From Pseudogemmobacter bohemicus (GTDB taxonomy: Bacteria > Pseudomonadota > Alphaproteobacteria > Rhodobacterales > Rhodobacteraceae), in NCBI RefSeq assembly GCF_003290025.1, contig NZ_QNHG01000006.1:1-50628 (forward strand): a stretch of DNA of 50,628 nt, in the 5' to 3' direction. A program made the position numbers and the translations under genes. The notes under the pieces are model-generated. The model saw only the letters and a program-made list of their open reading frames with translations, did not search any database and was not told the DNA's origin. Every line of letters begins with the position of its first letter. The first letter of the stretch is position 1. Positions 1 through 50,628 of the stretch are shown here, piece after piece.

Positions 1-7
1 CCCCAGG

Positions 8-1237
8 ATGACCAAACAGGATCACAGCTTTCACCCCTCCGCCCTGCCCGATCTGGCCGGGCTGAAGGCCCGTTTCGCCCCTTTGTTCGACCGCATCCGC
101 GAGGGCGCCAACCGGCGTGAGCGCGAGCGGATCCTGCCGTTCGAGGAAATCGCCTGGCTGAAAGAGGCCGGCTTCACCGCTTTGCGGGTGCCGGTGGAAT
201 TCGGCGGCTCGGGTGCCAGTCTTGAGCAGTTCTTTGATCTGCTGATCGACCTCGCTGCCGCCGATACCAATATCGTCCAGGCGCTGCGTGGCCATTTCGC
301 GCTGGTCGAAGACCGGCTGGTCGCGCCACGCGCGCAAGGCGAGGTCTGGCTGCGGCGCTTTGGCAAGGGTGAGATCGCCGGCAATGCCTGGTCCGAAGTG
401 GGCAAGGTCAAGCTGGGCGATACCGGAACCAGAGTGACGCCGGAAGGCGAGGGCTACCGCGTCGATGGCGAGAAATACTACTCGACCGGCACGATTTTCG
501 CCGACTGGATCGACACTTACGCGGTGCGTTCCGACACGGGTGCGCCGGTCGTCGCCATTCTGCGCGCCGACCAGCCGCAGATCGACCGGCTGGATGACTG
601 GACGGGCTTTGGCCAGAAGCTGACCGGCACGGGCACCACGACTTTCAGGGGCGCGAAACTGGATGCCGAGGGGCTGGTGCCGTTCGAGACCCGCTTCCGC
701 TATCAGACCGCCTATTACCAGCTGGTGCTGGATGCGGTGCTGTCGGGTGCGGCGCTTGCGGCGGTGCGCGATGTGGCCGAGAAGGTCGCCGCGCGCAAAC
801 GCGCTTTCTCGCATGGCTCGGGCACGGTGGTACGCCAGGACCCGCAGGTGCTGCAGGTGGTCGGCCGCGCCCGCGCTTTTGCCTTCGCCGCCCGCGCCGC
901 CACCATTGAGGCTGCCCGCGCCGCTGACCGCGCCTATGAGACCTCGCAATCAGGGGATAAGGCGGCAGACGATGCCGCCAATATCGCGGCAGAGCTGGCC
1001 TCGGCCGAGGCTCAGGTTGCGGCGGCGGATCTGGCTTTGCGCGCGACCAGCGATCTCTTCAACGCGCTGAGCGCTTCGGCCGCGGACAGCGCGCTCGGGC
1101 TGGACCGCTACTGGCGCAATGCCCGCACGGCGGCAAACCATAACCCGCTGATTTATAAGGAACGGATCCTTGGCGATCACGCGGTCAATGGCACCGGGCC
1201 GATTTATGTCTGGCAGATAGGTGCGGTTGAAATGTGA
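8..1237 (+). CDS. Acyl-CoA dehydrogenase-fold flavin monooxygenase (DszC/SfnB-like)
   Basis: A 409-aa protein with the acyl-CoA dehydrogenase fold. The N-terminal helical part (residues 15-120) is followed by a flavin-binding middle part with NAWSE near residue 127 and GEKYYSTG near 155. The C-terminus carries RYWRNART followed by NHNPLIYK, as in the DszC/SfnB branch, where the flavin is reduced FMN delivered by a reductase and the enzyme oxygenates organosulfur compounds. True acyl-CoA dehydrogenases usually have a catalytic glutamate near the C-terminus that I do not see. Only seven bases precede the start, so its promoter and any upstream partner are outside the window. It is distinct from the two closer SfnB copies at 16103 and 25772. 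The family is well supported; the substrate is unknown. Confidence 0.8.
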   Translation: MTKQDHSFHPSALPDLAGLKARFAPLFDRIREGANRRERERILPFEEIAWLKEAGFTALRVPVEFGGSGASLEQFFDLLIDLAAADTNIVQALRGHFALVEDRLVAPRAQGEVWLRRFGKGEIAGNAWSEVGKVKLGDTGTRVTPEGEGYRVDGEKYYSTGTIFADWIDTYAVRSDTGAPVVAILRADQPQIDRLDDWTGFGQKLTGTGTTTFRGAKLDAEGLVPFETRFRYQTAYYQLVLDAVLSGAALAAVRDVAEKVAARKRAFSHGSGTVVRQDPQVLQVVGRARAFAFAARAATIEAARAADRAYETSQSGDKAADDAANIAAELASAEAQVAAADLALRATSDLFNALSASAADSALGLDRYWRNARTAANHNPLIYKERILGDHAVNGTGPIYVWQIGAVEM

Positions 1238-1387
1238 AACCACCGAAATAACGTCCATCGGCTGTCACACCCGCATCCTTAACCCATTAATTCATATGGG
1301 ATTCAAAACTCCAGGATCCATGGCGATTTTCCGAAATGACCATCGAAAAATATGCCTGAACCGGCAGAAAATGCCGCAGACATAGAA

Positions 1388-1414
1388 AAAGGCCGCCCAA
1401 AGGGCGGCCTTTCT
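1388..1414. terminator. Rho-independent terminator
   Basis: A perfect 11-bp stem (1388-1398 with 1402-1412, AAAGGCCGCCC) has a 3-base AAA loop and A/T-rich ends on both sides. It can stop the monooxygenase transcript from the left and minus-strand transcripts from the right. The spacer 1238-1387 shows no gene. Confidence 0.85.
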
Positions 1415-1463
1415 GATTGAACGAGGAACGGAGGTAGACCTCAGCTGCGAACGGGCAGGGGGA

Positions 1464-1781
1464 TCAGCCGACCATTTCCGCAATGTGATCGTGGAGGACA
1501 TCCCAAAGTGGCACCTTCAAGGTAGAGGCCTGAGCTTCGCGGAGAAGGTTGCCGAACACGCGACGCTCCGGCCATTTGTCCGGGCCTCGCGGGACGGCCG
1601 CCCGCGCTTCCAGGATTCTGAGAGCCTGGCACAGCCGTCGATCCCCCTGCGACACAAACCGCCATCCGCATTGCGTGGCGGTCTCGCGTTCCGTGCCGGT
1701 CAGGTCTTCGAAAGCATCATGCGGCTCGAATGCCAGGGCGGTGCCGAGAAGTTCCGCCGACCGGATGGCCCTTGCGCTTGA
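1464..1781 (-). other. Open, protein-like frame without a good start, downstream of the helD remnant
   Basis: On the minus strand a frame is open from a TGA at 1782-1784 down to a TGA at 1464. Its translation looks coding (acidic and hydrophobic alternation, for example SAELLGTALAFEPHDAFED early and VPLWDVLHDHIAEMV at the end), unlike the overlapping frames. No ATG start lies inside it; the first plausible start is a GTG at 1655, which would discard the coding-like first third. It overlaps the 3' end of the helD frame, so it may be a C-terminal extension of helD displaced by a second frameshift, or the relic of a separate gene. I do not recognise a family. Confidence 0.35.
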
Positions 1782-2994
1782 TCAGATTTCTTCCTCCTGC
1801 GGCCACCATTCGGTCGCTCCGGTTTGGCCTTTCCGGAGCAATCCGGGTAGCGGACGCATCCCGGAAACGACCCATAGCGCCCCTTTCGGGGGACCAGCCA
1901 GCCATCACCACAAACTGGGCAGGATTGGAAGGTCGCCTCGCAAGAGCCGCATCCATGGTTTTCATCTGCCGTTCGCTGAGGCAGCCCGGTCTCGCAATCC
2001 GGGCAGGCCGGCAGCATGTTGCCGCAGTGCCGGTCATGCTGGCAGTGATACCAGACACGCCCGGCCTGAGATTGGACTGGGACGAGCTGGCCACCGCATT
2101 TGCTGCATGGGGGCAGGGCGGTGGTGCCGGCCAATGAATCCTGCAGCCCGTATTCCGGGTCGGCAAGGAGCTCGCTCACGAAGGTGGATGGCCGCGATCT
2201 GGACGCCATGATGGTCAGGGTCGATCGGGCCCGCGTCATCGCCACATACATAACCCGACGCTCCTCCGCATTCTCGAACGGCTCCGCCTCCGGCGAGACC
2301 AGGCTCAGGAGCGGGTCATCCGTAATCTCTGACGGGAAGCCGACCCGGCCCGCATCCGCGCCAAGCAGCACCACATGATCCGCCTCCAGACCCTTCGAGG
2401 CATGGATGGTCTTGTAGCCAATGTGAGGTGCGGGAAGGCGCGCTGGAGATCCCGCAGGCCCGGATCGACATGGCGATAGCGGCCCAGCAGCAGGACGCTG
2501 GTCTTGCGATCCATCGGCGAGGGCAGGGCGGCGAGGCCCCTCAAGACATTCCGCAGCGGTGCATCACCCTCATCTCGCCTGGTCCAGACCATCCGGATCG
2601 CCGGGTCCGACGCAATGCCGGCCGGAACCACCTTCTTGGTGATCTGGGCCGGATTCTGCAGCACGAAGTGCCGCGCTGTCAGGGCGATCCGGTCGACGGA
2701 GCGGAAGGTTCGGCCCAGATCCACCGTGCGATGGACCGCGGTCTCATTGGCAAAGGCACCCCCGAACATCTTGCCGAAGTTGCGCATGATATGGATGTCG
2801 GTCCCGGCGAAGCGGTAGATTGACTGCCAGTCGTCACCAACTGCGAAGATGCGCGCATCAGCATGCTGCGCCTTGAGGGCCCGGATCAGTCGGGCGCGAC
2901 CCTGTGAGATATCCTGGAACTCGTCGACCAGGATATGGCGGAACGTGCTCTCGAAGCGCCGCTCCTCCACGTAGGTGGCGGCCCGCAGGACCAT
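1700..2994 (-). pseudogene. helD: Truncated, frameshifted HelD-like DNA helicase IV with zinc ribbons
   Basis: Two minus-strand frames together encode the C-terminal two thirds of a UvrD/Rep superfamily 1 helicase closest in motifs to HelD. The first frame (2994 to about 2424) has the Walker B motif ILVDEFQDIS, then FAVGDDWQSIYRFAGTD and LQNPAQITKKV. The second (about 2424 to 1700) has KTIHASKGLEADHVVLLG, motif VI EERRVMYVAMTRAR, then several CxxC pairs ending in CPVCGDGWLVPRKGRYG, a topoisomerase-type zinc ribbon. The conserved text passes from one frame to the other near 2420-2428, which fits a one-base deletion. The N-terminal part with Walker A is absent: the frame is closed by a stop near 3030. 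As it stands it cannot make an active helicase. A sequencing error could explain the frameshift but not the missing N-terminus. Confidence 0.8.
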
Positions 2995-3030
2995 ACCACC
3001 GTAGAAGCCGAGTAGAGACCAAAATGCACT

Positions 3031-3342
3031 GCGTCAAACTGCTGGGCCAGCGCCTGTCAGCCAGGGACTTCGACCGTCAGGTGCAGAGTTCCAAGTCCGC
3101 GTAGCCGTCCTGAACGGCTTCACCGCACTTGGCACACCTATCACAGAGGTCGCAGGATAGGTCTGTCGGCGGAAGGGGGCAGTCCGGTCAGCAGCCGATT
3201 TGTGCAACAGAGCCTCGTTCTGGGTGTATCGATTGCCGTCTGGTATACGTCGGCGCCACGCAGAACGTGAACCCGGCACAGCGCCATTGTGGGTGGCCGC
3301 TCAGACTGCCCCTAAAAGACGGGAACGAGGACTTGTTCAAAT
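3031..3342. other. Intergenic stretch, no gene seen
   Basis: Between the broken helD remnant and the lactonase gene I see no frame with protein-like composition on either strand and no convincing hairpin. It probably marks the recombination scar that removed the helD N-terminus. Confidence 0.5.
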
Positions 3343-4212
3343 TCAGGGTCGATTGGGGACTGAAGCCTTCTCATCTATCCTGCCCCTGAATGGCAGATCG
3401 AATATAAACGTGGCGCCCGCCAGCGGATCGACCGATATTTCCGCCTCACTCATTCCATATCGAGCCGTGGTGACAAGCATCTGAGTTGCGTTTTCGCCCA
3501 CGAAAGCCGGACATGTTACATTCGCAACCGGCAGCTCGAACTGACCTATGCGCTGACCATCCGGGTTGAAGCCTGCGACCCGGCCCGCGCCCCAAAGCGC
3601 GACCCAGACATTGCCAATGGCATCGGTCACAGCACCATCCGGTGGCCCTTCCAAATCTGAGACGAAAAGCCTGGGCGAACCGACCGGCAAGCCCGTTTGC
3701 GGATCGGTGCTGACCTGCATAATTTTGCCACTCGGCGTATCGGTGAACCAGGCGTTGTGGCCATCGGGCGAAAAGCACACCGCATTCGGGATGGTTACAC
3801 CGGCCCAGAGCAGCCGGATTTCGCCGTTCAGGTAATGATACCAGCCGCCTGCCTGAGGTTCTGATCCCCAGCCCATCGTGCCAATCCAGAGCGCACCAGA
3901 GGGATGAACGCGCGCATCATTGGATCTGGTCCCCGGATCATCCGCCTCCAGCGGCAGATGTAAGCTGAGGGCGCCGGTTGCAGGGTCACGGAAATACAGC
4001 CCGTCTTGGGCGACCAGAAGCTGTCGCCCATCGGGCGTGACTGCCATAGCGCTGGCGGCGAAGGGCAGATCGATGCAAAGCGTTGCGTCGCGCCTCATCT
4101 GATGCAGGAACATCTTGCGCGCGGGAATATCGAACCACCAGGCGGTGTCGCTGGCCGGATCATAGCCCGGACCTTCGCCCAATTCAGCTCGGTGAGACCC
4201 AAGGACGCGCAT
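3343..4212 (-). CDS. SMP-30/gluconolactonase family sugar lactonase
   Basis: A 289-aa six-bladed beta-propeller lactonase that would hydrolyse the aldonolactone made by the sugar dehydrogenase to the free aldonate. The family's metal ligands appear as Glu13 (in LGEGP), Asn143 (in IPNAVCFSPDG) and Asp192 (in GPPDGA), the order and spacing known for SMP-30 and the caulobacterial lactonases. Length is normal. Its ATG shares one base with the dgoA stop (TGATG), so it is translationally coupled as the last gene of the operon. Context favours a galactono- or arabinono-lactone substrate; the sequence alone does not choose between them. Confidence 0.88.
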   Translation of the reverse strand: MRVLGSHRAELGEGPGYDPASDTAWWFDIPARKMFLHQMRRDATLCIDLPFAASAMAVTPDGRQLLVAQDGLYFRDPATGALSLHLPLEADDPGTRSNDARVHPSGALWIGTMGWGSEPQAGGWYHYLNGEIRLLWAGVTIPNAVCFSPDGHNAWFTDTPSGKIMQVSTDPQTGLPVGSPRLFVSDLEGPPDGAVTDAIGNVWVALWGAGRVAGFNPDGQRIGQFELPVANVTCPAFVGENATQMLVTTARYGMSEAEISVDPLAGATFIFDLPFRGRIDEKASVPNRP

Positions 4213-4847
4213 CAGATCTGCATCGCCTGGTCATAAGCGGCAACCAGCGCGCGGGCCTTTGCACGCACATCCCCGACGCTGTCGCCGGGCCGGTAAACGG
4301 CGGTGCCCATGCCGAAGGTCGCCACCCCCGCCTTGATGTAATCGCCCATGTTCCCGGGTGTTACCCCGCCCACGGCCCCAACAATCGTGCCTTTCGGCAA
4401 CACGGCCATCAGTGCCGAGATCCCGCCTGGCCCCATCAACGATGCCGGGAAGAACTTCAGCCCGGCGGCGCCTGCGTCCAATGCATCGAAAGCTTCGGTC
4501 GGGGTCAGGACGCCGGGCATGGTTACCATGCCGCGCGCCACCGCATGCGCGATCACGGCGGGGCGCATATTGGGGCTGACCATCAGTCGCCCGCCCTGAT
4601 CGGCCACCTGATCGACATGGGCGACCGACAGCATGGTGCCGCCGCCGATCAGGACATCCTGCCCGTGCCGCCGCACCATCGCGCCTATGGTTGTCAGCGG
4701 ATCAGGCGAGTTCAGCGGCACCTCAAGCGCCTCGAACCCTGCCTCGATCAGCACGTCCGAGACGGCCTCGGCCTCGGTCGGGGTGATGCCGCGCAGGATG
4801 GCGACAAGACCGCGCTTCAGTTCGGGCCAGCGGGTTGATTGGGTCAT
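4212..4847 (-). CDS. dgoA: 2-dehydro-3-deoxy-6-phosphogalactonate aldolase
   Basis: A 211-aa class I KDPG/KDPGal aldolase (TIM barrel) that cleaves KDPGal to pyruvate and glyceraldehyde 3-phosphate. The Schiff-base lysine is Lys131 in GLKFFPAS, and the general acid/base Glu42 is in LEVPLNSP. That LNSP segment and the phosphate-binding GAVGGVTPGN fit the galactonate rather than the gluconate enzymes, and the length matches stand-alone DgoA. The start overlaps the dgoK stop by four bases (ATGA). It is the final catabolic step of the operon. Confidence 0.92.
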   Translation of the reverse strand: MTQSTRWPELKRGLVAILRGITPTEAEAVSDVLIEAGFEALEVPLNSPDPLTTIGAMVRRHGQDVLIGGGTMLSVAHVDQVADQGGRLMVSPNMRPAVIAHAVARGMVTMPGVLTPTEAFDALDAGAAGLKFFPASLMGPGGISALMAVLPKGTIVGAVGGVTPGNMGDYIKAGVATFGMGTAVYRPGDSVGDVRAKARALVAAYDQAMQI

Positions 4848-5758
4848 GACAAGCTCCAGATTGCTTGCGCTGCGGCCAGAAGGCCTGCGCGGGTGGCAGT
4901 TTCGGCATCTGCCAGACGCGGGGTCAGCCCGGCCTGCTGCAACGCGGCCAGATAAAGCGCGCCCAGACCCTGTTGCCCCAGCAGCGTCATGCCATCGGCA
5001 CCGACTTGCGGCGCCATGCGGCCAATCTCGGTGCCGATCACCAGACCGGAGAGGCGGGCGCGCGCCGCCTCGGGCGTGGCATAGCCCAGCAGGCCGCTGG
5101 CGCGGACCGGGAACAGCGCCTCGGTCAGCAGGCCGGGATCGGCGAGTGCCTGATCGACCGCCTGCACGAAGGCAGGATCATCGGGCGAAGGGTTGCCGCT
5201 CTCGGGCAGGCCAAGCCGCAGGATGCTGTGTTTCGACAGAAGCTCATACAGCTCTCCGGTCAGGAAACTGCGGAAATCGGTGACCGCGCCCGCCTCCAGC
5301 CGCGCCCATTTGCAATGGGTGCCGGGCATGCAGACCAGGCCCTGATGCCCCATCAGCGCCAGACCCAAGAGCTGCGTCTCCTCGCCGCGCATCACATCGG
5401 GGCGGGCGGGGTCGCGGGCGGCAAGGCCGGGCAGGATGCGGATATCGCGCATGCCCGCCTGTTCGGGGGGCAGGCGCAGCGCCTGCGCCGCCAGCACCGA
5501 AACCGGGGCGGGCAGATCGGCATAGGGCGCCTCGGCCCAGGCACGCCGCGCACCGGCCATACCGCAGATCAGCACCGGCCAATCGGATGGCGCCGACGCA
5601 GCCGCCAAATGCGCGGCCAGAACCGGCGCGAAACCGGCGGTGACGCAATGGGCCATACCTTCGGGGCCACGGGATTCACCCAGAACCGCGCCATCCGCCG
5701 CCATGACCCAGAGGCGAAAGCTGGATGTGCCCCAGTCAACCGCGACAAACCCGCTCAT
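4844..5758 (-). CDS. dgoK: 2-dehydro-3-deoxygalactonokinase
   Basis: A 304-aa kinase of the DgoK family that phosphorylates 2-keto-3-deoxygalactonate to KDPGal with ATP. The N-terminus FVAVDWGTSSFRLW is the phosphate-binding loop of this ASKHA-like fold; MPGTHCKWA and SFLTGELYELL are family-typical, and GLVIGTEIG lies towards the C-terminus. I chose the ATG at 5758 because it overlaps the stop of the upstream SDR gene by four bases (ATGA). The same frame is open much further upstream but has no coding character there. It sits between the dehydrogenase and the aldolase, as pathway logic expects. Confidence 0.92.
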   Translation of the reverse strand: MSGFVAVDWGTSSFRLWVMAADGAVLGESRGPEGMAHCVTAGFAPVLAAHLAAASAPSDWPVLICGMAGARRAWAEAPYADLPAPVSVLAAQALRLPPEQAGMRDIRILPGLAARDPARPDVMRGEETQLLGLALMGHQGLVCMPGTHCKWARLEAGAVTDFRSFLTGELYELLSKHSILRLGLPESGNPSPDDPAFVQAVDQALADPGLLTEALFPVRASGLLGYATPEAARARLSGLVIGTEIGRMAPQVGADGMTLLGQQGLGALYLAALQQAGLTPRLADAETATRAGLLAAAQAIWSLS

Positions 5759-6534
5759 GCGTGTTGCCGGACGCTGAGGCCGCCATCCACCGTCAGGCAG
5801 GTCGCAGTCATAAAGGGGCATTCGTCCGAGATCATGAAGACCGCCGCCCGGGCAATCTCGGCCGGGGTGGCGATGCGGCCCTGGGGATGCAGCGCCATCG
5901 TCTCGGCCCGTGCTGCCGCAGGATCGGCATGGCCCGCCCACCAGTCCAGCACCTTTTGCGTGGCGACATAGCCAGGGGCCAGCGCGTTCACCCGTATTCC
6001 TTGCCCGGCATATTCCAACGCGAGCGATTTCGTAAGGCCAAGCAGCGCGTGTTTCACCACCGGGTAGGGGAAGGTTTCGGGGATGATGGTAAAGGCATGC
6101 GTTGAGGCGATGTTCAGGATCACCCCATGATTGCGGGCGATCATCCCGGGCAGCACGGCGCGGGCGCAAGACCATGCGCCCTCAAGGTTGATCGCAAAGG
6201 CGCGGCGCCATTCGCTGTCGGATGTCTCCAGCGGTTTGTGGAAGACATTCACCCCGGCATTGTTCACCAGCCCGTCAGGGCTCTGGCCCGACTGGGCCAC
6301 CAGATCGGCAAAGACCGCTGCCACCCGGGCCGGATCTGCGATATCGGCCTGCGCCGAATAGATCTGCCCGCCTGGACTGGCCTGTAGTTCAGCCACAGCC
6401 GTTGCCAGCAGACCGCCGTCCAGATCAATCAGGAACAGATCCGCGCCCTCGGCCCGGAAATCCTCGGCAATCGCCCGGCCGATGCCCTGCGCCGCCCCCG
6501 TCACAGCGATAAAACGCCCGCTCAGCCTGCCCAT
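5755..6534 (-). CDS. SDR-family sugar 1-dehydrogenase (probable galactose/arabinose dehydrogenase)
   Basis: A 259-aa classical short-chain dehydrogenase/reductase. Visible motifs are the cofactor glycine motif TGAAQGIG (12-19), an acidic residue after beta-2 (LIDLD, favouring NAD), NNAG at 91-94, catalytic Ser144, and Tyr157-x3-Lys161 in YPVVK. I prefer the ATG at 6534, which has GGAG eight bases upstream inside the end of dgoD; the GTG at 6543 lies too close to that site. Placed between galactonate dehydratase and KDGal kinase, it most likely oxidises the aldose to its lactone, the first step of the De Ley-Doudoroff route. SDR specificity cannot be read from motifs, so another polyol or sugar acid is possible. 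Confidence 0.85.
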   Translation of the reverse strand: MGRLSGRFIAVTGAAQGIGRAIAEDFRAEGADLFLIDLDGGLLATAVAELQASPGGQIYSAQADIADPARVAAVFADLVAQSGQSPDGLVNNAGVNVFHKPLETSDSEWRRAFAINLEGAWSCARAVLPGMIARNHGVILNIASTHAFTIIPETFPYPVVKHALLGLTKSLALEYAGQGIRVNALAPGYVATQKVLDWWAGHADPAAARAETMALHPQGRIATPAEIARAAVFMISDECPFMTATCLTVDGGLSVRQHA

Positions 6535-6536
6535 CT

Positions 6537-7688
6537 TTACCACTCCGCGACCGAGCCATCCTCGTGCCGCCAGACCGGATTGCGCCAGCGATGGCCGGTT
6601 CTGGCGGCCTCGATCACGGCCTCCTCATTCACCTCGACGCCCAGCCCCACGCCCTGCGGGATGGCGACCATGCCATCGGCATAGGCAAAGACATTCGGAT
6701 CGACCAGATAATCCAGAAGATCGCGCCCCGGCCCGTTGTAATGGATGCCAAGCGACTGTTCCTGAATAAAGGCATTGTGGCTGACAGCATCAACCTGCAG
6801 ACAGGCCGCCAGTGCAATCGGCCCCAGCGGGCAATGCGGAGCAAGGGCCACATCATAAGCCTCGGCCATGGCGGCAATCTTGCGGCATTCGGTAATGCCG
6901 CCCGCATGGGACAGATCGGGCTGGATGATGTCGACCACCCGGCTCTCCAGCACCTGCCGGAAATCCCAGCGGGAATAGAGCCGCTCGCCAAGCGCGATGG
7001 GGGTCGAGGAGCCCTTGGCGACCTCGCCGATGGCATCAATATGTTCCGACAAAAGCGGCTCTTCGATGAACATCAGACGGAACTGTTCCAGCTCACGGAT
7101 CAGCACCTTTGCCATCGGGCGATGCACCCGGCCGTGGAAATCGACGCCAAGCCCGATATAGGGCCCGACCGCATCGCGCACCGTGGCCAGCGTTTCGACC
7201 ACCGCATCAATCTTGGCGTGGCTGTCGACGATCTGCAATTCCTCGGTGCCGTTCATCTTCAGCGCCCGGAAGCCACGCGCAACTGCGGCCTTTGCCGCCT
7301 CGGCCACGTCCGAGGGGCGGTCACCGCCGACCCAGCTATAGACCTTGATCCTGTCGCGGCAGGGACCGCCCAGCAGTTGATGCACAGGCTGGCCGTAAGC
7401 GCGGCCCTTGATGTCCCACAGGGCCTGATCGACGCCGGCGATCGCGCTCATCAGGATCGGGCCGCCGCGGTAGAAACCGGCACGGTGCATGACCTGCCAG
7501 TGATCCTCGATCCGCAGGGGATCCTGCCCGATCAGGTAATCGGCCAGCTCCTGCACCGCCGCCTCGACGGTATGGGCGCGGCCCTCGACAACAGGCTCAC
7601 CCCAGCCCGAGATGCCCTCGTCGGTCTCGATCTTCAGGAAACACCAGCGCGGCGGTACGATAAATGTTTTAAGGGCGGTGATCTTCAC
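6537..7688 (-). CDS. dgoD: D-galactonate dehydratase
   Basis: A 383-aa enolase-superfamily enzyme that dehydrates D-galactonate to 2-keto-3-deoxygalactonate. With the GTG start at 7688, the metal ligands are Asp183 (VDFHG), Glu209 (FIEEP) and Glu235 (ALGER), and the catalytic histidines are His185 and His285 (APHCPLGP). These positions equal the known GalD numbering, which strongly supports both the assignment and the start. The GTG overlaps the galM stop by four bases (GTGA). An open frame extends further upstream but runs through galM and is not used. Confidence 0.93.
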
Positions 7689-8542
7689 GACAGGGCTCCG
7701 ACAGCAGCGGGGGAGAGGGTGATGCCACCGGCAAGGCGTTCGCCGGGGGCAAGAGGGTGCAGACCGCCAGGCTCGGGCTGCGACAGTGCATCGGGGAGAT
7801 GACTCATCGGCTCGAACGCGAAACAGGTGGCATCCTGTGGCTGGTAAAGCTGATAACAGCTGAACAGGGGGTCGGCGGTCAGCGTCAGCGAGCGGTCGGG
7901 CCAATCAAGCCGCGCGTGGCCGGACCAGCCGTCGAAGGCATTGTTGATCCATCGCAGTGGCAGCGGCGACGGGGCGGTGAAATCCAGATCGGCGGGCATG
8001 GCGGTCTGACCCATTGGCAGATGGTCCGGGCCCTCGGCCCAGAAGCCTTCTGCGGGCGCGGTCAGCTTTGCCCCGGGCGGGAAGAACGGATGCCAGCCGA
8101 GACCGAAGGGCAGGACCGCCGTGCCGGTGTTCCTGATCGAGAGGGTGATCCGCAGCGCATCCGGCATCAGGGTGAACGTTTGTTCCGCGATGTAGCGGTG
8201 CGGCAGGTCGGGTCCGTCATAGGTGTGGGTCAGCCGGGCAAAGCCCTGATCCGCCTCGGCCAGTGTCCATTCCGCCAGCCAGCCCGAGCCGTGAAGATGC
8301 AGCGGTTCGGGGGGCGCATTTGGGATTACCTCATAGTTCCGGCCCGCATAGGCGAAGCGGTTGCCCCGGATACGGTTTCCCAGCGGCAGCAGCGGGAAGC
8401 AGGCACTATCCCCCGGCGCGGCACCGTCCGGGCCAGGTCGCAGCAGCGCCCGCCCGCCGAGACGGAAGTCAAGGATAGCTCCGCCCCGGCCCGACAGCCG
8501 CAGCGACAGATCGCCTGCCTCCAGCGTGATGATCCCCGCCAT
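7685..8542 (-). CDS. galM: Aldose 1-epimerase (mutarotase)
   Basis: A 285-aa protein of the GalM family that interconverts alpha and beta anomers of the imported sugar, feeding the correct anomer to the dehydrogenase. Family motifs are [11 protein letters not shown] near residue 55, LHLHGSGW near 82 (active-site histidine), GLGWHPFF near 145 (second histidine) and [14 protein letters not shown] near 235 with the catalytic glutamate. The ATG at 8542 follows the araH stop by 13 bases with AAGG upstream. It lies in the middle of the operon. Confidence 0.88.
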
Positions 8543-8555
8543 GGCGCCCGGACCT

Positions 8556-9506
8556 TCAGCGACGGATGCCGCTGGAGGTGCGCAGATTGTCGAGGAGCAC
8601 CGCAAAGAGCAGGATCACGCCCCGCACGACGTATTGGTAGAAGGCCTGAATGTTCAGCAGGTTCATCACGTTTTCAGCGATGCCAAGGATCATTACGCCG
8701 ACCATAACGCCGGTCATCGTGGCCCGCCCCCCGGCCAGAGACACCCCTCCCAGCACGCAGGCCGAGATCGCCGAGAGTTCCAGCCCGGTCGCCGCATTCG
8801 GCTGCCCCGAGGTGATCCGCGATGCCAACAGCACCCCCGCGATCGCGGCCATCACACCCTGGATCGCAAAGATGGTGACCCGCGTCCGGACCACCTTGAC
8901 GCCCGCCAGCCGCGCGGCATCCGGGTTGCCGCCGATGGCCAGCGTGTTACGGCCAAAGACGGTGCGGTTCAGCACGATCCCGAAGACCAGGAAGGCCACC
9001 GCCAGCACGATGATCGGGGTCGGGATACCGAAGACATTCGACAGCGCTATATTGTAGAAGGCCGGCTCTTTCACTCCCACCGCGCGCCCGTCCGAGATGA
9101 TCAGGCCGAAGCCGCGCACCAGTTGCATCGTGGCCAGCGTGGTGATCAGCGCGTTGATGCCGATCTTGGCGATGATGATGCCATTCACCATGCCCACGGC
9201 AGCACCCGCCGCGATCGCCCCCAGAATGCCCAAAGGAATGGACCCGGTGGCATTCGTGACCATCACCGCCATCATGCCGGTAAAGGCCACGGTCGAGCCG
9301 ACCGAAAGGTCGAAATCCCGCGTTGCAAGGCACAGCATCATCGAACAGGCCACCAGCCCGACCGTCACCACGGCCTGCAACAGTCCGATCACATTGCGGG
9401 TCGACAGGAAGTTCGGCACGAAGACCGAGACCAGCACCAGCGCAATGGCGAAGATCACCAAAAGCCCTTGCTCGCCCAGCAGAAGTTTCTTCAGCGTCGA
9501 TGTCAT
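8556..9506 (-). CDS. araH: Sugar ABC transporter permease AraH
   Basis: A 316-aa inner-membrane permease of the ribose/arabinose class with about eight to ten hydrophobic segments. Typical landmarks are RDFDLSVGS near residue 63, MVNGIIIAKIGINALITTLA in the middle, IGGNPDAARLAGV before the cytoplasmic loop that contacts the ATPase, and SACVLGGVSLAGG towards the end. It forms the membrane channel with AraG and receives sugar from AraF. The start at 9506 has GGAG nine bases upstream and lies 19 bases after araG. Confidence 0.92.
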   Translation of the reverse strand: MTSTLKKLLLGEQGLLVIFAIALVLVSVFVPNFLSTRNVIGLLQAVVTVGLVACSMMLCLATRDFDLSVGSTVAFTGMMAVMVTNATGSIPLGILGAIAAGAAVGMVNGIIIAKIGINALITTLATMQLVRGFGLIISDGRAVGVKEPAFYNIALSNVFGIPTPIIVLAVAFLVFGIVLNRTVFGRNTLAIGGNPDAARLAGVKVVRTRVTIFAIQGVMAAIAGVLLASRITSGQPNAATGLELSAISACVLGGVSLAGGRATMTGVMVGVMILGIAENVMNLLNIQAFYQYVVRGVILLFAVLLDNLRTSSGIRR

Positions 9507-9525
9507 TTTAAGGGTCTCCGTGCCT

Positions 9526-11037
9526 TCAGGCGGCGGTGGAATGGTTTTGCCCGTCGGGCAGGGCGGCGGCCAGAAGGGCCTGCTCGCTAAAGGTATCGCG
9601 GGTGAATTCGGCGCTGATCCGGTGCTGGCACATCACCAGAACGCGGTCACAGATGCCCATCACCTCGGGCAGCTCGGAAGAGACGACAAGGATCGTCATC
9701 CCCTGCTCGGCCAGCTTGTAAAGCAGGTCGTAAATCTCGGATTTGGCGCCGACATCGATGCCCCGGGTCGGCTCATCCACGATCAGGACGCGCAGGCCCG
9801 CTTCGGCCAGCCAACGGCCAAGGATCACCTTTTGCTGGTTGCCGCCCGACAGGTTGGCGATGTCCTGAAAGCGCGAGGGCGTGCGGACGCGCAGCTGCCT
9901 GATCTGTTCCTCGGCCACCTCGGCCTCGCGCCCGGGGCGCAGAAAGCCGCCCTTCGACCACAACCGGCGGGCGGAAATGGTGATATTTTCCTCGACCGAG
10001 CGGCCGTTGAGAATACCGTCATGCTTGCGGTCTTCGGAACAATAGGCGATCCCGCGCCGGATGGATTGGCGCGGATCAGTGGCGGTATAGCTGTCTCCTT
10101 CCAGCATCACGCGGCCTGTCCGGGCAGGATCTGCGCCGTAGATCAGCCGCATCAGCTCGGACCGGCCCGCGCCGATCAGGCCAAAGAAGCCGAGGATCTC
10201 GCCCTTTCTTGCGGTGAAGCTGCCCGGGATCGACAGTTTAGCCCCTGCCAGCCCGTCAACCACCAGCCGCTCCTCGCCCAAGGGGCGCGCGCGCCAGTTC
10301 CAGATATCCGAAATCTCACGCCCGACCATCTCGGACACGATCTGCGCCCGCGTCACGCCCTCAAGGCTGTCGTGATGCGCGGCCAGCCTGCCATCGCGCA
10401 GCACGGTCATGGAATCGCACAGCTGGAAAATCTCATCCATCCGGTGCGAGACGTAAAGGATCACCGTTCCTTGCGCCTTCAGCCGGGCGATCATGCGAAA
10501 CAGCACCTCGCTCTCGCGCGAGGACAGCGAGGAGGTGGGTTCATCCAGTGCGATCACCCGCGCCTTGACCATGGCGGCCTTGGCCACCTCGACCATCTGG
10601 CGGGCGCCAAGCGGCAAGGCCGAAACCCGGGCCCCGGCATCGACATTAATGCCGTAATCATCCAGCACCGCCTGCACATCGGCGATCATCCGGCGGCGCG
10701 ACACAAAGCCGGCGCGCGACGGAAACCGGCCAAGGCACAGATTCTCCGCCACCGTCAGGTCGGGCACCAGCTGCAATTCCTGATGCACCACCATGACGCC
10801 ATTGTCTGACGCATCGCGGACCGAGGCGAATTTCTGTTCCGCCCCGTCAATCAGGATCGCACCGGCATTTGCCTGCTGGTCGCCCGAAAGGATACGGATC
10901 AGCGTGGATTTGCCCGCGCCATTCTCACCCATCAGACCGTGGACGGCACCCCGACGCACGCCGAAGCTGACATCCTCCAGCGCCTTGACGCCCGGATAGG
11001 TCTTGGTGATGCCGCGATATTCAAAGAAATAGCTCAT
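9526..11037 (-). CDS. araG: Sugar ABC transporter ATPase AraG (two ATPase domains)
   Basis: A 503-aa duplicated ATPase typical of CUT2 sugar importers. The first domain has Walker A GENGAGKST and a degenerate signature (LPLGARQMVEVAKA) before Walker B VIALDEPTSSL. The second has the usual altered Walker A (GLIGAGRSE), an intact signature LSGGNQQKVILGR and LIVDEPTRGIDVGA. I chose ATG 11037 (MSYFFEYRGITKTYPG), where homology begins; the longer open frame to 11151 is not protein-like and runs over a hairpin. It powers AraH. Confidence 0.93.
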   Translation of the reverse strand: MSYFFEYRGITKTYPGVKALEDVSFGVRRGAVHGLMGENGAGKSTLIRILSGDQQANAGAILIDGAEQKFASVRDASDNGVMVVHQELQLVPDLTVAENLCLGRFPSRAGFVSRRRMIADVQAVLDDYGINVDAGARVSALPLGARQMVEVAKAAMVKARVIALDEPTSSLSSRESEVLFRMIARLKAQGTVILYVSHRMDEIFQLCDSMTVLRDGRLAAHHDSLEGVTRAQIVSEMVGREISDIWNWRARPLGEERLVVDGLAGAKLSIPGSFTARKGEILGFFGLIGAGRSELMRLIYGADPARTGRVMLEGDSYTATDPRQSIRRGIAYCSEDRKHDGILNGRSVEENITISARRLWSKGGFLRPGREAEVAEEQIRQLRVRTPSRFQDIANLSGGNQQKVILGRWLAEAGLRVLIVDEPTRGIDVGAKSEIYDLLYKLAEQGMTILVVSSELPEVMGICDRVLVMCQHRISAEFTRDTFSEQALLAAALPDGQNHSTAA

Positions 11038-11069
11038 GGTTCCGCCCAAGGCTGATGCGGGGAAAGGAT

Positions 11070-11099
11070 GGGGGCGGCCTCCCCCAGAGGCCGACCCCC
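11070..11099 (-). terminator. Intra-operon hairpin between araF and araG
   Basis: In the 70-base gap between araF and araG, GGGGG (11070-11074) and GGCCT (11076-11080) can pair with AGGCC (11088-11092) and CCCCC (11095-11099). There is no U-run. Such hairpins after a binding-protein gene usually protect the upstream mRNA or attenuate read-through, so AraF would be made in excess over AraG and AraH. Confidence 0.55.
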
Positions 11100-11107
11100 G
11101 CAGGGCG

Positions 11108-12103
11108 TCAGTTGACGCCCAGATCGGCAAGCACTTGCTTGTAGTCGTCACGCCTGGCCAGCGCGCCCGACGTCAGGGTCAGTTTTGCCGGCTCGACGCC
11201 GTTGGTGACCCACTCATACATGTTCATCGCGGTTTCATAGCCGTGGCGCTTGGGTGAGATGACCACGGTGCCAAAGAAGCCGGTCGCATCGGGCTTTTCA
11301 AACTCGTTGATCGCGGAAGCCGCGCCACCGATGCCTACACCGATCACGTCAGTCGCCTTGATGCCAACGCTTTCCGCCGCGCGCACTGCGCCCAGAACCG
11401 CCTCATCGTTCAGGCCGAAGGCAATCCAGTACTTCACTTGGGGGTTCTGGTTCAGCACCACGGTGGCCGCGTTCAGCGCCGCTTCGGTGTCGGTGCGAGT
11501 CTGCGGTGCGTCAAAGATATTGGCCTCGGGGAAGCCGGCAGCCAGCAGCGCATCCACCGCGCCGCCGGTGCGGTCCACAGCGGTCGGCAGCTGATCATAC
11601 GAGATTTTCAGTGCGCCAACCTCGGCCGGGTTCCAGCCGCGGGCCTTGATCTCCGCCGACAGCGCCTCGCCCACAGTTTCACCGATTTTGCGGGCCGAAA
11701 TGCCCATATGCACAACGCTTTCGATTTCCGCGCCCGACGCATCGACCAGACGGTCGTCGACTGTCATCAGTTTCAGACCGGCGGCTTCGGCGCGTGCGAC
11801 GATGGCCGGCCCGAGGTTCACATCCGGGGCGCAGACGATAAAGCCCTTTGCACCCTGTGCGGCCAGATTGTCGATGGCTGCCATTAGCTGTTCGCCATCC
11901 GTGGCACCGATCTTGACAACCTCAAAGCCTTTCTCGGCCCCGGCCTGATCCGCGAATTTCCATTCGTCCTGGAACCACGGCTCTTCGGGCTGCTTGACGA
12001 TGAACCCGATCTTAACATCTTCGGCCATCGCAGATGTCGCAAAGCCAGCAACAGTGCTCAGGCCCAGGCCAGCGGCCAGGGCAAAGGAATTCAGGATACG
12101 CAT
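11108..12103 (-). CDS. araF: Periplasmic sugar-binding protein AraF
   Basis: A 331-aa periplasmic binding protein with an N-terminal Sec signal peptide (MRILNSFALAAGLGL..., cleavage near AMA-ED). The mature part resembles the L-arabinose-binding protein over its whole length: IGFIVKQPEEPWFQDEWKFA at the start, AAQGAKGFIVCAPD, then IGVGIGG and YEWVTNGVEP near the end. AraF-type proteins bind L-arabinose but also D-galactose and D-fucose, which would suit the galactonate pathway encoded downstream. The ATG at 12103 has GGGAGG four bases upstream; the in-frame GTG at 12115 overlaps that site and is rejected. First gene of the operon. Confidence 0.92.
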   Translation of the reverse strand: MRILNSFALAAGLGLSTVAGFATSAMAEDVKIGFIVKQPEEPWFQDEWKFADQAGAEKGFEVVKIGATDGEQLMAAIDNLAAQGAKGFIVCAPDVNLGPAIVARAEAAGLKLMTVDDRLVDASGAEIESVVHMGISARKIGETVGEALSAEIKARGWNPAEVGALKISYDQLPTAVDRTGGAVDALLAAGFPEANIFDAPQTRTDTEAALNAATVVLNQNPQVKYWIAFGLNDEAVLGAVRAAESVGIKATDVIGVGIGGAASAINEFEKPDATGFFGTVVISPKRHGYETAMNMYEWVTNGVEPAKLTLTSGALARRDDYKQVLADLGVN

Positions 12104-12280
12104 GAGTCCTCCCACGGATCATTGTCTATGTGACTCGTGCAGGCTAACATAAATATCAGTGCAGTCAATTCTGTGGTATGATAATTAAATTCTCTGGATA
12201 TACATCAGATAATCGTGTTTCCTTGCCGTGACTTAAAGCGCACGCGGGCGCCATGTGCCGCAAGAATGAACGGAAAGCGA
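12104..12280. promoter_or_regulatory. Divergent, AT-rich araF / GntR-regulator promoter region
   Basis: This spacer is strikingly AT-rich for the window, as expected for divergent promoters and an operator of the adjacent GntR regulator. On the minus strand a TTGACT box (plus positions about 12164-12169) could be a -35 element for araF, but I cannot fix a convincing -10 box. I could not identify an unambiguous FadR-type dyad. Confidence 0.5.
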
Positions 12281-12985
12281 ATGCAGGCCAGCCCCAAACG
12301 CCCCCGAGTGCGAAGCGACATTCAGGCTGACCTGGCGAAGATGATCGCATCAGGTAAGGTTTTGCCGGGCCAGAACCTCCCCTCAGAGGCGGAGTTGTCG
12401 TTGCAGTTAGGCGTGTCGCGCACAGTGGTTCGCGAGGCGATCAAAGGTCTCGAGGCAAAGTATCTGGTGCGTTCCCGCCCGCGCGTGGGGACAGTGGTGC
12501 TGCCGAGAGAAGACTGGGCGCTGTTGGACGCCGAGGTGTTGGAATGGATCGCGGACTACCTGGATGTTGCCCAGTTCGGTGATGCAGTGCTGGAGGCACG
12601 TCGCGCGATTGAACCCGCCGCAGCCGAACTGGCCTGCCTGCGCGCCAGCCTCGCCGATCTGGCAGAAATCGAGAAGGCGCTCAATGCGATGGCCGAAGCT
12701 GGCGGTGACGCTGAAGCGTTCACCCGTGCAGATCTGGCTTTCCACGAGGCCTTACTGAGGGCAAGCCACAACCCGGTCTTCCTTCAGTTTATCCATTCGA
12801 TCCGGGCCGGGCTGAATCTGATGTTGCTGGCCTCGAACAAATCCGTGGATGATTATTCCCGCACTGTGGAATCGCACCGCGCATTGCTGGATGCGCTGGT
12901 GGTGCGCAACGGGGCGCTTGCCCGTGCGGCAAGCCTGACCCTGCTGCAGCACGCAACGGATGATCTCAAAAGGCTGCGGGACTGA
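12281..12985 (+). CDS. GntR/FadR-family transcriptional regulator (DgoR-like)
   Basis: A 234-aa regulator, divergent from the sugar operon. An N-terminal winged helix is seen in VRSDIQADLAKMIASGK, then LPSEAELSLQLGVSRTVVREA and RSRPRVGTVVLP. The C-terminal all-helical FCD ligand-binding domain has the usual metal-site pattern, with LEARRAIEPAAAELA, DLAFHEALLRASHNP and VESHRALLDA. FadR-type regulators in galactonate operons (DgoR) repress until the sugar acid binds. I prefer ATG 12281 (GGAAAG just upstream); ATG 12266 or 12215 would add 5 or 22 residues with no homology. Confidence 0.85.
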   Translation: MQASPKRPRVRSDIQADLAKMIASGKVLPGQNLPSEAELSLQLGVSRTVVREAIKGLEAKYLVRSRPRVGTVVLPREDWALLDAEVLEWIADYLDVAQFGDAVLEARRAIEPAAAELACLRASLADLAEIEKALNAMAEAGGDAEAFTRADLAFHEALLRASHNPVFLQFIHSIRAGLNLMLLASNKSVDDYSRTVESHRALLDALVVRNGALARAASLTLLQHATDDLKRLRD

Positions 12986-13012
12986 ACTGCGGTAATCGTT
13001 AGTCCGCAGCCT
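12971..13012 (+). terminator. Hairpin at the end of the GntR-regulator gene
   Basis: AGGCTGCGGGACT (12971-12983) pairs with AGTCCGCAGCCT (13001-13012), leaving one bulged base and a 17-base loop. The stem includes the last codons and the first base of the stop codon. It lacks a T-run, so it is only a possible terminator or 3'-end stabiliser. Confidence 0.5.
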
Positions 13013-13055
13013 TACGGGTTTACGCCCCCTTTGTGCAGGATAAACTTACCATACC

Positions 13056-13150
13056 TCACGAGAGGGCAAAGTTTATCTTGCCGCGCCCTTCTTTAACCTG
13101 GCGGAGCGGTGGGTTGTGGAGGAGATAAGGGATTAGCTTCTGCACATGGA
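13056..13150 (-). pseudogene. Possible C-terminal relic of an unknown protein
   Basis: On the minus strand the last ~30 codons before a TGA at 13056 read like protein (VQKLIPYLLHNPPLRQVKEG, then RGKINFALS). Upstream of about 13150 the same frame runs antisense to the deoxyribosyltransferase relic and loses that character. I read this as the 3' end of another gene joined to the island by deletion. No family is recognised; it may be chance. Confidence 0.25.
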
Positions 13151-13439
13151 GGTTGATGTTTTCTCGCCATTTCATGACGTCGGTGTCGGAGCCGGTGATT
13201 TCGTCGCGAAAGCCGATCTGGCAGGCCTTGATGAATGCTCCGTGGTCTTGGCGGTTCTGAATGGCGGCGATGCCGGAACCATCTTCGAGATTGGCTATAC
13301 CGTTGCGAAGGGCATCCCGGTTATCGCACTGGCACAAAACACAAGGGCAGAGGACCTCAAGATGCCGGTTGGAACCGGCTGTAGAATATATGAAGATCTT
13401 GTCACCGCTATTTACCAAACTGTCTGGGCCGAGCCATGA
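13146..13439 (+). pseudogene. N-terminally truncated nucleoside 2-deoxyribosyltransferase-like protein
   Basis: Ninety-seven residues match the C-terminal two thirds of the nucleoside 2-deoxyribosyltransferase family: VDVFSPFHDVG at the very start, ECSVVLAVLNGGDAGTIFEI with the family's active-site glutamate, and GYTVAKGIPVIAL. The usual N-terminal beta-strand and loop (of the LAGPLF type) that bind the base are absent; the frame is closed by a TAG a few codons upstream, so the gene is cut near 13135. It overlaps the QueC-like gene by four bases (ATGA), so the two were once one operon. In related operons such enzymes act on modified nucleotides; here the protein is presumably inactive. Confidence 0.65.
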
Positions 13440-13735
13440 GAGCCCTGTTGCTGTCCGGCGGGATGGACTCGATCGCGGTCGCATTCTGGCAACGACCCGA
13501 GGTCGCAATCACCATAGATTATGGGCAAAAGGCTGCAGAGGCCGAACTGCTCGCCGCTGCCGAGGTGGCTAAAGAGCTGAACATGAGGCACGAGATCGTA
13601 AGGATCGATTGCCGCCCCATTGGCTCGGGCGATATGGCCGGGAATGACGCTCTGGCAATCGCACCAGTTCCGGAGTGGTGGCCCTTCCGAAATCAGATCC
13701 TTATTACCTTTGCGGCCGCGCGCGGAGTTGGCTGA
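13436..13735 (+). pseudogene. C-terminally truncated QueC-like PP-loop ATPase
   Basis: Ninety-nine residues form the N-terminal half of a QueC (7-cyano-7-deazaguanine synthase)-like enzyme. The PP-loop SGGMDS is at residues 7-12, then ITIDYGQKAAEAE and PFRNQILITFAA, all conserved in the family. The protein stops abruptly after RGVG, with none of the C-terminal half or the zinc-binding cysteines. The sequence beyond 13722 reads as the 3' end of an opposing gene, so the break is a recombination joint. Standard QueC genes sit with queD/queE; pairing with a deoxyribosyltransferase recalls nucleotide-modifying defence operons, but too little is left to decide. Confidence 0.65.
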
Positions 13736-14003
13736 GGCCGTTCATCACTTCATAGCGCTGACTGATCGTCCTGGACCACTTGTCGATCCGCCTGCCGTAT
13801 TCCCAGGGAACAGGGAAGTCGGTCAGCAGCGTTTCCCACGCCGCTTTGTCTGGGCTGCCATCAGGTTTCAGCTTTGGCAGAAACCCCTGTTTGCGGGCCA
13901 TCAGCGACCGTTTGTGCAGTTGAAAGCGCTCTTCGATGGCAACTTTTGTTTTCTTCGGATCCTGAAACTGGACATGTAAGATGGGGAACAACTTGGTGGA
14001 CAT
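13704..14003 (-). CDS. Hypothetical 99-aa basic protein in the decayed island
   Basis: A 99-aa lysine/arginine-rich protein beginning MSTKLFPILHVQFQDPKKTK, with WETLLTDFPVPWEYGRRIDK near the middle. The composition is protein-like and the opposite strand is not, but I recognise no family. The ribosome site is weak (GGAA). The last ten residues overlap the truncated QueC-like gene, so its own C-terminus may be foreign. It may belong to a mobile or defence module that has otherwise been lost. Confidence 0.45.
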   Translation of the reverse strand: MSTKLFPILHVQFQDPKKTKVAIEERFQLHKRSLMARKQGFLPKLKPDGSPDKAAWETLLTDFPVPWEYGRRIDKWSRTISQRYEVMNGLSQLRARPQR

Positions 14004-14823
14004 AGGGACATTCCAGACATGGGGCGGCCGTCGGTCGGGTAATCCGTCCGCGGAAGCAGGATGATTTGAAGGCGTTCAGGAGCCAGCGGCGATCACTCCA
14101 GGCGACATTTCGTGTCGCGGCGCCGCTCTTACCGAACCAGAGCCAAGCTGATGCCTATGCCTATGCCTGCCATAGCCGGGCAGGGCGCTCTTGCCGCAGT
14201 GAAACCTGTCGATAGCGTGACCAACCACTGCTTTTTGAGATACTTGCCGACTTACATCCGCAAACCGCCACGGCCTAGTATACTTGGGTTGCGGAGGAGG
14301 AGATCCGGTGCCTCAGCGCCAGTGCCGACGAATGGCCATTTCGTGTGTATTCATATCGGTCACCTCTGCAGGCCTTGCCCGGAGGAACATTGTCCTCGCT
14401 GAGACAGGGCTATTTCGTTGCCGGCAAGGCGCCGCGAACAACGACCTGACCGGAATATGCATGATCATTTGCGGAGGTTTGTGTGGCCGTCAACGCCAGG
14501 GAGATGATCTGCGGGTGGACACTTGCGGTAGAGCGCGAGCGTTGCGAAGACACCTTAGGTTATTGTTTACAAACAAATAAGTTGGGATCCGAAAATCGGA
14601 TGGACATTATATGCGTGTAGAATGGTCAAGAAGGGGGCCATAATGGACAATATCTGAGTGGATTCTCAATCATGAAAGCTGAGCGCACAGGCATAATCTT
14701 ATAAGCAGGATTATGTAAAAATCCGCCCGCCACGAATGGCGGGCGGTCCGACAGATTTCGGTTCCGCGTGCCGCCCGGGCTGACTAGAGTGCAGCGGCTG
14801 ATTTCTGACATCCGGAGCCCGAG
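14004..14823. other. Non-coding remainder of the island, with dyads upstream of the aldo/keto reductase gene
   Basis: This 820-base stretch has no convincing gene. The open frames at 14112-14402 and 14284-14580 are cysteine/arginine-rich and look like chance. Structures seen are three tandem ATGCCT units (14151-14168), a palindrome TTGTTTACAAACAA (14563-14576), CCATAATGG (about 14637-14645), and CATAATC-N10-GATTATG (14692-14715). The right-hand 260 bases are AT-rich and probably hold the promoter of the aldo/keto reductase gene. Confidence 0.5.
14714..14746 (-). terminator. Minus-strand terminator with no upstream gene
   Basis: CCGCCCGCCA (14723-14732) pairs perfectly with TGGCGGGCGG (14737-14746) around a CGAA loop. 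Read on the minus strand it is followed by ATTTTTAC, a proper rho-independent terminator. No minus-strand gene lies just to the right, so it would stop antisense or small-RNA transcripts, or it remains from a lost gene. Confidence 0.65.
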
Positions 14824-15873
14824 ATGACCTATTGCCCAGCCGCCGACCGCTATGACAATGACCGCGGGAAATACCGCTATACCGGCAAAAGCGGGTTGCA
14901 ACTGCCGGCGCTTTCGCTGGGGCTCTGGCATAATTTCGGCGATACCACGCCGCTCGAGACGCAGCGCGAGATCGTCTTTCGCGCCTTTGATCATGGCATC
15001 ACCCATTTCGATCTGGCGAATAATTACGGGCCTCCCTATGGCTCGGCCGAGGTGAATTTCGGCCGTATCCTGCGCGAGGATCTTGCAGCGCATCGCGATG
15101 AGCTGATCATCTCGACCAAGGCCGGCTGGGACATGTGGCCCGGCCCTTACGGCCAGGGCGGCGGCTCGCGCAAATATATGCTGGCCAGCCTTGATCAAAG
15201 CCTGAAACGGCTGGGCGTCGGGTATGTCGACATCTTCTATTCGCACCGTTTCGACGCGAAAACGCCGCTGGAAGAGACTGCCGATGCGCTGGCTACTGCA
15301 GTGAAACAGGGCAAGGCGCTTTATGTTGGCGTCTCGTCCTATTCCGGCGCAAAGACCCGCGAGATTGCGGCGCTGCTGCGCGAGCGTCAGGTGCCGCTTT
15401 TGATCAACCAGCCCTCGTATAATCTCTTCAATCGCTGGATCGAGGGCGATCTGCTGGCGGCGGCTGAAGAGACCGGCGCCGGCATCATCGCCTTTACGGC
15501 GCTGGCCCAGGGGCTGCTGACGGGCAAATATCTGAACGGCATTCCCGAGGATGCGCGGGTGAACCGTGCCGGTGGCGGCTCGCTGCGCCCCGACCATCTG
15601 AGCGAGGAGAACCTCTCCCGCGCCCGGGCGCTGAATGAGATCGCGAAACGGCGCGGGCAAAGCCTCGCGCAGCTTGCGCTGGCCTGGGTGCTGCGTGATC
15701 CGCGCGTGACCTCGACCCTGATCGGCGCCTCCACCGCCGCGCAGGTCTCGGAGAATGTCGAAGCATTGAACAATCTGGACTTCAGCGCCGGGGAGCTGGC
15801 CGAGATTGACCTCTATGCCGTCGAAGGCGGGGTCAATCTCTGGGACAGGCCCTCGCATGATCAGGCGGTCTGA
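14824..15873 (+). CDS. Aldo/keto reductase, YghZ/Gpr (L-glyceraldehyde 3-phosphate reductase) type
   Basis: A 349-aa TIM-barrel NADPH-dependent reductase. The catalytic tetrad is Asp63 and Tyr68 (HFDLANNYGP), Lys99 (STKAGW) and His141 (FYSHRFD). The long insert around residues 100-120 (DMWPGPYGQGGGSRKY) is typical of the YghZ/AKR14 branch, which reduces L-glyceraldehyde 3-phosphate and methylglyoxal-like aldehydes. GGAG lies just upstream of the ATG. It is monocistronic. A detoxifying role beside a glyceraldehyde-3-phosphate-producing pathway is plausible but inferred. Confidence 0.88.
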   Translation: MTYCPAADRYDNDRGKYRYTGKSGLQLPALSLGLWHNFGDTTPLETQREIVFRAFDHGITHFDLANNYGPPYGSAEVNFGRILREDLAAHRDELIISTKAGWDMWPGPYGQGGGSRKYMLASLDQSLKRLGVGYVDIFYSHRFDAKTPLEETADALATAVKQGKALYVGVSSYSGAKTREIAALLRERQVPLLINQPSYNLFNRWIEGDLLAAAEETGAGIIAFTALAQGLLTGKYLNGIPEDARVNRAGGGSLRPDHLSEENLSRARALNEIAKRRGQSLAQLALAWVLRDPRVTSTLIGASTAAQVSENVEALNNLDFSAGELAEIDLYAVEGGVNLWDRPSHDQAV

Positions 15874-15939
15874 CCCCTGGCGGGCGGGATGAATCAGCCG
15901 GCGGCAGAGCGGGGAATATCCTGTTCGCCCTCTGTCGGA

Positions 15940-16060
15940 GCAGAGAATAAACCGCCCGCAAAGCCCCTGTGAAGAGAATGGGCGCGGCTTGCCCGATGAC
16001 TTGTTCTCTGCGAAATTCCATCGGCAATATGATTATAAATCAATATCTTGACCTGATCTT
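15940..16060. promoter_or_regulatory. Candidate promoter/operator region upstream of sfnB
   Basis: The spacer holds an inverted repeat GCAGAGAA (15940-15947) / TTCTCTGC (16004-16011), a near-palindrome AATATGATT-ATA-AATCAATAT (16026-16046), and a TTGACC box (16048-16053) that could be a -35 element. These AT-rich signals just before the first gene of the sulfur region suggest an activator site, but none is diagnostic. Confidence 0.35.
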
Positions 16061-16102
16061 TTGCGAGGGATAGGCCGGGATAAGCTGTCAAAAGGAACCG
16101 CC

Positions 16103-17371
16103 ATGGGATCGCTTGCCGAGAGCCCGATTGATTACAGCCTTCACCCGCGTGTCAATTCCGACGACCCGGTGCCGGCCCGCCCCCGCCCGGCCGAGGCACC
16201 CTATCTTCTCAAGGATGAGGCCGATGCGATCCGGGTGGCGACAGAGCTTGCGGCGGAGCTTGCGAAAGGGGCCGCTTTGCGCGACCGCGAGGGGCTGTTG
16301 CCGCTGCGCGAGCTGGATCTTTACTCGCAAAGCGGCATCTGGACGCTGATCATCCCGAAGGAATATGGCGGGCCGGGCCTCTCTTACGCGACGCTGGCAA
16401 AGGTGATCGACATTGTCGCCTCGGGCGATCCGGCGGTGGCGCAGATCGCGCAGAACCATATCGCGATCCTCGGGCTGATCGACATTGACGCGACCGGGGC
16501 CGAGAAACGCGAGATCTTTGGCTGGGCACTGCAAGGGCTGCGTTTCGGCAATGCATTTTCGGAATTCGGCGGCCGGAATGTGGGCGATTTCAAGACCCGC
16601 GTTACCTTTGACGGCGATGAGGCGGTGGTCAATGGCGAGAAGTTCTACACGACCGGCGCGCTCTTGTCGCATATCGTGCCGATCGTTTCGGTCGGGGATG
16701 ACGGCGTCTACCTGGTCTTTGCCGACCGTGAGACCCGGGGCCTGACCATCACCAACAACTGGTCAAGTTTTGGCCAGCGCACCACGGCCTCTGGCTCGGT
16801 GAAGATCGAGAATGTGCGGGTACCGAAGGCGCGGGCGGTGAAGCTGCAGGATGTGGCTTCGGTGCCGACGGTGCAGGGGCCGATCTCGCAGATCATCCAG
16901 GCGGCGATTGATGCCGGTATCGCGCGCGCGGCCATCGACGAGACGATCCGTTTCGTGACCACGCAAAGCCGGCCCTGGATCGACAGCGGCAAGGAAAAGG
17001 CGGGTGAAGATCCCTATACGATCCAGGCCGTCGGCGATCTGAAAATCCGCCTCCACGCCGCCGAGGCGCTGCTGGACATCGCCGGCCGCGCCATTGACCG
17101 GGGCCTTGCGGATCCAACCGAAGAGACAGTGTCCGACGCCACCATCAGGACCGCCGAGGCCAAGGTGCTGACCACCCAGGTCGCGATTGACGCGACGAAT
17201 AAACTGTTCGAGCTGGGCGGCACCCGCTCGACACTGGCCGCCCATGCGCTGGACCGGCATTGGAGGAATGCCCGCACCCATACGCTGCATGATCCGGTGC
17301 GCTGGAAATTCTACCATGTCGGCAATTACTACCTGAACGGGGTCAAGCCGCCGCGCCATCCCTGGAACTAA
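16103..17371 (+). CDS. sfnB: SfnB family sulfur-acquisition oxidoreductase
   Basis: A 422-aa acyl-CoA-dehydrogenase-fold flavoprotein. Landmarks are IPKEYGGPGLSYATLAKVI near residue 92, GNAFSEFGGRNVGDF near 150, FGQRTTASGSV near 228, and the strongly conserved end WRNARTHTLHDPVRWK with LNGVKPPRHPWN. SfnB proteins are reduced-flavin-dependent and act in the use of sulfones and sulfonates under sulfate limitation. ATG 16103 has AAAGGA upstream; the in-frame ATG at 16061 has no such site. It is followed directly by a strong terminator, so it is monocistronic. A paralogue lies at 25772 with the same C-terminal signature. Confidence 0.85.
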   Translation: MGSLAESPIDYSLHPRVNSDDPVPARPRPAEAPYLLKDEADAIRVATELAAELAKGAALRDREGLLPLRELDLYSQSGIWTLIIPKEYGGPGLSYATLAKVIDIVASGDPAVAQIAQNHIAILGLIDIDATGAEKREIFGWALQGLRFGNAFSEFGGRNVGDFKTRVTFDGDEAVVNGEKFYTTGALLSHIVPIVSVGDDGVYLVFADRETRGLTITNNWSSFGQRTTASGSVKIENVRVPKARAVKLQDVASVPTVQGPISQIIQAAIDAGIARAAIDETIRFVTTQSRPWIDSGKEKAGEDPYTIQAVGDLKIRLHAAEALLDIAGRAIDRGLADPTEETVSDATIRTAEAKVLTTQVAIDATNKLFELGGTRSTLAAHALDRHWRNARTHTLHDPVRWKFYHVGNYYLNGVKPPRHPWN

Positions 17372-17387
17372 GGCAGGTCTGAAACGC

Positions 17388-17420
17388 AAAACGCCCCGGA
17401 AATCCGGGGCGTTTTCCTTT
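17388..17420 (+). terminator. Rho-independent terminator after sfnB
   Basis: AAAACGCCCCGG (17388-17399) pairs with CCGGGGCGTTTT (17404-17415) around an AAAT loop and is followed by CCTTTTA. The A/T-rich ends on both sides let it serve the convergent minus-strand operon ending at 17434 as well. Confidence 0.9.
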
Positions 17421-17433
17421 TATCGGGCGCGGT

Positions 17434-18861
17434 TCAGGCGGTTACCCTCGCCAGTTTCGACGCCAGTTTCTCGGCCCAGGCGGTCACTTCCGGCACGCCC
17501 ATCAGCTCGCCCACGGCAGCGCGGGCCAGCGGCCCGGCGATCAGCAGGTCGCTCTGCGCGAGGCCGGACGCATCAATCGCCTCGCCTGTCGCGCTGGAAG
17601 CAAGGCCCAGGCCCAGCGGGTCGGCCGTTATCAGCCCCTGGCGCGCCAGATCGGCGTAAAGCGGGTTCAGGGCGGTGACGGCCCCATGTGCCGGGCCGGT
17701 GGCAAGGATCACCCGATCCGCCGCGAACCGGGTCTCGCCGCCCCGACGCAGCCGTACGCTCACGCGCAGCCTTGCGCCGTCCCGTTCCAGCCCGCTGACC
17801 CGCCCGGCCAGCGCCGTCAGCTGGCCCGAGCGTTCCGCCGCCAACAGGCTCGCATGGGTCTGCGGCGCGATGCGGAAACGGTGAATATCCCAAAGCCCGC
17901 GCAGATGGCGCACCAGCCTGCGGCGCTCGATCAGCGGCAGGGCGGCCCATATCTGCGGACCCTGGCTGCGCAGCCGGTCGAAAACCGGGTGCCAGGTCAG
18001 ACCGGCCCCGGCGGCTGCCGCCAGCTCTTCACGGATGCGGCGCAACAGCCCGCGCGCGCTGGTCGCGGGGGCGTGGGTGAAATCCGCCGCCCCCTCTTCC
18101 TGCGCCGGCCCATGCGGCTGCGACCGCCGGCCCGAGCGCGACAAGAGCCGGATCCGCCCGGAATGAGCGCGCCGCATCAGGCTTGCAACGATATCGGCGC
18201 CGGTCAGCCCGGATCCGATGATCAAAAGCGCTTCCTCGCCGTCGATTCCGTTCAGCGCGCCGGCCTGATAGGGGTCGGCGATCAGCGCCTGCGTGCCGGC
18301 AAGACTTTCCAGCCCGCGCGGCAGGCCGGGGCCGGGATGGGTGGCGGCCAGCACCAGATCTCCGGCCACCAGGTCCCGCCCGTCTTCCAGCCGGATCTGC
18401 CAGCCCTGCACAGTCCGGGTCGCCGCCACCGCCCGGCTTTGCAGATGCACGATCCGCCCGGTGTCGAGAAAGGGTTGCAAATGCGCCAGCACATAGGCGC
18501 CAAACACCGCGCGCGGGGTAAAGATCGCCCCGTCGGGTCGCAGCGCATCGGGGTCAAACCCCGGCGCCGCCCCCGAGGCGAGCCAGCGCGCATAGTGATC
18601 GGGCTGCGAGGTGTCCAGCGTCATCCGTGTATGCGGCACATTCAGCCGGTGATCGGGGTCGGGTGTGGAATAGGCCAGACCCCTGCCCGGCTCTGGCCCT
18701 GGGTCGATCAGACTGATGCGCAGACCTTCCTCAGGGCTCAGCCGGGCCAGATGCCAGGCGAGGGCTGATCCGGAAAGCCCCGCCCCGACAATGGCCACAT
18801 GCCGCGCATGGGGGGATTTTCCGCTCCGGGGCGCGGTGGTGATCGGGCGCTGTTCGGTCAT
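17434..18861 (-). CDS. FAD/NAD(P)-binding oxidoreductase
   Basis: A 475-aa protein with an N-terminal Rossmann FAD site, VAIVGAGLSGSALAWHLA (near residue 22), and a second dinucleotide motif LLIIGSGLTGADI near residue 197. FGAYVLAHLQPFL and RVILATGPAH are typical of the NAD_binding_9/HI0933-like group of uncharacterised flavoproteins. ATG 18861 has AAAAGGGG upstream and lies 13 bases after the ssuD stop, so the two are co-transcribed. Beside an FMNH2-dependent monooxygenase it could supply reducing equivalents or process a product, but this family is not the usual SsuE flavin reductase and its substrate is unknown. Confidence 0.75.
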   Translation of the reverse strand: MTEQRPITTAPRSGKSPHARHVAIVGAGLSGSALAWHLARLSPEEGLRISLIDPGPEPGRGLAYSTPDPDHRLNVPHTRMTLDTSQPDHYARWLASGAAPGFDPDALRPDGAIFTPRAVFGAYVLAHLQPFLDTGRIVHLQSRAVAATRTVQGWQIRLEDGRDLVAGDLVLAATHPGPGLPRGLESLAGTQALIADPYQAGALNGIDGEEALLIIGSGLTGADIVASLMRRAHSGRIRLLSRSGRRSQPHGPAQEEGAADFTHAPATSARGLLRRIREELAAAAGAGLTWHPVFDRLRSQGPQIWAALPLIERRRLVRHLRGLWDIHRFRIAPQTHASLLAAERSGQLTALAGRVSGLERDGARLRVSVRLRRGGETRFAADRVILATGPAHGAVTALNPLYADLARQGLITADPLGLGLASSATGEAIDASGLAQSDLLIAGPLARAAVGELMGVPEVTAWAEKLASKLARVTA

Positions 18862-18874
18862 GTCAGACCCCTTT

Positions 18875-20044
18875 TCAGCTGGCCGAGGCCCGGGCGCGGA
18901 TGTCAAAGGCGCCGCCGGTCTGGGCGCTGCGCTCGGTCACGGCGCCCTTGCCGAGAAGCGGGAAGACCAGTTCGGCAAAGCGGATGGATTCCTCCAGATG
19001 CGGATAGCCGGAAAGCACGAATGTATCGACGCCAAGCGCCTGGTATTCGCGCAACCGCGCGACAATCTGCTGCGGGTTCCCGACCAGCGCTGTGCCGGCG
19101 CCGCCCCGGACCAGCCCGACCCCGGCCCAGAGGTTCGGCCCCACCACCAGCCGGTCGCGCCGCCCGCCATGCAGCGCCTGCATCCGCGCCTGACCATGGC
19201 TGTCCATCTTCGCCATATTGGCCTGCGACGCGGTGATATCCTCATCCGAGAGATGCGAGATCAGCCGGTCGGCATCGGCCCAGGCTTCTTCGTCTGTCTC
19301 GCGCACGATGACATGCAGGCGCACGCCAAAGCGGATCTGACGCCCGTGTTTCGCCGCCCGCGTCCGCACATCGGCTATCTTTTCCGCCACCGCTTCCGGT
19401 GGCTCGCCCCAGGTCAGATAGGCATCGACATGTTTGCCGGCGAGGTCATGCGCCGCCGGCGAAGACCCTCCGAAATACAAAGGCGGATAGGGGCGCTGCA
19501 CGGGAGGGTGGAAATTCCGGGCATTCTCGACGGAAAGATGCTTGCCCTTGAACGAGACCGGCGCATCGGTGGCGAGGATGCGGCGCCAGACGGTCAGGAA
19601 TTCATCCGCCGCCTCGTAACGCTCATCATGTTTCAGGAAGACCCCATCCGCCGCCAGTTCGGTCGCATCGCCGCCGGGCACCACATTCAGCAAGAGCCGG
19701 CCGCCAAGCGCCTGGTCCAGCGTTGCCGCCTGGCGCGCCGAGGCCGTCGGCCCCATGATCGAGGTGCGCAAAGCCACCAGCAATTTGATCTGCCTTGTCT
19801 CGGCGATCAGGCTCGCGGCGGTCACCCAGGGGTCCTGGCAGCTGGCCCCGGTCGGGATCAGCAGCCCGTCATAGCCCAGCCGGTCGGCGGTGATTGCGAT
19901 CTGGCGGATATAGCTGTTCTCGGGCGGGCGGCTGAAATCCGAGGTGCCCAGATAGCGCGTATCGCCCGAGGTCGGCAGGAACCAGAAGATCTCGGGGCTG
20001 GCTTGCGGATTGCCCTGACCGGGCTCTGGGTTCGGATGGCTCAT
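18875..20044 (-). CDS. ssuD: LLM-class alkanesulfonate monooxygenase (SsuD-like), copy 1
   Basis: A 389-aa bacterial luciferase-like monooxygenase that would use FMNH2 and oxygen to cleave the C-S bond of alkanesulfonates to an aldehyde and sulfite. SsuD hallmarks are FWFLPTSGD at the start, [64 protein letters not shown] and [20 protein letters not shown] 20044 has GGAA upstream. It heads a two-gene minus-strand operon with the FAD protein and is divergent from the DszA-like gene, sharing a ~500-base control region with it. Confidence 0.88.
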
Positions 20045-20540
20045 CTGGAATTCCTGAGGGGCAGTGTTTTCATCTTGAGGGGCGGCACACCCGCCTGTGT
20101 CCTGCGCTGATTTATAGGGCGCGCCCTGCCCCGGCGGCCATTCCAAAACCCATTTGCCCGCAGAAGTCCGCTGCTTCCTGGCCCCCTTGTGGGAGAATAC
20201 CAATCTCCCGGCGGGGAATGACCTTCCCCCCGGTGCTGCGGCCGCAGCCGGCGCCGGCGGGTGCGGTGCCTGAGTCTTCCCCGCCCGGGAATGTGCGAAA
20301 GTCACAGAAAATGCACGGAAAATTCGGATGCGGCGCCTCTTTGGCTCCCGCAGTTTCTGCGCTGCACAGAAAATCCGCGCTGCGGGGGCCGGGTTCGCGA
20401 CCGGATCCTTCTCTTTCCGATACGGGCTTTGGAATCGCCTCTGGCCCCCGGCGCGGGATAATCACGGCACAACATGTCGTGTTTAACCGGCGCCCCGGCA
20501 AATCCCGCCCGGGCCACCGACCAGATGAGAGACGCCCGCG
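20045..20540. promoter_or_regulatory. Divergent control region between ssuD and the DszA-like gene
   Basis: No gene is visible in these 496 bases. Two adjacent dyads stand out: GGGAGA-ATACCAA-TCTCCC (20191-20209) and GGGGAA-TGACC-TTCCCC (20213-20229), only three bases apart. Their central position between two divergent sulfur operons is what one would expect of operator or activator sites, though GC-rich repeats of this length also arise by chance. I could not place clear promoter boxes. Confidence 0.45.
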
Positions 20541-21944
20541 ATGACCCGCCAGATCCGCTTCAACGCCTTTGACATGAACTGTGTCGGCCATCAGTCGCCC
20601 GGTCTCTGGGCGCATCCGACCGACCGGTCGGCGAAATACAAGGATCTCGACTATTGGCAGGATCTGGCCCGCACGCTGGAGCGCGGCATTTTCGACGGTA
20701 TCTTCATCGCCGACGTGATCGGCTATTACGATGTTTACAAAGGGAATAATGAGGGCGCCATCCGGAATGGCGCCCAGATTCCGGTCAATGACCCGATCCA
20801 GCTGGCGGCCCCCATCGCGCTGGCGACCGAGCATCTGGGGATCGGTATCACCGCCTCGACCTCATTCGAGCACCCCTATACTTTCGCCCGCCGCATCGCG
20901 ACCGCCGATCATCACACGAAAGGTCGGGTCGGCTGGAATATCGTGACCTCGTACCTGGAGAGCGGCGCGAAGAATATCGGCCAGGGCGGGCTGAAGAAAC
21001 ACGACAACCGCTATGAGGTCGCCTCGGAATATCTTGAGGTGATCTATAAGCTGCTGGAAGGCTCCTGGGAGGAAGGCGCGGTGGTCAAAGACGCCGAAGG
21101 CCGCGTGTTTGCCGATCCGGCAAAAGTCCATGAGATCGGCCATAAGGGCAAATATTTCGAAGTGCCGGGCTATGGGCTGACCGAACCCTCGCCGCAGCGC
21201 ACCCCGCTGATCTACCAGGCCGGGGCCTCGGGGGCGGGCAAGGCCTTCGCGGCCGCCCATGCCGAATGCGTTTTTGTTGGCGCCCCGTCAAAGGCGCTGC
21301 TGAAGGAATATGTCGCCGATATCCGCGCCCGTGCGGCGGCCGAGGGTCGTGATCCGTCAAAGCTCTATATCTACACGCTGATCACCATCATCACCGATGA
21401 GACCGAGGAAAAGGCGCGCGCCAAATTCGAGGATTACAGCAGATATATCTCGTATGAGGGCTCGCTTGTCTTCATGTCGGGCTGGAGCGGCGTTGATTTC
21501 GGCGCCTATCAGCCCGGCGAAGTGATCCGCAAGGTCGAGACAAATGCGATCCATTCGATGCTTGATGCCTTTGGCGGCAAGGACAAGGTCTGGACCGTGG
21601 ACGAACTGGCGAAATTTGGCGGCATCGGCGGCCAGGGGCCGGTTTTTGTCGGATCGCCTGCACAGATCGCCGACACGCTGCAGGACTGGGTCGCGGAGAC
21701 CGATGTGGATGGCTTCAACATCGCTTACGCGGTGACGCCGGGCTCGTTCGAAGATGTTGTGACCCTGGTTGTGCCAGAGCTGCAAAAGCGCGGCGCCTAT
21801 CCGACCGCCTACCAGCCCGGGACCTTGCGCGAAAAGCTTTTCGGCGCAGGCCCCTATCTGCCGGCGAACCACCCCGCCGACCGCTACCGCGATATCGAGG
21901 CGCTCAAACGCGCCGAGGCCGCAGCGAAAAGCGCTGCCGAATGA
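20541..21944 (+). CDS. NtaA/SnaA/DszA-type FMN-dependent monooxygenase
   Basis: A 467-aa luciferase-like monooxygenase of the long NtaA/SnaA/DszA (SfnG-related) group. Signs are FNAFDMNCVGHQSPGLWAHP at the N-terminus, ERGIFDGIFIADVIGYYDVY, GITASTSFEHPYTFARR, KGRVGWNIVTSYL, and YQAGASGAGKAFAAAHAE. These enzymes oxidise sulfones or chelates using FMNH2 from a separate reductase. Its ORF overlaps metN by four bases (ATGA), so it is the first gene of a six-gene operon with metNIQ, ssuD and sfnB. Sulfone oxidation is the favoured role from context. Confidence 0.87.
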   Translation: MTRQIRFNAFDMNCVGHQSPGLWAHPTDRSAKYKDLDYWQDLARTLERGIFDGIFIADVIGYYDVYKGNNEGAIRNGAQIPVNDPIQLAAPIALATEHLGIGITASTSFEHPYTFARRIATADHHTKGRVGWNIVTSYLESGAKNIGQGGLKKHDNRYEVASEYLEVIYKLLEGSWEEGAVVKDAEGRVFADPAKVHEIGHKGKYFEVPGYGLTEPSPQRTPLIYQAGASGAGKAFAAAHAECVFVGAPSKALLKEYVADIRARAAAEGRDPSKLYIYTLITIITDETEEKARAKFEDYSRYISYEGSLVFMSGWSGVDFGAYQPGEVIRKVETNAIHSMLDAFGGKDKVWTVDELAKFGGIGGQGPVFVGSPAQIADTLQDWVAETDVDGFNIAYAVTPGSFEDVVTLVVPELQKRGAYPTAYQPGTLREKLFGAGPYLPANHPADRYRDIEALKRAEAAAKSAAE

Positions 21945-22993
21945 TCCGTCTTGATGCCGTCACCAAGAGCTTTACATCGCGTCAGGGGGCGGCGCCGGCT
22001 TTGCACGGGATTGACCTCTCGGTGGGCGAGGGAGAGATTTTTGGCATTATCGGGGCTTCGGGGGCGGGGAAATCCACCCTGGTGCGGCTGATCAACCTGC
22101 TGGAACGGCCGACATCGGGCGATGTCAGTATCGCCGGCCGGCGGGTGACCGATCTGACCGGCAGAGATCTGCACGCACTGCGCCGCTCGATCGGGATGGT
22201 GTTCCAGCATTTCAACCTGCTCAGCGGGCGGACGGTGGCCCGTAACGTTGCCTATCCGCTGGAACTGGCGGGGCAGTTGACCAAAGCGCAGATCGCGGAA
22301 AAGGTCGCGGCGCTGCTGGCGCGGGTCGGGCTTTCGGATCACGCCGGGAAATATCCCCGCCAGCTTTCGGGCGGCCAGAAACAGCGGGTCGGCATTGCGC
22401 GCGCGCTGGCGAATGACCCGAAAGTGCTGCTTTGCGACGAGGCGACTTCCGCGCTTGATCCGCAGACCACCGGCCAGGTGCTGGATCTCTTGCAAGAGAT
22501 CAACCGCGATCTCGGCGTCACCATCGTGATGATCACCCATGAGATGGAGGTGATCCGCCGCGCCTGCGACCGGGTTGCGGTGCTGGAAAAAGGCCGCGTG
22601 GTCGAGGAAGGCCCGGTCACCAGCGTCTTCCTGCATCCTGCGCATCCGGTCACCCGTGCGCTGGTGCGCGAAGCCGAGGGCGATGCGGCGCTGGTGGCAA
22701 CCGATGCGGCGCCGGGCCTGCATCTGCGCCTGACCTTCACCGGTGCCGGCGCGCATCAGCCGCTTCTGGGCCGCATTGCCCGCGATTTCGGGGTGGATTT
22801 CGCCATTCTCGGCGGCCGGGTCGGGCATATCCGCACCACCCCCTTTGCCCAGTTTTCCATCGCGCTGACGGGGGGCAATGGCAGTGCCGCCATGACTGCT
22901 TTGCGTGCAGCAGGCGTCACCGTCGAAGTGATCGAGGGCGCCGCCCCCACCTTCGCCCCTGCGCGTGTGGAAAGGCAGTTCCATGTGGTCTGA
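21941..22993 (+). CDS. metN: Methionine-type ABC transporter ATPase
   Basis: A 350-aa ATPase with Walker A GASGAGKST, signature QLSGGQKQRVGIARAL, Walker B VLLCDEATSALDP and the H-loop MITHEMEV. The C-terminal ~80 residues (LRLTFTGAGAHQPLLGRIAR onward) form the NIL domain found in MetN, which inhibits transport when substrate is high in the cytoplasm. In this setting the substrate may be a sulfonate, sulfone or methionine derivative rather than methionine. Coupled to both neighbours by overlaps. Confidence 0.9.
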   Translation: MIRLDAVTKSFTSRQGAAPALHGIDLSVGEGEIFGIIGASGAGKSTLVRLINLLERPTSGDVSIAGRRVTDLTGRDLHALRRSIGMVFQHFNLLSGRTVARNVAYPLELAGQLTKAQIAEKVAALLARVGLSDHAGKYPRQLSGGQKQRVGIARALANDPKVLLCDEATSALDPQTTGQVLDLLQEINRDLGVTIVMITHEMEVIRRACDRVAVLEKGRVVEEGPVTSVFLHPAHPVTRALVREAEGDAALVATDAAPGLHLRLTFTGAGAHQPLLGRIARDFGVDFAILGGRVGHIRTTPFAQFSIALTGGNGSAAMTALRAAGVTVEVIEGAAPTFAPARVERQFHVV

Positions 22994-23642
22994 CCGTATC
23001 AACTGGGCCGATATCGGCACCGCGCTGAGCCAGACGCTGACCATGGTGGGGATCTCGCTTTTGCTGACGGTGCTGATCGGGCTGCCGCTTGGGATTTTGC
23101 TTTTCGTCACCGGCAAGGGGCAGCCTTTTGCCCGGCCGCTCGGCTATGGTGCGCTGTCCTTCGTTCTGAACATCATCCGCTCGGTGCCGTTCATCATCCT
23201 GCTGATCGTGCTGATGCCGGTGACGGTGCTGATCACCGGCACGTCGCTGGGGATCAGGGGTGTCATCTTCCCGCTGGTCGTCGGCACCGCGCCCTTCTTC
23301 GCACGCCTCGTTGAAACCGCTTTGCGCGAGGTTGATCGCGGCGTGATCGAGGCGAGCCTGGCGATGGGCGCCTCCCCCATACAGACCATCTTTCGCGCCG
23401 TGCTGCCCGAGGCGCTGCCCGGGCTGATCGCCGCCGTCACCGTCACGGCCATCGTGCTTGTCGATTACACCGCCATGTCGGGTGCCATCGGCGGCGGCGG
23501 GCTTGGCGATCTGGCGATCCGTTACGGCTATCACCGCTTCCAGACCGAGATCATGCTGGTCTGCGTCGTGATCCTCATCTTGCTGGTGCAACTGATCCAG
23601 GCCTCGGGGAACAGCCTCGTGACCCGTTTCACGCGCCGCTGA
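22983..23642 (+). CDS. metI: Methionine-type ABC transporter permease
   Basis: A 219-aa permease with five predicted transmembrane segments and the MetI motifs NIIRSVPFIILLIVLMPV, GTAPFFARLVETAL, VDRGVIEASLAMGAS (the EAA loop that docks on MetN) and AMSGAIGGGGLGDLAI. I use ATG 22983, which overlaps the metN stop by 11 bases and has AAAGGC upstream; the in-frame ATG at 22965 lacks a ribosome site. Confidence 0.9.
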   Translation: MWSDRINWADIGTALSQTLTMVGISLLLTVLIGLPLGILLFVTGKGQPFARPLGYGALSFVLNIIRSVPFIILLIVLMPVTVLITGTSLGIRGVIFPLVVGTAPFFARLVETALREVDRGVIEASLAMGASPIQTIFRAVLPEALPGLIAAVTVTAIVLVDYTAMSGAIGGGGLGDLAIRYGYHRFQTEIMLVCVVILILLVQLIQASGNSLVTRFTRR

Positions 23643-23668
23643 ACCCATTCATCCCAAAGGATAATCCC

Positions 23669-24481
23669 ATGTCGAAACTGAGAACCATCGCCCTTGCCGC
23701 TGCGGCCGCTCTTGGCCTTGGCACGGCCGCGCAGGCCCAGGAAAAGCTGGTGATCGGCGCCACCGCCATTCCCCATGCCGAGATCCTGGAATTCGTGAAA
23801 CCCATCGTGGCGAAGGAGGGCATCGATCTCGATATCCGCGTCTTCACCGATTACATCCAGCCCAATGCGCAGCTGGTCTCGGGCGAGCTCGACGGCAATT
23901 ACTACCAGTATCGCCCCTTCCTGAACGAATGGAACCGCGAGCGCGGCGACAATCTGACCGTCATCGTCCCCGTCCATATCGAGCCCTATGTCGCCTATTC
24001 GACCAAAATCGCCTCGCTGGATGAGCTGAAAGATGGCGCCAAAGTCGCGATCCCGAATGACCCGGTCAATGGCGGGCGCGGGCTTTTACTTTTGCAACAG
24101 CTGGGCCTGATCGAACTGGGTGCGTTCAAAACGCTGACCTCGCCGGAAGACCCGCTGCCGGGGCTGAAGGACATCACCGCCAATCCGAAAAACCTCGATA
24201 TCGTCGAGCTGGAATCGGCGCTCCTGCCGCGTGCGCTGAATGAGGTCGATCTGGGCGCACTGAACGGCAATTACGTCTTTGAGGCCGGGCTCGACATCAA
24301 CAAGGCGCTGTTCATCGACAATGGCCAGGATGGCCATAATGTCTGGAGCGAATATCTCGTGACCCGGCCCGGCGATACCGAGGATCCGCGCATCAAAATC
24401 CTCGCCAAAGCGCTGAATTCCGAAGAAACCCGCCAGTTCATTCTCGACCGCTACAAGGGCCAGATCTTCCCGGCCTTCTGA
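23669..24481 (+). CDS. metQ: MetQ/NlpA-family substrate-binding protein
   Basis: A 270-aa periplasmic binding protein with a Sec signal peptide (cleavage near AQA-QE). No lipobox cysteine is present, unlike classical lipoprotein MetQ, so it should be soluble in the periplasm. NlpA-family features are [62 protein letters not shown] and [11 protein letters not shown]. It delivers substrate to MetNI. Homologues exist for methionine and for other small sulfur compounds; context suggests organosulfur. Confidence 0.88.
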
Positions 24482-24550
24482 TCCCCCCATCAAACCGGGG
24501 CAACAAAACCGGGGCCGCCTCCTCACTCCCTCGCAAGCCCCGGCCCGTCT

Positions 24551-24572
24551 CCTGCCCGCTGATCCGGGCAGG
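24551..24572 (+). terminator. Intra-operon hairpin between metQ and ssuD2
   Basis: CCTGCCCG (24551-24558) pairs with CGGGCAGG (24565-24572) around a 6-base loop in the 127-base gap after metQ. There is no T-run. As at araF, it follows the binding-protein gene and could stabilise that mRNA or attenuate the genes beyond. Confidence 0.45.
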
Positions 24573-24608
24573 GGATACGACCTTTCCCTTCCCTCGCCGG
24601 AGCCCCCG

Positions 24609-25772
24609 ATGACTGCCGCAAAAAAACCGCTGGATTTTCTCTGGTTCATTCCCTCTTCCGGGGATGGCGCCTATCTGGGCAGCGATCTCAGGGCGCGGCC
24701 GGGGGATCCGGATTATTTCCGCCAGATCGCCCGCGCCGCCGATGGTCTGGGCTATTCGGGGGTGCTGATCCCGACTTCGGTGGCCTGCGAGGAAAGCTTC
24801 ATCCTCGCCGCCGATCTTGCCGCCCATACCGAACGGCTGAAATTCCTTGTGGCAGTGCGCCCGGGCACGGCGTCGCCGGCCTATTACGCGCGGCTGGCCT
24901 CGACGCTGGACCGGCTGTCGCGGGGGCGGCTTTTGCTGAATATCGTGGTCGGCGGCTCGGCGCAGGAGCTGGCGGGCGACGGCATCTTCCTGCCCCATGA
25001 CGAGCGCTACGACCATGCGCGCGAGTTCTTCGACGTCTTCAACGGATTGCTGGAGTCGGGCGAGGCCCATCTCGATGGCAAATATATCAAAGCCCATTAC
25101 GCGAAACTGGGCCTGCCGCCCTTCCAGCAGCCGCGCCCGCCTTTGTATTTCGGCGGCTCCTCCGATGCGGCGCATGATTTCGCCGGCGACTATGTCGAGA
25201 AATACCTGACCTGGGGCGAACCCCCGGCCCAGGTGGCGGAAAAGGTTGCGGCGGTTCGCAAGGCCGCCCGGGCAAAGGGCCGCGACGTGTCCTTTGGCAT
25301 CCGTCTGCATTTCATCATTCGCGAAACCGATGCAGAGGCCTGGGAGGCGGCCGACCGTCTGATCTCGCATCTCTCGGATGACACCATCGCGGCAGCCCAG
25401 GCTGTGCAGAAAACCCAGTCGGATTCCGTGGGACAGGAGCGGATGCGCCGGTTGCATGAGGGCCGCCGCGACAGGCTTGAGGTCTCGCCGAACCTCTGGG
25501 CGGGTGTGGGTCTGGTGCGTTCGGGCGCCGGCACTGCGCTGGTGGGCTCGCCGGCGACGGTGGCGGCCCGGCTGCGCGAATATCAGGAGATCGGCATTGA
25601 TACGGTGATCGCCTCGGGCTACCCGCATCTGGAAGAGGCCTATACAGTAGCGGAACTGCTGTTCCCCGAGCTTGGCATCAGACCGGCAGTGGCGCCGCTG
25701 CGGCCCTCTTTCGGCGCGCCCGCCGTCTTCGGCGGCGGCGGCCATGGCGGCAATGTGAAGGCGGCGAAGTGA
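24609..25772 (+). CDS. ssuD: LLM-class alkanesulfonate monooxygenase (SsuD-like), copy 2
   Basis: A 387-aa SsuD-type monooxygenase, similar in layout to the copy at 18875: [15 protein letters not shown] at the start, [90 protein letters not shown]. Differences around residue 60 and in the C-terminal tail ([11 protein letters not shown]) suggest another substrate range. A six-base GCCGGA near the gene start acts as ribosome site. It is followed by sfnB with a one-base overlap. Confidence 0.88.
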
Positions 25773-26986
25773 TGAGCGTTTCCGCGCAATATCCGCTCAG
25801 CCCGCCCACCGCCCATGTGATCCGGGACGATGCCGAGGCGATCCGCATCGCGCATGAGGTCGCGGCCTTCCTGCGCCCCGGCGCGGCCGGGCGGGATGCG
25901 GCCCGTCAGGTCCCACCCGAGGTGGTCGACCATTTCTCGAATTCTGGCCTCTGGGGCATCCAGGTGCCGAAAGACTATGGCGGGGCGGAGGTTTCCTATG
26001 CGACCCTCGCCGAAGTGATTGCCATCATTTCGGCTGCGGACCCGTCGCTGGGGCAGATCCCGCAAAATCATTACTGCCTGCTGGAAGACCTGCGGCTGCA
26101 GGGTACAGAAGAGCAAAAGCGCCATTATTTCGGTCTTGTCCTCCAGGGGCATCGTTTCGCCAATGCGCTCTCGGAAACCGGCGGCAAGACCGTCGCCGAT
26201 CTGAAAACCCGTCTTACCCGCGACGGTGAGGGCTATCTGATCGAGGGGCGAAAGGGGTACTGCACCGGCTCGCTTTACGCGCATTACCTTGGTGTGCTGG
26301 CGCTGGATGAGCAGGACCGCGCGCTGCTGGCCTTTGTGCCGCGCGAGACGCCGGGGCTGATCGTGGTCGATGACTGGGAGTCCATCGGCCAGCGCACCAC
26401 ATCCAGCGGCACCGTGTTGCTGGAAGGGCTGCGGGTGCAGGATTTCAACCTGATCCCCAGCTATAAATCCTATGAATCCCCAACCCTGGCCGGGCCTTTC
26501 GCGCAGATCACCACGGCGGCGATTGATGCTGGCATCGCGCGCGCGGCGCTGGATGACACCATCGCATTCGTGCGCGATCATGCCCGGCCCTGGATCGATT
26601 CCGGCGCGGATCGTGCATCGGATGACCCGCTGACCATCCTGCGGGTGGGCGAGCTGGAGATCCGGCAATCCGCCGCCGAGGCGCTGCTGGAACGCGCGGG
26701 CCGGGTGCTCGATGCTGCCAGACCAGCGCCGGATGAGGAAAACGTCGCCCGCGCCTCGGTCGCGGTGGCCAAGGCCAAGGTTTTGACCACCGAGGTCGCG
26801 ATCGAGGCCACCAACCGGCTGTTTGAACTGGGCGGCACCCGGTCGAGCCTGCGCAAACACGCCTTTGACCGGCATTGGCGCAATGCCCGCGTCCATACGC
26901 TGCATGATCCGGTGCGCTGGAAATATCACCTGGTTGGCAATTGGGCGCTGAACGGGGTGAAACCGCCGCGCCACGACTGGAACTGA
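25772..26986 (+). CDS. sfnB: SfnB family sulfur-acquisition oxidoreductase, copy 2
   Basis: A 404-aa paralogue of the protein at 16103. Shared landmarks are VPKDYGGAEVSYATLAEVI, FANALSETGGKTVADL, IGQRTTSSGTVLLEG, TTAAIDAGIARAALDDTI and the end WRNARVHTLHDPVRWKYH with LNGVKPPRHDWN. ATG 25772 shares one base with the ssuD stop (TGATG); a GTG three bases earlier is also possible. Pairing with SsuD in one operon suggests the two flavoenzymes act in sequence, one forming and one cleaving the sulfinate or sulfonate. Confidence 0.86.
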   Translation: MSVSAQYPLSPPTAHVIRDDAEAIRIAHEVAAFLRPGAAGRDAARQVPPEVVDHFSNSGLWGIQVPKDYGGAEVSYATLAEVIAIISAADPSLGQIPQNHYCLLEDLRLQGTEEQKRHYFGLVLQGHRFANALSETGGKTVADLKTRLTRDGEGYLIEGRKGYCTGSLYAHYLGVLALDEQDRALLAFVPRETPGLIVVDDWESIGQRTTSSGTVLLEGLRVQDFNLIPSYKSYESPTLAGPFAQITTAAIDAGIARAALDDTIAFVRDHARPWIDSGADRASDDPLTILRVGELEIRQSAAEALLERAGRVLDAARPAPDEENVARASVAVAKAKVLTTEVAIEATNRLFELGGTRSSLRKHAFDRHWRNARVHTLHDPVRWKYHLVGNWALNGVKPPRHDWN

Positions 26987-27003
26987 GCCAGGCCGCTACC
27001 AGA

Positions 27004-27040
27004 CAGGGGCGCGGGCGACTCTGCCCGCGCCCCTGCCGCT
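27004..27040 (+). terminator. Terminator-like hairpin after sfnB copy 2
   Basis: A perfect 13-bp GC-rich stem (CAGGGGCGCGGGC at 27004-27016 with 27023-27035) has a 6-base loop and is followed by CCGCTTTC. It closes the six-gene operon that began at 20541. The T-run is weak. Confidence 0.7.
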
Positions 27041-27117
27041 TTCAGCCGCCCGGGCGCAAGGGGGCGAATTTGTCTCTCACAGCCGGCCGATCGGCGCGCT
27101 TCTTCTCCGGAGGGCCG

Positions 27118-27142
27118 GAACAAAATACGCCTTATTTTATCG
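27118..27142. promoter_or_regulatory. AT-rich dyad upstream of the CMD gene (shared motif, copy A)
   Basis: GAACAAAATAC (27118-27128) begins a dyad AAAATA-N5-TATTTT, 80-100 bases before the ATG at 27224. The same 11-mer and a similar dyad occur at 31896, upstream of the encapsulin gene. The AT content contrasts with its surroundings. A regulator-binding site or a promoter upstream element is likely; the protein is unknown. Confidence 0.5.
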
Positions 27143-27223
27143 TGTTTATGCGATGATCCTGCCAGACCGACCGCTGCCCCGACCATGACCCGGACCGGGG
27201 CGCCGGCCTGAAAGGAAGACATC

Positions 27224-27883
27224 ATGTCCCGCTATGAGCCCTGGCTGCACCCGCTGACCCTGACCGAAAGGCTTGCTGCCGTGCCGCCGGGCAGCCCGAT
27301 CCTGCGCGCGCTGCGCAACCGGCCCGAACTGCTTGAGGCGCTGGAGACCGGCTACCGCGATCTCTTGCGCCATGAGGGCGTGGCGCGGGTCGAGGCCTTC
27401 GCCGTGGCCGCCTTCACCGCCCATCTGCATGGGGAGGAGGTCGTGGCCGGGCATTTCCATGAGCTGCTGGCCTCGGAGGACAATACCCTTGCGGCTCTGA
27501 TCACCGAGGAGGCGGAGAATGCGGCGCTGCCCGGACCCTATGGCATCTGGCCGCCCGGGCCGCTTTCCGCCGAGGATCTCGACGGGCCGGCCTGGCGCGC
27601 CGATCCGCCGCTCCGGCTGCGCCTTGGCGCGCGACTGTCGGCGGGCCTGGAACATGCGCATCTGGTGACGCTGCATCCGCGGGACATCACCGCCGGGGCT
27701 GGCGAGGCGCTGGCCCGGGCCGGCTGGTCACGCGACGAGGTGCTGGCGCTGAACCGGCTGATCGCCTGGATCGGGGCGCTGAGCCCGGTGGTGGCGGGCC
27801 TCAGGGCCTATGGTTTCGCGCGCCATCCGCGCCAGTTCCGCCAGGAGATCCCGGATCGCCGGGCGGGTTTTGCCCATGGCTGA
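27224..27883 (+). CDS. CMD-domain protein (Avi_7170-like)
   Basis: A 219-aa helical protein resembling the carboxymuconolactone decarboxylase/AhpD-like group that accompanies luciferase-like monooxygenases in sulfur operons (the Avi_7170 type). Features are PLTLTERLAAVPPGSP near the start, ARVEAFAVAAFTAHLHGE, and LGARLSAGLEHAHLVTLHPR. I do not see the CxxC redox pair of AhpD. The next gene, a probable partner, overlaps by eight bases. Function in the family is unproved; a peroxide- or flavin-linked protective role is inferred. Confidence 0.6.
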   Translation: MSRYEPWLHPLTLTERLAAVPPGSPILRALRNRPELLEALETGYRDLLRHEGVARVEAFAVAAFTAHLHGEEVVAGHFHELLASEDNTLAALITEEAENAALPGPYGIWPPGPLSAEDLDGPAWRADPPLRLRLGARLSAGLEHAHLVTLHPRDITAGAGEALARAGWSRDEVLALNRLIAWIGALSPVVAGLRAYGFARHPRQFRQEIPDRRAGFAHG

Positions 27884-28487
27884 CCCGCTGCCGACGGGCC
27901 CGGATCCGGAAAGCGACCCGCGACCGGACCGCTTTACCAGCCGCCGCCATGAGTGGCGGCCCTGGAGCCTTCCCCTTGCCGCCATCGCCGCGCCGGTGGC
28001 AGATGCCGATCCCGTCCCTTTTTTGCCCGCGCTGCTGGCCGGCGAAACCGTCCCGGCCCTTGCGGTGGCGGTGGCTTCGCTTGCGCGTCGTCGCGGCGCC
28101 GGGCTTGCCCAGGGCGAGCGCGATCTGGTGGCCACGGCGGTCTCGCGCCGGATCGGCTGTTTCTTCACCGCCGCCGCCCATGCCCGACGCGCGGCAACCG
28201 GGCTGCGGCGCAAACGTGAGGTCGAGGTGCTGCTGGAAGAGGGGCTGCCCTCTCCGCTGACCGGGCGGCATGGCGGTGAAATCGCTGCCGCCTCGGCGCT
28301 GGCGGCGGTGCCGGCCCGGACCAGCCGCCAGGTGTTCTGGGCTCTGGAAGAGGAAAAGCTGGATGATCAGGAGATCACCGATCTGATCCTGGTGGCCGGT
28401 TTTGCGGCCTGGAATGCGCGGCTCGCTTTGGCGGCGGGGCAAAGCCGGCCGAGCCCTCTGTCGGGCCAGGGCGGGGTGGCGCCATGA
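27876..28487 (+). CDS. Alkylhydroperoxidase-domain protein (Avi_7169-like)
   Basis: A 203-aa protein with an AhpD-like helical layout, beginning MADPLPTGPD. FTSRRHEWRPWSLPLAA near the N-terminus and the helical second half (EKLDDQEITDLILVAGFAAW) recall the partner protein of the Avi_7170 type. No CxxC is seen; there is one Cys near residue 90 (GCFFTAAAHARRA). I use ATG 27876, inside the end of the previous gene, because the longer frame has no homology. It overlaps the next gene by four bases (ATGA). Confidence 0.55.
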   Translation: MADPLPTGPDPESDPRPDRFTSRRHEWRPWSLPLAAIAAPVADADPVPFLPALLAGETVPALAVAVASLARRRGAGLAQGERDLVATAVSRRIGCFFTAAAHARRAATGLRRKREVEVLLEEGLPSPLTGRHGGEIAAASALAAVPARTSRQVFWALEEEKLDDQEITDLILVAGFAAWNARLALAAGQSRPSPLSGQGGVAP

Positions 28488-29203
28488 CACGGCCTGTAAC
28501 ACGACCCATGACACCATCCATGACCGGGCCCTGGCATCTGAACGCGCCCTCTGACCACGCCACCGCCGATGCGGTGCAGCTTTTGCTGCGCCGGCGCGGC
28601 TTGCCGGTCGAACGCGGCAGCGCCGGCCCGCTTTCGGTGCTGGTGCCGCCCGGACAGCTGCCGGTCGCGTTGCAGGATGGCGCCGCTCTGACCCACGCTG
28701 TGCCGGGAAACGGGGCAGAGAACCTTGCCGCCTTCACCGCCGCCATTGCCGCGCTGGACCATCTTTCGGTGCTGGATCCGTCCGCCTTCCCGGCCCGGCT
28801 TGACCTGACGATCTACGCGCTTCGTCAGCATCTGCGCCCGCTGGAGGCGCTGGCCGCGCCGGACTGCCCCGAAAGCGATGCCAGCCTGATCATGGCGCCG
28901 CTTTTATGGCGGATCGCGCTGCTCGACCGCCATTTCGCGCTGTTTCTGCTGTCGGGTCTGCCAGGCCTCGCCGCGTTGCAAGAGGCCCAGGCCGGGCTGC
29001 CACAGATCGCCAGCCTGCTGCATCCGGGCGCCGCGCTGCATTTCCTGCACCATGTCGGGCGCCATACCGGGCGCAAACCATCCGGGTCTCCGGAGACCGA
29101 CTGGTCGCGCGCGCTTGGCCCCGAGGGGCGGGAGAAATCCCTTTTCCCGCGCGGGCAAAGAAGAAAAGATCCTTCCATTGGCAGCGGGGACCACATTCGA
29201 TAG
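28484..29203 (+). CDS. Uncharacterised protein, possibly GST-like
   Basis: A 239-aa protein translationally coupled to the two CMD-type genes. The first 60 residues after MTGPWHLNAPSDHATA read like a degenerate thioredoxin/GST N-terminal fold (VQLLLRRRGLPVERG, VPPGQLPVALQDGAALTHAV), and residues 85-190 like a GST C-terminal helical domain (PLLWRIALLDRHFALFLL, LPGLAAL). No cysteine or glutathione-site signature can be named. The last ~40 residues are basic and low-complexity. A role in thiol-dependent handling of organosulfur is a guess; I place it as hypothetical. Confidence 0.45.
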   Translation: MTRPVTRPMTPSMTGPWHLNAPSDHATADAVQLLLRRRGLPVERGSAGPLSVLVPPGQLPVALQDGAALTHAVPGNGAENLAAFTAAIAALDHLSVLDPSAFPARLDLTIYALRQHLRPLEALAAPDCPESDASLIMAPLLWRIALLDRHFALFLLSGLPGLAALQEAQAGLPQIASLLHPGAALHFLHHVGRHTGRKPSGSPETDWSRALGPEGREKSLFPRGQRRKDPSIGSGDHIR

Positions 29204-29245
29204 CCATCCGTCGCAGCGCGCCTCTTGCCAGTGACGGAGAGTCCG

Positions 29246-30172
29246 ATGGACGGAACCCCGGGTGACAGTATTGAAAACGAGGACGCGGCGCTGATCGCCG
29301 GCCTGACCGAAAGGCTGCGCTTGTTGCGCATCGTCTCGCAGCAGCGGCGCTATCATGGGCGGCCGGTGCCGCTCCTGCCCGCGAAACGTGCCATCACCGA
29401 TCTGCTGCATGACATCGTGGCCGCGCTTTATCCGCGCCATTTCGGGCCGCAGGATCTGACTCCCGGGACCACCGATGCCTTTATCGCGCAGATGCTGGGC
29501 TCGATCCGGCTGCGGCTGGCCGATCTGGTCACGACCGAGCTGATGCTGGCCCCCGAGGCCGAAGCCACCCGCGCCGGGGCCGAAGGCAACGCGATTTCGC
29601 GCGCCTTTCTGGAACGGCTGGTGATTATCCGCGACTTGCATGACACCGATATTCTGGCCGCGTGGCAGGGGGACCCCTCGGCGATGAGCCTGGACGAGGT
29701 GGCCTTTTGCTTTCCCGGTGTCGCCGCCATCCTGCATCACCGCATCGCGCACGAGCTTTACCGCGCCGGCATCGGCATGATCGCCCGCATCATGGCGGAA
29801 CAGTCGCATTCGGTGACCGGCATCGACATCCATCCCGGCGCAAGGATCGGGCCGGCCTTCTTCATTGATCACGGCACCGGAGTGGTGATCGGCGAGACTG
29901 CGGTGATCGGGCGCAATGTGCGGCTTTATCAGCAGGTGACGCTGGGCGCCCGGAGTTTTCAGGATGATGGCAGCGGCACCCTGGTCAAGGGCCAGCCGCG
30001 CCATCCGCAGGTCGGGGATGATGTGGTGATCTATGCCGGAGCGACCATTCTCGGGCGGATCACGGTGGGCCAGGGGGCGGTGATTGGCGGTGGGGTATGG
30101 CTTTTGGAAGACGTGGCGCCGGGCGCCATGGTCGCCCAGGCCCGCCCGATGCTGAGGGTCGCTCCGGGCTGA
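29246..30172 (+). CDS. Serine O-acetyltransferase (EpsC/SrpH-like), copy 1
   Basis: A 308-aa serine acetyltransferase of the long EpsC/SrpH group. A helical N-terminal part (to residue ~175) is followed by a left-handed beta-helix of hexapeptide repeats: TGIDIHPGARIGPAFFIDHG, VVIGETAVIGRNV, VTLGA, VVIYAGATILGRITVGQGAV. The DIHPG and IDHGTG histidines are the catalytic and substrate-binding ones. It makes O-acetylserine, the acceptor for sulfide in cysteine synthesis. ATG 29246 has GGAG six bases upstream. The C-terminus is short (VAPG), without the cysteine-synthase-binding isoleucine tail. Confidence 0.88.
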   Translation: MDGTPGDSIENEDAALIAGLTERLRLLRIVSQQRRYHGRPVPLLPAKRAITDLLHDIVAALYPRHFGPQDLTPGTTDAFIAQMLGSIRLRLADLVTTELMLAPEAEATRAGAEGNAISRAFLERLVIIRDLHDTDILAAWQGDPSAMSLDEVAFCFPGVAAILHHRIAHELYRAGIGMIARIMAEQSHSVTGIDIHPGARIGPAFFIDHGTGVVIGETAVIGRNVRLYQQVTLGARSFQDDGSGTLVKGQPRHPQVGDDVVIYAGATILGRITVGQGAVIGGGVWLLEDVAPGAMVAQARPMLRVAPG

Positions 30173-30201
30173 GGGCCGCAGAGATTCGCGGGCGCAGGGG
30201 C

Positions 30202-30253
30202 GCTTTCGGGACAACAGGGGGCCTCGGCGGCAGATAAGCACTTCCCCGAAAGC
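30202..30253 (+). terminator. Weak stem after the first serine acetyltransferase gene
   Basis: GCTTTCGGG (30202-30210) pairs with CCCGAAAGC (30245-30253) across a 34-base loop, followed 19 bases later by ATTTTTA. It may be a terminator or a leader structure of the rhodanese gene. Confidence 0.4.
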
Positions 30254-30435
30254 CCCCTGGCGAAGAGAATTTTTATCCCTCGCCTCCCCGCCGCAAACGC
30301 CCTGTTCCAAGTTTGCCCCCCGCCGCGAAATCCGGCGGAAAACCTGTTCCCGGCAGGGGTTTTGCGACGCTATCCTGAGCTCATTGCGGATCCGGCCCGG
30401 TTGCCGGCAGCCAGTTGAGACCCTGGAGAGTGACG

Positions 30436-30879
30436 ATGAATCTGCGTGCCGATACCAGCTTTTCCGCTCTTCCCGTGGCAAAGGACGGCTTTGCCGGGGT
30501 GGTCGCGCCGGGCACCGCCTGGGATCTGGTCTCGCGCGGCGAGGCGGTGATGCTGGATGTCCGTACGGTCGAAGAGCGCGCCTATGTCGGGCGGGTGCCT
30601 GCTTCGCTGCATGTCGCCTGGGCGACCGGCACCTCGATGAACCGCAACCCGCACTTCGCCCGCCAGGTGGCGGCGCTGGTGCCGGATAAGGCCACCCGGC
30701 TTTTGCTGATCTGTCGCAGCGGCAAACGCTCGGCCCTCGCGGCAGAGGCGCTGACCAAAGCCGGCTGGGCTCAGGCCTTCAGCGTGGCTGAGGGTTTTGA
30801 GGGCGCGCTTGATGCCGAAGGCCATCGCGGCTGCGCGGATGGCTGGCGTTTTCACGGGCTGCCCTGGCAACAGGACTGA
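30436..30879 (+). CDS. Rhodanese-like sulfurtransferase
   Basis: A 147-aa single-domain rhodanese. The active-site loop is CRSGKRS, with the persulfide-forming Cys93, after VMLDVRTVEERAYVGRVPAS (the CH2A-like motif) and before AEALTKAGWAQAFSVAEGFEG. It would carry sulfane sulfur between donor and acceptor. ATG 30436 has GGAGAG upstream. It lies between two serine acetyltransferase genes and close to the encapsulin, a neighbourhood known for family 2A encapsulin operons; a sulfur-relay role next to the encapsulated desulfurase is inferred. Confidence 0.9.
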   Translation: MNLRADTSFSALPVAKDGFAGVVAPGTAWDLVSRGEAVMLDVRTVEERAYVGRVPASLHVAWATGTSMNRNPHFARQVAALVPDKATRLLLICRSGKRSALAAEALTKAGWAQAFSVAEGFEGALDAEGHRGCADGWRFHGLPWQQD

Positions 30880-30921
30880 CCCCTTCCCCGCCCGCCATCC
30901 CCAGGTTTTACGGAGACAGCA

Positions 30922-31878
30922 ATGCTCATCCCTGCCCGCGACCATAACGGTTTCGCGGATGAAATAGCCGCGACCGTTTCCGGCCTTGCCGAAGCCCGGC
31001 ATGACTGGCGCCTCTCGCAACTGCGGCTGGAAGAGGCCGGTCCGCGTGAGCTGCCCTCGCCCGAACGGGTCGCCGCCATCGTCACCGATCTGCGCGCGGT
31101 GCTGTTCCCGATGCGGCTTGGCCCGGCCGATCTGCGCCAGGAGCATGAGAATGATTTCATCGCCACCACCCTTGCGCGCGCCGCGCAGGATCTGACCCGC
31201 GAGACCAGCCGCGAGCTTGACTGGGCGCGGCGCTATCTGGGGCCAGGTGCCGCTCCCGCCCCCGAAGCGGCGCCGGTGATTGTCGCAGGTTTTATCCAGA
31301 GCCTTGCCGCGATCCGGCGCCTCCTTGATACCGATGTGGTCGCGGCCTTTCGCGCCGATCCGGCGGCGCGGGGCGTTGATGAGGTGCTTTTGTGCTATCC
31401 GGGGCTGCGCGCCCTGATCAATCACCGCCTGGCGCATCGGCTTTTTACCCTGGGCCTGCCGCTGATCGCCCGGCTGATCTCTGAAATGGCGCATGGCGAG
31501 ACCGGCATCGACATTCATCCCGGCGCCCGGATCGGCGAGAGTTTCTTCATTGACCATGGCACCGGCACGGTGATCGGTGCCACTGCCATCATCGGCGACC
31601 GGGTGCAGCTGTTCCAGGGTGTGACACTGGGCGCCAAAAGCTTCCCCACCGATCCGCAGGGCAATGTGGTCAAGGGCCTGCCCCGCCACCCGATCATCGA
31701 GGATGATGTGGTGATCTATTCCGGCGCCACCGTGCTGGGCCGGGTGACCATCGGCCAGGGCTCGGTGCTGGGCGGGAATGTCTGGGTCACCGGCGATGTG
31801 GCGCCCTGGAGCATGATTTCCCAGGCGCGGGCACAATCGCGCGACCAGGTGGAGAATGATCATGCCAAAATCGCCTGA
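30922..31878 (+). CDS. Serine O-acetyltransferase (EpsC/SrpH-like), copy 2
   Basis: A 318-aa paralogue of the enzyme at 29246 with the same plan: helical N-terminal part, then TGIDIHPGARIGESFFIDHG, TVIGATAIIGDRVQLFQGV, VVIYSGATVLGRVTIGQGSV. The N-terminal region to residue ~110 differs strongly, so the two are not recent duplicates. It makes O-acetylserine. A serine acetyltransferase of this type (SrpH) accompanies SrpI encapsulins in cyanobacteria, and this copy is the nearer to the shell gene, 135 bases away. Confidence 0.9.
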   Translation: MLIPARDHNGFADEIAATVSGLAEARHDWRLSQLRLEEAGPRELPSPERVAAIVTDLRAVLFPMRLGPADLRQEHENDFIATTLARAAQDLTRETSRELDWARRYLGPGAAPAPEAAPVIVAGFIQSLAAIRRLLDTDVVAAFRADPAARGVDEVLLCYPGLRALINHRLAHRLFTLGLPLIARLISEMAHGETGIDIHPGARIGESFFIDHGTGTVIGATAIIGDRVQLFQGVTLGAKSFPTDPQGNVVKGLPRHPIIEDDVVIYSGATVLGRVTIGQGSVLGGNVWVTGDVAPWSMISQARAQSRDQVENDHAKIA

Positions 31879-31893
31879 TCCAGTGCCTGAATA

Positions 31894-31939
31894 TAGAACA
31901 AAATACTACAATATTTGATTGATATGGAAATCTGTTCTA
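31894..31939. promoter_or_regulatory. Encapsulin promoter region: shared motif copy B and an inverted repeat
   Basis: The 134-base gap before the shell gene is very AT-rich. GAACAAAATAC (31896-31906) starts a dyad AAATA-N6-TATTT, repeating the motif at 27118. Overlapping it is a 7-bp inverted repeat TAGAACA (31894-31900) / TGTTCTA (31933-31939). These look like operator half-sites over the promoter. The regulator is unknown; a sulfur- or redox-responsive one would fit. Confidence 0.5.
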
Positions 31940-32012
31940 ATCAGAGTGCCGCAAACAGAAGATCCATTCTCACACCCCCCGCTTTCTCCACCCTCCTCAG
32001 CCGGAGTGCCCC

Positions 32013-32942
32013 ATGGCCGACCTGACCCCGCAAACTGCGCTTGGCGACAATGCCGCCCGCCAGCTTGCCAATGCCACCAAGACCGTTCCGATCCTGCCGA
32101 CGATCAGCCCGCGCTGGCTGGTTCACCTGTTGCAATGGCTGCCGGTCGAGGCCGGGATCTACCGGCTGAACACGGTGAAGAACCCGCAGGATGTGCATGT
32201 CGCCTGCACCGCGCGGGAAGACGAATCCGAGCTGCCGCAGACATTCGTGGATTATGACGAAGCCCCGCGCGAATATTTCCTGAACGGCGTTTCCACCATC
32301 GTCGATGTCCATACGCGGATCTCGGATCTCTATTCCAGCCCCTTTGATCAGGTCAAAGAACAGCTGCGCCTGGCCATCGAGACGATCAAGGAGACCCAGG
32401 AAGGCCAGCTGATCAACAACCCGGATTACGGGCTTTTGGCCAATGTCCACCCGGATCAGGTGAATTACCCGCTGACCGGCGCGCCAACGCCGGATGATCT
32501 GGATCTGCTGATCGCGAAGGTCTGGAAAGAGCCCGCCTTTTTCCTGACCCATCCCGATGCCATCGCCGCCTTTGGCCGCGAATGCACCCGTCGCGGTGTG
32601 CCGCCGCCCACGGTCTCGCTGTTCGGCTCGCAATTCCTGACCTGGCGCGGCATTCCGATCATCCCCTCGGACAAGGTGCCGGTGGTCGATGGCAAGACAA
32701 AGATCCTGCTGATCCGCGTCGGCGATAAACGCCAGGGCGTTGTCGGCCTCTACCAGCCCGGGCTGGCGGGCGAGCAGGCGCCGGGGCTTTCGGTCCGCTT
32801 CATGGGGATCAACCGCTCGGCCATCGCCTCTTACCTGATCAGCCTTTACTGCTCGCTGGTCGTGCAATCGCCGGATGCCCTGGCCGTGCTGGATGATGTG
32901 GAGATCGGCAAGTTCCATGACTATCCCGACACCTACAAGTAA
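32013..32942 (+). CDS. srpI: Family 2A encapsulin nanocompartment shell protein (SrpI-like)
   Basis: A 309-aa HK97-fold shell protein. It matches SrpI-type family 2A encapsulins along its whole length: NAARQLANATKTVP at the extended N-terminal arm, ISPRWLVHLLQWLPVEAGIY, VDYDEAPREYFLNGVSTIVD, THPDAIAAFGRECTRRGVPP, VGLYQPGLAGEQAPGLSVRF and SYLISLYCSLVVQSPDALAV. Such proteins self-assemble into icosahedral shells that package a cysteine desulfurase. The desulfurase gene follows with a 26-base overlap, making the cargo assignment very likely. The ribosome site is AGCCGGAGTGCCCC before ATG. Confidence 0.95.
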   Translation: MADLTPQTALGDNAARQLANATKTVPILPTISPRWLVHLLQWLPVEAGIYRLNTVKNPQDVHVACTAREDESELPQTFVDYDEAPREYFLNGVSTIVDVHTRISDLYSSPFDQVKEQLRLAIETIKETQEGQLINNPDYGLLANVHPDQVNYPLTGAPTPDDLDLLIAKVWKEPAFFLTHPDAIAAFGRECTRRGVPPPTVSLFGSQFLTWRGIPIIPSDKVPVVDGKTKILLIRVGDKRQGVVGLYQPGLAGEQAPGLSVRFMGINRSAIASYLISLYCSLVVQSPDALAVLDDVEIGKFHDYPDTYK

Positions 32943-34770
32943 CCCCCTGCCGGTGCCGGATGCTGTGCCCCAGGGTCTGCCCGATGTGGCAGCGCTGACC
33001 AGCCTTGCCGCGCAATTCTTCGCGGCCCTTCCCGGGGCCGCAGGGAACGGGGCGGGTCACTTGCCCTCGAACCCGGTTCCCGCCAATCCGCAACCGGCCG
33101 GGTTCTCGCCCGGGCCGCTGGCGCATGGCCCTGCCTTGCCCGGGGCTTTTGCGCCCGGGGCCAATGTGGCGCCCGCCAACCCGCAGGACGGGGCGGCAGT
33201 GCTGGCTTCCACTCCCTCGCTGGCGCCGAAAGCGGTGGCGGCGAATGGTCTGCCCGATCATGCCGCCATCGTACCCCCCGCGCTGAACGGGCGGTTCGGG
33301 GGGCATTCGCTGGGCGTATCGCAGGTCAGCCCGCGCACAGCGCCAGGAGCCGGGGGCGCATCGCCCTTCTACTTCCTCACGGATACCGCGCCCTATGCGC
33401 CGCAGAGCCCCGCCCCCGATCTGCCGCGCGAGGATCGCGTTACCGCCCGCAGCTTTGGCCTTCCCGGCGCTGATGATCTGAAGGCGCTGCTGGCCGGAGA
33501 CCAGGCGACAAAGGCTCCGGCCAGGGCGGCGACACCACAACCGGCGCGCGGTGCCTTTGACGTCAACGCCGTCCGCCGCGACTTCCCGATCCTGCAAGAA
33601 CGGGTGAATGGCCGCCAGCTGGTCTGGTTCGACAATGCCGCCACTACGCAAAAGCCGCGCCAGGTGATCGAACGCCTCTCGTATTTCTACGAGCACGAGA
33701 ATTCGAATATCCACCGCGCCGCGCACGAACTTGCCGCCCGTGCCACCGATGCCTATGAAAAGGCTCGGGAAACCGTGCGGCGGTTTATCAATGCGCCCTC
33801 GGTGAATGAGATGATCTTCACCCGTGGCACCACGGAATCGATCAACCTGATCGCCAAATCCTGGGGCGCGCGGAACATCGGCGAGGGCGATGAGATCATC
33901 GTCTCAAACCTTGAGCATCACGCCAATATCGTGCCCTGGCAGCAACTGGCAGGGTCGGTCGGCGCGAAAATCAGGGTGATCCCGGTTGATGATGACGGCC
34001 AGGTGATCCTGTCGGAATACCAGCGCCTGCTGGGGCCGAAGGTAAAGCTGGTCGCGGTCACGCAGGTCTCGAACGCGCTCGGCACGGTGGTCCCGGTGAA
34101 AGAGATCGTCGATCTGGCGCATCGGAATGGGTCAAGAGCGCTGGTCGATGGCGCGCAGTCGATCAGCCATATGCGGGTCGATGTGCAGGATATCGGCGCG
34201 GATTTCTTTGTGTTTTCCGGGCATAAGATCTTTGGTCCCACGGGTATCGGCGCGGTCTGGGCAAAGGCCGAGATCCTCGACGACATGCCCCCCTGGCAAG
34301 GTGGCGGCAATATGATCGAGGATGTCACCTTTGAGCGCACCCGCTTTCAGCCCGCACCGAATAAGTTCGAGGCGGGAACCGGCAATATCGCCGATGCGGT
34401 CGGGCTTGGCGCCGCGCTGGAATATGTCGAGGGCTGGGGTATCGGGACGATCGGCCGCTATGAGCATGAGCTGCTCGATTACGCGACCCATCTCCTGCGG
34501 CCGATCAAGGGGGTGCGGCTGGTCGGCACGGCGCGCGACAAAGCCTCGGTGCTCTCCTTCACGCTGGCGGGTTACACCACGCATGAGGTGGGTGTTGCGC
34601 TGAACGAGGAAGGGATCGCGGTCCGCACCGGCCATCATTGCGCGCAACCGATCCTGCGGCGTTTCGGGCTGGAGACCACGGTGCGGCCCTCCCTCGCCTT
34701 CTACAACACGCGCGATGAGGTCGACCGCTTCATCCAGGTCGTGCAGCGCCTGTCCCAGGCGCCGCGCTGA
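32917..34770 (+). CDS. Encapsulated cysteine desulfurase with long disordered cargo-loading leader
   Basis: A 617-aa protein in two parts. Residues 1-212 are Pro/Ala/Gly-rich and low-complexity with short conserved-looking islands (LPDVAALTSLAAQFFAALPG at 21-40, SPFYFLTDTAPY near 149-160, RSFGLPGADDLKALLAG near 178-194); in family 2A systems this leader targets the enzyme to the shell interior. Residues 214-617 are a group II (SufS-like) desulfurase: His335 in NLEHHANIVPW, the PLP lysine Lys437 in FSGHKIFGPTG, and the persulfide Cys575 in TGHHCAQPILRRF. It frees sulfane sulfur from cysteine. ATG 32917 overlaps the shell gene; longer starts are antisense noise. Confidence 0.93.
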   Translation: MTIPTPTSNPLPVPDAVPQGLPDVAALTSLAAQFFAALPGAAGNGAGHLPSNPVPANPQPAGFSPGPLAHGPALPGAFAPGANVAPANPQDGAAVLASTPSLAPKAVAANGLPDHAAIVPPALNGRFGGHSLGVSQVSPRTAPGAGGASPFYFLTDTAPYAPQSPAPDLPREDRVTARSFGLPGADDLKALLAGDQATKAPARAATPQPARGAFDVNAVRRDFPILQERVNGRQLVWFDNAATTQKPRQVIERLSYFYEHENSNIHRAAHELAARATDAYEKARETVRRFINAPSVNEMIFTRGTTESINLIAKSWGARNIGEGDEIIVSNLEHHANIVPWQQLAGSVGAKIRVIPVDDDGQVILSEYQRLLGPKVKLVAVTQVSNALGTVVPVKEIVDLAHRNGSRALVDGAQSISHMRVDVQDIGADFFVFSGHKIFGPTGIGAVWAKAEILDDMPPWQGGGNMIEDVTFERTRFQPAPNKFEAGTGNIADAVGLGAALEYVEGWGIGTIGRYEHELLDYATHLLRPIKGVRLVGTARDKASVLSFTLAGYTTHEVGVALNEEGIAVRTGHHCAQPILRRFGLETTVRPSLAFYNTRDEVDRFIQVVQRLSQAPR

Positions 34771-34776
34771 ACAAGG

Positions 34777-34799
34777 CCCGCCCTGCTTTTCGGGGCGGG
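34777..34799. terminator. Hairpin between convergent operons
   Basis: CCCGCCC (34777-34783) pairs with GGGCGGG (34793-34799). It lies in the 44-base gap between the desulfurase stop and the isochorismatase stop and can serve both strands, although no long T-run follows. Confidence 0.6.
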
Positions 34800-34814
34800 T
34801 CATGTGCGGGCGGA

Positions 34815-35387
34815 TCAGCGCTCCGCCAGGATCTCGTCGGTGCTGGCCAGCCGGATCTGATCCTCGCAGCGCGGGTAGATCAGGCGCAGCGTGGCCTCAT
34901 GCGCCTCGCGCGCAGAGCTGCCCACGGCATCGGTGGCGATGGTCACGTCAAAACCCAGATCCACCGCATCCATCACCGCCGCCAGCACGCAGACATCGGT
35001 TTCCACCCCGGAAAACACGATATGGCGAATGCCGTCCGACAAAAGCCGCTCGGTCACGCCCGCCACCTTGAAGGGGGAGTAAACCAGTTTGTCGATCACC
35101 AGTGATCTCGCCGCAAAGGGCTGTAACTCCGCCACCAGATCCAGCAGCGAGCGGTCGATCCTTTCGCCGGTCAGCATGTGCCAGCGCCGGTAATAGCGCG
35201 CCCAGGTGCCGGTGGCGGCCTCGGCCGTTTCCGGCACGACGAAACGCGCAAAGCCATTCCGACCCTGAAACCCCTCGCAGAGCCGCACCACATTAGGCAG
35301 CACCTCGCGCAGCATCGGCGTGTGCCAGACGGTCTGTTCGTCAAACAGCCGCTGCATGTCGATCACCATATGGAGTGTGTCCGCCAT
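34815..35387 (-). CDS. Isochorismatase-family cysteine hydrolase
   Basis: A 190-aa hydrolase of the isochorismatase/nicotinamidase fold. The catalytic triad appears as Asp10 (MVIDMQRLF), Lys100 (VIDKLVYSPF) and the nucleophile Cys in GVETDVCVLA near residue 133. Members hydrolyse amides such as N-carbamoyl compounds, nicotinamide or ureido acids. Its ATG directly abuts the ATPase stop (TGA|ATG), so it is the last gene of the ABC operon and may process an imported amide. Substrate unknown. Confidence 0.85.
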   Translation of the reverse strand: MADTLHMVIDMQRLFDEQTVWHTPMLREVLPNVVRLCEGFQGRNGFARFVVPETAEAATGTWARYYRRWHMLTGERIDRSLLDLVAELQPFAARSLVIDKLVYSPFKVAGVTERLLSDGIRHIVFSGVETDVCVLAAVMDAVDLGFDVTIATDAVGSSAREAHEATLRLIYPRCEDQIRLASTDEILAER

Positions 35388-36428
35388 TCAGTCCTCCACC
35401 AGGATCGTATGGTCAGGCGACCAGTGCAGCGTGACCTCGGCGCCTTTCGGCAGGATCACCCCATCGGCATTTTGCGCAAAGACCTTGAGGCCCATGCCGC
35501 CCGGCCCCTCCATGAGATAGGTCAGGTTTGCCCCGGCATAGATCGCATTCAGCACCCGGGCCTGCACCCTGTTGCCCCCGTTCTCGCCCGCGCCGAGCGA
35601 GATTTTCTCTGGCCTGACCGCCAGCGTCACCTCGCGCCCTTCGGGCAGGTCCGGTGCGGTGATACGACTGCCCGCGACCGCGACCGCGCCGCTTTCAACG
35701 CGGCCGGTGAAGAAATTCGCATCGCCAAGGAATTCGGCGGCAAATCGCGTCGCGGGGCGCTCGTAAATCGCCGCCGGGGCGCCCATTTGCACGATGCGGC
35801 CCCGATCAAGGATCGCCACCTGATCGGACAGCGTCAGGGCCTCTTCCTGGTCATGGGTGACAAAGATCGTGGTCACGCCGATCTCGCGTTGCAGGCTGAG
35901 GAGCTCGACCTGCATCTCCTGCCGGAGTCGCCTGTCCAGCGCCGAAAGCGGCTCATCAAGCAAAAGCACCTTCGGCTCGGTCACAATTGCCCGCGCCATG
36001 GCGACGCGCTGCTGCTGGCCGCCCGACAGCTGCTTCGGCAGCCGGTCGGCGAAGCCGGGCAGTCGCACCATCTCCAGCGCCTCATCGACGCGTCGCTTTG
36101 CCTCTGCCCCCTTCACGCCGCGCCGTCCAAGGCCGAAGGCAACATTGTCGCGGACAGTCATATGCGGGAAGAGCGCGTAAGACTGGAACACCATGCCGAT
36201 ATTCCTGGCCCAGACCGGCACACGGGTGACATCCTCGGCGCCGATGGTCACGGCCCCGGCCTCGGGCGTGATGAAACCGGCGATGATGCGCAGAAGCGTT
36301 GTCTTGCCCGACCCCGAAGGCCCGAGGAGGCTGGTGAAGCTGCCACTGGGGAAACTCACCGAAATATCGGTCAGCACCGGACTGCCGCCATAGGATTTGG
36401 CGATGCCTGTGAGATTAACGTCGGACAT
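35388..36428 (-). CDS. PotA-type ABC transporter ATPase
   Basis: A 346-aa ATPase of the spermidine/putrescine class. Walker A GPSGSGKTT, Q-loop GMVFQSYALFPHMTV, signature LSGGQQQRVAMARAI, Walker B VLLLDEPLSALD, H-loop FVTHDQEEAL, then a C-terminal TOBE-like domain from about residue 270. ATG 36428 overlaps the permease stop by 14 bases with GGAG six bases upstream; the frame is open further but not conserved. It energises the two permeases that precede it. Confidence 0.9.
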   Translation of the reverse strand: MSDVNLTGIAKSYGGSPVLTDISVSFPSGSFTSLLGPSGSGKTTLLRIIAGFITPEAGAVTIGAEDVTRVPVWARNIGMVFQSYALFPHMTVRDNVAFGLGRRGVKGAEAKRRVDEALEMVRLPGFADRLPKQLSGGQQQRVAMARAIVTEPKVLLLDEPLSALDRRLRQEMQVELLSLQREIGVTTIFVTHDQEEALTLSDQVAILDRGRIVQMGAPAAIYERPATRFAAEFLGDANFFTGRVESGAVAVAGSRITAPDLPEGREVTLAVRPEKISLGAGENGGNRVQARVLNAIYAGANLTYLMEGPGGMGLKVFAQNADGVILPKGAEVTLHWSPDHTILVED

Positions 36429-37194
36429 TGCCCGCTCCGAATTTCGAGAAGACGGCATAGACCAGCACCAGCGCCATCGAGGCCAGCAAGAGAACCGTCG
36501 AGATGATGTTGATATCGGGGGTGAAACCCTTGCGGATCGCGGAGTAGATTTTCACCGGCAGGGTCGTGTAGCCGGGGGTCGCGAGGAAATACGAGATCAC
36601 GAACTGATCCAGCGAGACCGCAAAGGCAAAAAGCGCCGCGCCGATGATCGAGGGTGTCAGCAAGGGCAGCGTCACCCGGAAAAACGCATGGACCGGCGTA
36701 GAGCCGAGGCTCATCGCGGCCTCTTCGAGGTCCTGGCGGATGGTTTGCAGGCCCGTTGAGACCACCAGCACGACATAGGGGATCGCCAGCGCGACATGGC
36801 CGATCAGCATGGCGTGGAAGCCGCGACCCACGCCGCTCCAGTAGAACATCACCAGCATGGCGGTGCCGGTGATCAGCCAGGGGATGGCGATGGGCGGCAG
36901 CAGCATCACCCGCAGGAAGTTGCGGCCCGGAAACTCGCGCCGGTGCAGCGCGACGGCACCCGCGGTGCCGATGGGGGTGGCGATCAGCGTCACGATGACG
37001 GCGACGATGACCGAGTTGCGGCCCGCCTCCAGCAAGTCCTGGTTTTGCCACAGCTCATTCCACCAGCGGGTCGAGAATTCAAACGGCAGCTGGTAATAGG
37101 GCGAGGCGTTGAACCCCATGGCGATCATCACGCCAATGGGCAGGTAGAGGAAGAAGATCAGGAGGCAGAGGTAAAGGCGACCGAAGGCTTTCAT
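36415..37194 (-). CDS. PotC-type ABC transporter permease
   Basis: A 259-aa permease with about six transmembrane segments. It begins MKAFGRLYLCLLIFFLYLPI and contains PWLITGTAMLVMFYW and the ATPase-docking EAA loop EEAAMSLGSTPVHAFFRVTL. I chose ATG 37194, five bases after the stop of the upstream permease; the longer frame to 37473 overlaps that gene. It forms a heterodimeric channel with the next gene's product. Confidence 0.9.
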   Translation of the reverse strand: MKAFGRLYLCLLIFFLYLPIGVMIAMGFNASPYYQLPFEFSTRWWNELWQNQDLLEAGRNSVIVAVIVTLIATPIGTAGAVALHRREFPGRNFLRVMLLPPIAIPWLITGTAMLVMFYWSGVGRGFHAMLIGHVALAIPYVVLVVSTGLQTIRQDLEEAAMSLGSTPVHAFFRVTLPLLTPSIIGAALFAFAVSLDQFVISYFLATPGYTTLPVKIYSAIRKGFTPDINIISTVLLLASMALVLVYAVFSKFGAGNVRR

Positions 37195-37199
37195 CCGCG

Positions 37200-38102
37200 T
37201 CACCACTGCGCATTGCGGCGTAAGACGCCGGAGAAGGTGGCAAATATCGCCAGCACCACGGCGAGCAGCATGAAGGACAAAGCGGCGCCCTGCGGCCAGT
37301 TGAAGCCTTGCGTGAATGAATCCTCGATCACCGTGCCAAGCGTCACGCCTTGCGGGCCGCCAAGGATGCGCGGCTCCATAAACGCGCCGACGACCGGCAC
37401 GAAGATCAGCACCGATCCGGCGATCAGACCCGGCGCCGCCATCGGGATGAGGATGCGGCCAAGCACCGTCCACCAGCGGGCACCGAGGCTTTCGGCGGCC
37501 TCGACAATCGCGTCGTCAATGGTTGAGATCGCGATGTAACAGGTCAGGACCATGTAGGGCAGGTAGCCATGCACCAGGCCCAGCACGATGGCCGGTCGGG
37601 AGTACAGAAAGCCGACCGATCCGGCCTCGGGCAGCACAAACTGCACCACCGCGTCGAGGAAGCCTCCTTCGCGGATCACCATGGTCCAGGAGAAGATCCG
37701 CACCAGACCATTGGTCCAGAATGGCAAGAGGATCAGGATCAGAAAGATCCATTGCGACCGCCCAAGCCCCGAGCGCGCCAGCGCCAGCGCCGCCAGAAAC
37801 CCGGCCAACGCGCAGATCAGTGTGGTGGCAAAAGCGATCTGGAAGGTCCAGGAGGCGACCTGCCACATATAGGGTTGGGTGAAGAATATCTTATACTGAT
37901 CAAGCGTATAGCCTATTTCTTTATTGCCGATCGGGGTGGCGGTCATAAAGGAAAACAGGAACATCGCGCCCAGAGGCAGGAAGATCGCGATCAAAAGCCA
38001 GCCATAGGCCGGCAGCAAAAGCGCCGTGGTTGCAACCCAGGGCGGCAGGCGCCTCCCGCCCATTTTCAGGGCGGGGGCTGTGGTGGCGGGGCCTGCGCTC
38101 AT
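37200..38102 (-). CDS. PotB-type ABC transporter permease
   Basis: A 300-aa permease with six or more membrane segments: ALLLPAYGWLLIAIFLPLGA, ILILLPFWTNGLVRIFSW, and the EAA loop VEAAESLGARWWTVLGRILI. It overlaps the binding-protein stop by four bases (ATGA). With the PotC-like partner it forms the channel of a polyamine/opine-type importer. Confidence 0.9.
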   Translation of the reverse strand: MSAGPATTAPALKMGGRRLPPWVATTALLLPAYGWLLIAIFLPLGAMFLFSFMTATPIGNKEIGYTLDQYKIFFTQPYMWQVASWTFQIAFATTLICALAGFLAALALARSGLGRSQWIFLILILLPFWTNGLVRIFSWTMVIREGGFLDAVVQFVLPEAGSVGFLYSRPAIVLGLVHGYLPYMVLTCYIAISTIDDAIVEAAESLGARWWTVLGRILIPMAAPGLIAGSVLIFVPVVGAFMEPRILGGPQGVTLGTVIEDSFTQGFNWPQGAALSFMLLAVVLAIFATFSGVLRRNAQW

Positions 38103-39169
38103 TTTGCGGCGTAATAGGCCTTCATTTCCTGCCAGAGCGCGTTGAACGCATCGCGGCGGGCATCGGGCAAAGCGGCCATGATCGACATCGTGTCGATATA
38201 GTCGGGTTTATGGACCTGCTTCATCAGATCGTCTTCCGGCAGTTTCGCCATGGCATCGACATTGGCGGATGCCGGCGCGCCCACTTCGGTCGCCCAGCGG
38301 AAATAGAAATCCGGATCGATCATGTAATTGATGAAGGCGTAAGCCGCATCGACATCCGGCGCGGTCGAGGGCACGGCGAGGCCGTCGAGCCAGCCAATCG
38401 CGCCCTCTTTCGGCACCACGAAATGAACCGGCAGCCCACCATTCCTGAACGAGCGCACGACGCCGCCCGACCAGGCAATGGACAGGTCGAACTCATTCGC
38501 GGCAAAGGCCTTGTTCCACTGGTCTTCCGAGGTCCAGAGATTGTGCAGGTTAGGGCGGATCGACTGCAGGAAGGTCTTTACCGCCTCCAGATCCTTCGGG
38601 TCATTCATATCCTGGCCGGTCGCCAGTGCCCCCAGACCTACGGCGGTGACCGCATCGTCAAACAGCGCGACCTTGCCCACCCAGGCGGGATCGGCCAGGG
38701 CGGCATAGCTGTCGGGGTCGGTCTTGCCGTCGCGCACACCCAGCCCGTTCATGCCCCAGACCCAGGCGCAGCCAAAGGTCTCGCCCTCGTATTGCATATT
38801 GTCATGGTCTTTGAGCTTGGGCGCGAGGCCGGCGGAATTCGGGATCTTCGCGAAATCGACCGGCTGGATCAGCCCCTGCCCCGCCGCCTGTTCAATGCGG
38901 GCCGAGTTGATCAGCACCACATCATAGGCGCCCGGATTGGTCGCCAGTTTGGTGATCATTTCGGCCTCGGAATTGAAGTAGTCATGCACCACCTCGATCC
39001 CGGTCGCCGCCGTAAAGGCCTCCAGCGCCCATTTCTCGTCGGTGCCATAGCCCTGCCAGTTCAGCACCGTGATCTTCGTGGCCGCGAAGGCCCGGCGCGG
39101 GCCAAGCATCGAGGCCGCCAGCGCGGTGCCGCCCATGAGTTGCAGCGTATTGCGTCTGCTGAGTTTCAT
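38099..39169 (-). CDS. PotD-like extracellular substrate-binding protein (Tat-exported)
   Basis: A 356-aa periplasmic binding protein. The N-terminus MKLSRRNTLQLMGGTALAAS is a twin-arginine signal (SRRNTLQ), with cleavage near AFA-AT. The mature part has ITVLNWQGYGTDEKWALEAF and YDVVLINSARIEQAAGQGLI, typical of PotD/PotF-type proteins that bind polyamines, opines or similar cations. ATG 39169 has GGAG seven bases upstream; the frame open to 39334 is not used. It is 103 bases after the glycoside hydrolase gene, so it may also have its own promoter. Substrate unknown. Confidence 0.88.
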   Translation of the reverse strand: MKLSRRNTLQLMGGTALAASMLGPRRAFAATKITVLNWQGYGTDEKWALEAFTAATGIEVVHDYFNSEAEMITKLATNPGAYDVVLINSARIEQAAGQGLIQPVDFAKIPNSAGLAPKLKDHDNMQYEGETFGCAWVWGMNGLGVRDGKTDPDSYAALADPAWVGKVALFDDAVTAVGLGALATGQDMNDPKDLEAVKTFLQSIRPNLHNLWTSEDQWNKAFAANEFDLSIAWSGGVVRSFRNGGLPVHFVVPKEGAIGWLDGLAVPSTAPDVDAAYAFINYMIDPDFYFRWATEVGAPASANVDAMAKLPEDDLMKQVHKPDYIDTMSIMAALPDARRDAFNALWQEMKAYYAAK

Positions 39170-39272
39170 TCCCCGTCTCCCTCTGTGGACCCCGGGCGGG
39201 AACTGGTGCCTGCCGGATCCGTGACCTCTTCTGTGATCTTGCCCAGCAAGGGACAGCGCAAGCCCGCCGCTG

Positions 39273-41501
39273 TCAAGCGCCATGCCTGACGTTGCGGAAC
39301 CAGATGGCAAGCCGGGCGGGCTGCTCTGCGGCAAGGCGGAGGATCAGGGGGCCATCCGCGCCGCCATGCGGCAGCGGCTGGCCGTCCAGCTCGATCGCCA
39401 GCACGTCGCGGGCGCTGATCTGCGGCAGGCTGAGGCTCGCCGCCGCGCAGGCCGGAATCTCGCAGCTGAAACTGCCCTCGCCAAAGCGGATATGGCTGAT
39501 CCGGCCGGGGATATCGCTGATCAGCCGCGCCGCATCCGCGCGATCGCGCAACGTCAAAGTTCCCTCGCGGCGCTCGACCACCACCGGGCCCAGCGGACTT
39601 TCCAGCGGGCCCAGCCGGCAATCCGGACCGTTTTGCAGGCTCCACCCCGTCCAGGGGGAGAAGCCGCAGATCTCTTCCACCGCCATCAGCGGCAGCAGCC
39701 CGGCCCAGATGTAAAAACCATCCGCATCGCCCTGGTCGAGCACCTCGCCGGTCTCGGGGTTGTAATTCTCGCCAGCAATGCGCGCTTCGTCCCAGTTTTT
39801 GCGAAAGAGGGCATAGCTGTCGGCGGCCAGCTGCGCCGCGCGCCTGGCCTCACCCACGCGGTGGAGGCCCAGCCATACAAGGTAATTCACATTCGGCCAG
39901 ATCCGCCCGCGCCAATAAACATTGTCCTGGTAAGCCGGATCGTAACGCGTCGCATTGGGCAACGGCCAGGGTGCGGCGAATGTCTTCGGGTCTTCCATAT
40001 GCCGTATCAGCGCCGCCTGTTGCGCCACATCCGCCGCGCCGCAGAGCATCGGGTAAAAGCTGGTCGGTGACAGCGCGCGTACGAAATCCCCGCCGCGCTG
40101 CCGGTTCGCGAAGATCTGGCGGGCGGGGTCCCAGAGCTTTTCGCGGATCAGCCGTCGATGGGCTTCAGCCAGTTCGCGCATCCCGGTCGCGGTGGCGGTA
40201 TCGCCCAGCCCGGCGGCGATCAGCGACAGCATCTCGGCATCCAGCGCCACCACGCAATTCAGCCCCAGATCCCAGGTCGAGAGCGAGCGGCGATCCCCCT
40301 GCCAGACCGCCTCGTCATGGGTGGCGCTGTTATCCATCCCGGTCTCGTTCCGGGCGCCGAAATGGGTGCCCTGGTAAAGCGCCTCGCCGACATCAGACGA
40401 GCCGCAGGAGATCAGGCCGGTATGATCCGGGTCGCGCTCGCGCCGCCACCAGCGATGGTTGCGCAAGAGCGCCTCATATTGCGCGGTCAGGACCGAGCGC
40501 TCGCCCGAGCGTTGATACAATAGCCACGCCACCAGCGATCCGAGCGGCGGCTGGCTGCGATCGACCCAGGCGTCATGCGAGGTGACGATACAGGCGATAT
40601 TGCCCTGAGGCGTCGCGCCGCCATGTGCCACCGCCATGTTCTGGCGCGCCAGATCGGGGTCGATCACCCCCGCCAGCAGCGCCGCATAGCATTGATCATT
40701 ATACCAGACGGCAAAGCGCCCGAGATTCCAGATCCGCGTCACCTTGGTATAGGGCCGGGCATTCTCCTCATCCCAGACCGTGTTCCAGCCCGTAATGTCG
40801 CGAATGGCATCCAGCGCGCCTGCGGCGTCTCCGCTGTGCAAATGGCCGGGTTCCGGCATCGGCGCGTCCAGCGCCGCGCGGGCGCGCTGAATGGCCAGCG
40901 CCTCACTATCGGCCAGCGCCGCCGCCCAGGCACCCTCGCGCATCATGTCGAGATTGAAGCGCAAGGCCAGCAGCGGCGCGGTCGTGGCGCGGCTTTCAAG
41001 GTTGAAATAGCCGTTCTCTTCGAGATCGTTGCGCAGCGCGGCAAGGTCTTCATGCCCGGTAACCACAATCGCCGGATCGCGGCTGACGATCACCGCCCGG
41101 CGATGTCCCTGGCGGATGATGACCGCACCACTGGCCGCATCGAACCGGGCCTCGGCGCCCTCGGCCGAGACCGCCAGCACCACCCAGAACCGCGCGGCCC
41201 ATTCGGCGGGCTGCCCGGCCTTCCAGCCACCCTGAACCGAGAAGGGATCAACCGTGCCCGCATGAAAGCCAAGCGGCGTTCCGGCGAATTCGGTTTCCAG
41301 CCCCGTATAACCGCCATCCAGCCGATGCGGCCCCAGCCTGACCAGATCCGAGCGCGGTTCGATCACCGAGGTTTTGCGCAGCCTGGTCGAATACAGAACC
41401 GGTGTTATCCTCAGCCCGAGCGGCTGAAAGATCATCTCGGCAGGCCGCTCGCCCCAGGTGAACCAGAGGCGCGACAGCGGCAGGGTGGTGGTCATCGGCA
41501 T
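39273..41501 (-). CDS. GH63/MGH1-like glycoside hydrolase
   Basis: A 742-aa glycosidase with no signal peptide. The N-terminal ~170 residues look like a beta-sandwich; the central (alpha/alpha)6 barrel has WNTVWDEEN near residue 240, RNETGMDNSATHDE near 385, NVYWRGRIWPNVNYLVWLGL near 560 and NYNPETGEVLDQGDADGFY near 610. These are hallmarks of the mannosylglycerate-hydrolase/GH63 group that cleaves alpha-glucosyl or alpha-mannosyl links. The C-terminal part is a further beta domain. Cytoplasmic location implies action on an imported oligosaccharide or compatible solute such as a glucosyl- or mannosylglycerate. Confidence 0.8.
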   Translation of the reverse strand: MPMTTTLPLSRLWFTWGERPAEMIFQPLGLRITPVLYSTRLRKTSVIEPRSDLVRLGPHRLDGGYTGLETEFAGTPLGFHAGTVDPFSVQGGWKAGQPAEWAARFWVVLAVSAEGAEARFDAASGAVIIRQGHRRAVIVSRDPAIVVTGHEDLAALRNDLEENGYFNLESRATTAPLLALRFNLDMMREGAWAAALADSEALAIQRARAALDAPMPEPGHLHSGDAAGALDAIRDITGWNTVWDEENARPYTKVTRIWNLGRFAVWYNDQCYAALLAGVIDPDLARQNMAVAHGGATPQGNIACIVTSHDAWVDRSQPPLGSLVAWLLYQRSGERSVLTAQYEALLRNHRWWRRERDPDHTGLISCGSSDVGEALYQGTHFGARNETGMDNSATHDEAVWQGDRRSLSTWDLGLNCVVALDAEMLSLIAAGLGDTATATGMRELAEAHRRLIREKLWDPARQIFANRQRGGDFVRALSPTSFYPMLCGAADVAQQAALIRHMEDPKTFAAPWPLPNATRYDPAYQDNVYWRGRIWPNVNYLVWLGLHRVGEARRAAQLAADSYALFRKNWDEARIAGENYNPETGEVLDQGDADGFYIWAGLLPLMAVEEICGFSPWTGWSLQNGPDCRLGPLESPLGPVVVERREGTLTLRDRADAARLISDIPGRISHIRFGEGSFSCEIPACAAASLSLPQISARDVLAIELDGQPLPHGGADGPLILRLAAEQPARLAIWFRNVRHGA

Positions 41502-41535
41502 GGTGGTCTCACAGGGAGGGGCTTACAGGGTGGGC

Positions 41536-44034
41536 TCACGAAGCGGGTGTCAGCAGCAAAGGCGGCGCGGTCAGCCCCGAGGCATCCGGCCAGAGCGTGC
41601 CGGCATAGGGGGTGCCAGCATAGAAGCGGTTGGCGGCGGTATTGGCAATCTCAAGCCTCAGGCGATGCGGCCCCGCCGCCAGCGGGCCAAGCGCCAGACG
41701 GAAGGGCGGATGCCAGAGCGGCCCGCGCGCCTCTTCATCCACGAAAACCCGCGCAGCGCAGGCGAGGCCGGGCAGTTCCAGCAGCGGCGCTGCGGGCTGG
41801 TCCAGCCGGAAGGTGGTCTCATAGATCCCGATGCCCGAGAAATCCGCATCCCCCTGGTCCTGCCAGCCCCGGGTGACATCGGCCGGCCGCGCGGGTCCGT
41901 CTGTTTGCAGCGTCCAGCCGCTCTCCAGCGCCTCGGCGTGCCAGCGCGGCGCTGGTTCGACCCGGGGTTCGGCCCGGGGTTCGGTTGATGCCCCTCCTGC
42001 CTCGCTCAGGCGCAGGCAGCGCAGTTGCTGCGGTTCCAGATACAGGCTCAGCGCCGACAGCACCCCCGGCGCATCACCAAGGGTGAAACCGGCGCCAAGG
42101 GTGATCTGTGACTGCAGCGGTGCGGCACTCTCGTTGAACAGGACCAGCCGCCAGGCGCCGCCGGCATCGCGCCCGGCCAGATGCGTGACCAGCCCCGGCA
42201 CCGGCGCGACCACCGGCCCCGTTTGCGAGAGAAACGCCCGCAGGACCCCGGGCTCCGGCGCATTCCGCCAAAGCGGCAGATCCAGCGCTGCGATGCGGGC
42301 CGCGCTGTCAGGATCCGCCAGAGCGGTGACCCCGGGCAACACCAGGGCGGCAAGCGGGCTGCCATAAAGCTCTGGCCCGTTCGCCCCCGGAGTGATGCGT
42401 GCAAGCCCAGCCTCGTCAAGGATCAGCGGCGGCTGGCCAAGCTGCCAGAGCGTTTCGGCCCAGGCGCCGAAAAGACACGCGTGATCATGGCGTGGGCCTT
42501 CCGTCAGGGCGGTCTCATAGGGGTATAACAGCGCGACCTGGGCCTGTGGCCTGGCGGCGGCCAGAAACGCGGCCAGCGCCGTGATCTCATCGGTCAGCGC
42601 CCGCATCACGCCCCACCAGGGTTGCAGATTATAGCCCGGCGCAAAGTCAAAGCGCATATTGGCCAGCGGCTCGGGGGAAGTATCGCCCGGATCGGCATAA
42701 AGCGCATGCAGGATCACCTGGCCCGCGCCCAGCAGATGCAGCCGGATCATCGCTGCGCGCAGCGCGGCGGGGGTGATTTCCCACTGGCCGGCCGCGCGGG
42801 TTTCGGTGCGCTCAGCGGTCAGGTAAAGCTCGGTCAGGCAGCCGCGCCGCCCCGATGCGCGGGCAATGCTGTCGCCCAGCATTGGCGCCAGCTGGGGCGC
42901 CAGATTATTCGCATCCACCGCCGTGATATCGCGCCAGCGGTCGAGCCCGAAGAAATCCGCTGCCAGCGCCACACGCGGATCAATCGAGGAAAACCCGCCA
43001 TTCAGCGCGAAGCCTGCAACATGCGGCAGGATCTCATGCCCGGTCAGCGCAAGGCCATGGCGGTCGCAAAACTCGCGCAAGGGTGCGAAAAACGCCTCAC
43101 CGATCAGCCTCGTGTAAAGCCGCCAGACAAAGCTCCGCGTCGCAGCAGTGTCCGGCCCGGTCTCAAACAGCAGCGCCGCAAGCTGTGGCCCGGGAGGTCC
43201 CCGCGCAGCAAGACCTGCGGCCAGATCCTCAGACCAGAGGAAACTGTTCAGGAGGTTCCCCTCCGCCTCATTCCAGCGATAAAGCACCGGCGCCGGCTGA
43301 TCGAAAAACAGCTGATCCACCACGTCCGGCATCAGCCCCGCCAGCGCCTGGGCATAGGGCTCAAGCCCGACGCTGACGAAACGCGCCCCGGCCTCGGGCA
43401 GGAGGTAATTGATCACACGCGAGCTGGCGATGCGGGTCGCCGCAAAGAAGATCCAGCGCGCGCCGGGCGGCAGGGTGTCAAGCCGCGCAAGCGCGCCGCT
43501 CTCACCGGCAGTGATGAGGCGTGCGGCCGGGGTCCTGTCTTCGACCTGGCCATCGGGCCAAAGGATCACCGCCGCCACCAGCTGCCAGTCGGTGCAGACC
43601 GGGCGCCCTCCCTCATGGATCCAGTCGCGCACCGCCGGGCCGAGGCTGGCGCCAAGCGTGGCGGTGATCCCAGAAATTCGGGCCTCTGGCCTGTCGCTTA
43701 CCGCCCAGAAGAGATGGCGTTCGCGCAGGTGATCCGCGCCCGCTACCACCCGCCCCCCGGCCTGGCCGCTGGTCCAGGCGTAATCGTCGTAAAGCCCGGC
43801 TTTCAGACCAAGCCCCGCCATGATCTCCACCGCCGCGCGGTAAGCCGCCAGATAGTCATCGGACAGATAGAGGTCCAGGGGCATCGAGGGCCGGGCCTGG
43901 ATATAGATCCGGCTGAAGCCCGCCTCGCGAAAGCCGGTCAGCTGCGCGTGCATCTGCTGTGATGAGGGGATGCCCGACCAGAACCAATAGGCGGCAGGGC
44001 GGCCAGGTTCAGGATCTGCCATCATGCGTATCAT
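41536..44034 (-). CDS. GH106-like (alpha-L-rhamnosidase type) glycoside hydrolase
   Basis: An 832-aa protein. The N-terminus AAYWFWSGIPSSQQMHAQLT, then EAGFSRIYIQARP and GLKAGLYDDYAWTSGQAGG, is the start of the GH106-type barrel. Near residue 330, CDRHGLALTGHEILPH continues it. The C-terminal ~110 residues (GIYETTFRL, RVFVDEEARGPLWHPPFRL, HRLRLEIANTAANRF) form the galactose-binding-like sandwich typical of the family. No signal peptide is seen. The start is uncertain: ATGs at 44034, 44025 and 44022 all lie within or close to the desaturase stop; I give the longest. Rhamnosidase activity is the family precedent, not proven here. Confidence 0.75.
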   Translation of the reverse strand: MIRMMADPEPGRPAAYWFWSGIPSSQQMHAQLTGFREAGFSRIYIQARPSMPLDLYLSDDYLAAYRAAVEIMAGLGLKAGLYDDYAWTSGQAGGRVVAGADHLRERHLFWAVSDRPEARISGITATLGASLGPAVRDWIHEGGRPVCTDWQLVAAVILWPDGQVEDRTPAARLITAGESGALARLDTLPPGARWIFFAATRIASSRVINYLLPEAGARFVSVGLEPYAQALAGLMPDVVDQLFFDQPAPVLYRWNEAEGNLLNSFLWSEDLAAGLAARGPPGPQLAALLFETGPDTAATRSFVWRLYTRLIGEAFFAPLREFCDRHGLALTGHEILPHVAGFALNGGFSSIDPRVALAADFFGLDRWRDITAVDANNLAPQLAPMLGDSIARASGRRGCLTELYLTAERTETRAAGQWEITPAALRAAMIRLHLLGAGQVILHALYADPGDTSPEPLANMRFDFAPGYNLQPWWGVMRALTDEITALAAFLAAARPQAQVALLYPYETALTEGPRHDHACLFGAWAETLWQLGQPPLILDEAGLARITPGANGPELYGSPLAALVLPGVTALADPDSAARIAALDLPLWRNAPEPGVLRAFLSQTGPVVAPVPGLVTHLAGRDAGGAWRLVLFNESAAPLQSQITLGAGFTLGDAPGVLSALSLYLEPQQLRCLRLSEAGGASTEPRAEPRVEPAPRWHAEALESGWTLQTDGPARPADVTRGWQDQGDADFSGIGIYETTFRLDQPAAPLLELPGLACAARVFVDEEARGPLWHPPFRLALGPLAAGPHRLRLEIANTAANRFYAGTPYAGTLWPDASGLTAPPLLLTPAS

Positions 44035-44977
44035 TCTCGTGCCGGCGCCAGGCGGGATGCGGATTCTGTTCTTTCATCCGCCAGCCCCAGGTGCGCAGAA
44101 TGCTGAAATAGCTGGGGAAAACATAGCCGCCATTCAGCCGCTGCCATTCTTCGCGCGCCATGCGATAGGCGGCGGGCAGCCGATACCAGGGCACACGCGG
44201 CAGTTTGTGATGCACGAAATGCAGGTTGTTGAACAAGAACAGCGGCGCCAGGATCGAGCGTTCGACAATGATCGTCCTGCCATTCGGGTCCTCGGCCCAT
44301 TGATGTTCGCAATAGCTGCGGATTGCGATCAGACTGGTCCCGAGCCAGGCCGGAACCAGGAGATAGAGCCAGACCGGAATCCCCATCGCGAAATGGATGA
44401 AGGGCAGCACCACCGCCAGCCCGGCCAGATGATGCACCCAGGCGTTGCGCGTCTTTGCATCGCCCGCAAGGATCCGCCGTCCCTCGGCGCAGGTGAAGCC
44501 GATCACCGCCACCCAGGGACCGATCACCACCCGCCCGATCAGCGTGTTGTTGACCCTCAGCACCGATTGCAGCAGGCGCGGCATCTGCATCCAGGTGAAG
44601 AGCGCGACATAATAGCTTTCGGGATCGTCATAGGGGTCGGTCAGGCGCGCGTCATTATGGTGCTGCAAATGGGTCAGCTTATAGCTGCGCCAGGCGTAGA
44701 AGATGCTGATCGGCAGCCAGACCAGCGCCTCGTTCAGGACGGGATTGCGGGTCGGATGGCCATGCAGCACCTCATGCGCCAGCGAAGAATGCAGCGCCAC
44801 CGCCAGCCCCATCACGATCAGCGCCAGCCAGGGCAGGACCGGCCAGAGCCAGAACCCGGCTGCCAGCCAGCTGCCATAGCACAGAACCACCAGCCCCCAG
44901 GTCGGCGCCTCGAAACGGGGCGGCACCAGCAGCGTTCCCGGCAGGGTCGGTACGTCGCGCGGGCGGGCTTCAGACAT
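44009..44977 (-). CDS. Membrane fatty acid desaturase
   Basis: A 322-aa di-iron membrane enzyme. The three histidine boxes are HSSLAHEVLHGHPT (HEVLHGH), HLQHHNDAR (HLQHH) and NLHFVHHKLPRVPW (HFVHH), separated by hydrophobic segments. Such proteins desaturate acyl chains or hydroxylate/ketolate lipids at the membrane. ATG 44977 is my choice; GTG 45009 or TTG 44998 are alternatives, and TGTCTGA occurs three times there. It follows the cupin gene closely. Its presence in an operon with glycosidases and a DMSP-lyase-like cupin is unusual. Confidence 0.85.
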   Translation of the reverse strand: MSEARPRDVPTLPGTLLVPPRFEAPTWGLVVLCYGSWLAAGFWLWPVLPWLALIVMGLAVALHSSLAHEVLHGHPTRNPVLNEALVWLPISIFYAWRSYKLTHLQHHNDARLTDPYDDPESYYVALFTWMQMPRLLQSVLRVNNTLIGRVVIGPWVAVIGFTCAEGRRILAGDAKTRNAWVHHLAGLAVVLPFIHFAMGIPVWLYLLVPAWLGTSLIAIRSYCEHQWAEDPNGRTIIVERSILAPLFLFNNLHFVHHKLPRVPWYRLPAAYRMAREEWQRLNGGYVFPSYFSILRTWGWRMKEQNPHPAWRRHENDTHDGRS

Positions 44978-45002
44978 CGCCGCAACCGGTTCAGACAATC
45001 CC

Positions 45003-45605
45003 TCAGACACGGCGAAGCGCCCAGATCGCCAGCAGCGGCGTCTCGCCCGAGCGCATCGCATGGCGCACCGAGGGCTGGTTGTAAAAGGTGCCGCCGGTGC
45101 CGGGGGTGAACCAGCCGCTGGTCTCGCGCCAGAAATCCCCGTCAGAAAGCGCCAGGTAGACCTCTTCGGGTGCGTGGTTGTGGTCGGGATAGCGCACATG
45201 CGGCGCCAGCAACGACAGGCCCAGCCAGATATCGCGTCGCTCTTCATGGCCACCGGGTCCGAGCAGGGTGATCTCGGCATAGCTGCCGGGGGCGAGGCCG
45301 CTCTCCTCCTCGCCGGTCCATTCCAGCAGCGGCTCGGCGACGCTGAAGGCCGCGCAAAGCGGCGCAAGGCGCGGATCGGTCGCCGCCGCCCGGATCAGCG
45401 CATCGCCGAGATGCTGGCAGGCCGGCTGACGCCCGGCCCGGCGCGGGGTCTGCGGCCCGACCTGTTTCGCGCCCTCGCGGATGCCCTCCAGCGCGGCGCC
45501 GGCCTCGGGCGTGCTGACCAGCCCGGCCATCAGCGCCAGCGTCACATCAATGAAATTCTGCACTTCGGGAGGGCGGATCTGCGGGGTCACTTTCGCGCCT
45601 TTCAT
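45003..45605 (-). CDS. DMSP lyase-like cupin (DddQ family)
   Basis: A 200-aa single-domain cupin, the length of DddQ. The metal and catalytic motif of that family is present: Tyr139, His142, His144, Glu148 and Tyr150 in YPDHNHAPEEVYLALSDG, and His182 in RHAM. DddQ-type enzymes split dimethylsulfoniopropionate to dimethyl sulfide and acrylate. The family is known to contain other activities, so the substrate is inferred. ATG 45605 is preferred (start of conserved text); the ribosome site is weak. First gene of a nine-gene minus-strand run and divergent from the toxin-antitoxin pair. Confidence 0.75.
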   Translation of the reverse strand: MKGAKVTPQIRPPEVQNFIDVTLALMAGLVSTPEAGAALEGIREGAKQVGPQTPRRAGRQPACQHLGDALIRAAATDPRLAPLCAAFSVAEPLLEWTGEEESGLAPGSYAEITLLGPGGHEERRDIWLGLSLLAPHVRYPDHNHAPEEVYLALSDGDFWRETSGWFTPGTGGTFYNQPSVRHAMRSGETPLLAIWALRRV

Positions 45606-45726
45606 CGGCTGACAGCCCTGCATCCGATGCAACGGGCCGGGGAAAAGGATAGGGCCGGCCGGGCGTTGCGGCAATGGCCCTCTTTACCCGCCGCAGCGGG
45701 CGGGGCTTGTCTTCAGGGGTATATCG

Positions 45727-45748
45727 GACTAAGTTGATCAGACTAAGT
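45727..45748. promoter_or_regulatory. Direct repeats upstream of the antitoxin gene
   Basis: GACTAAGT occurs at 45727-45734 and 45741-45748, flanking a TGATCA palindrome, 18 bases before the antitoxin ATG. Autoregulated toxin-antitoxin operons usually carry such repeats as operators. The same spacer must hold the promoter of the divergent cupin operon. Confidence 0.4.
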
Positions 45749-45765
45749 CATATGGGGATGCCCGG

Positions 45766-46014
45766 ATGAAAACCGTCAATATGCATGAGGCCAAGACCCA
45801 TCTCTCCCGCCTTGTGGAAGAGGCGGTGCAGGGTCAGCCCTTTATCATCGCCCGTGCCGGAAAACCGCTGGTCAAGGTGGTGATGGTCGAGGCCGGGGTG
45901 CCGCGCCGCACCGGCTTTCTGGCCGGGCAGATCGACGTGCCGGATGATTTCGCCCGCCGCGATGCCGATCTTATCCGCCGCCTGTTCGAAGGGGATGACG
46001 AGGCCGCCTCGTGA
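45766..46014 (+). CDS. Phd/YefM-family antitoxin
   Basis: An 82-aa antitoxin. The N-terminus MKTVNMHEAKTHLSRLVEEA is the classic DNA-binding Phd/YefM fold, followed by PFIIARAGKPLVKVVMV. The C-terminal third is the toxin-neutralising tail (DFARRDADLIRRLFEGDDEA). It overlaps the toxin gene by four bases (GTGA), ensuring coupled synthesis. It probably represses its own promoter at the direct repeats just upstream. Confidence 0.9.
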   Translation: MKTVNMHEAKTHLSRLVEEAVQGQPFIIARAGKPLVKVVMVEAGVPRRTGFLAGQIDVPDDFARRDADLIRRLFEGDDEAAS

Positions 46015-46397
46015 ATCTCCTGCTGGATACGCATTACCTTCTTTGGGTGGCGGCACGGCCTGATCTCTTGTCCACCCGGGCGCTGGCGCTGATCGAGGAT
46101 CCGGCGAACCGCCTTTGGTTCAGTGTGGCCAGCCTGTGGGAGGTTTCCATCAAACGCAGCCTTGAGCGGCCGGATTTCCGCACCGATGCCGGTACGCTGC
46201 GCGCGGGGCTTTTGGCCGCGGGCTATGAGGAACTGGCGGTCGAGGGGCGGCATATCCTGGCGCTCTCGACCCTGCCACCTTTGCATCGCGACCCGTTTGA
46301 CCGGATTCTGGTGGCCCAGGCGGCGGCCGAGGGAATGCGTCTCCTGTCTGCCGACAGCGCGGTGCTGGACTATGGCGGGCCGGTTCTTCAGGTCTGA
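46011..46397 (+). CDS. PIN-domain toxin (VapC-like)
   Basis: A 128-aa PIN-domain endoribonuclease. The metal-binding acidic residues are Asp6 (LLLDTHYLLWV), Glu44 (ASLWEVSIK), Asp93/Asp96 (HRDPFDRILVAQA) and Asp114 (LLSADSAV). This subtype usually pairs with Phd antitoxins. It starts with GTG. The gene ends convergently with the next, overlapping it by ten bases. Confidence 0.9.
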   Translation: MNLLLDTHYLLWVAARPDLLSTRALALIEDPANRLWFSVASLWEVSIKRSLERPDFRTDAGTLRAGLLAAGYEELAVEGRHILALSTLPPLHRDPFDRILVAQAAAEGMRLLSADSAVLDYGGPVLQV

Positions 46398-46744
46398 TCT
46401 GCCGTCTGACCGGATGCCTGAACGCCCGCATGGGCCAGCAGATCCACCGCCGCCGGGGTCAGCGCGAAATGCAGCCGCTGGCTGCGTGTGTCGCGGCGGG
46501 GGATGGTCACCAGCCGCATCTCGATCTCCATCGCCACCAGCTCGCGCATGACCAGCGCATGCTCGACCCCGAAAATCCGCGCGAAGCTGCGGCTGTCGGC
46601 GCAGATCCCCATATCGGCAGAGACCAGCAGCATCGCTGCCATCATCGGCACCCCCCGCGCCGCCACCGCTTCGCAAAGCTGCATGAACGCCTCTTCCGAG
46701 GGGCCAGGCCCGGTGCCAGGCCCGGGTCCAGGATTGGGGCTCAT
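46388..46744 (-). CDS. Small winged-helix protein coupled to the YdeP-type oxidoreductase
   Basis: A 118-aa protein with a Pro/Gly-rich start (MSPNPGPGPG) and a helix-turn-helix-like core: SRSFARIFGVEHALVMRELVAM, then a wing LVTIPRRDTRSQRLHFALTPAA. This is the layout of a MarR-type DNA-binding domain. It starts inside the stop of the oxidoreductase gene (ATGA overlap), so the two are made together. It could regulate that operon or act as an accessory factor. Not a named family to me. Confidence 0.6.
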   Translation of the reverse strand: MSPNPGPGPGTGPGPSEEAFMQLCEAVAARGVPMMAAMLLVSADMGICADSRSFARIFGVEHALVMRELVAMEIEMRLVTIPRRDTRSQRLHFALTPAAVDLLAHAGVQASGQTADQT

Positions 46745-49023
46745 TGCGGGTGCAGCGAGACGAGGATGGATTTCGAGACCGGCGTGAAACTGCCCTCGCC
46801 GAAAGCGTCATGCGGCACAAGCAGGTTCAGTTCGGGGTAATAGCCTGCGATACAACCCTGTGGGATGTCATAGGGCACGAGGCGGAAGGCATTCGCCTCA
46901 CGAATGGTGCCATCCGGTGCCTCGCTCGACAGGTCAACCAGATCCCCCGCCCCGTGACCCAGCCGGTCGAGGTCGTGCTGGTTGATGAAGATCACCCGCC
47001 GTTCGCCATAGACGCCGCGATAGCGGTCATCCATGCCGTAGATCGTGGTGTTATACTGGTCATGCGAGCGGAAGGTCTGCAGGACCAGCCGCTTCGCCCC
47101 GGCCTGTTGCCACTCGGTCTGGTCGGGCAGGTTGTCCGCCCCGAAATTGGCGCGCTGTGTCGCGGTGTTGAATTCGCGCTCGGACGCCGGGTTCCGGAGC
47201 CAGAAGCCGCGTTTCTGCCGCACGGCAGCGTTGTAATCGCCAAAGGCGGGCAGCACGCGGGCGATCAGGTCGCGGATCCTGTCATTGTTATCGGCCAGCG
47301 CCGCCCAGTCGACATGCGCAGACCCCACCGTTGCCGCAGCGATACCCGCGACAATCGCCACCTCGGATTTCAGCTCTTTCGATGCCGGCATGTTGATCCC
47401 GCCCGAGCCATGCACCATGCTCATCGAATCCTCGACGGTGACGATCTGGCGGATGCCTTTGGAATTCCTGTCGATTTCCGTGCGGCCAAGGCAGGGGAGA
47501 ATATAGGACACCCGCCCCGGCAGCAGATGCGAATGGTTCAGCTTGGTGGCGACATGCACAGTCAGATCAAGGCTTTGCAGGATCTTTGCCACCAGATCGC
47601 TGTCGGGCGTGGCGCGGGCGAAATTGCCGCCAAGCCCGATAAAGGCCCTGGCCCGGCCCGAGATCATGGCGCCGATGGCCTCGACCACATTATGGCCGCG
47701 CGCGCGGGGCATTTTCACGCCGATCTCGCGCTCCAGCGCGTCGATCAGCGCTTTCGGCGCTTTTTCATTGATTCCGACCGTGCGGTCACCCTGGACGTTG
47801 GAGTGACCGCGCACCGGGCAAAGCCCGGTGCCGGGCCGCCCGATATTGCCGCGCAGGAACATGAGGTTTGCGATTTCGCGGATGGTTGCCACCGAATGGC
47901 GGTGTTGCGTGACCCCCATCGCCCAGGTGCAGATCACCTTATCGGCGCCCAGATAGACCCCGGCGGCGCGGGTGATTTCGTCCATCGTCAGCCCGGATTG
48001 CTCAAGGATCTGTTCCCAGGGGGTGGAATCCACCGCCGCCTTCCAGGCGTCGAACCCGTGGCAATGCCCGGTGATGAACGCATGGTCAATCACCGAAGGC
48101 CGCCCCGCGGCGCGCTCCTCCTCGTCGGCGGCGAAGATCAGTTTCGCCATGCCCCTGACCGCCGCCATATCGCCGCCAAGGCGCGGCTGGTAGTAATCGG
48201 TCGAGGTGGGTTCCGAACCGCCGAAGATCATCTCCATCTTGTTCTGCGGATCGGCGAAGCGCTGAAGCCCCTTTTCTTTCAGTGGGTTGAACACCACGAC
48301 CCTGGCACCCCGCGCGGTGGCCTTCCTCAGATCGGCCAGCATGCGCGGGTGATTGGTGCCTGGATTCTGCCCGATCACGAAAATCGCATCCGCCTCTTCG
48401 AAATCCTCCAGCAACACCGTGCCCTTGCCGATGCCGATCGCCTCGGTCAGCGCGACGCCCGAGGCCTCGTGGCACATATTCGAGCAGTCGGGGAAGTTGT
48501 TGGTGCCATAAAGCCGCACGAAAAGCTGGTAAAGGAACGCCGCCTCATTGGATGCACGGCCCGAGGTGTAGAACTCTGCCCGGTCGGGGTCATCCAGCGC
48601 GTTCAAAGCCGCTCCGATGGCCGTGAAGGCCTCGTCCCACGAGGTCGCGCGGTAGCGATCCGTCGCCGCATCATAGACCATCGGATGAGTCAGCCGACCC
48701 TGATGTTCCAGCTCGAAATCCGACCAGGACCGCAATTCGGCCACCGAATGGGTGGCAAAGAAATCCGGAGTGACCCGTTTCTGCGTCGCCTCCCAGGCCA
48801 CCGCCTTGACGCCATTCTCGCAAAACTCGAACGAGGAGCCATGTTCCGGATCCCCCCAGGCGCAGCCCGGGCAGTCGAACCCGTCGGGCTGGTTCGCCCT
48901 GAGCATGGTGCGCGCGCCCGAAAGGGGGTTGCCGGTTGCAAGCAGCCGCTTGCCGCAGCTTTTCAGCGCGCCCCAGCCGCCGGCCGCTGTCGATTTCTTG
49001 CCGATAAACTCTGTCTTGCCCAT
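46741..49023 (-). CDS. FdhF/YdeP-family molybdopterin oxidoreductase
   Basis: A 760-aa oxidoreductase of the DMSO-reductase superfamily binding bis-MGD. YdeP landmarks are FDCPGCAWGDP near residue 50, FYTSGRASNEAAFLYQLFVR near 150, the NMCHEASGVAL segment whose Cys may bind molybdenum or the cluster, IFVIGQNPGTNHPRM, MGVTQHRHS and FLRGNIGRPGTGLCPVRGHS. The C-terminal part (from FRSHDQYNTTIYGM) is the molybdopterin dinucleotide-binding domain. ATG 49023 has AAAGG upstream; the longer frame is not conserved. Family members link to acid resistance and formate-like chemistry; substrate unproved. Confidence 0.87.
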   Translation of the reverse strand: MGKTEFIGKKSTAAGGWGALKSCGKRLLATGNPLSGARTMLRANQPDGFDCPGCAWGDPEHGSSFEFCENGVKAVAWEATQKRVTPDFFATHSVAELRSWSDFELEHQGRLTHPMVYDAATDRYRATSWDEAFTAIGAALNALDDPDRAEFYTSGRASNEAAFLYQLFVRLYGTNNFPDCSNMCHEASGVALTEAIGIGKGTVLLEDFEEADAIFVIGQNPGTNHPRMLADLRKATARGARVVVFNPLKEKGLQRFADPQNKMEMIFGGSEPTSTDYYQPRLGGDMAAVRGMAKLIFAADEEERAAGRPSVIDHAFITGHCHGFDAWKAAVDSTPWEQILEQSGLTMDEITRAAGVYLGADKVICTWAMGVTQHRHSVATIREIANLMFLRGNIGRPGTGLCPVRGHSNVQGDRTVGINEKAPKALIDALEREIGVKMPRARGHNVVEAIGAMISGRARAFIGLGGNFARATPDSDLVAKILQSLDLTVHVATKLNHSHLLPGRVSYILPCLGRTEIDRNSKGIRQIVTVEDSMSMVHGSGGINMPASKELKSEVAIVAGIAAATVGSAHVDWAALADNNDRIRDLIARVLPAFGDYNAAVRQKRGFWLRNPASEREFNTATQRANFGADNLPDQTEWQQAGAKRLVLQTFRSHDQYNTTIYGMDDRYRGVYGERRVIFINQHDLDRLGHGAGDLVDLSSEAPDGTIREANAFRLVPYDIPQGCIAGYYPELNLLVPHDAFGEGSFTPVSKSILVSLHPQ

Positions 49024-49454
49024 GGCAAAGCCTTTGCGCGCGCGGGGCCCCTTCCCTGTCACGAATGACAAGGGCAAGGCCGGGTTCTTCTGGCGGGATG
49101 CTGCCGGAGGCGCTGTCCTCACCGGCACCAGGCCGGACGGACGGGGGAATGCGCAAGGGTTGCCGCTTTGAAATAGCGCCGGCGCGTAGAAATCCAAGTG
49201 TCAGATGCGGCTTTTCAGGCAGCGGGAACGGCTTTTGCCTGTTTTCCCATCAGGAATGTGTCTTTCATGTCAGTAGCCGTTACGGATCGACTGACCGGCA
49301 GCCGCAATCCGGCCCGCCGACGGGGCCAGAGCGATTCCCCCGCCTTTGCTCCCGTCTTTGCTCCCGCCGCTGCCACCCGCCCGTTGCGGGGCAACAAGAG
49401 CCGGACCAACAGCACCAGGTTGACAAATGCCGGCAACCGCGCCGCAGTATCGCC
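49024..49454. other. Intergenic stretch between divergent genes
   Basis: No supported gene. A frame from 49269 is Ser/Arg/Pro-rich and ends inside the MalT-like relic, so I treat it as chance. A short tandem of TTTGCTCCCG units is present near 49347-49370. Promoters of the oxidoreductase and the MalT-like gene should lie here. Confidence 0.4.
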
Positions 49455-49863
49455 ATGGCGACCGTCATCGACACCAAGATTCACCCCCCGCTGCTGCGGG
49501 CAAGGCTGCTGCGCCGCGAGGCGGCGCTGGCGCTGATGGATCAGGCGCTGTCGCATCCGCTGACGCTGATCCGCGCCCCGGCGGGCTTCGGGAAATCCAC
49601 CCTGGTCGCGCAATGGGGGGCCGGGCTGCAAGAGGCCGGCTTCGCCTGGCTTTCGCTGGATCCGATGGCCGATAGCGGGCGGTCCTTCATCCTGCATCTG
49701 ATCCGCGCAGTGCAACGCGCGCTGCCGCTGGCGGATCCGGGACTGGAGAGGCTGACCGGCTCGGAATCCTTTTCGCCGACCCGTGCGCTGGCGGCGCTGG
49801 TCGATGCGGTGCAGGCCGCAGTACAGCCGACATTTGCCGCCAGGCGCGACCAGCCACTCAGAC
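49455..49863 (+). pseudogene. N-terminal fragment of a MalT-type LuxR-family ATP-dependent regulator
   Basis: About 125 residues from MATVIDTKIHPPLLR onward match the start of MalT-like STAND regulators: the Walker A GFGKSTL in LTLIRAPAGFGKSTL, then FAWLSLDPMADSGRSFILHL and ALAALVDAVQAA. A full protein of this type is near 900 residues with a C-terminal LuxR helix-turn-helix. Here homology ends near 49820, and the frame runs on to 49967 antisense to the DUF924 gene. The rest has been deleted, so it is non-functional. Confidence 0.75.
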
Positions 49864-50408
49864 CTAGCCCCGAAAGCCCCCATTCCGGAGAAAACGGGCC
49901 TCCTCGGCTGTGGTGTCGCGGCCGAGGACCGGATTGCGATGCGGGAAACGGCCAAAGCGGCGGATGATGCTGCGATGACCTTCGGCATGGCTCAGCCAGG
50001 GCTGGCCGAGGCGGCGGTTCAGCGCGACGGCAAGATCCTGATCTTCAGGCGCCTCTGAATGCGAGAATGGCAAAGCGAGAAACAGCCGCAGGCCGGGGTC
50101 GAGTTCCGCCATATACGCGCGTGCTTCGGCCTCACGCGCGAAGGCGCGGGCCGGGCATCGGTCGCATACATCCGAGCCGTGCCGCGAAAGGCATTGCGGG
50201 GGAACTGATCCAGCAGGACCATCAGCGCCAGCGCGCCTTGGGGCGTTTCAATCCAGCCCTCGCAAGCCCCTGCGGCGGCCTGTTCATGCAGATCGAGATA
50301 GCGCTCGCGGAAAGCCCGGTCGAAAGCGGGGCGATGGGCGAACCACTCGCCCCGCTCACCCGCATGCGCCCACCAGGCAACCACGCCGGTGGCAGGCGCG
50401 AGGGTCAT
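49864..50408 (-). pseudogene. DUF924-family protein with a frameshift
   Basis: Two minus-strand frames join to one DUF924 protein. The first (from ATG 50408) has VVAWWAHAGERGEWF, then ETPQGALALMVLLDQFPRN and FRGTARMYATDAR. The second has MAELDPGLRLFLALPFSHSE, EDQDLAVALNRR and RRFGRFPHRNPVLGRDTTAE. The switch lies near 50140-50155, in CCGGGC-rich sequence, and fits one missing base. It starts two bases after the KefB-like stop. Function of the family is unknown. A base-calling error in a GC run is possible. Confidence 0.75.
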
Positions 50409-50410
50409 GC

Positions 50411-50628
50411 TCAATGCCCGCCCCCGTGACCGCCCCCGTGACCACCACTGGCCTGCTGCGCATTGCCATGGATCAGGGCCTTGCTCTCGGCCATGCCGCC
50501 GGCCTGCTCCAGCGCCATGCGCTCGGCATCCCGGGCACGGACGGTGGCAATGATCCCGTCCACCACTTCGGGCGGCTCGCCCAGCCGGGACAGTGCCTCG
50601 CGCCCCATGACCATCGCGGATTCAACCT
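50411..50628 (-). CDS. C-terminal end of a KefB-like cation:proton antiporter (partial)
   Basis: The frame is open to the end of the window. VMGREALSRLGEPPEVVDGI with ATVRARDAERMALEQAGG is the typical end of glutathione-regulated potassium-efflux (CPA2) proteins after the TrkA-N domain. An unusual tail SGGHGGGHGGGH follows, a His/Gly-rich possible metal-binding end built from repeated GGTCACGGGGGC-like units. Most of the gene lies outside. The DUF924 gene starts two bases after its stop. Confidence 0.7.
   Translation of the reverse strand, partial: VESAMVMGREALSRLGEPPEVVDGIIATVRARDAERMALEQAGGMAESKALIHGNAQQASGGHGGGHGGGH

Follow-up and report, generated by a model that had tools for sequence, protein, structure and literature searches.

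The region at positions 16103-34770 of the window, a 50,628-nucleotide stretch of contig NZ_QNHG01000006.1 from Pseudogemmobacter bohemicus, is rather likely to be a sulfur-scavenging island that is carried as one conserved block, with a shell module of a type repeatedly combined with organosulfur modules. Uptake genes, flavin monooxygenases, serine acetylation, a rhodanese and an encapsulin shell with its cargo occur together in the sequences of three genomes. A family 2A encapsulin accompanied by a desulfurase, an acetyltransferase and a rhodanese is of a known kind, and the variation here is the presence of organosulfur genes in one block with the shell. A literature search that covered only a minority of subscription papers and no bioRxiv preprints found no paper joining encapsulins with organosulfur use. 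An earlier sequence-only reading had interpreted the region as a single system of uptake, cleavage and storage. That interpretation is partly supported overall, and the genes it named were all found here, with corrections to strand and to some labels.

Analysis of the organosulfur genes confirmed the two proposed SfnB-type and two proposed SsuD-type enzymes. The SfnB-family sulfur acquisition oxidoreductase SfnB-1 (16103-17371, plus strand) and SfnB-2 (25769-26986, plus strand) scored 563 and 632 bits against TIGR04022 (cut-off 430.9), the nearest solved kin of SfnB-2 being DszC and methanesulfinate monooxygenase. The alkanesulfonate monooxygenase SsuD-1 (24609-25772, plus strand; PDB 1nqk, 1m41 and 7jv3) and the FMNH2-dependent alkanesulfonate monooxygenase SsuD-2 (18875-20044, minus strand) scored 565 and 588 bits against TIGR03565 (cut-off 518.2). 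A gene for an FAD/NAD(P)-binding protein (17434-18906, minus strand; PF13454, 132 bits) is an addition to the earlier gene list. Because this gene and SsuD-2 lie on the minus strand, the region is not one operon, and the block of 16 genes that extends from 17434 to 34770 comprises at least five transcription units. The label of DszA-type proved too specific for the fifth monooxygenase (20541-21944, plus strand), which falls in the NtaA/DmoA family (TIGR03860, 530 bits, cut-off 279.7). Against solved structures this protein scored 517 bits with dimethyl-sulfide monooxygenase (PDB 6ak1), 476 with alkane monooxygenase and 243 with DszA, a sulfone monooxygenase; its closest solved relative is dimethyl-sulfide monooxygenase and not DszA.

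The proposed MetNIQ-type importer was recovered in its parts, but not under its curated name. A MetN-like ABC transporter ATPase (21941-22993), a MetI-like permease (22983-23642, start codon inferred) and a MetQ-like binding protein (23669-24481) are all encoded on the plus strand, but each falls under its curated cut-off (343 bits against 499.7 for TIGR02314, 208 against 212 for NF008049, and 159 and 151 bits for the binding protein, the former against 374), and the curated models do not support naming them a MetNIQ methionine importer. While both SsuD proteins resemble the SsuD/MsuD alkanesulfonate monooxygenases in exceeding the family cut-off, the block differs from SsuD/MsuD systems in its MetNIQ-like importer, and none of its genes was identified as SsuABC-type. 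Neither a sulfite reductase nor a flavin reductase is among the genes identified in the region, a CysK query found no cysteine synthase in the 16-gene block, and the five FMN_red matches in the genome all lie on contigs other than that of the block. A terminator-like hairpin of 12 pairs with a T-rich tail stands 3' of SfnB-1 (17388-17415, plus strand; fold of 17371-17434, z -3.1), and a strong hairpin lacking a T-run (27004-27035, plus strand; fold of 26985-27060, -47.5 kcal/mol, z -4.4) separates the organosulfur genes from the CMD gene.

The remaining genes of the block are all on the plus strand. A CMD-domain protein (27224-27883; TIGR04029, 102 bits, cut-off 100.75) is followed by an AhpD/peroxidase-like protein (27876-28487, start codon inferred; TIGR04030, 81 bits, under its cut-off of 233) and by a conserved protein with a possible GST fold (28484-29203). 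The GST-like label of the latter is weak: the protein matches no NCBIfam or Pfam family, and although 49 of the 50 structure matches listed for its predicted model (pLDDT 63, low confidence) are titled GST or GST-like, the matches listed have E values of 0.026-0.11 and none reaches E<=1e-3. Both expected serine O-acetyltransferases are present. The first (29246-30172) scored 168 bits against the cysE profile, under its cut-off of 210.65, and 149.7 against EpsC, whose cut-off is 150; the second (30922-31878) is of the shell-linked type (NF041874, 159 bits, cut-off 150). Between them lies the rhodanese (30436-30879; PF00581, 44.5 bits), which carries a CRSGKR stretch that we take to be the active-site loop.

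The predicted shell (32013-32942; PF19307; PDB 6x8m, SrpI) and its cargo cysteine desulfurase (32917-34770, start codon inferred; NF041166, 881 bits, cut-off 800) were likewise as proposed. The shell scored 508 bits against the family 2A model NF041162 (cut-off 380) and 386 against the 2B model, under its cut-off of 400. It is 309 amino acids long, with a single SrpI-like Pfam domain at residues 60-299 and no cyclic-nucleotide-binding domain, the feature that distinguishes family 2B. Judged from the genes alone, the putative shell is assigned to the family 2A encapsulins. The desulfurase has an N-terminal extension of about 210 residues before its SufS-like domain match, and its GHHCAQP and SGHK stretches occur in 7/7 aligned sequences. 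The set of rhodanese, acetyltransferase, shell and desulfurase is found again at most of the best 80 related loci, with a relative of serine O-acetyltransferase 2 at 67 of the 80. The encapsulin part of the region is ordinary, and PMC8346489 describes acetyltransferase and rhodanese as enriched among the accessory genes of family 2A encapsulins.

Among the closest described counterparts is the SrpI/CyD system of the Synechococcus elongatus plasmid pANL, which PMC8049743 (see also PMC8346489) describes as encoding many sulfur-related genes. Its shell is 71% identical to that of the window, and a cargo desulfurase with an N-terminal extension, an acetyltransferase and a rhodanese are common to both. 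The Synechococcus plasmid differs in having a cysteine synthase adjoining the acetyltransferase, which the window block lacks, whereas the window block has two SsuD genes, SfnB, a DmoA-type enzyme and a MetNIQ-like importer within the shell's own block.

Order and orientation of the 16 genes are identical in the window and in the genomes G292 and G293, with protein identities of 47-99%. The shells of the three genomes are 99% identical, and the three therefore count as one lineage; conservation of the block is nonetheless more than chance, though the shells are such close kin. SfnB-1 adjoins the block in the window and G293 but is on a separate contig in G292, where both flanks of the block also differ from those of the window. 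Sulfur modules that came together separately on a mobile or accessory replicon, coupled only by being sulfur genes, would be in keeping with three observations: SfnB-1 and the two flanks shift independently of the block, the shell is uncommon in the order (2/292 in a sample), and the block sits on a contig of 218,700 bases. We consider this explanation unlikely, as gene order has been kept while some block proteins diverged to 47-76% identity and as no comparable clustering was seen for two other accessory nutrient families. A near-identity plasmid search returned 192 records, none spanning 80% of the query, and the 20 matches listed covered portions of the organosulfur half or the ABC genes that follow the desulfurase.

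Results from a 42-genome set elaborated on the association of organosulfur genes with 2A shells. For this set, 43 of the best 80 related loci, which are closely related to the window's shell, were hand-picked (mostly isolates) and 42 were analysed. SfnB above its cut-off lay within 20 kb of the shell in 11/42 shell-bearing genomes (0.21 expected; 26/42 carry SfnB anywhere) and SsuD in 6 of the 37 SsuD-bearing genomes (0.29 expected), counts whose Poisson tails, here as in the phylum sample, ignore kinship. Non-sulfur controls within 20 kb gave 0/23 for PhnJ and 0/22 for catechol dioxygenase (0/28 including weak matches); within 50 kb PhnJ remained at 0 and catechol dioxygenase reached 1/28 (0.97 expected). 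In seven Paraburkholderia-group genomes an organosulfur monooxygenase was found near 5/7 shells and in 0/60 other 20-kb stretches, which were hand-picked at mostly regular spacing and are not a random draw. Co-occurrence above background, which the sequence-only reading had set as its check, was thus observed for SfnB and SsuD alike, and the link is supported in several lineages.

Of the 11 SsuD-bearing genomes in a phylum sample, taken without the window, 2 had SsuD no more than 20 kb from a 2A shell (0.11 expected), a number that rose to 4 at 50 kb (0.27 expected). With the best four candidates per genome considered, the window alone had SfnB at most 20 kb from a 2A shell (1/16; 0/15 others), and a general SfnB link across the phylum was rejected. 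Some contigs in this sample are too short for 20 kb on both sides (e.g. G497, G416, G666 and G684), and the 2B-length matches G361, G465, G471 and G541 were excluded from the 2A counts. The sample overlaps the 42-genome set, since, judged by coordinates, G583 and G526 are identical to G312 and G319 of that set. On a shell tree, from which 17 of the best 80 loci had been dropped for short flanks to leave 63, the organosulfur label, with identity thresholds chosen after viewing the locus map, changed nine times with 16 positive rows of 64, and the SfnB label alone changed only three times. Most positives are Paraburkholderia and relatives. The organosulfur-shell link is real yet lineage-limited.

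Candidate regulatory signals were also sought. The exact 11-mer GAACAAAATAC upstream of the CMD and shell genes was dropped as a shared site, being absent from L022 and L023, and the longer consensus GCCCCNTGNNGAAGAGAAT had one match, equal to chance expectation. The purine word GAAGAGAAG, allowing one mismatch, stands upstream of the NtaA-type, SfnB-1 and first acetyltransferase genes in all three species and upstream of the rhodanese in two. Across the three species it thereby marks 3/6 regions, of which none lies immediately upstream of the shell gene; 25 shuffles give up to 2 regions and GC-rich words up to 3. Because the word was derived from the same sequences and GC-rich words score equally, it is only a lead, and co-regulation of shell and organosulfur genes may at most be hinted at. 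Scans found 2 Sigma-70-type promoters where 3.0 were expected and 16 terminators where 13.0 were expected.

As an island, the region might operate as follows. When sulfate is scarce, the MetNIQ-like importer would take up an organic sulfur compound, from which the FMNH2-dependent SsuD, SfnB and DmoA-type enzymes, with a flavin reductase encoded elsewhere, would release sulfite, as their families suggest. Enzymes encoded outside the block would reduce the sulfite and fix it on O-acetylserine, presumably supplied by the two acetyltransferases, to give cysteine. Published work on relatives suggests that the encapsulated desulfurase would convert cysteine to alanine and sulfane sulfur, which may stay in the shell or only pass through it, the rhodanese possibly acting as carrier. 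The shell would be a separate module repeatedly joined to organosulfur modules, the most likely reason being a shared role in the response to sulfur starvation. More tentatively, 2A encapsulins might be a recurring end-point of organosulfur scavenging, with desulfonation genes repeatedly recruited beside the shell (Rhodobacterales, Paraburkholderia, Caballeronia, Variovorax/Polaromonas and others). The window's conserved 16-gene path would then possibly lead from imported organic sulfur to sulfane sulfur in a compartment, the shell buffering sulfur that scarce organic sources yield in bursts.

The sequence-only reading had instead proposed that sulfur from sulfonates and sulfones passes through cysteine to the shell, where the surplus is stored. 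The conserved 16-gene block and the involvement in sulfur storage that PMC12407261 states for encapsulin cysteine desulfurases agree with such a pipeline, which we nevertheless find improbable. At 48/63 related shell loci no organosulfur monooxygenase lies within about 10 kb of the shell core; the claim of one system holds as a link in several lineages and is too strong in general. According to PMC8049743, moreover, the Synechococcus relative of the shell rises on sulfate starvation, not surplus, and its knock-outs are described as showing no growth phenotype in replete medium or under sulfur starvation. Both observations fit a starvation response no less well than surplus storage.

The absence of a growth phenotype in the knock-outs, as described there, leaves the cellular role of 2A encapsulins unsettled. 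If the shells work alongside organosulfur scavenging, as in the island reading, the appropriate condition for a test is growth in which sulfonates, sulfones or sulfides are the sole source of sulfur, and the role becomes directly testable in a soil bacterium. Organosulfur genes also occur without an annotated shell, as in Shinella (L019). The rhizobial organosulfur cluster on pShin-03 of Shinella sp. HZN7 resembles the window's block in uniting MetNIQ-like genes, SfnB and flavin monooxygenases, but differs in that no shell, cysteine desulfurase or rhodanese is annotated in 35 kb of it, the plasmid gene tables being incomplete. In Fuscovulum (L025) the order is shell, desulfurase, CMD, AhpD, OAH sulfhydrylase, GST-like, acetyltransferase and taurine/SsuA-like binding protein, and an Aliarcobacter plasmid carries SsuD 14 kb from the shell.

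Profile and domain matches demonstrated that all genes named by the sequence-only reading are present in the window. SfnB-1 occupies 16103-17371 on the forward strand, with a terminator-like hairpin at 17388, while on the reverse strand an FAD/NAD(P)-binding gene (17434-18906) pairs with SsuD-2 (18875-20044). The remaining genes are on the forward strand and comprise, in order, an NtaA/DmoA-type monooxygenase, MetN-, MetI- and MetQ-like genes, SsuD-1 and SfnB-2 (20541-26986, with a strong hairpin 3' of SfnB-2), CMD, an AhpD-like protein, a possible-GST-fold protein and serine acetyltransferase 1 (27224-30172), a rhodanese and acetyltransferase 2 (30436-31878), and the family 2A encapsulin shell with its cargo cysteine desulfurase (32013-34770). 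Given the change of strand, the intergenic gaps and the two hairpins, the region would comprise at least five transcription units. SfnB-1 and SfnB-2 are the only SfnB matches over the cut-off in a profile search of the whole genome; a third SfnB-like gene at the window edge (8-1237) scores 246 bits, below the cut-off.

Comparison to solved structures and curated profiles altered several individual assignments. The enzyme previously called DszA-type is, among solved structures, nearest to dimethyl-sulfide monooxygenase (517 bits versus 243 for DszA). The importer does resemble MetNIQ, as had been proposed, but scores under the curated cut-offs. The closest solved structures to SfnB-2 are DszC (191 bits) and methanesulfinate monooxygenase (166 bits), and the putative GST label derives from weak structure matches of a low-quality predicted model.

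The 16 genes from the FAD/NAD(P)-binding gene to the desulfurase retain identical order and orientation in Pseudogemmobacter hezensis and Paracoccus sp. IB05, with protein identities ranging from 47% (GST-like protein) to 99% (shell). The window and Paracoccus sp. IB05 have their nearest flanks on both sides in common, and the approximately 12 kb 3' of the desulfurase (34815-46741) are likewise shared with Paracoccus and were not found in P. hezensis, in which the gene at window position 46741 directly follows the desulfurase. A search at 40% identity of the 20 kb before the P. hezensis block found none of the window's upstream genes, and SfnB-1 of that genome is on a different contig from the block. 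Since the P. hezensis flanks differ on both sides, the block, judged from gene order, evidently has boundaries of its own. These three genomes, whose order we take to be Rhodobacterales, were counted as a single lineage.

The encapsulin part of the window is ordinary. Among 80 loci found by their shell, some of them incomplete, a desulfurase is present in 77, a rhodanese in 74 and an acetyltransferase-2-like gene in 67. These frequencies agree with two published reports: one names acetyltransferases and rhodaneses as the accessory genes with the strongest enrichment in 2A desulfurase operons (PMC8346489), and the other says that sulfur metabolism genes adjoin 2A shells (PMC8049743). Acetyltransferase 1 is less common than acetyltransferase 2 among shell loci; in Fuscovulum blasticum it lies downstream of the desulfurase, together with CMD, AhpD, O-acetylhomoserine sulfhydrylase and a taurine/SsuA-like binding protein. 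Within the window's order the shell is uncommon, occurring in 2 of 292 sampled genomes. FAD/NAD(P)-binding proteins with 31-37% identity also occur less than 20 kb from 2A shells in four further genomes (locus L018, at 23636-25108, and genomes G352, G680 and G492).

Organosulfur genes lie near shells more often than the background predicts. Of 42 genomes with a shell, 26 carried SfnB over the cut-off, and in 11 it lay no more than 20 kb from the shell (0.21 expected); SsuD was within the same distance in 6 of 37 SsuD-bearing genomes (0.29 expected). The control gene PhnJ was within 20 kb in none of 23 cases in the same genomes, and the control catechol 1,2-dioxygenase in 0/22 over the cut-off and 0/28 with weak matches included; at 50 kb the latter gave 1/28 versus 0.97 expected. 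In seven Paraburkholderia-group genomes an organosulfur monooxygenase lies within approximately 10 kb at five of seven shell loci, compared to none of 60 other 20-kb stretches (Fisher 2e-6). Counting against the link, 48 of 63 related shell loci with full flanks lack an organosulfur monooxygenase. Positive loci are the Rhodobacterales block and those of Paraburkholderia, Burkholderia sp. OK233, Caballeronia, Rhizobacter, Polaromonas and Variovorax. In the set of 42 genomes the organosulfur genes lie approximately 5, 6, 9 and 15 kb upstream or 9 and 13-18 kb downstream of the shell (sides taken from distances combined with shell strands), and from these differing distances and sides we infer that several arrangements arose separately. 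On a shell tree of 64 rows, 16 of them positive, including the window, the organosulfur label changes nine times and the SfnB label alone three times.

A phylum-wide sample of 397 genomes contained 20 with a shell over the cut-off (16 of 2A length) and 36 with SfnB. SfnB occurred in 6 of the 16 2A-shell genomes versus 30 of 381 others (Fisher 0.0015, or 0.006 without the window, uncorrected for taxonomy), but within 20 kb of the shell only in the window among those 16 genomes. With the window excluded, SsuD was near the shell in 2/11 SsuD-bearing genomes at 20 kb and 4/11 at 50 kb.

Read from the gene families, the importer would take up the substrate, FMNH2-dependent enzymes would cleave the C-S bond to yield sulfite, the acetyltransferases would supply O-acetylserine, cysteine desulfuration would take place in the shell, and the rhodanese would serve as sulfur carrier. 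A flavin reductase is missing from the region, with the five FMN_red matches of the genome all on other contigs; sulfite reductase is not among the genes identified there, and a CysK query for cysteine synthase had no match in the block. The sequence-only reading had surplus sulfur stored in the compartment. A 2024 study reportedly described elemental sulfur storage in Acinetobacter. Sulfur storage by such shells is stated in a published account (PMC12407261). We would nevertheless favor a shared starvation response over surplus storage, because the relative in Synechococcus is induced by sulfate starvation and its knock-out had no growth defect (PMC8049743). Our literature search, within the text it covered, found no publication linking encapsulins with organosulfur use. 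The shell system is already known; the new elements are its recurrent association with organosulfur genes and the conserved block of 16 genes.

In Aliarcobacter cibarius, a 20 kb plasmid stretch (L021, 1-19539) contains a shell, desulfurase, acetyltransferase and rhodanese alongside SsuD, two genes for cysteine synthase and importer genes for sulfate and amino acids, with transposase genes interspersed. Paraburkholderia xenovorans LB400 has two 2A shells (C2:1653999 and C3:136145), with SfnB 9-10 kb from one and an SfnB-like gene 14 kb from the other.

Upstream of acetyltransferase 1, 31 bases (29156-29186) are identical in the window species, P. hezensis and Paracoccus sp. IB05, and the two adjoining proteins are just 47-87% alike across the same three species. 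The stretch falls within the coding sequence for the tail of the GST-like protein and may be a control site besides. With one mismatch allowed, the purine-rich word GAAGAGAAG occurs at 15971, 20408-20416 (minus strand), 29160 and 30262, in each case 86-174 bases ahead of a transcription unit; three of these four units keep it in both relatives and the fourth in one.
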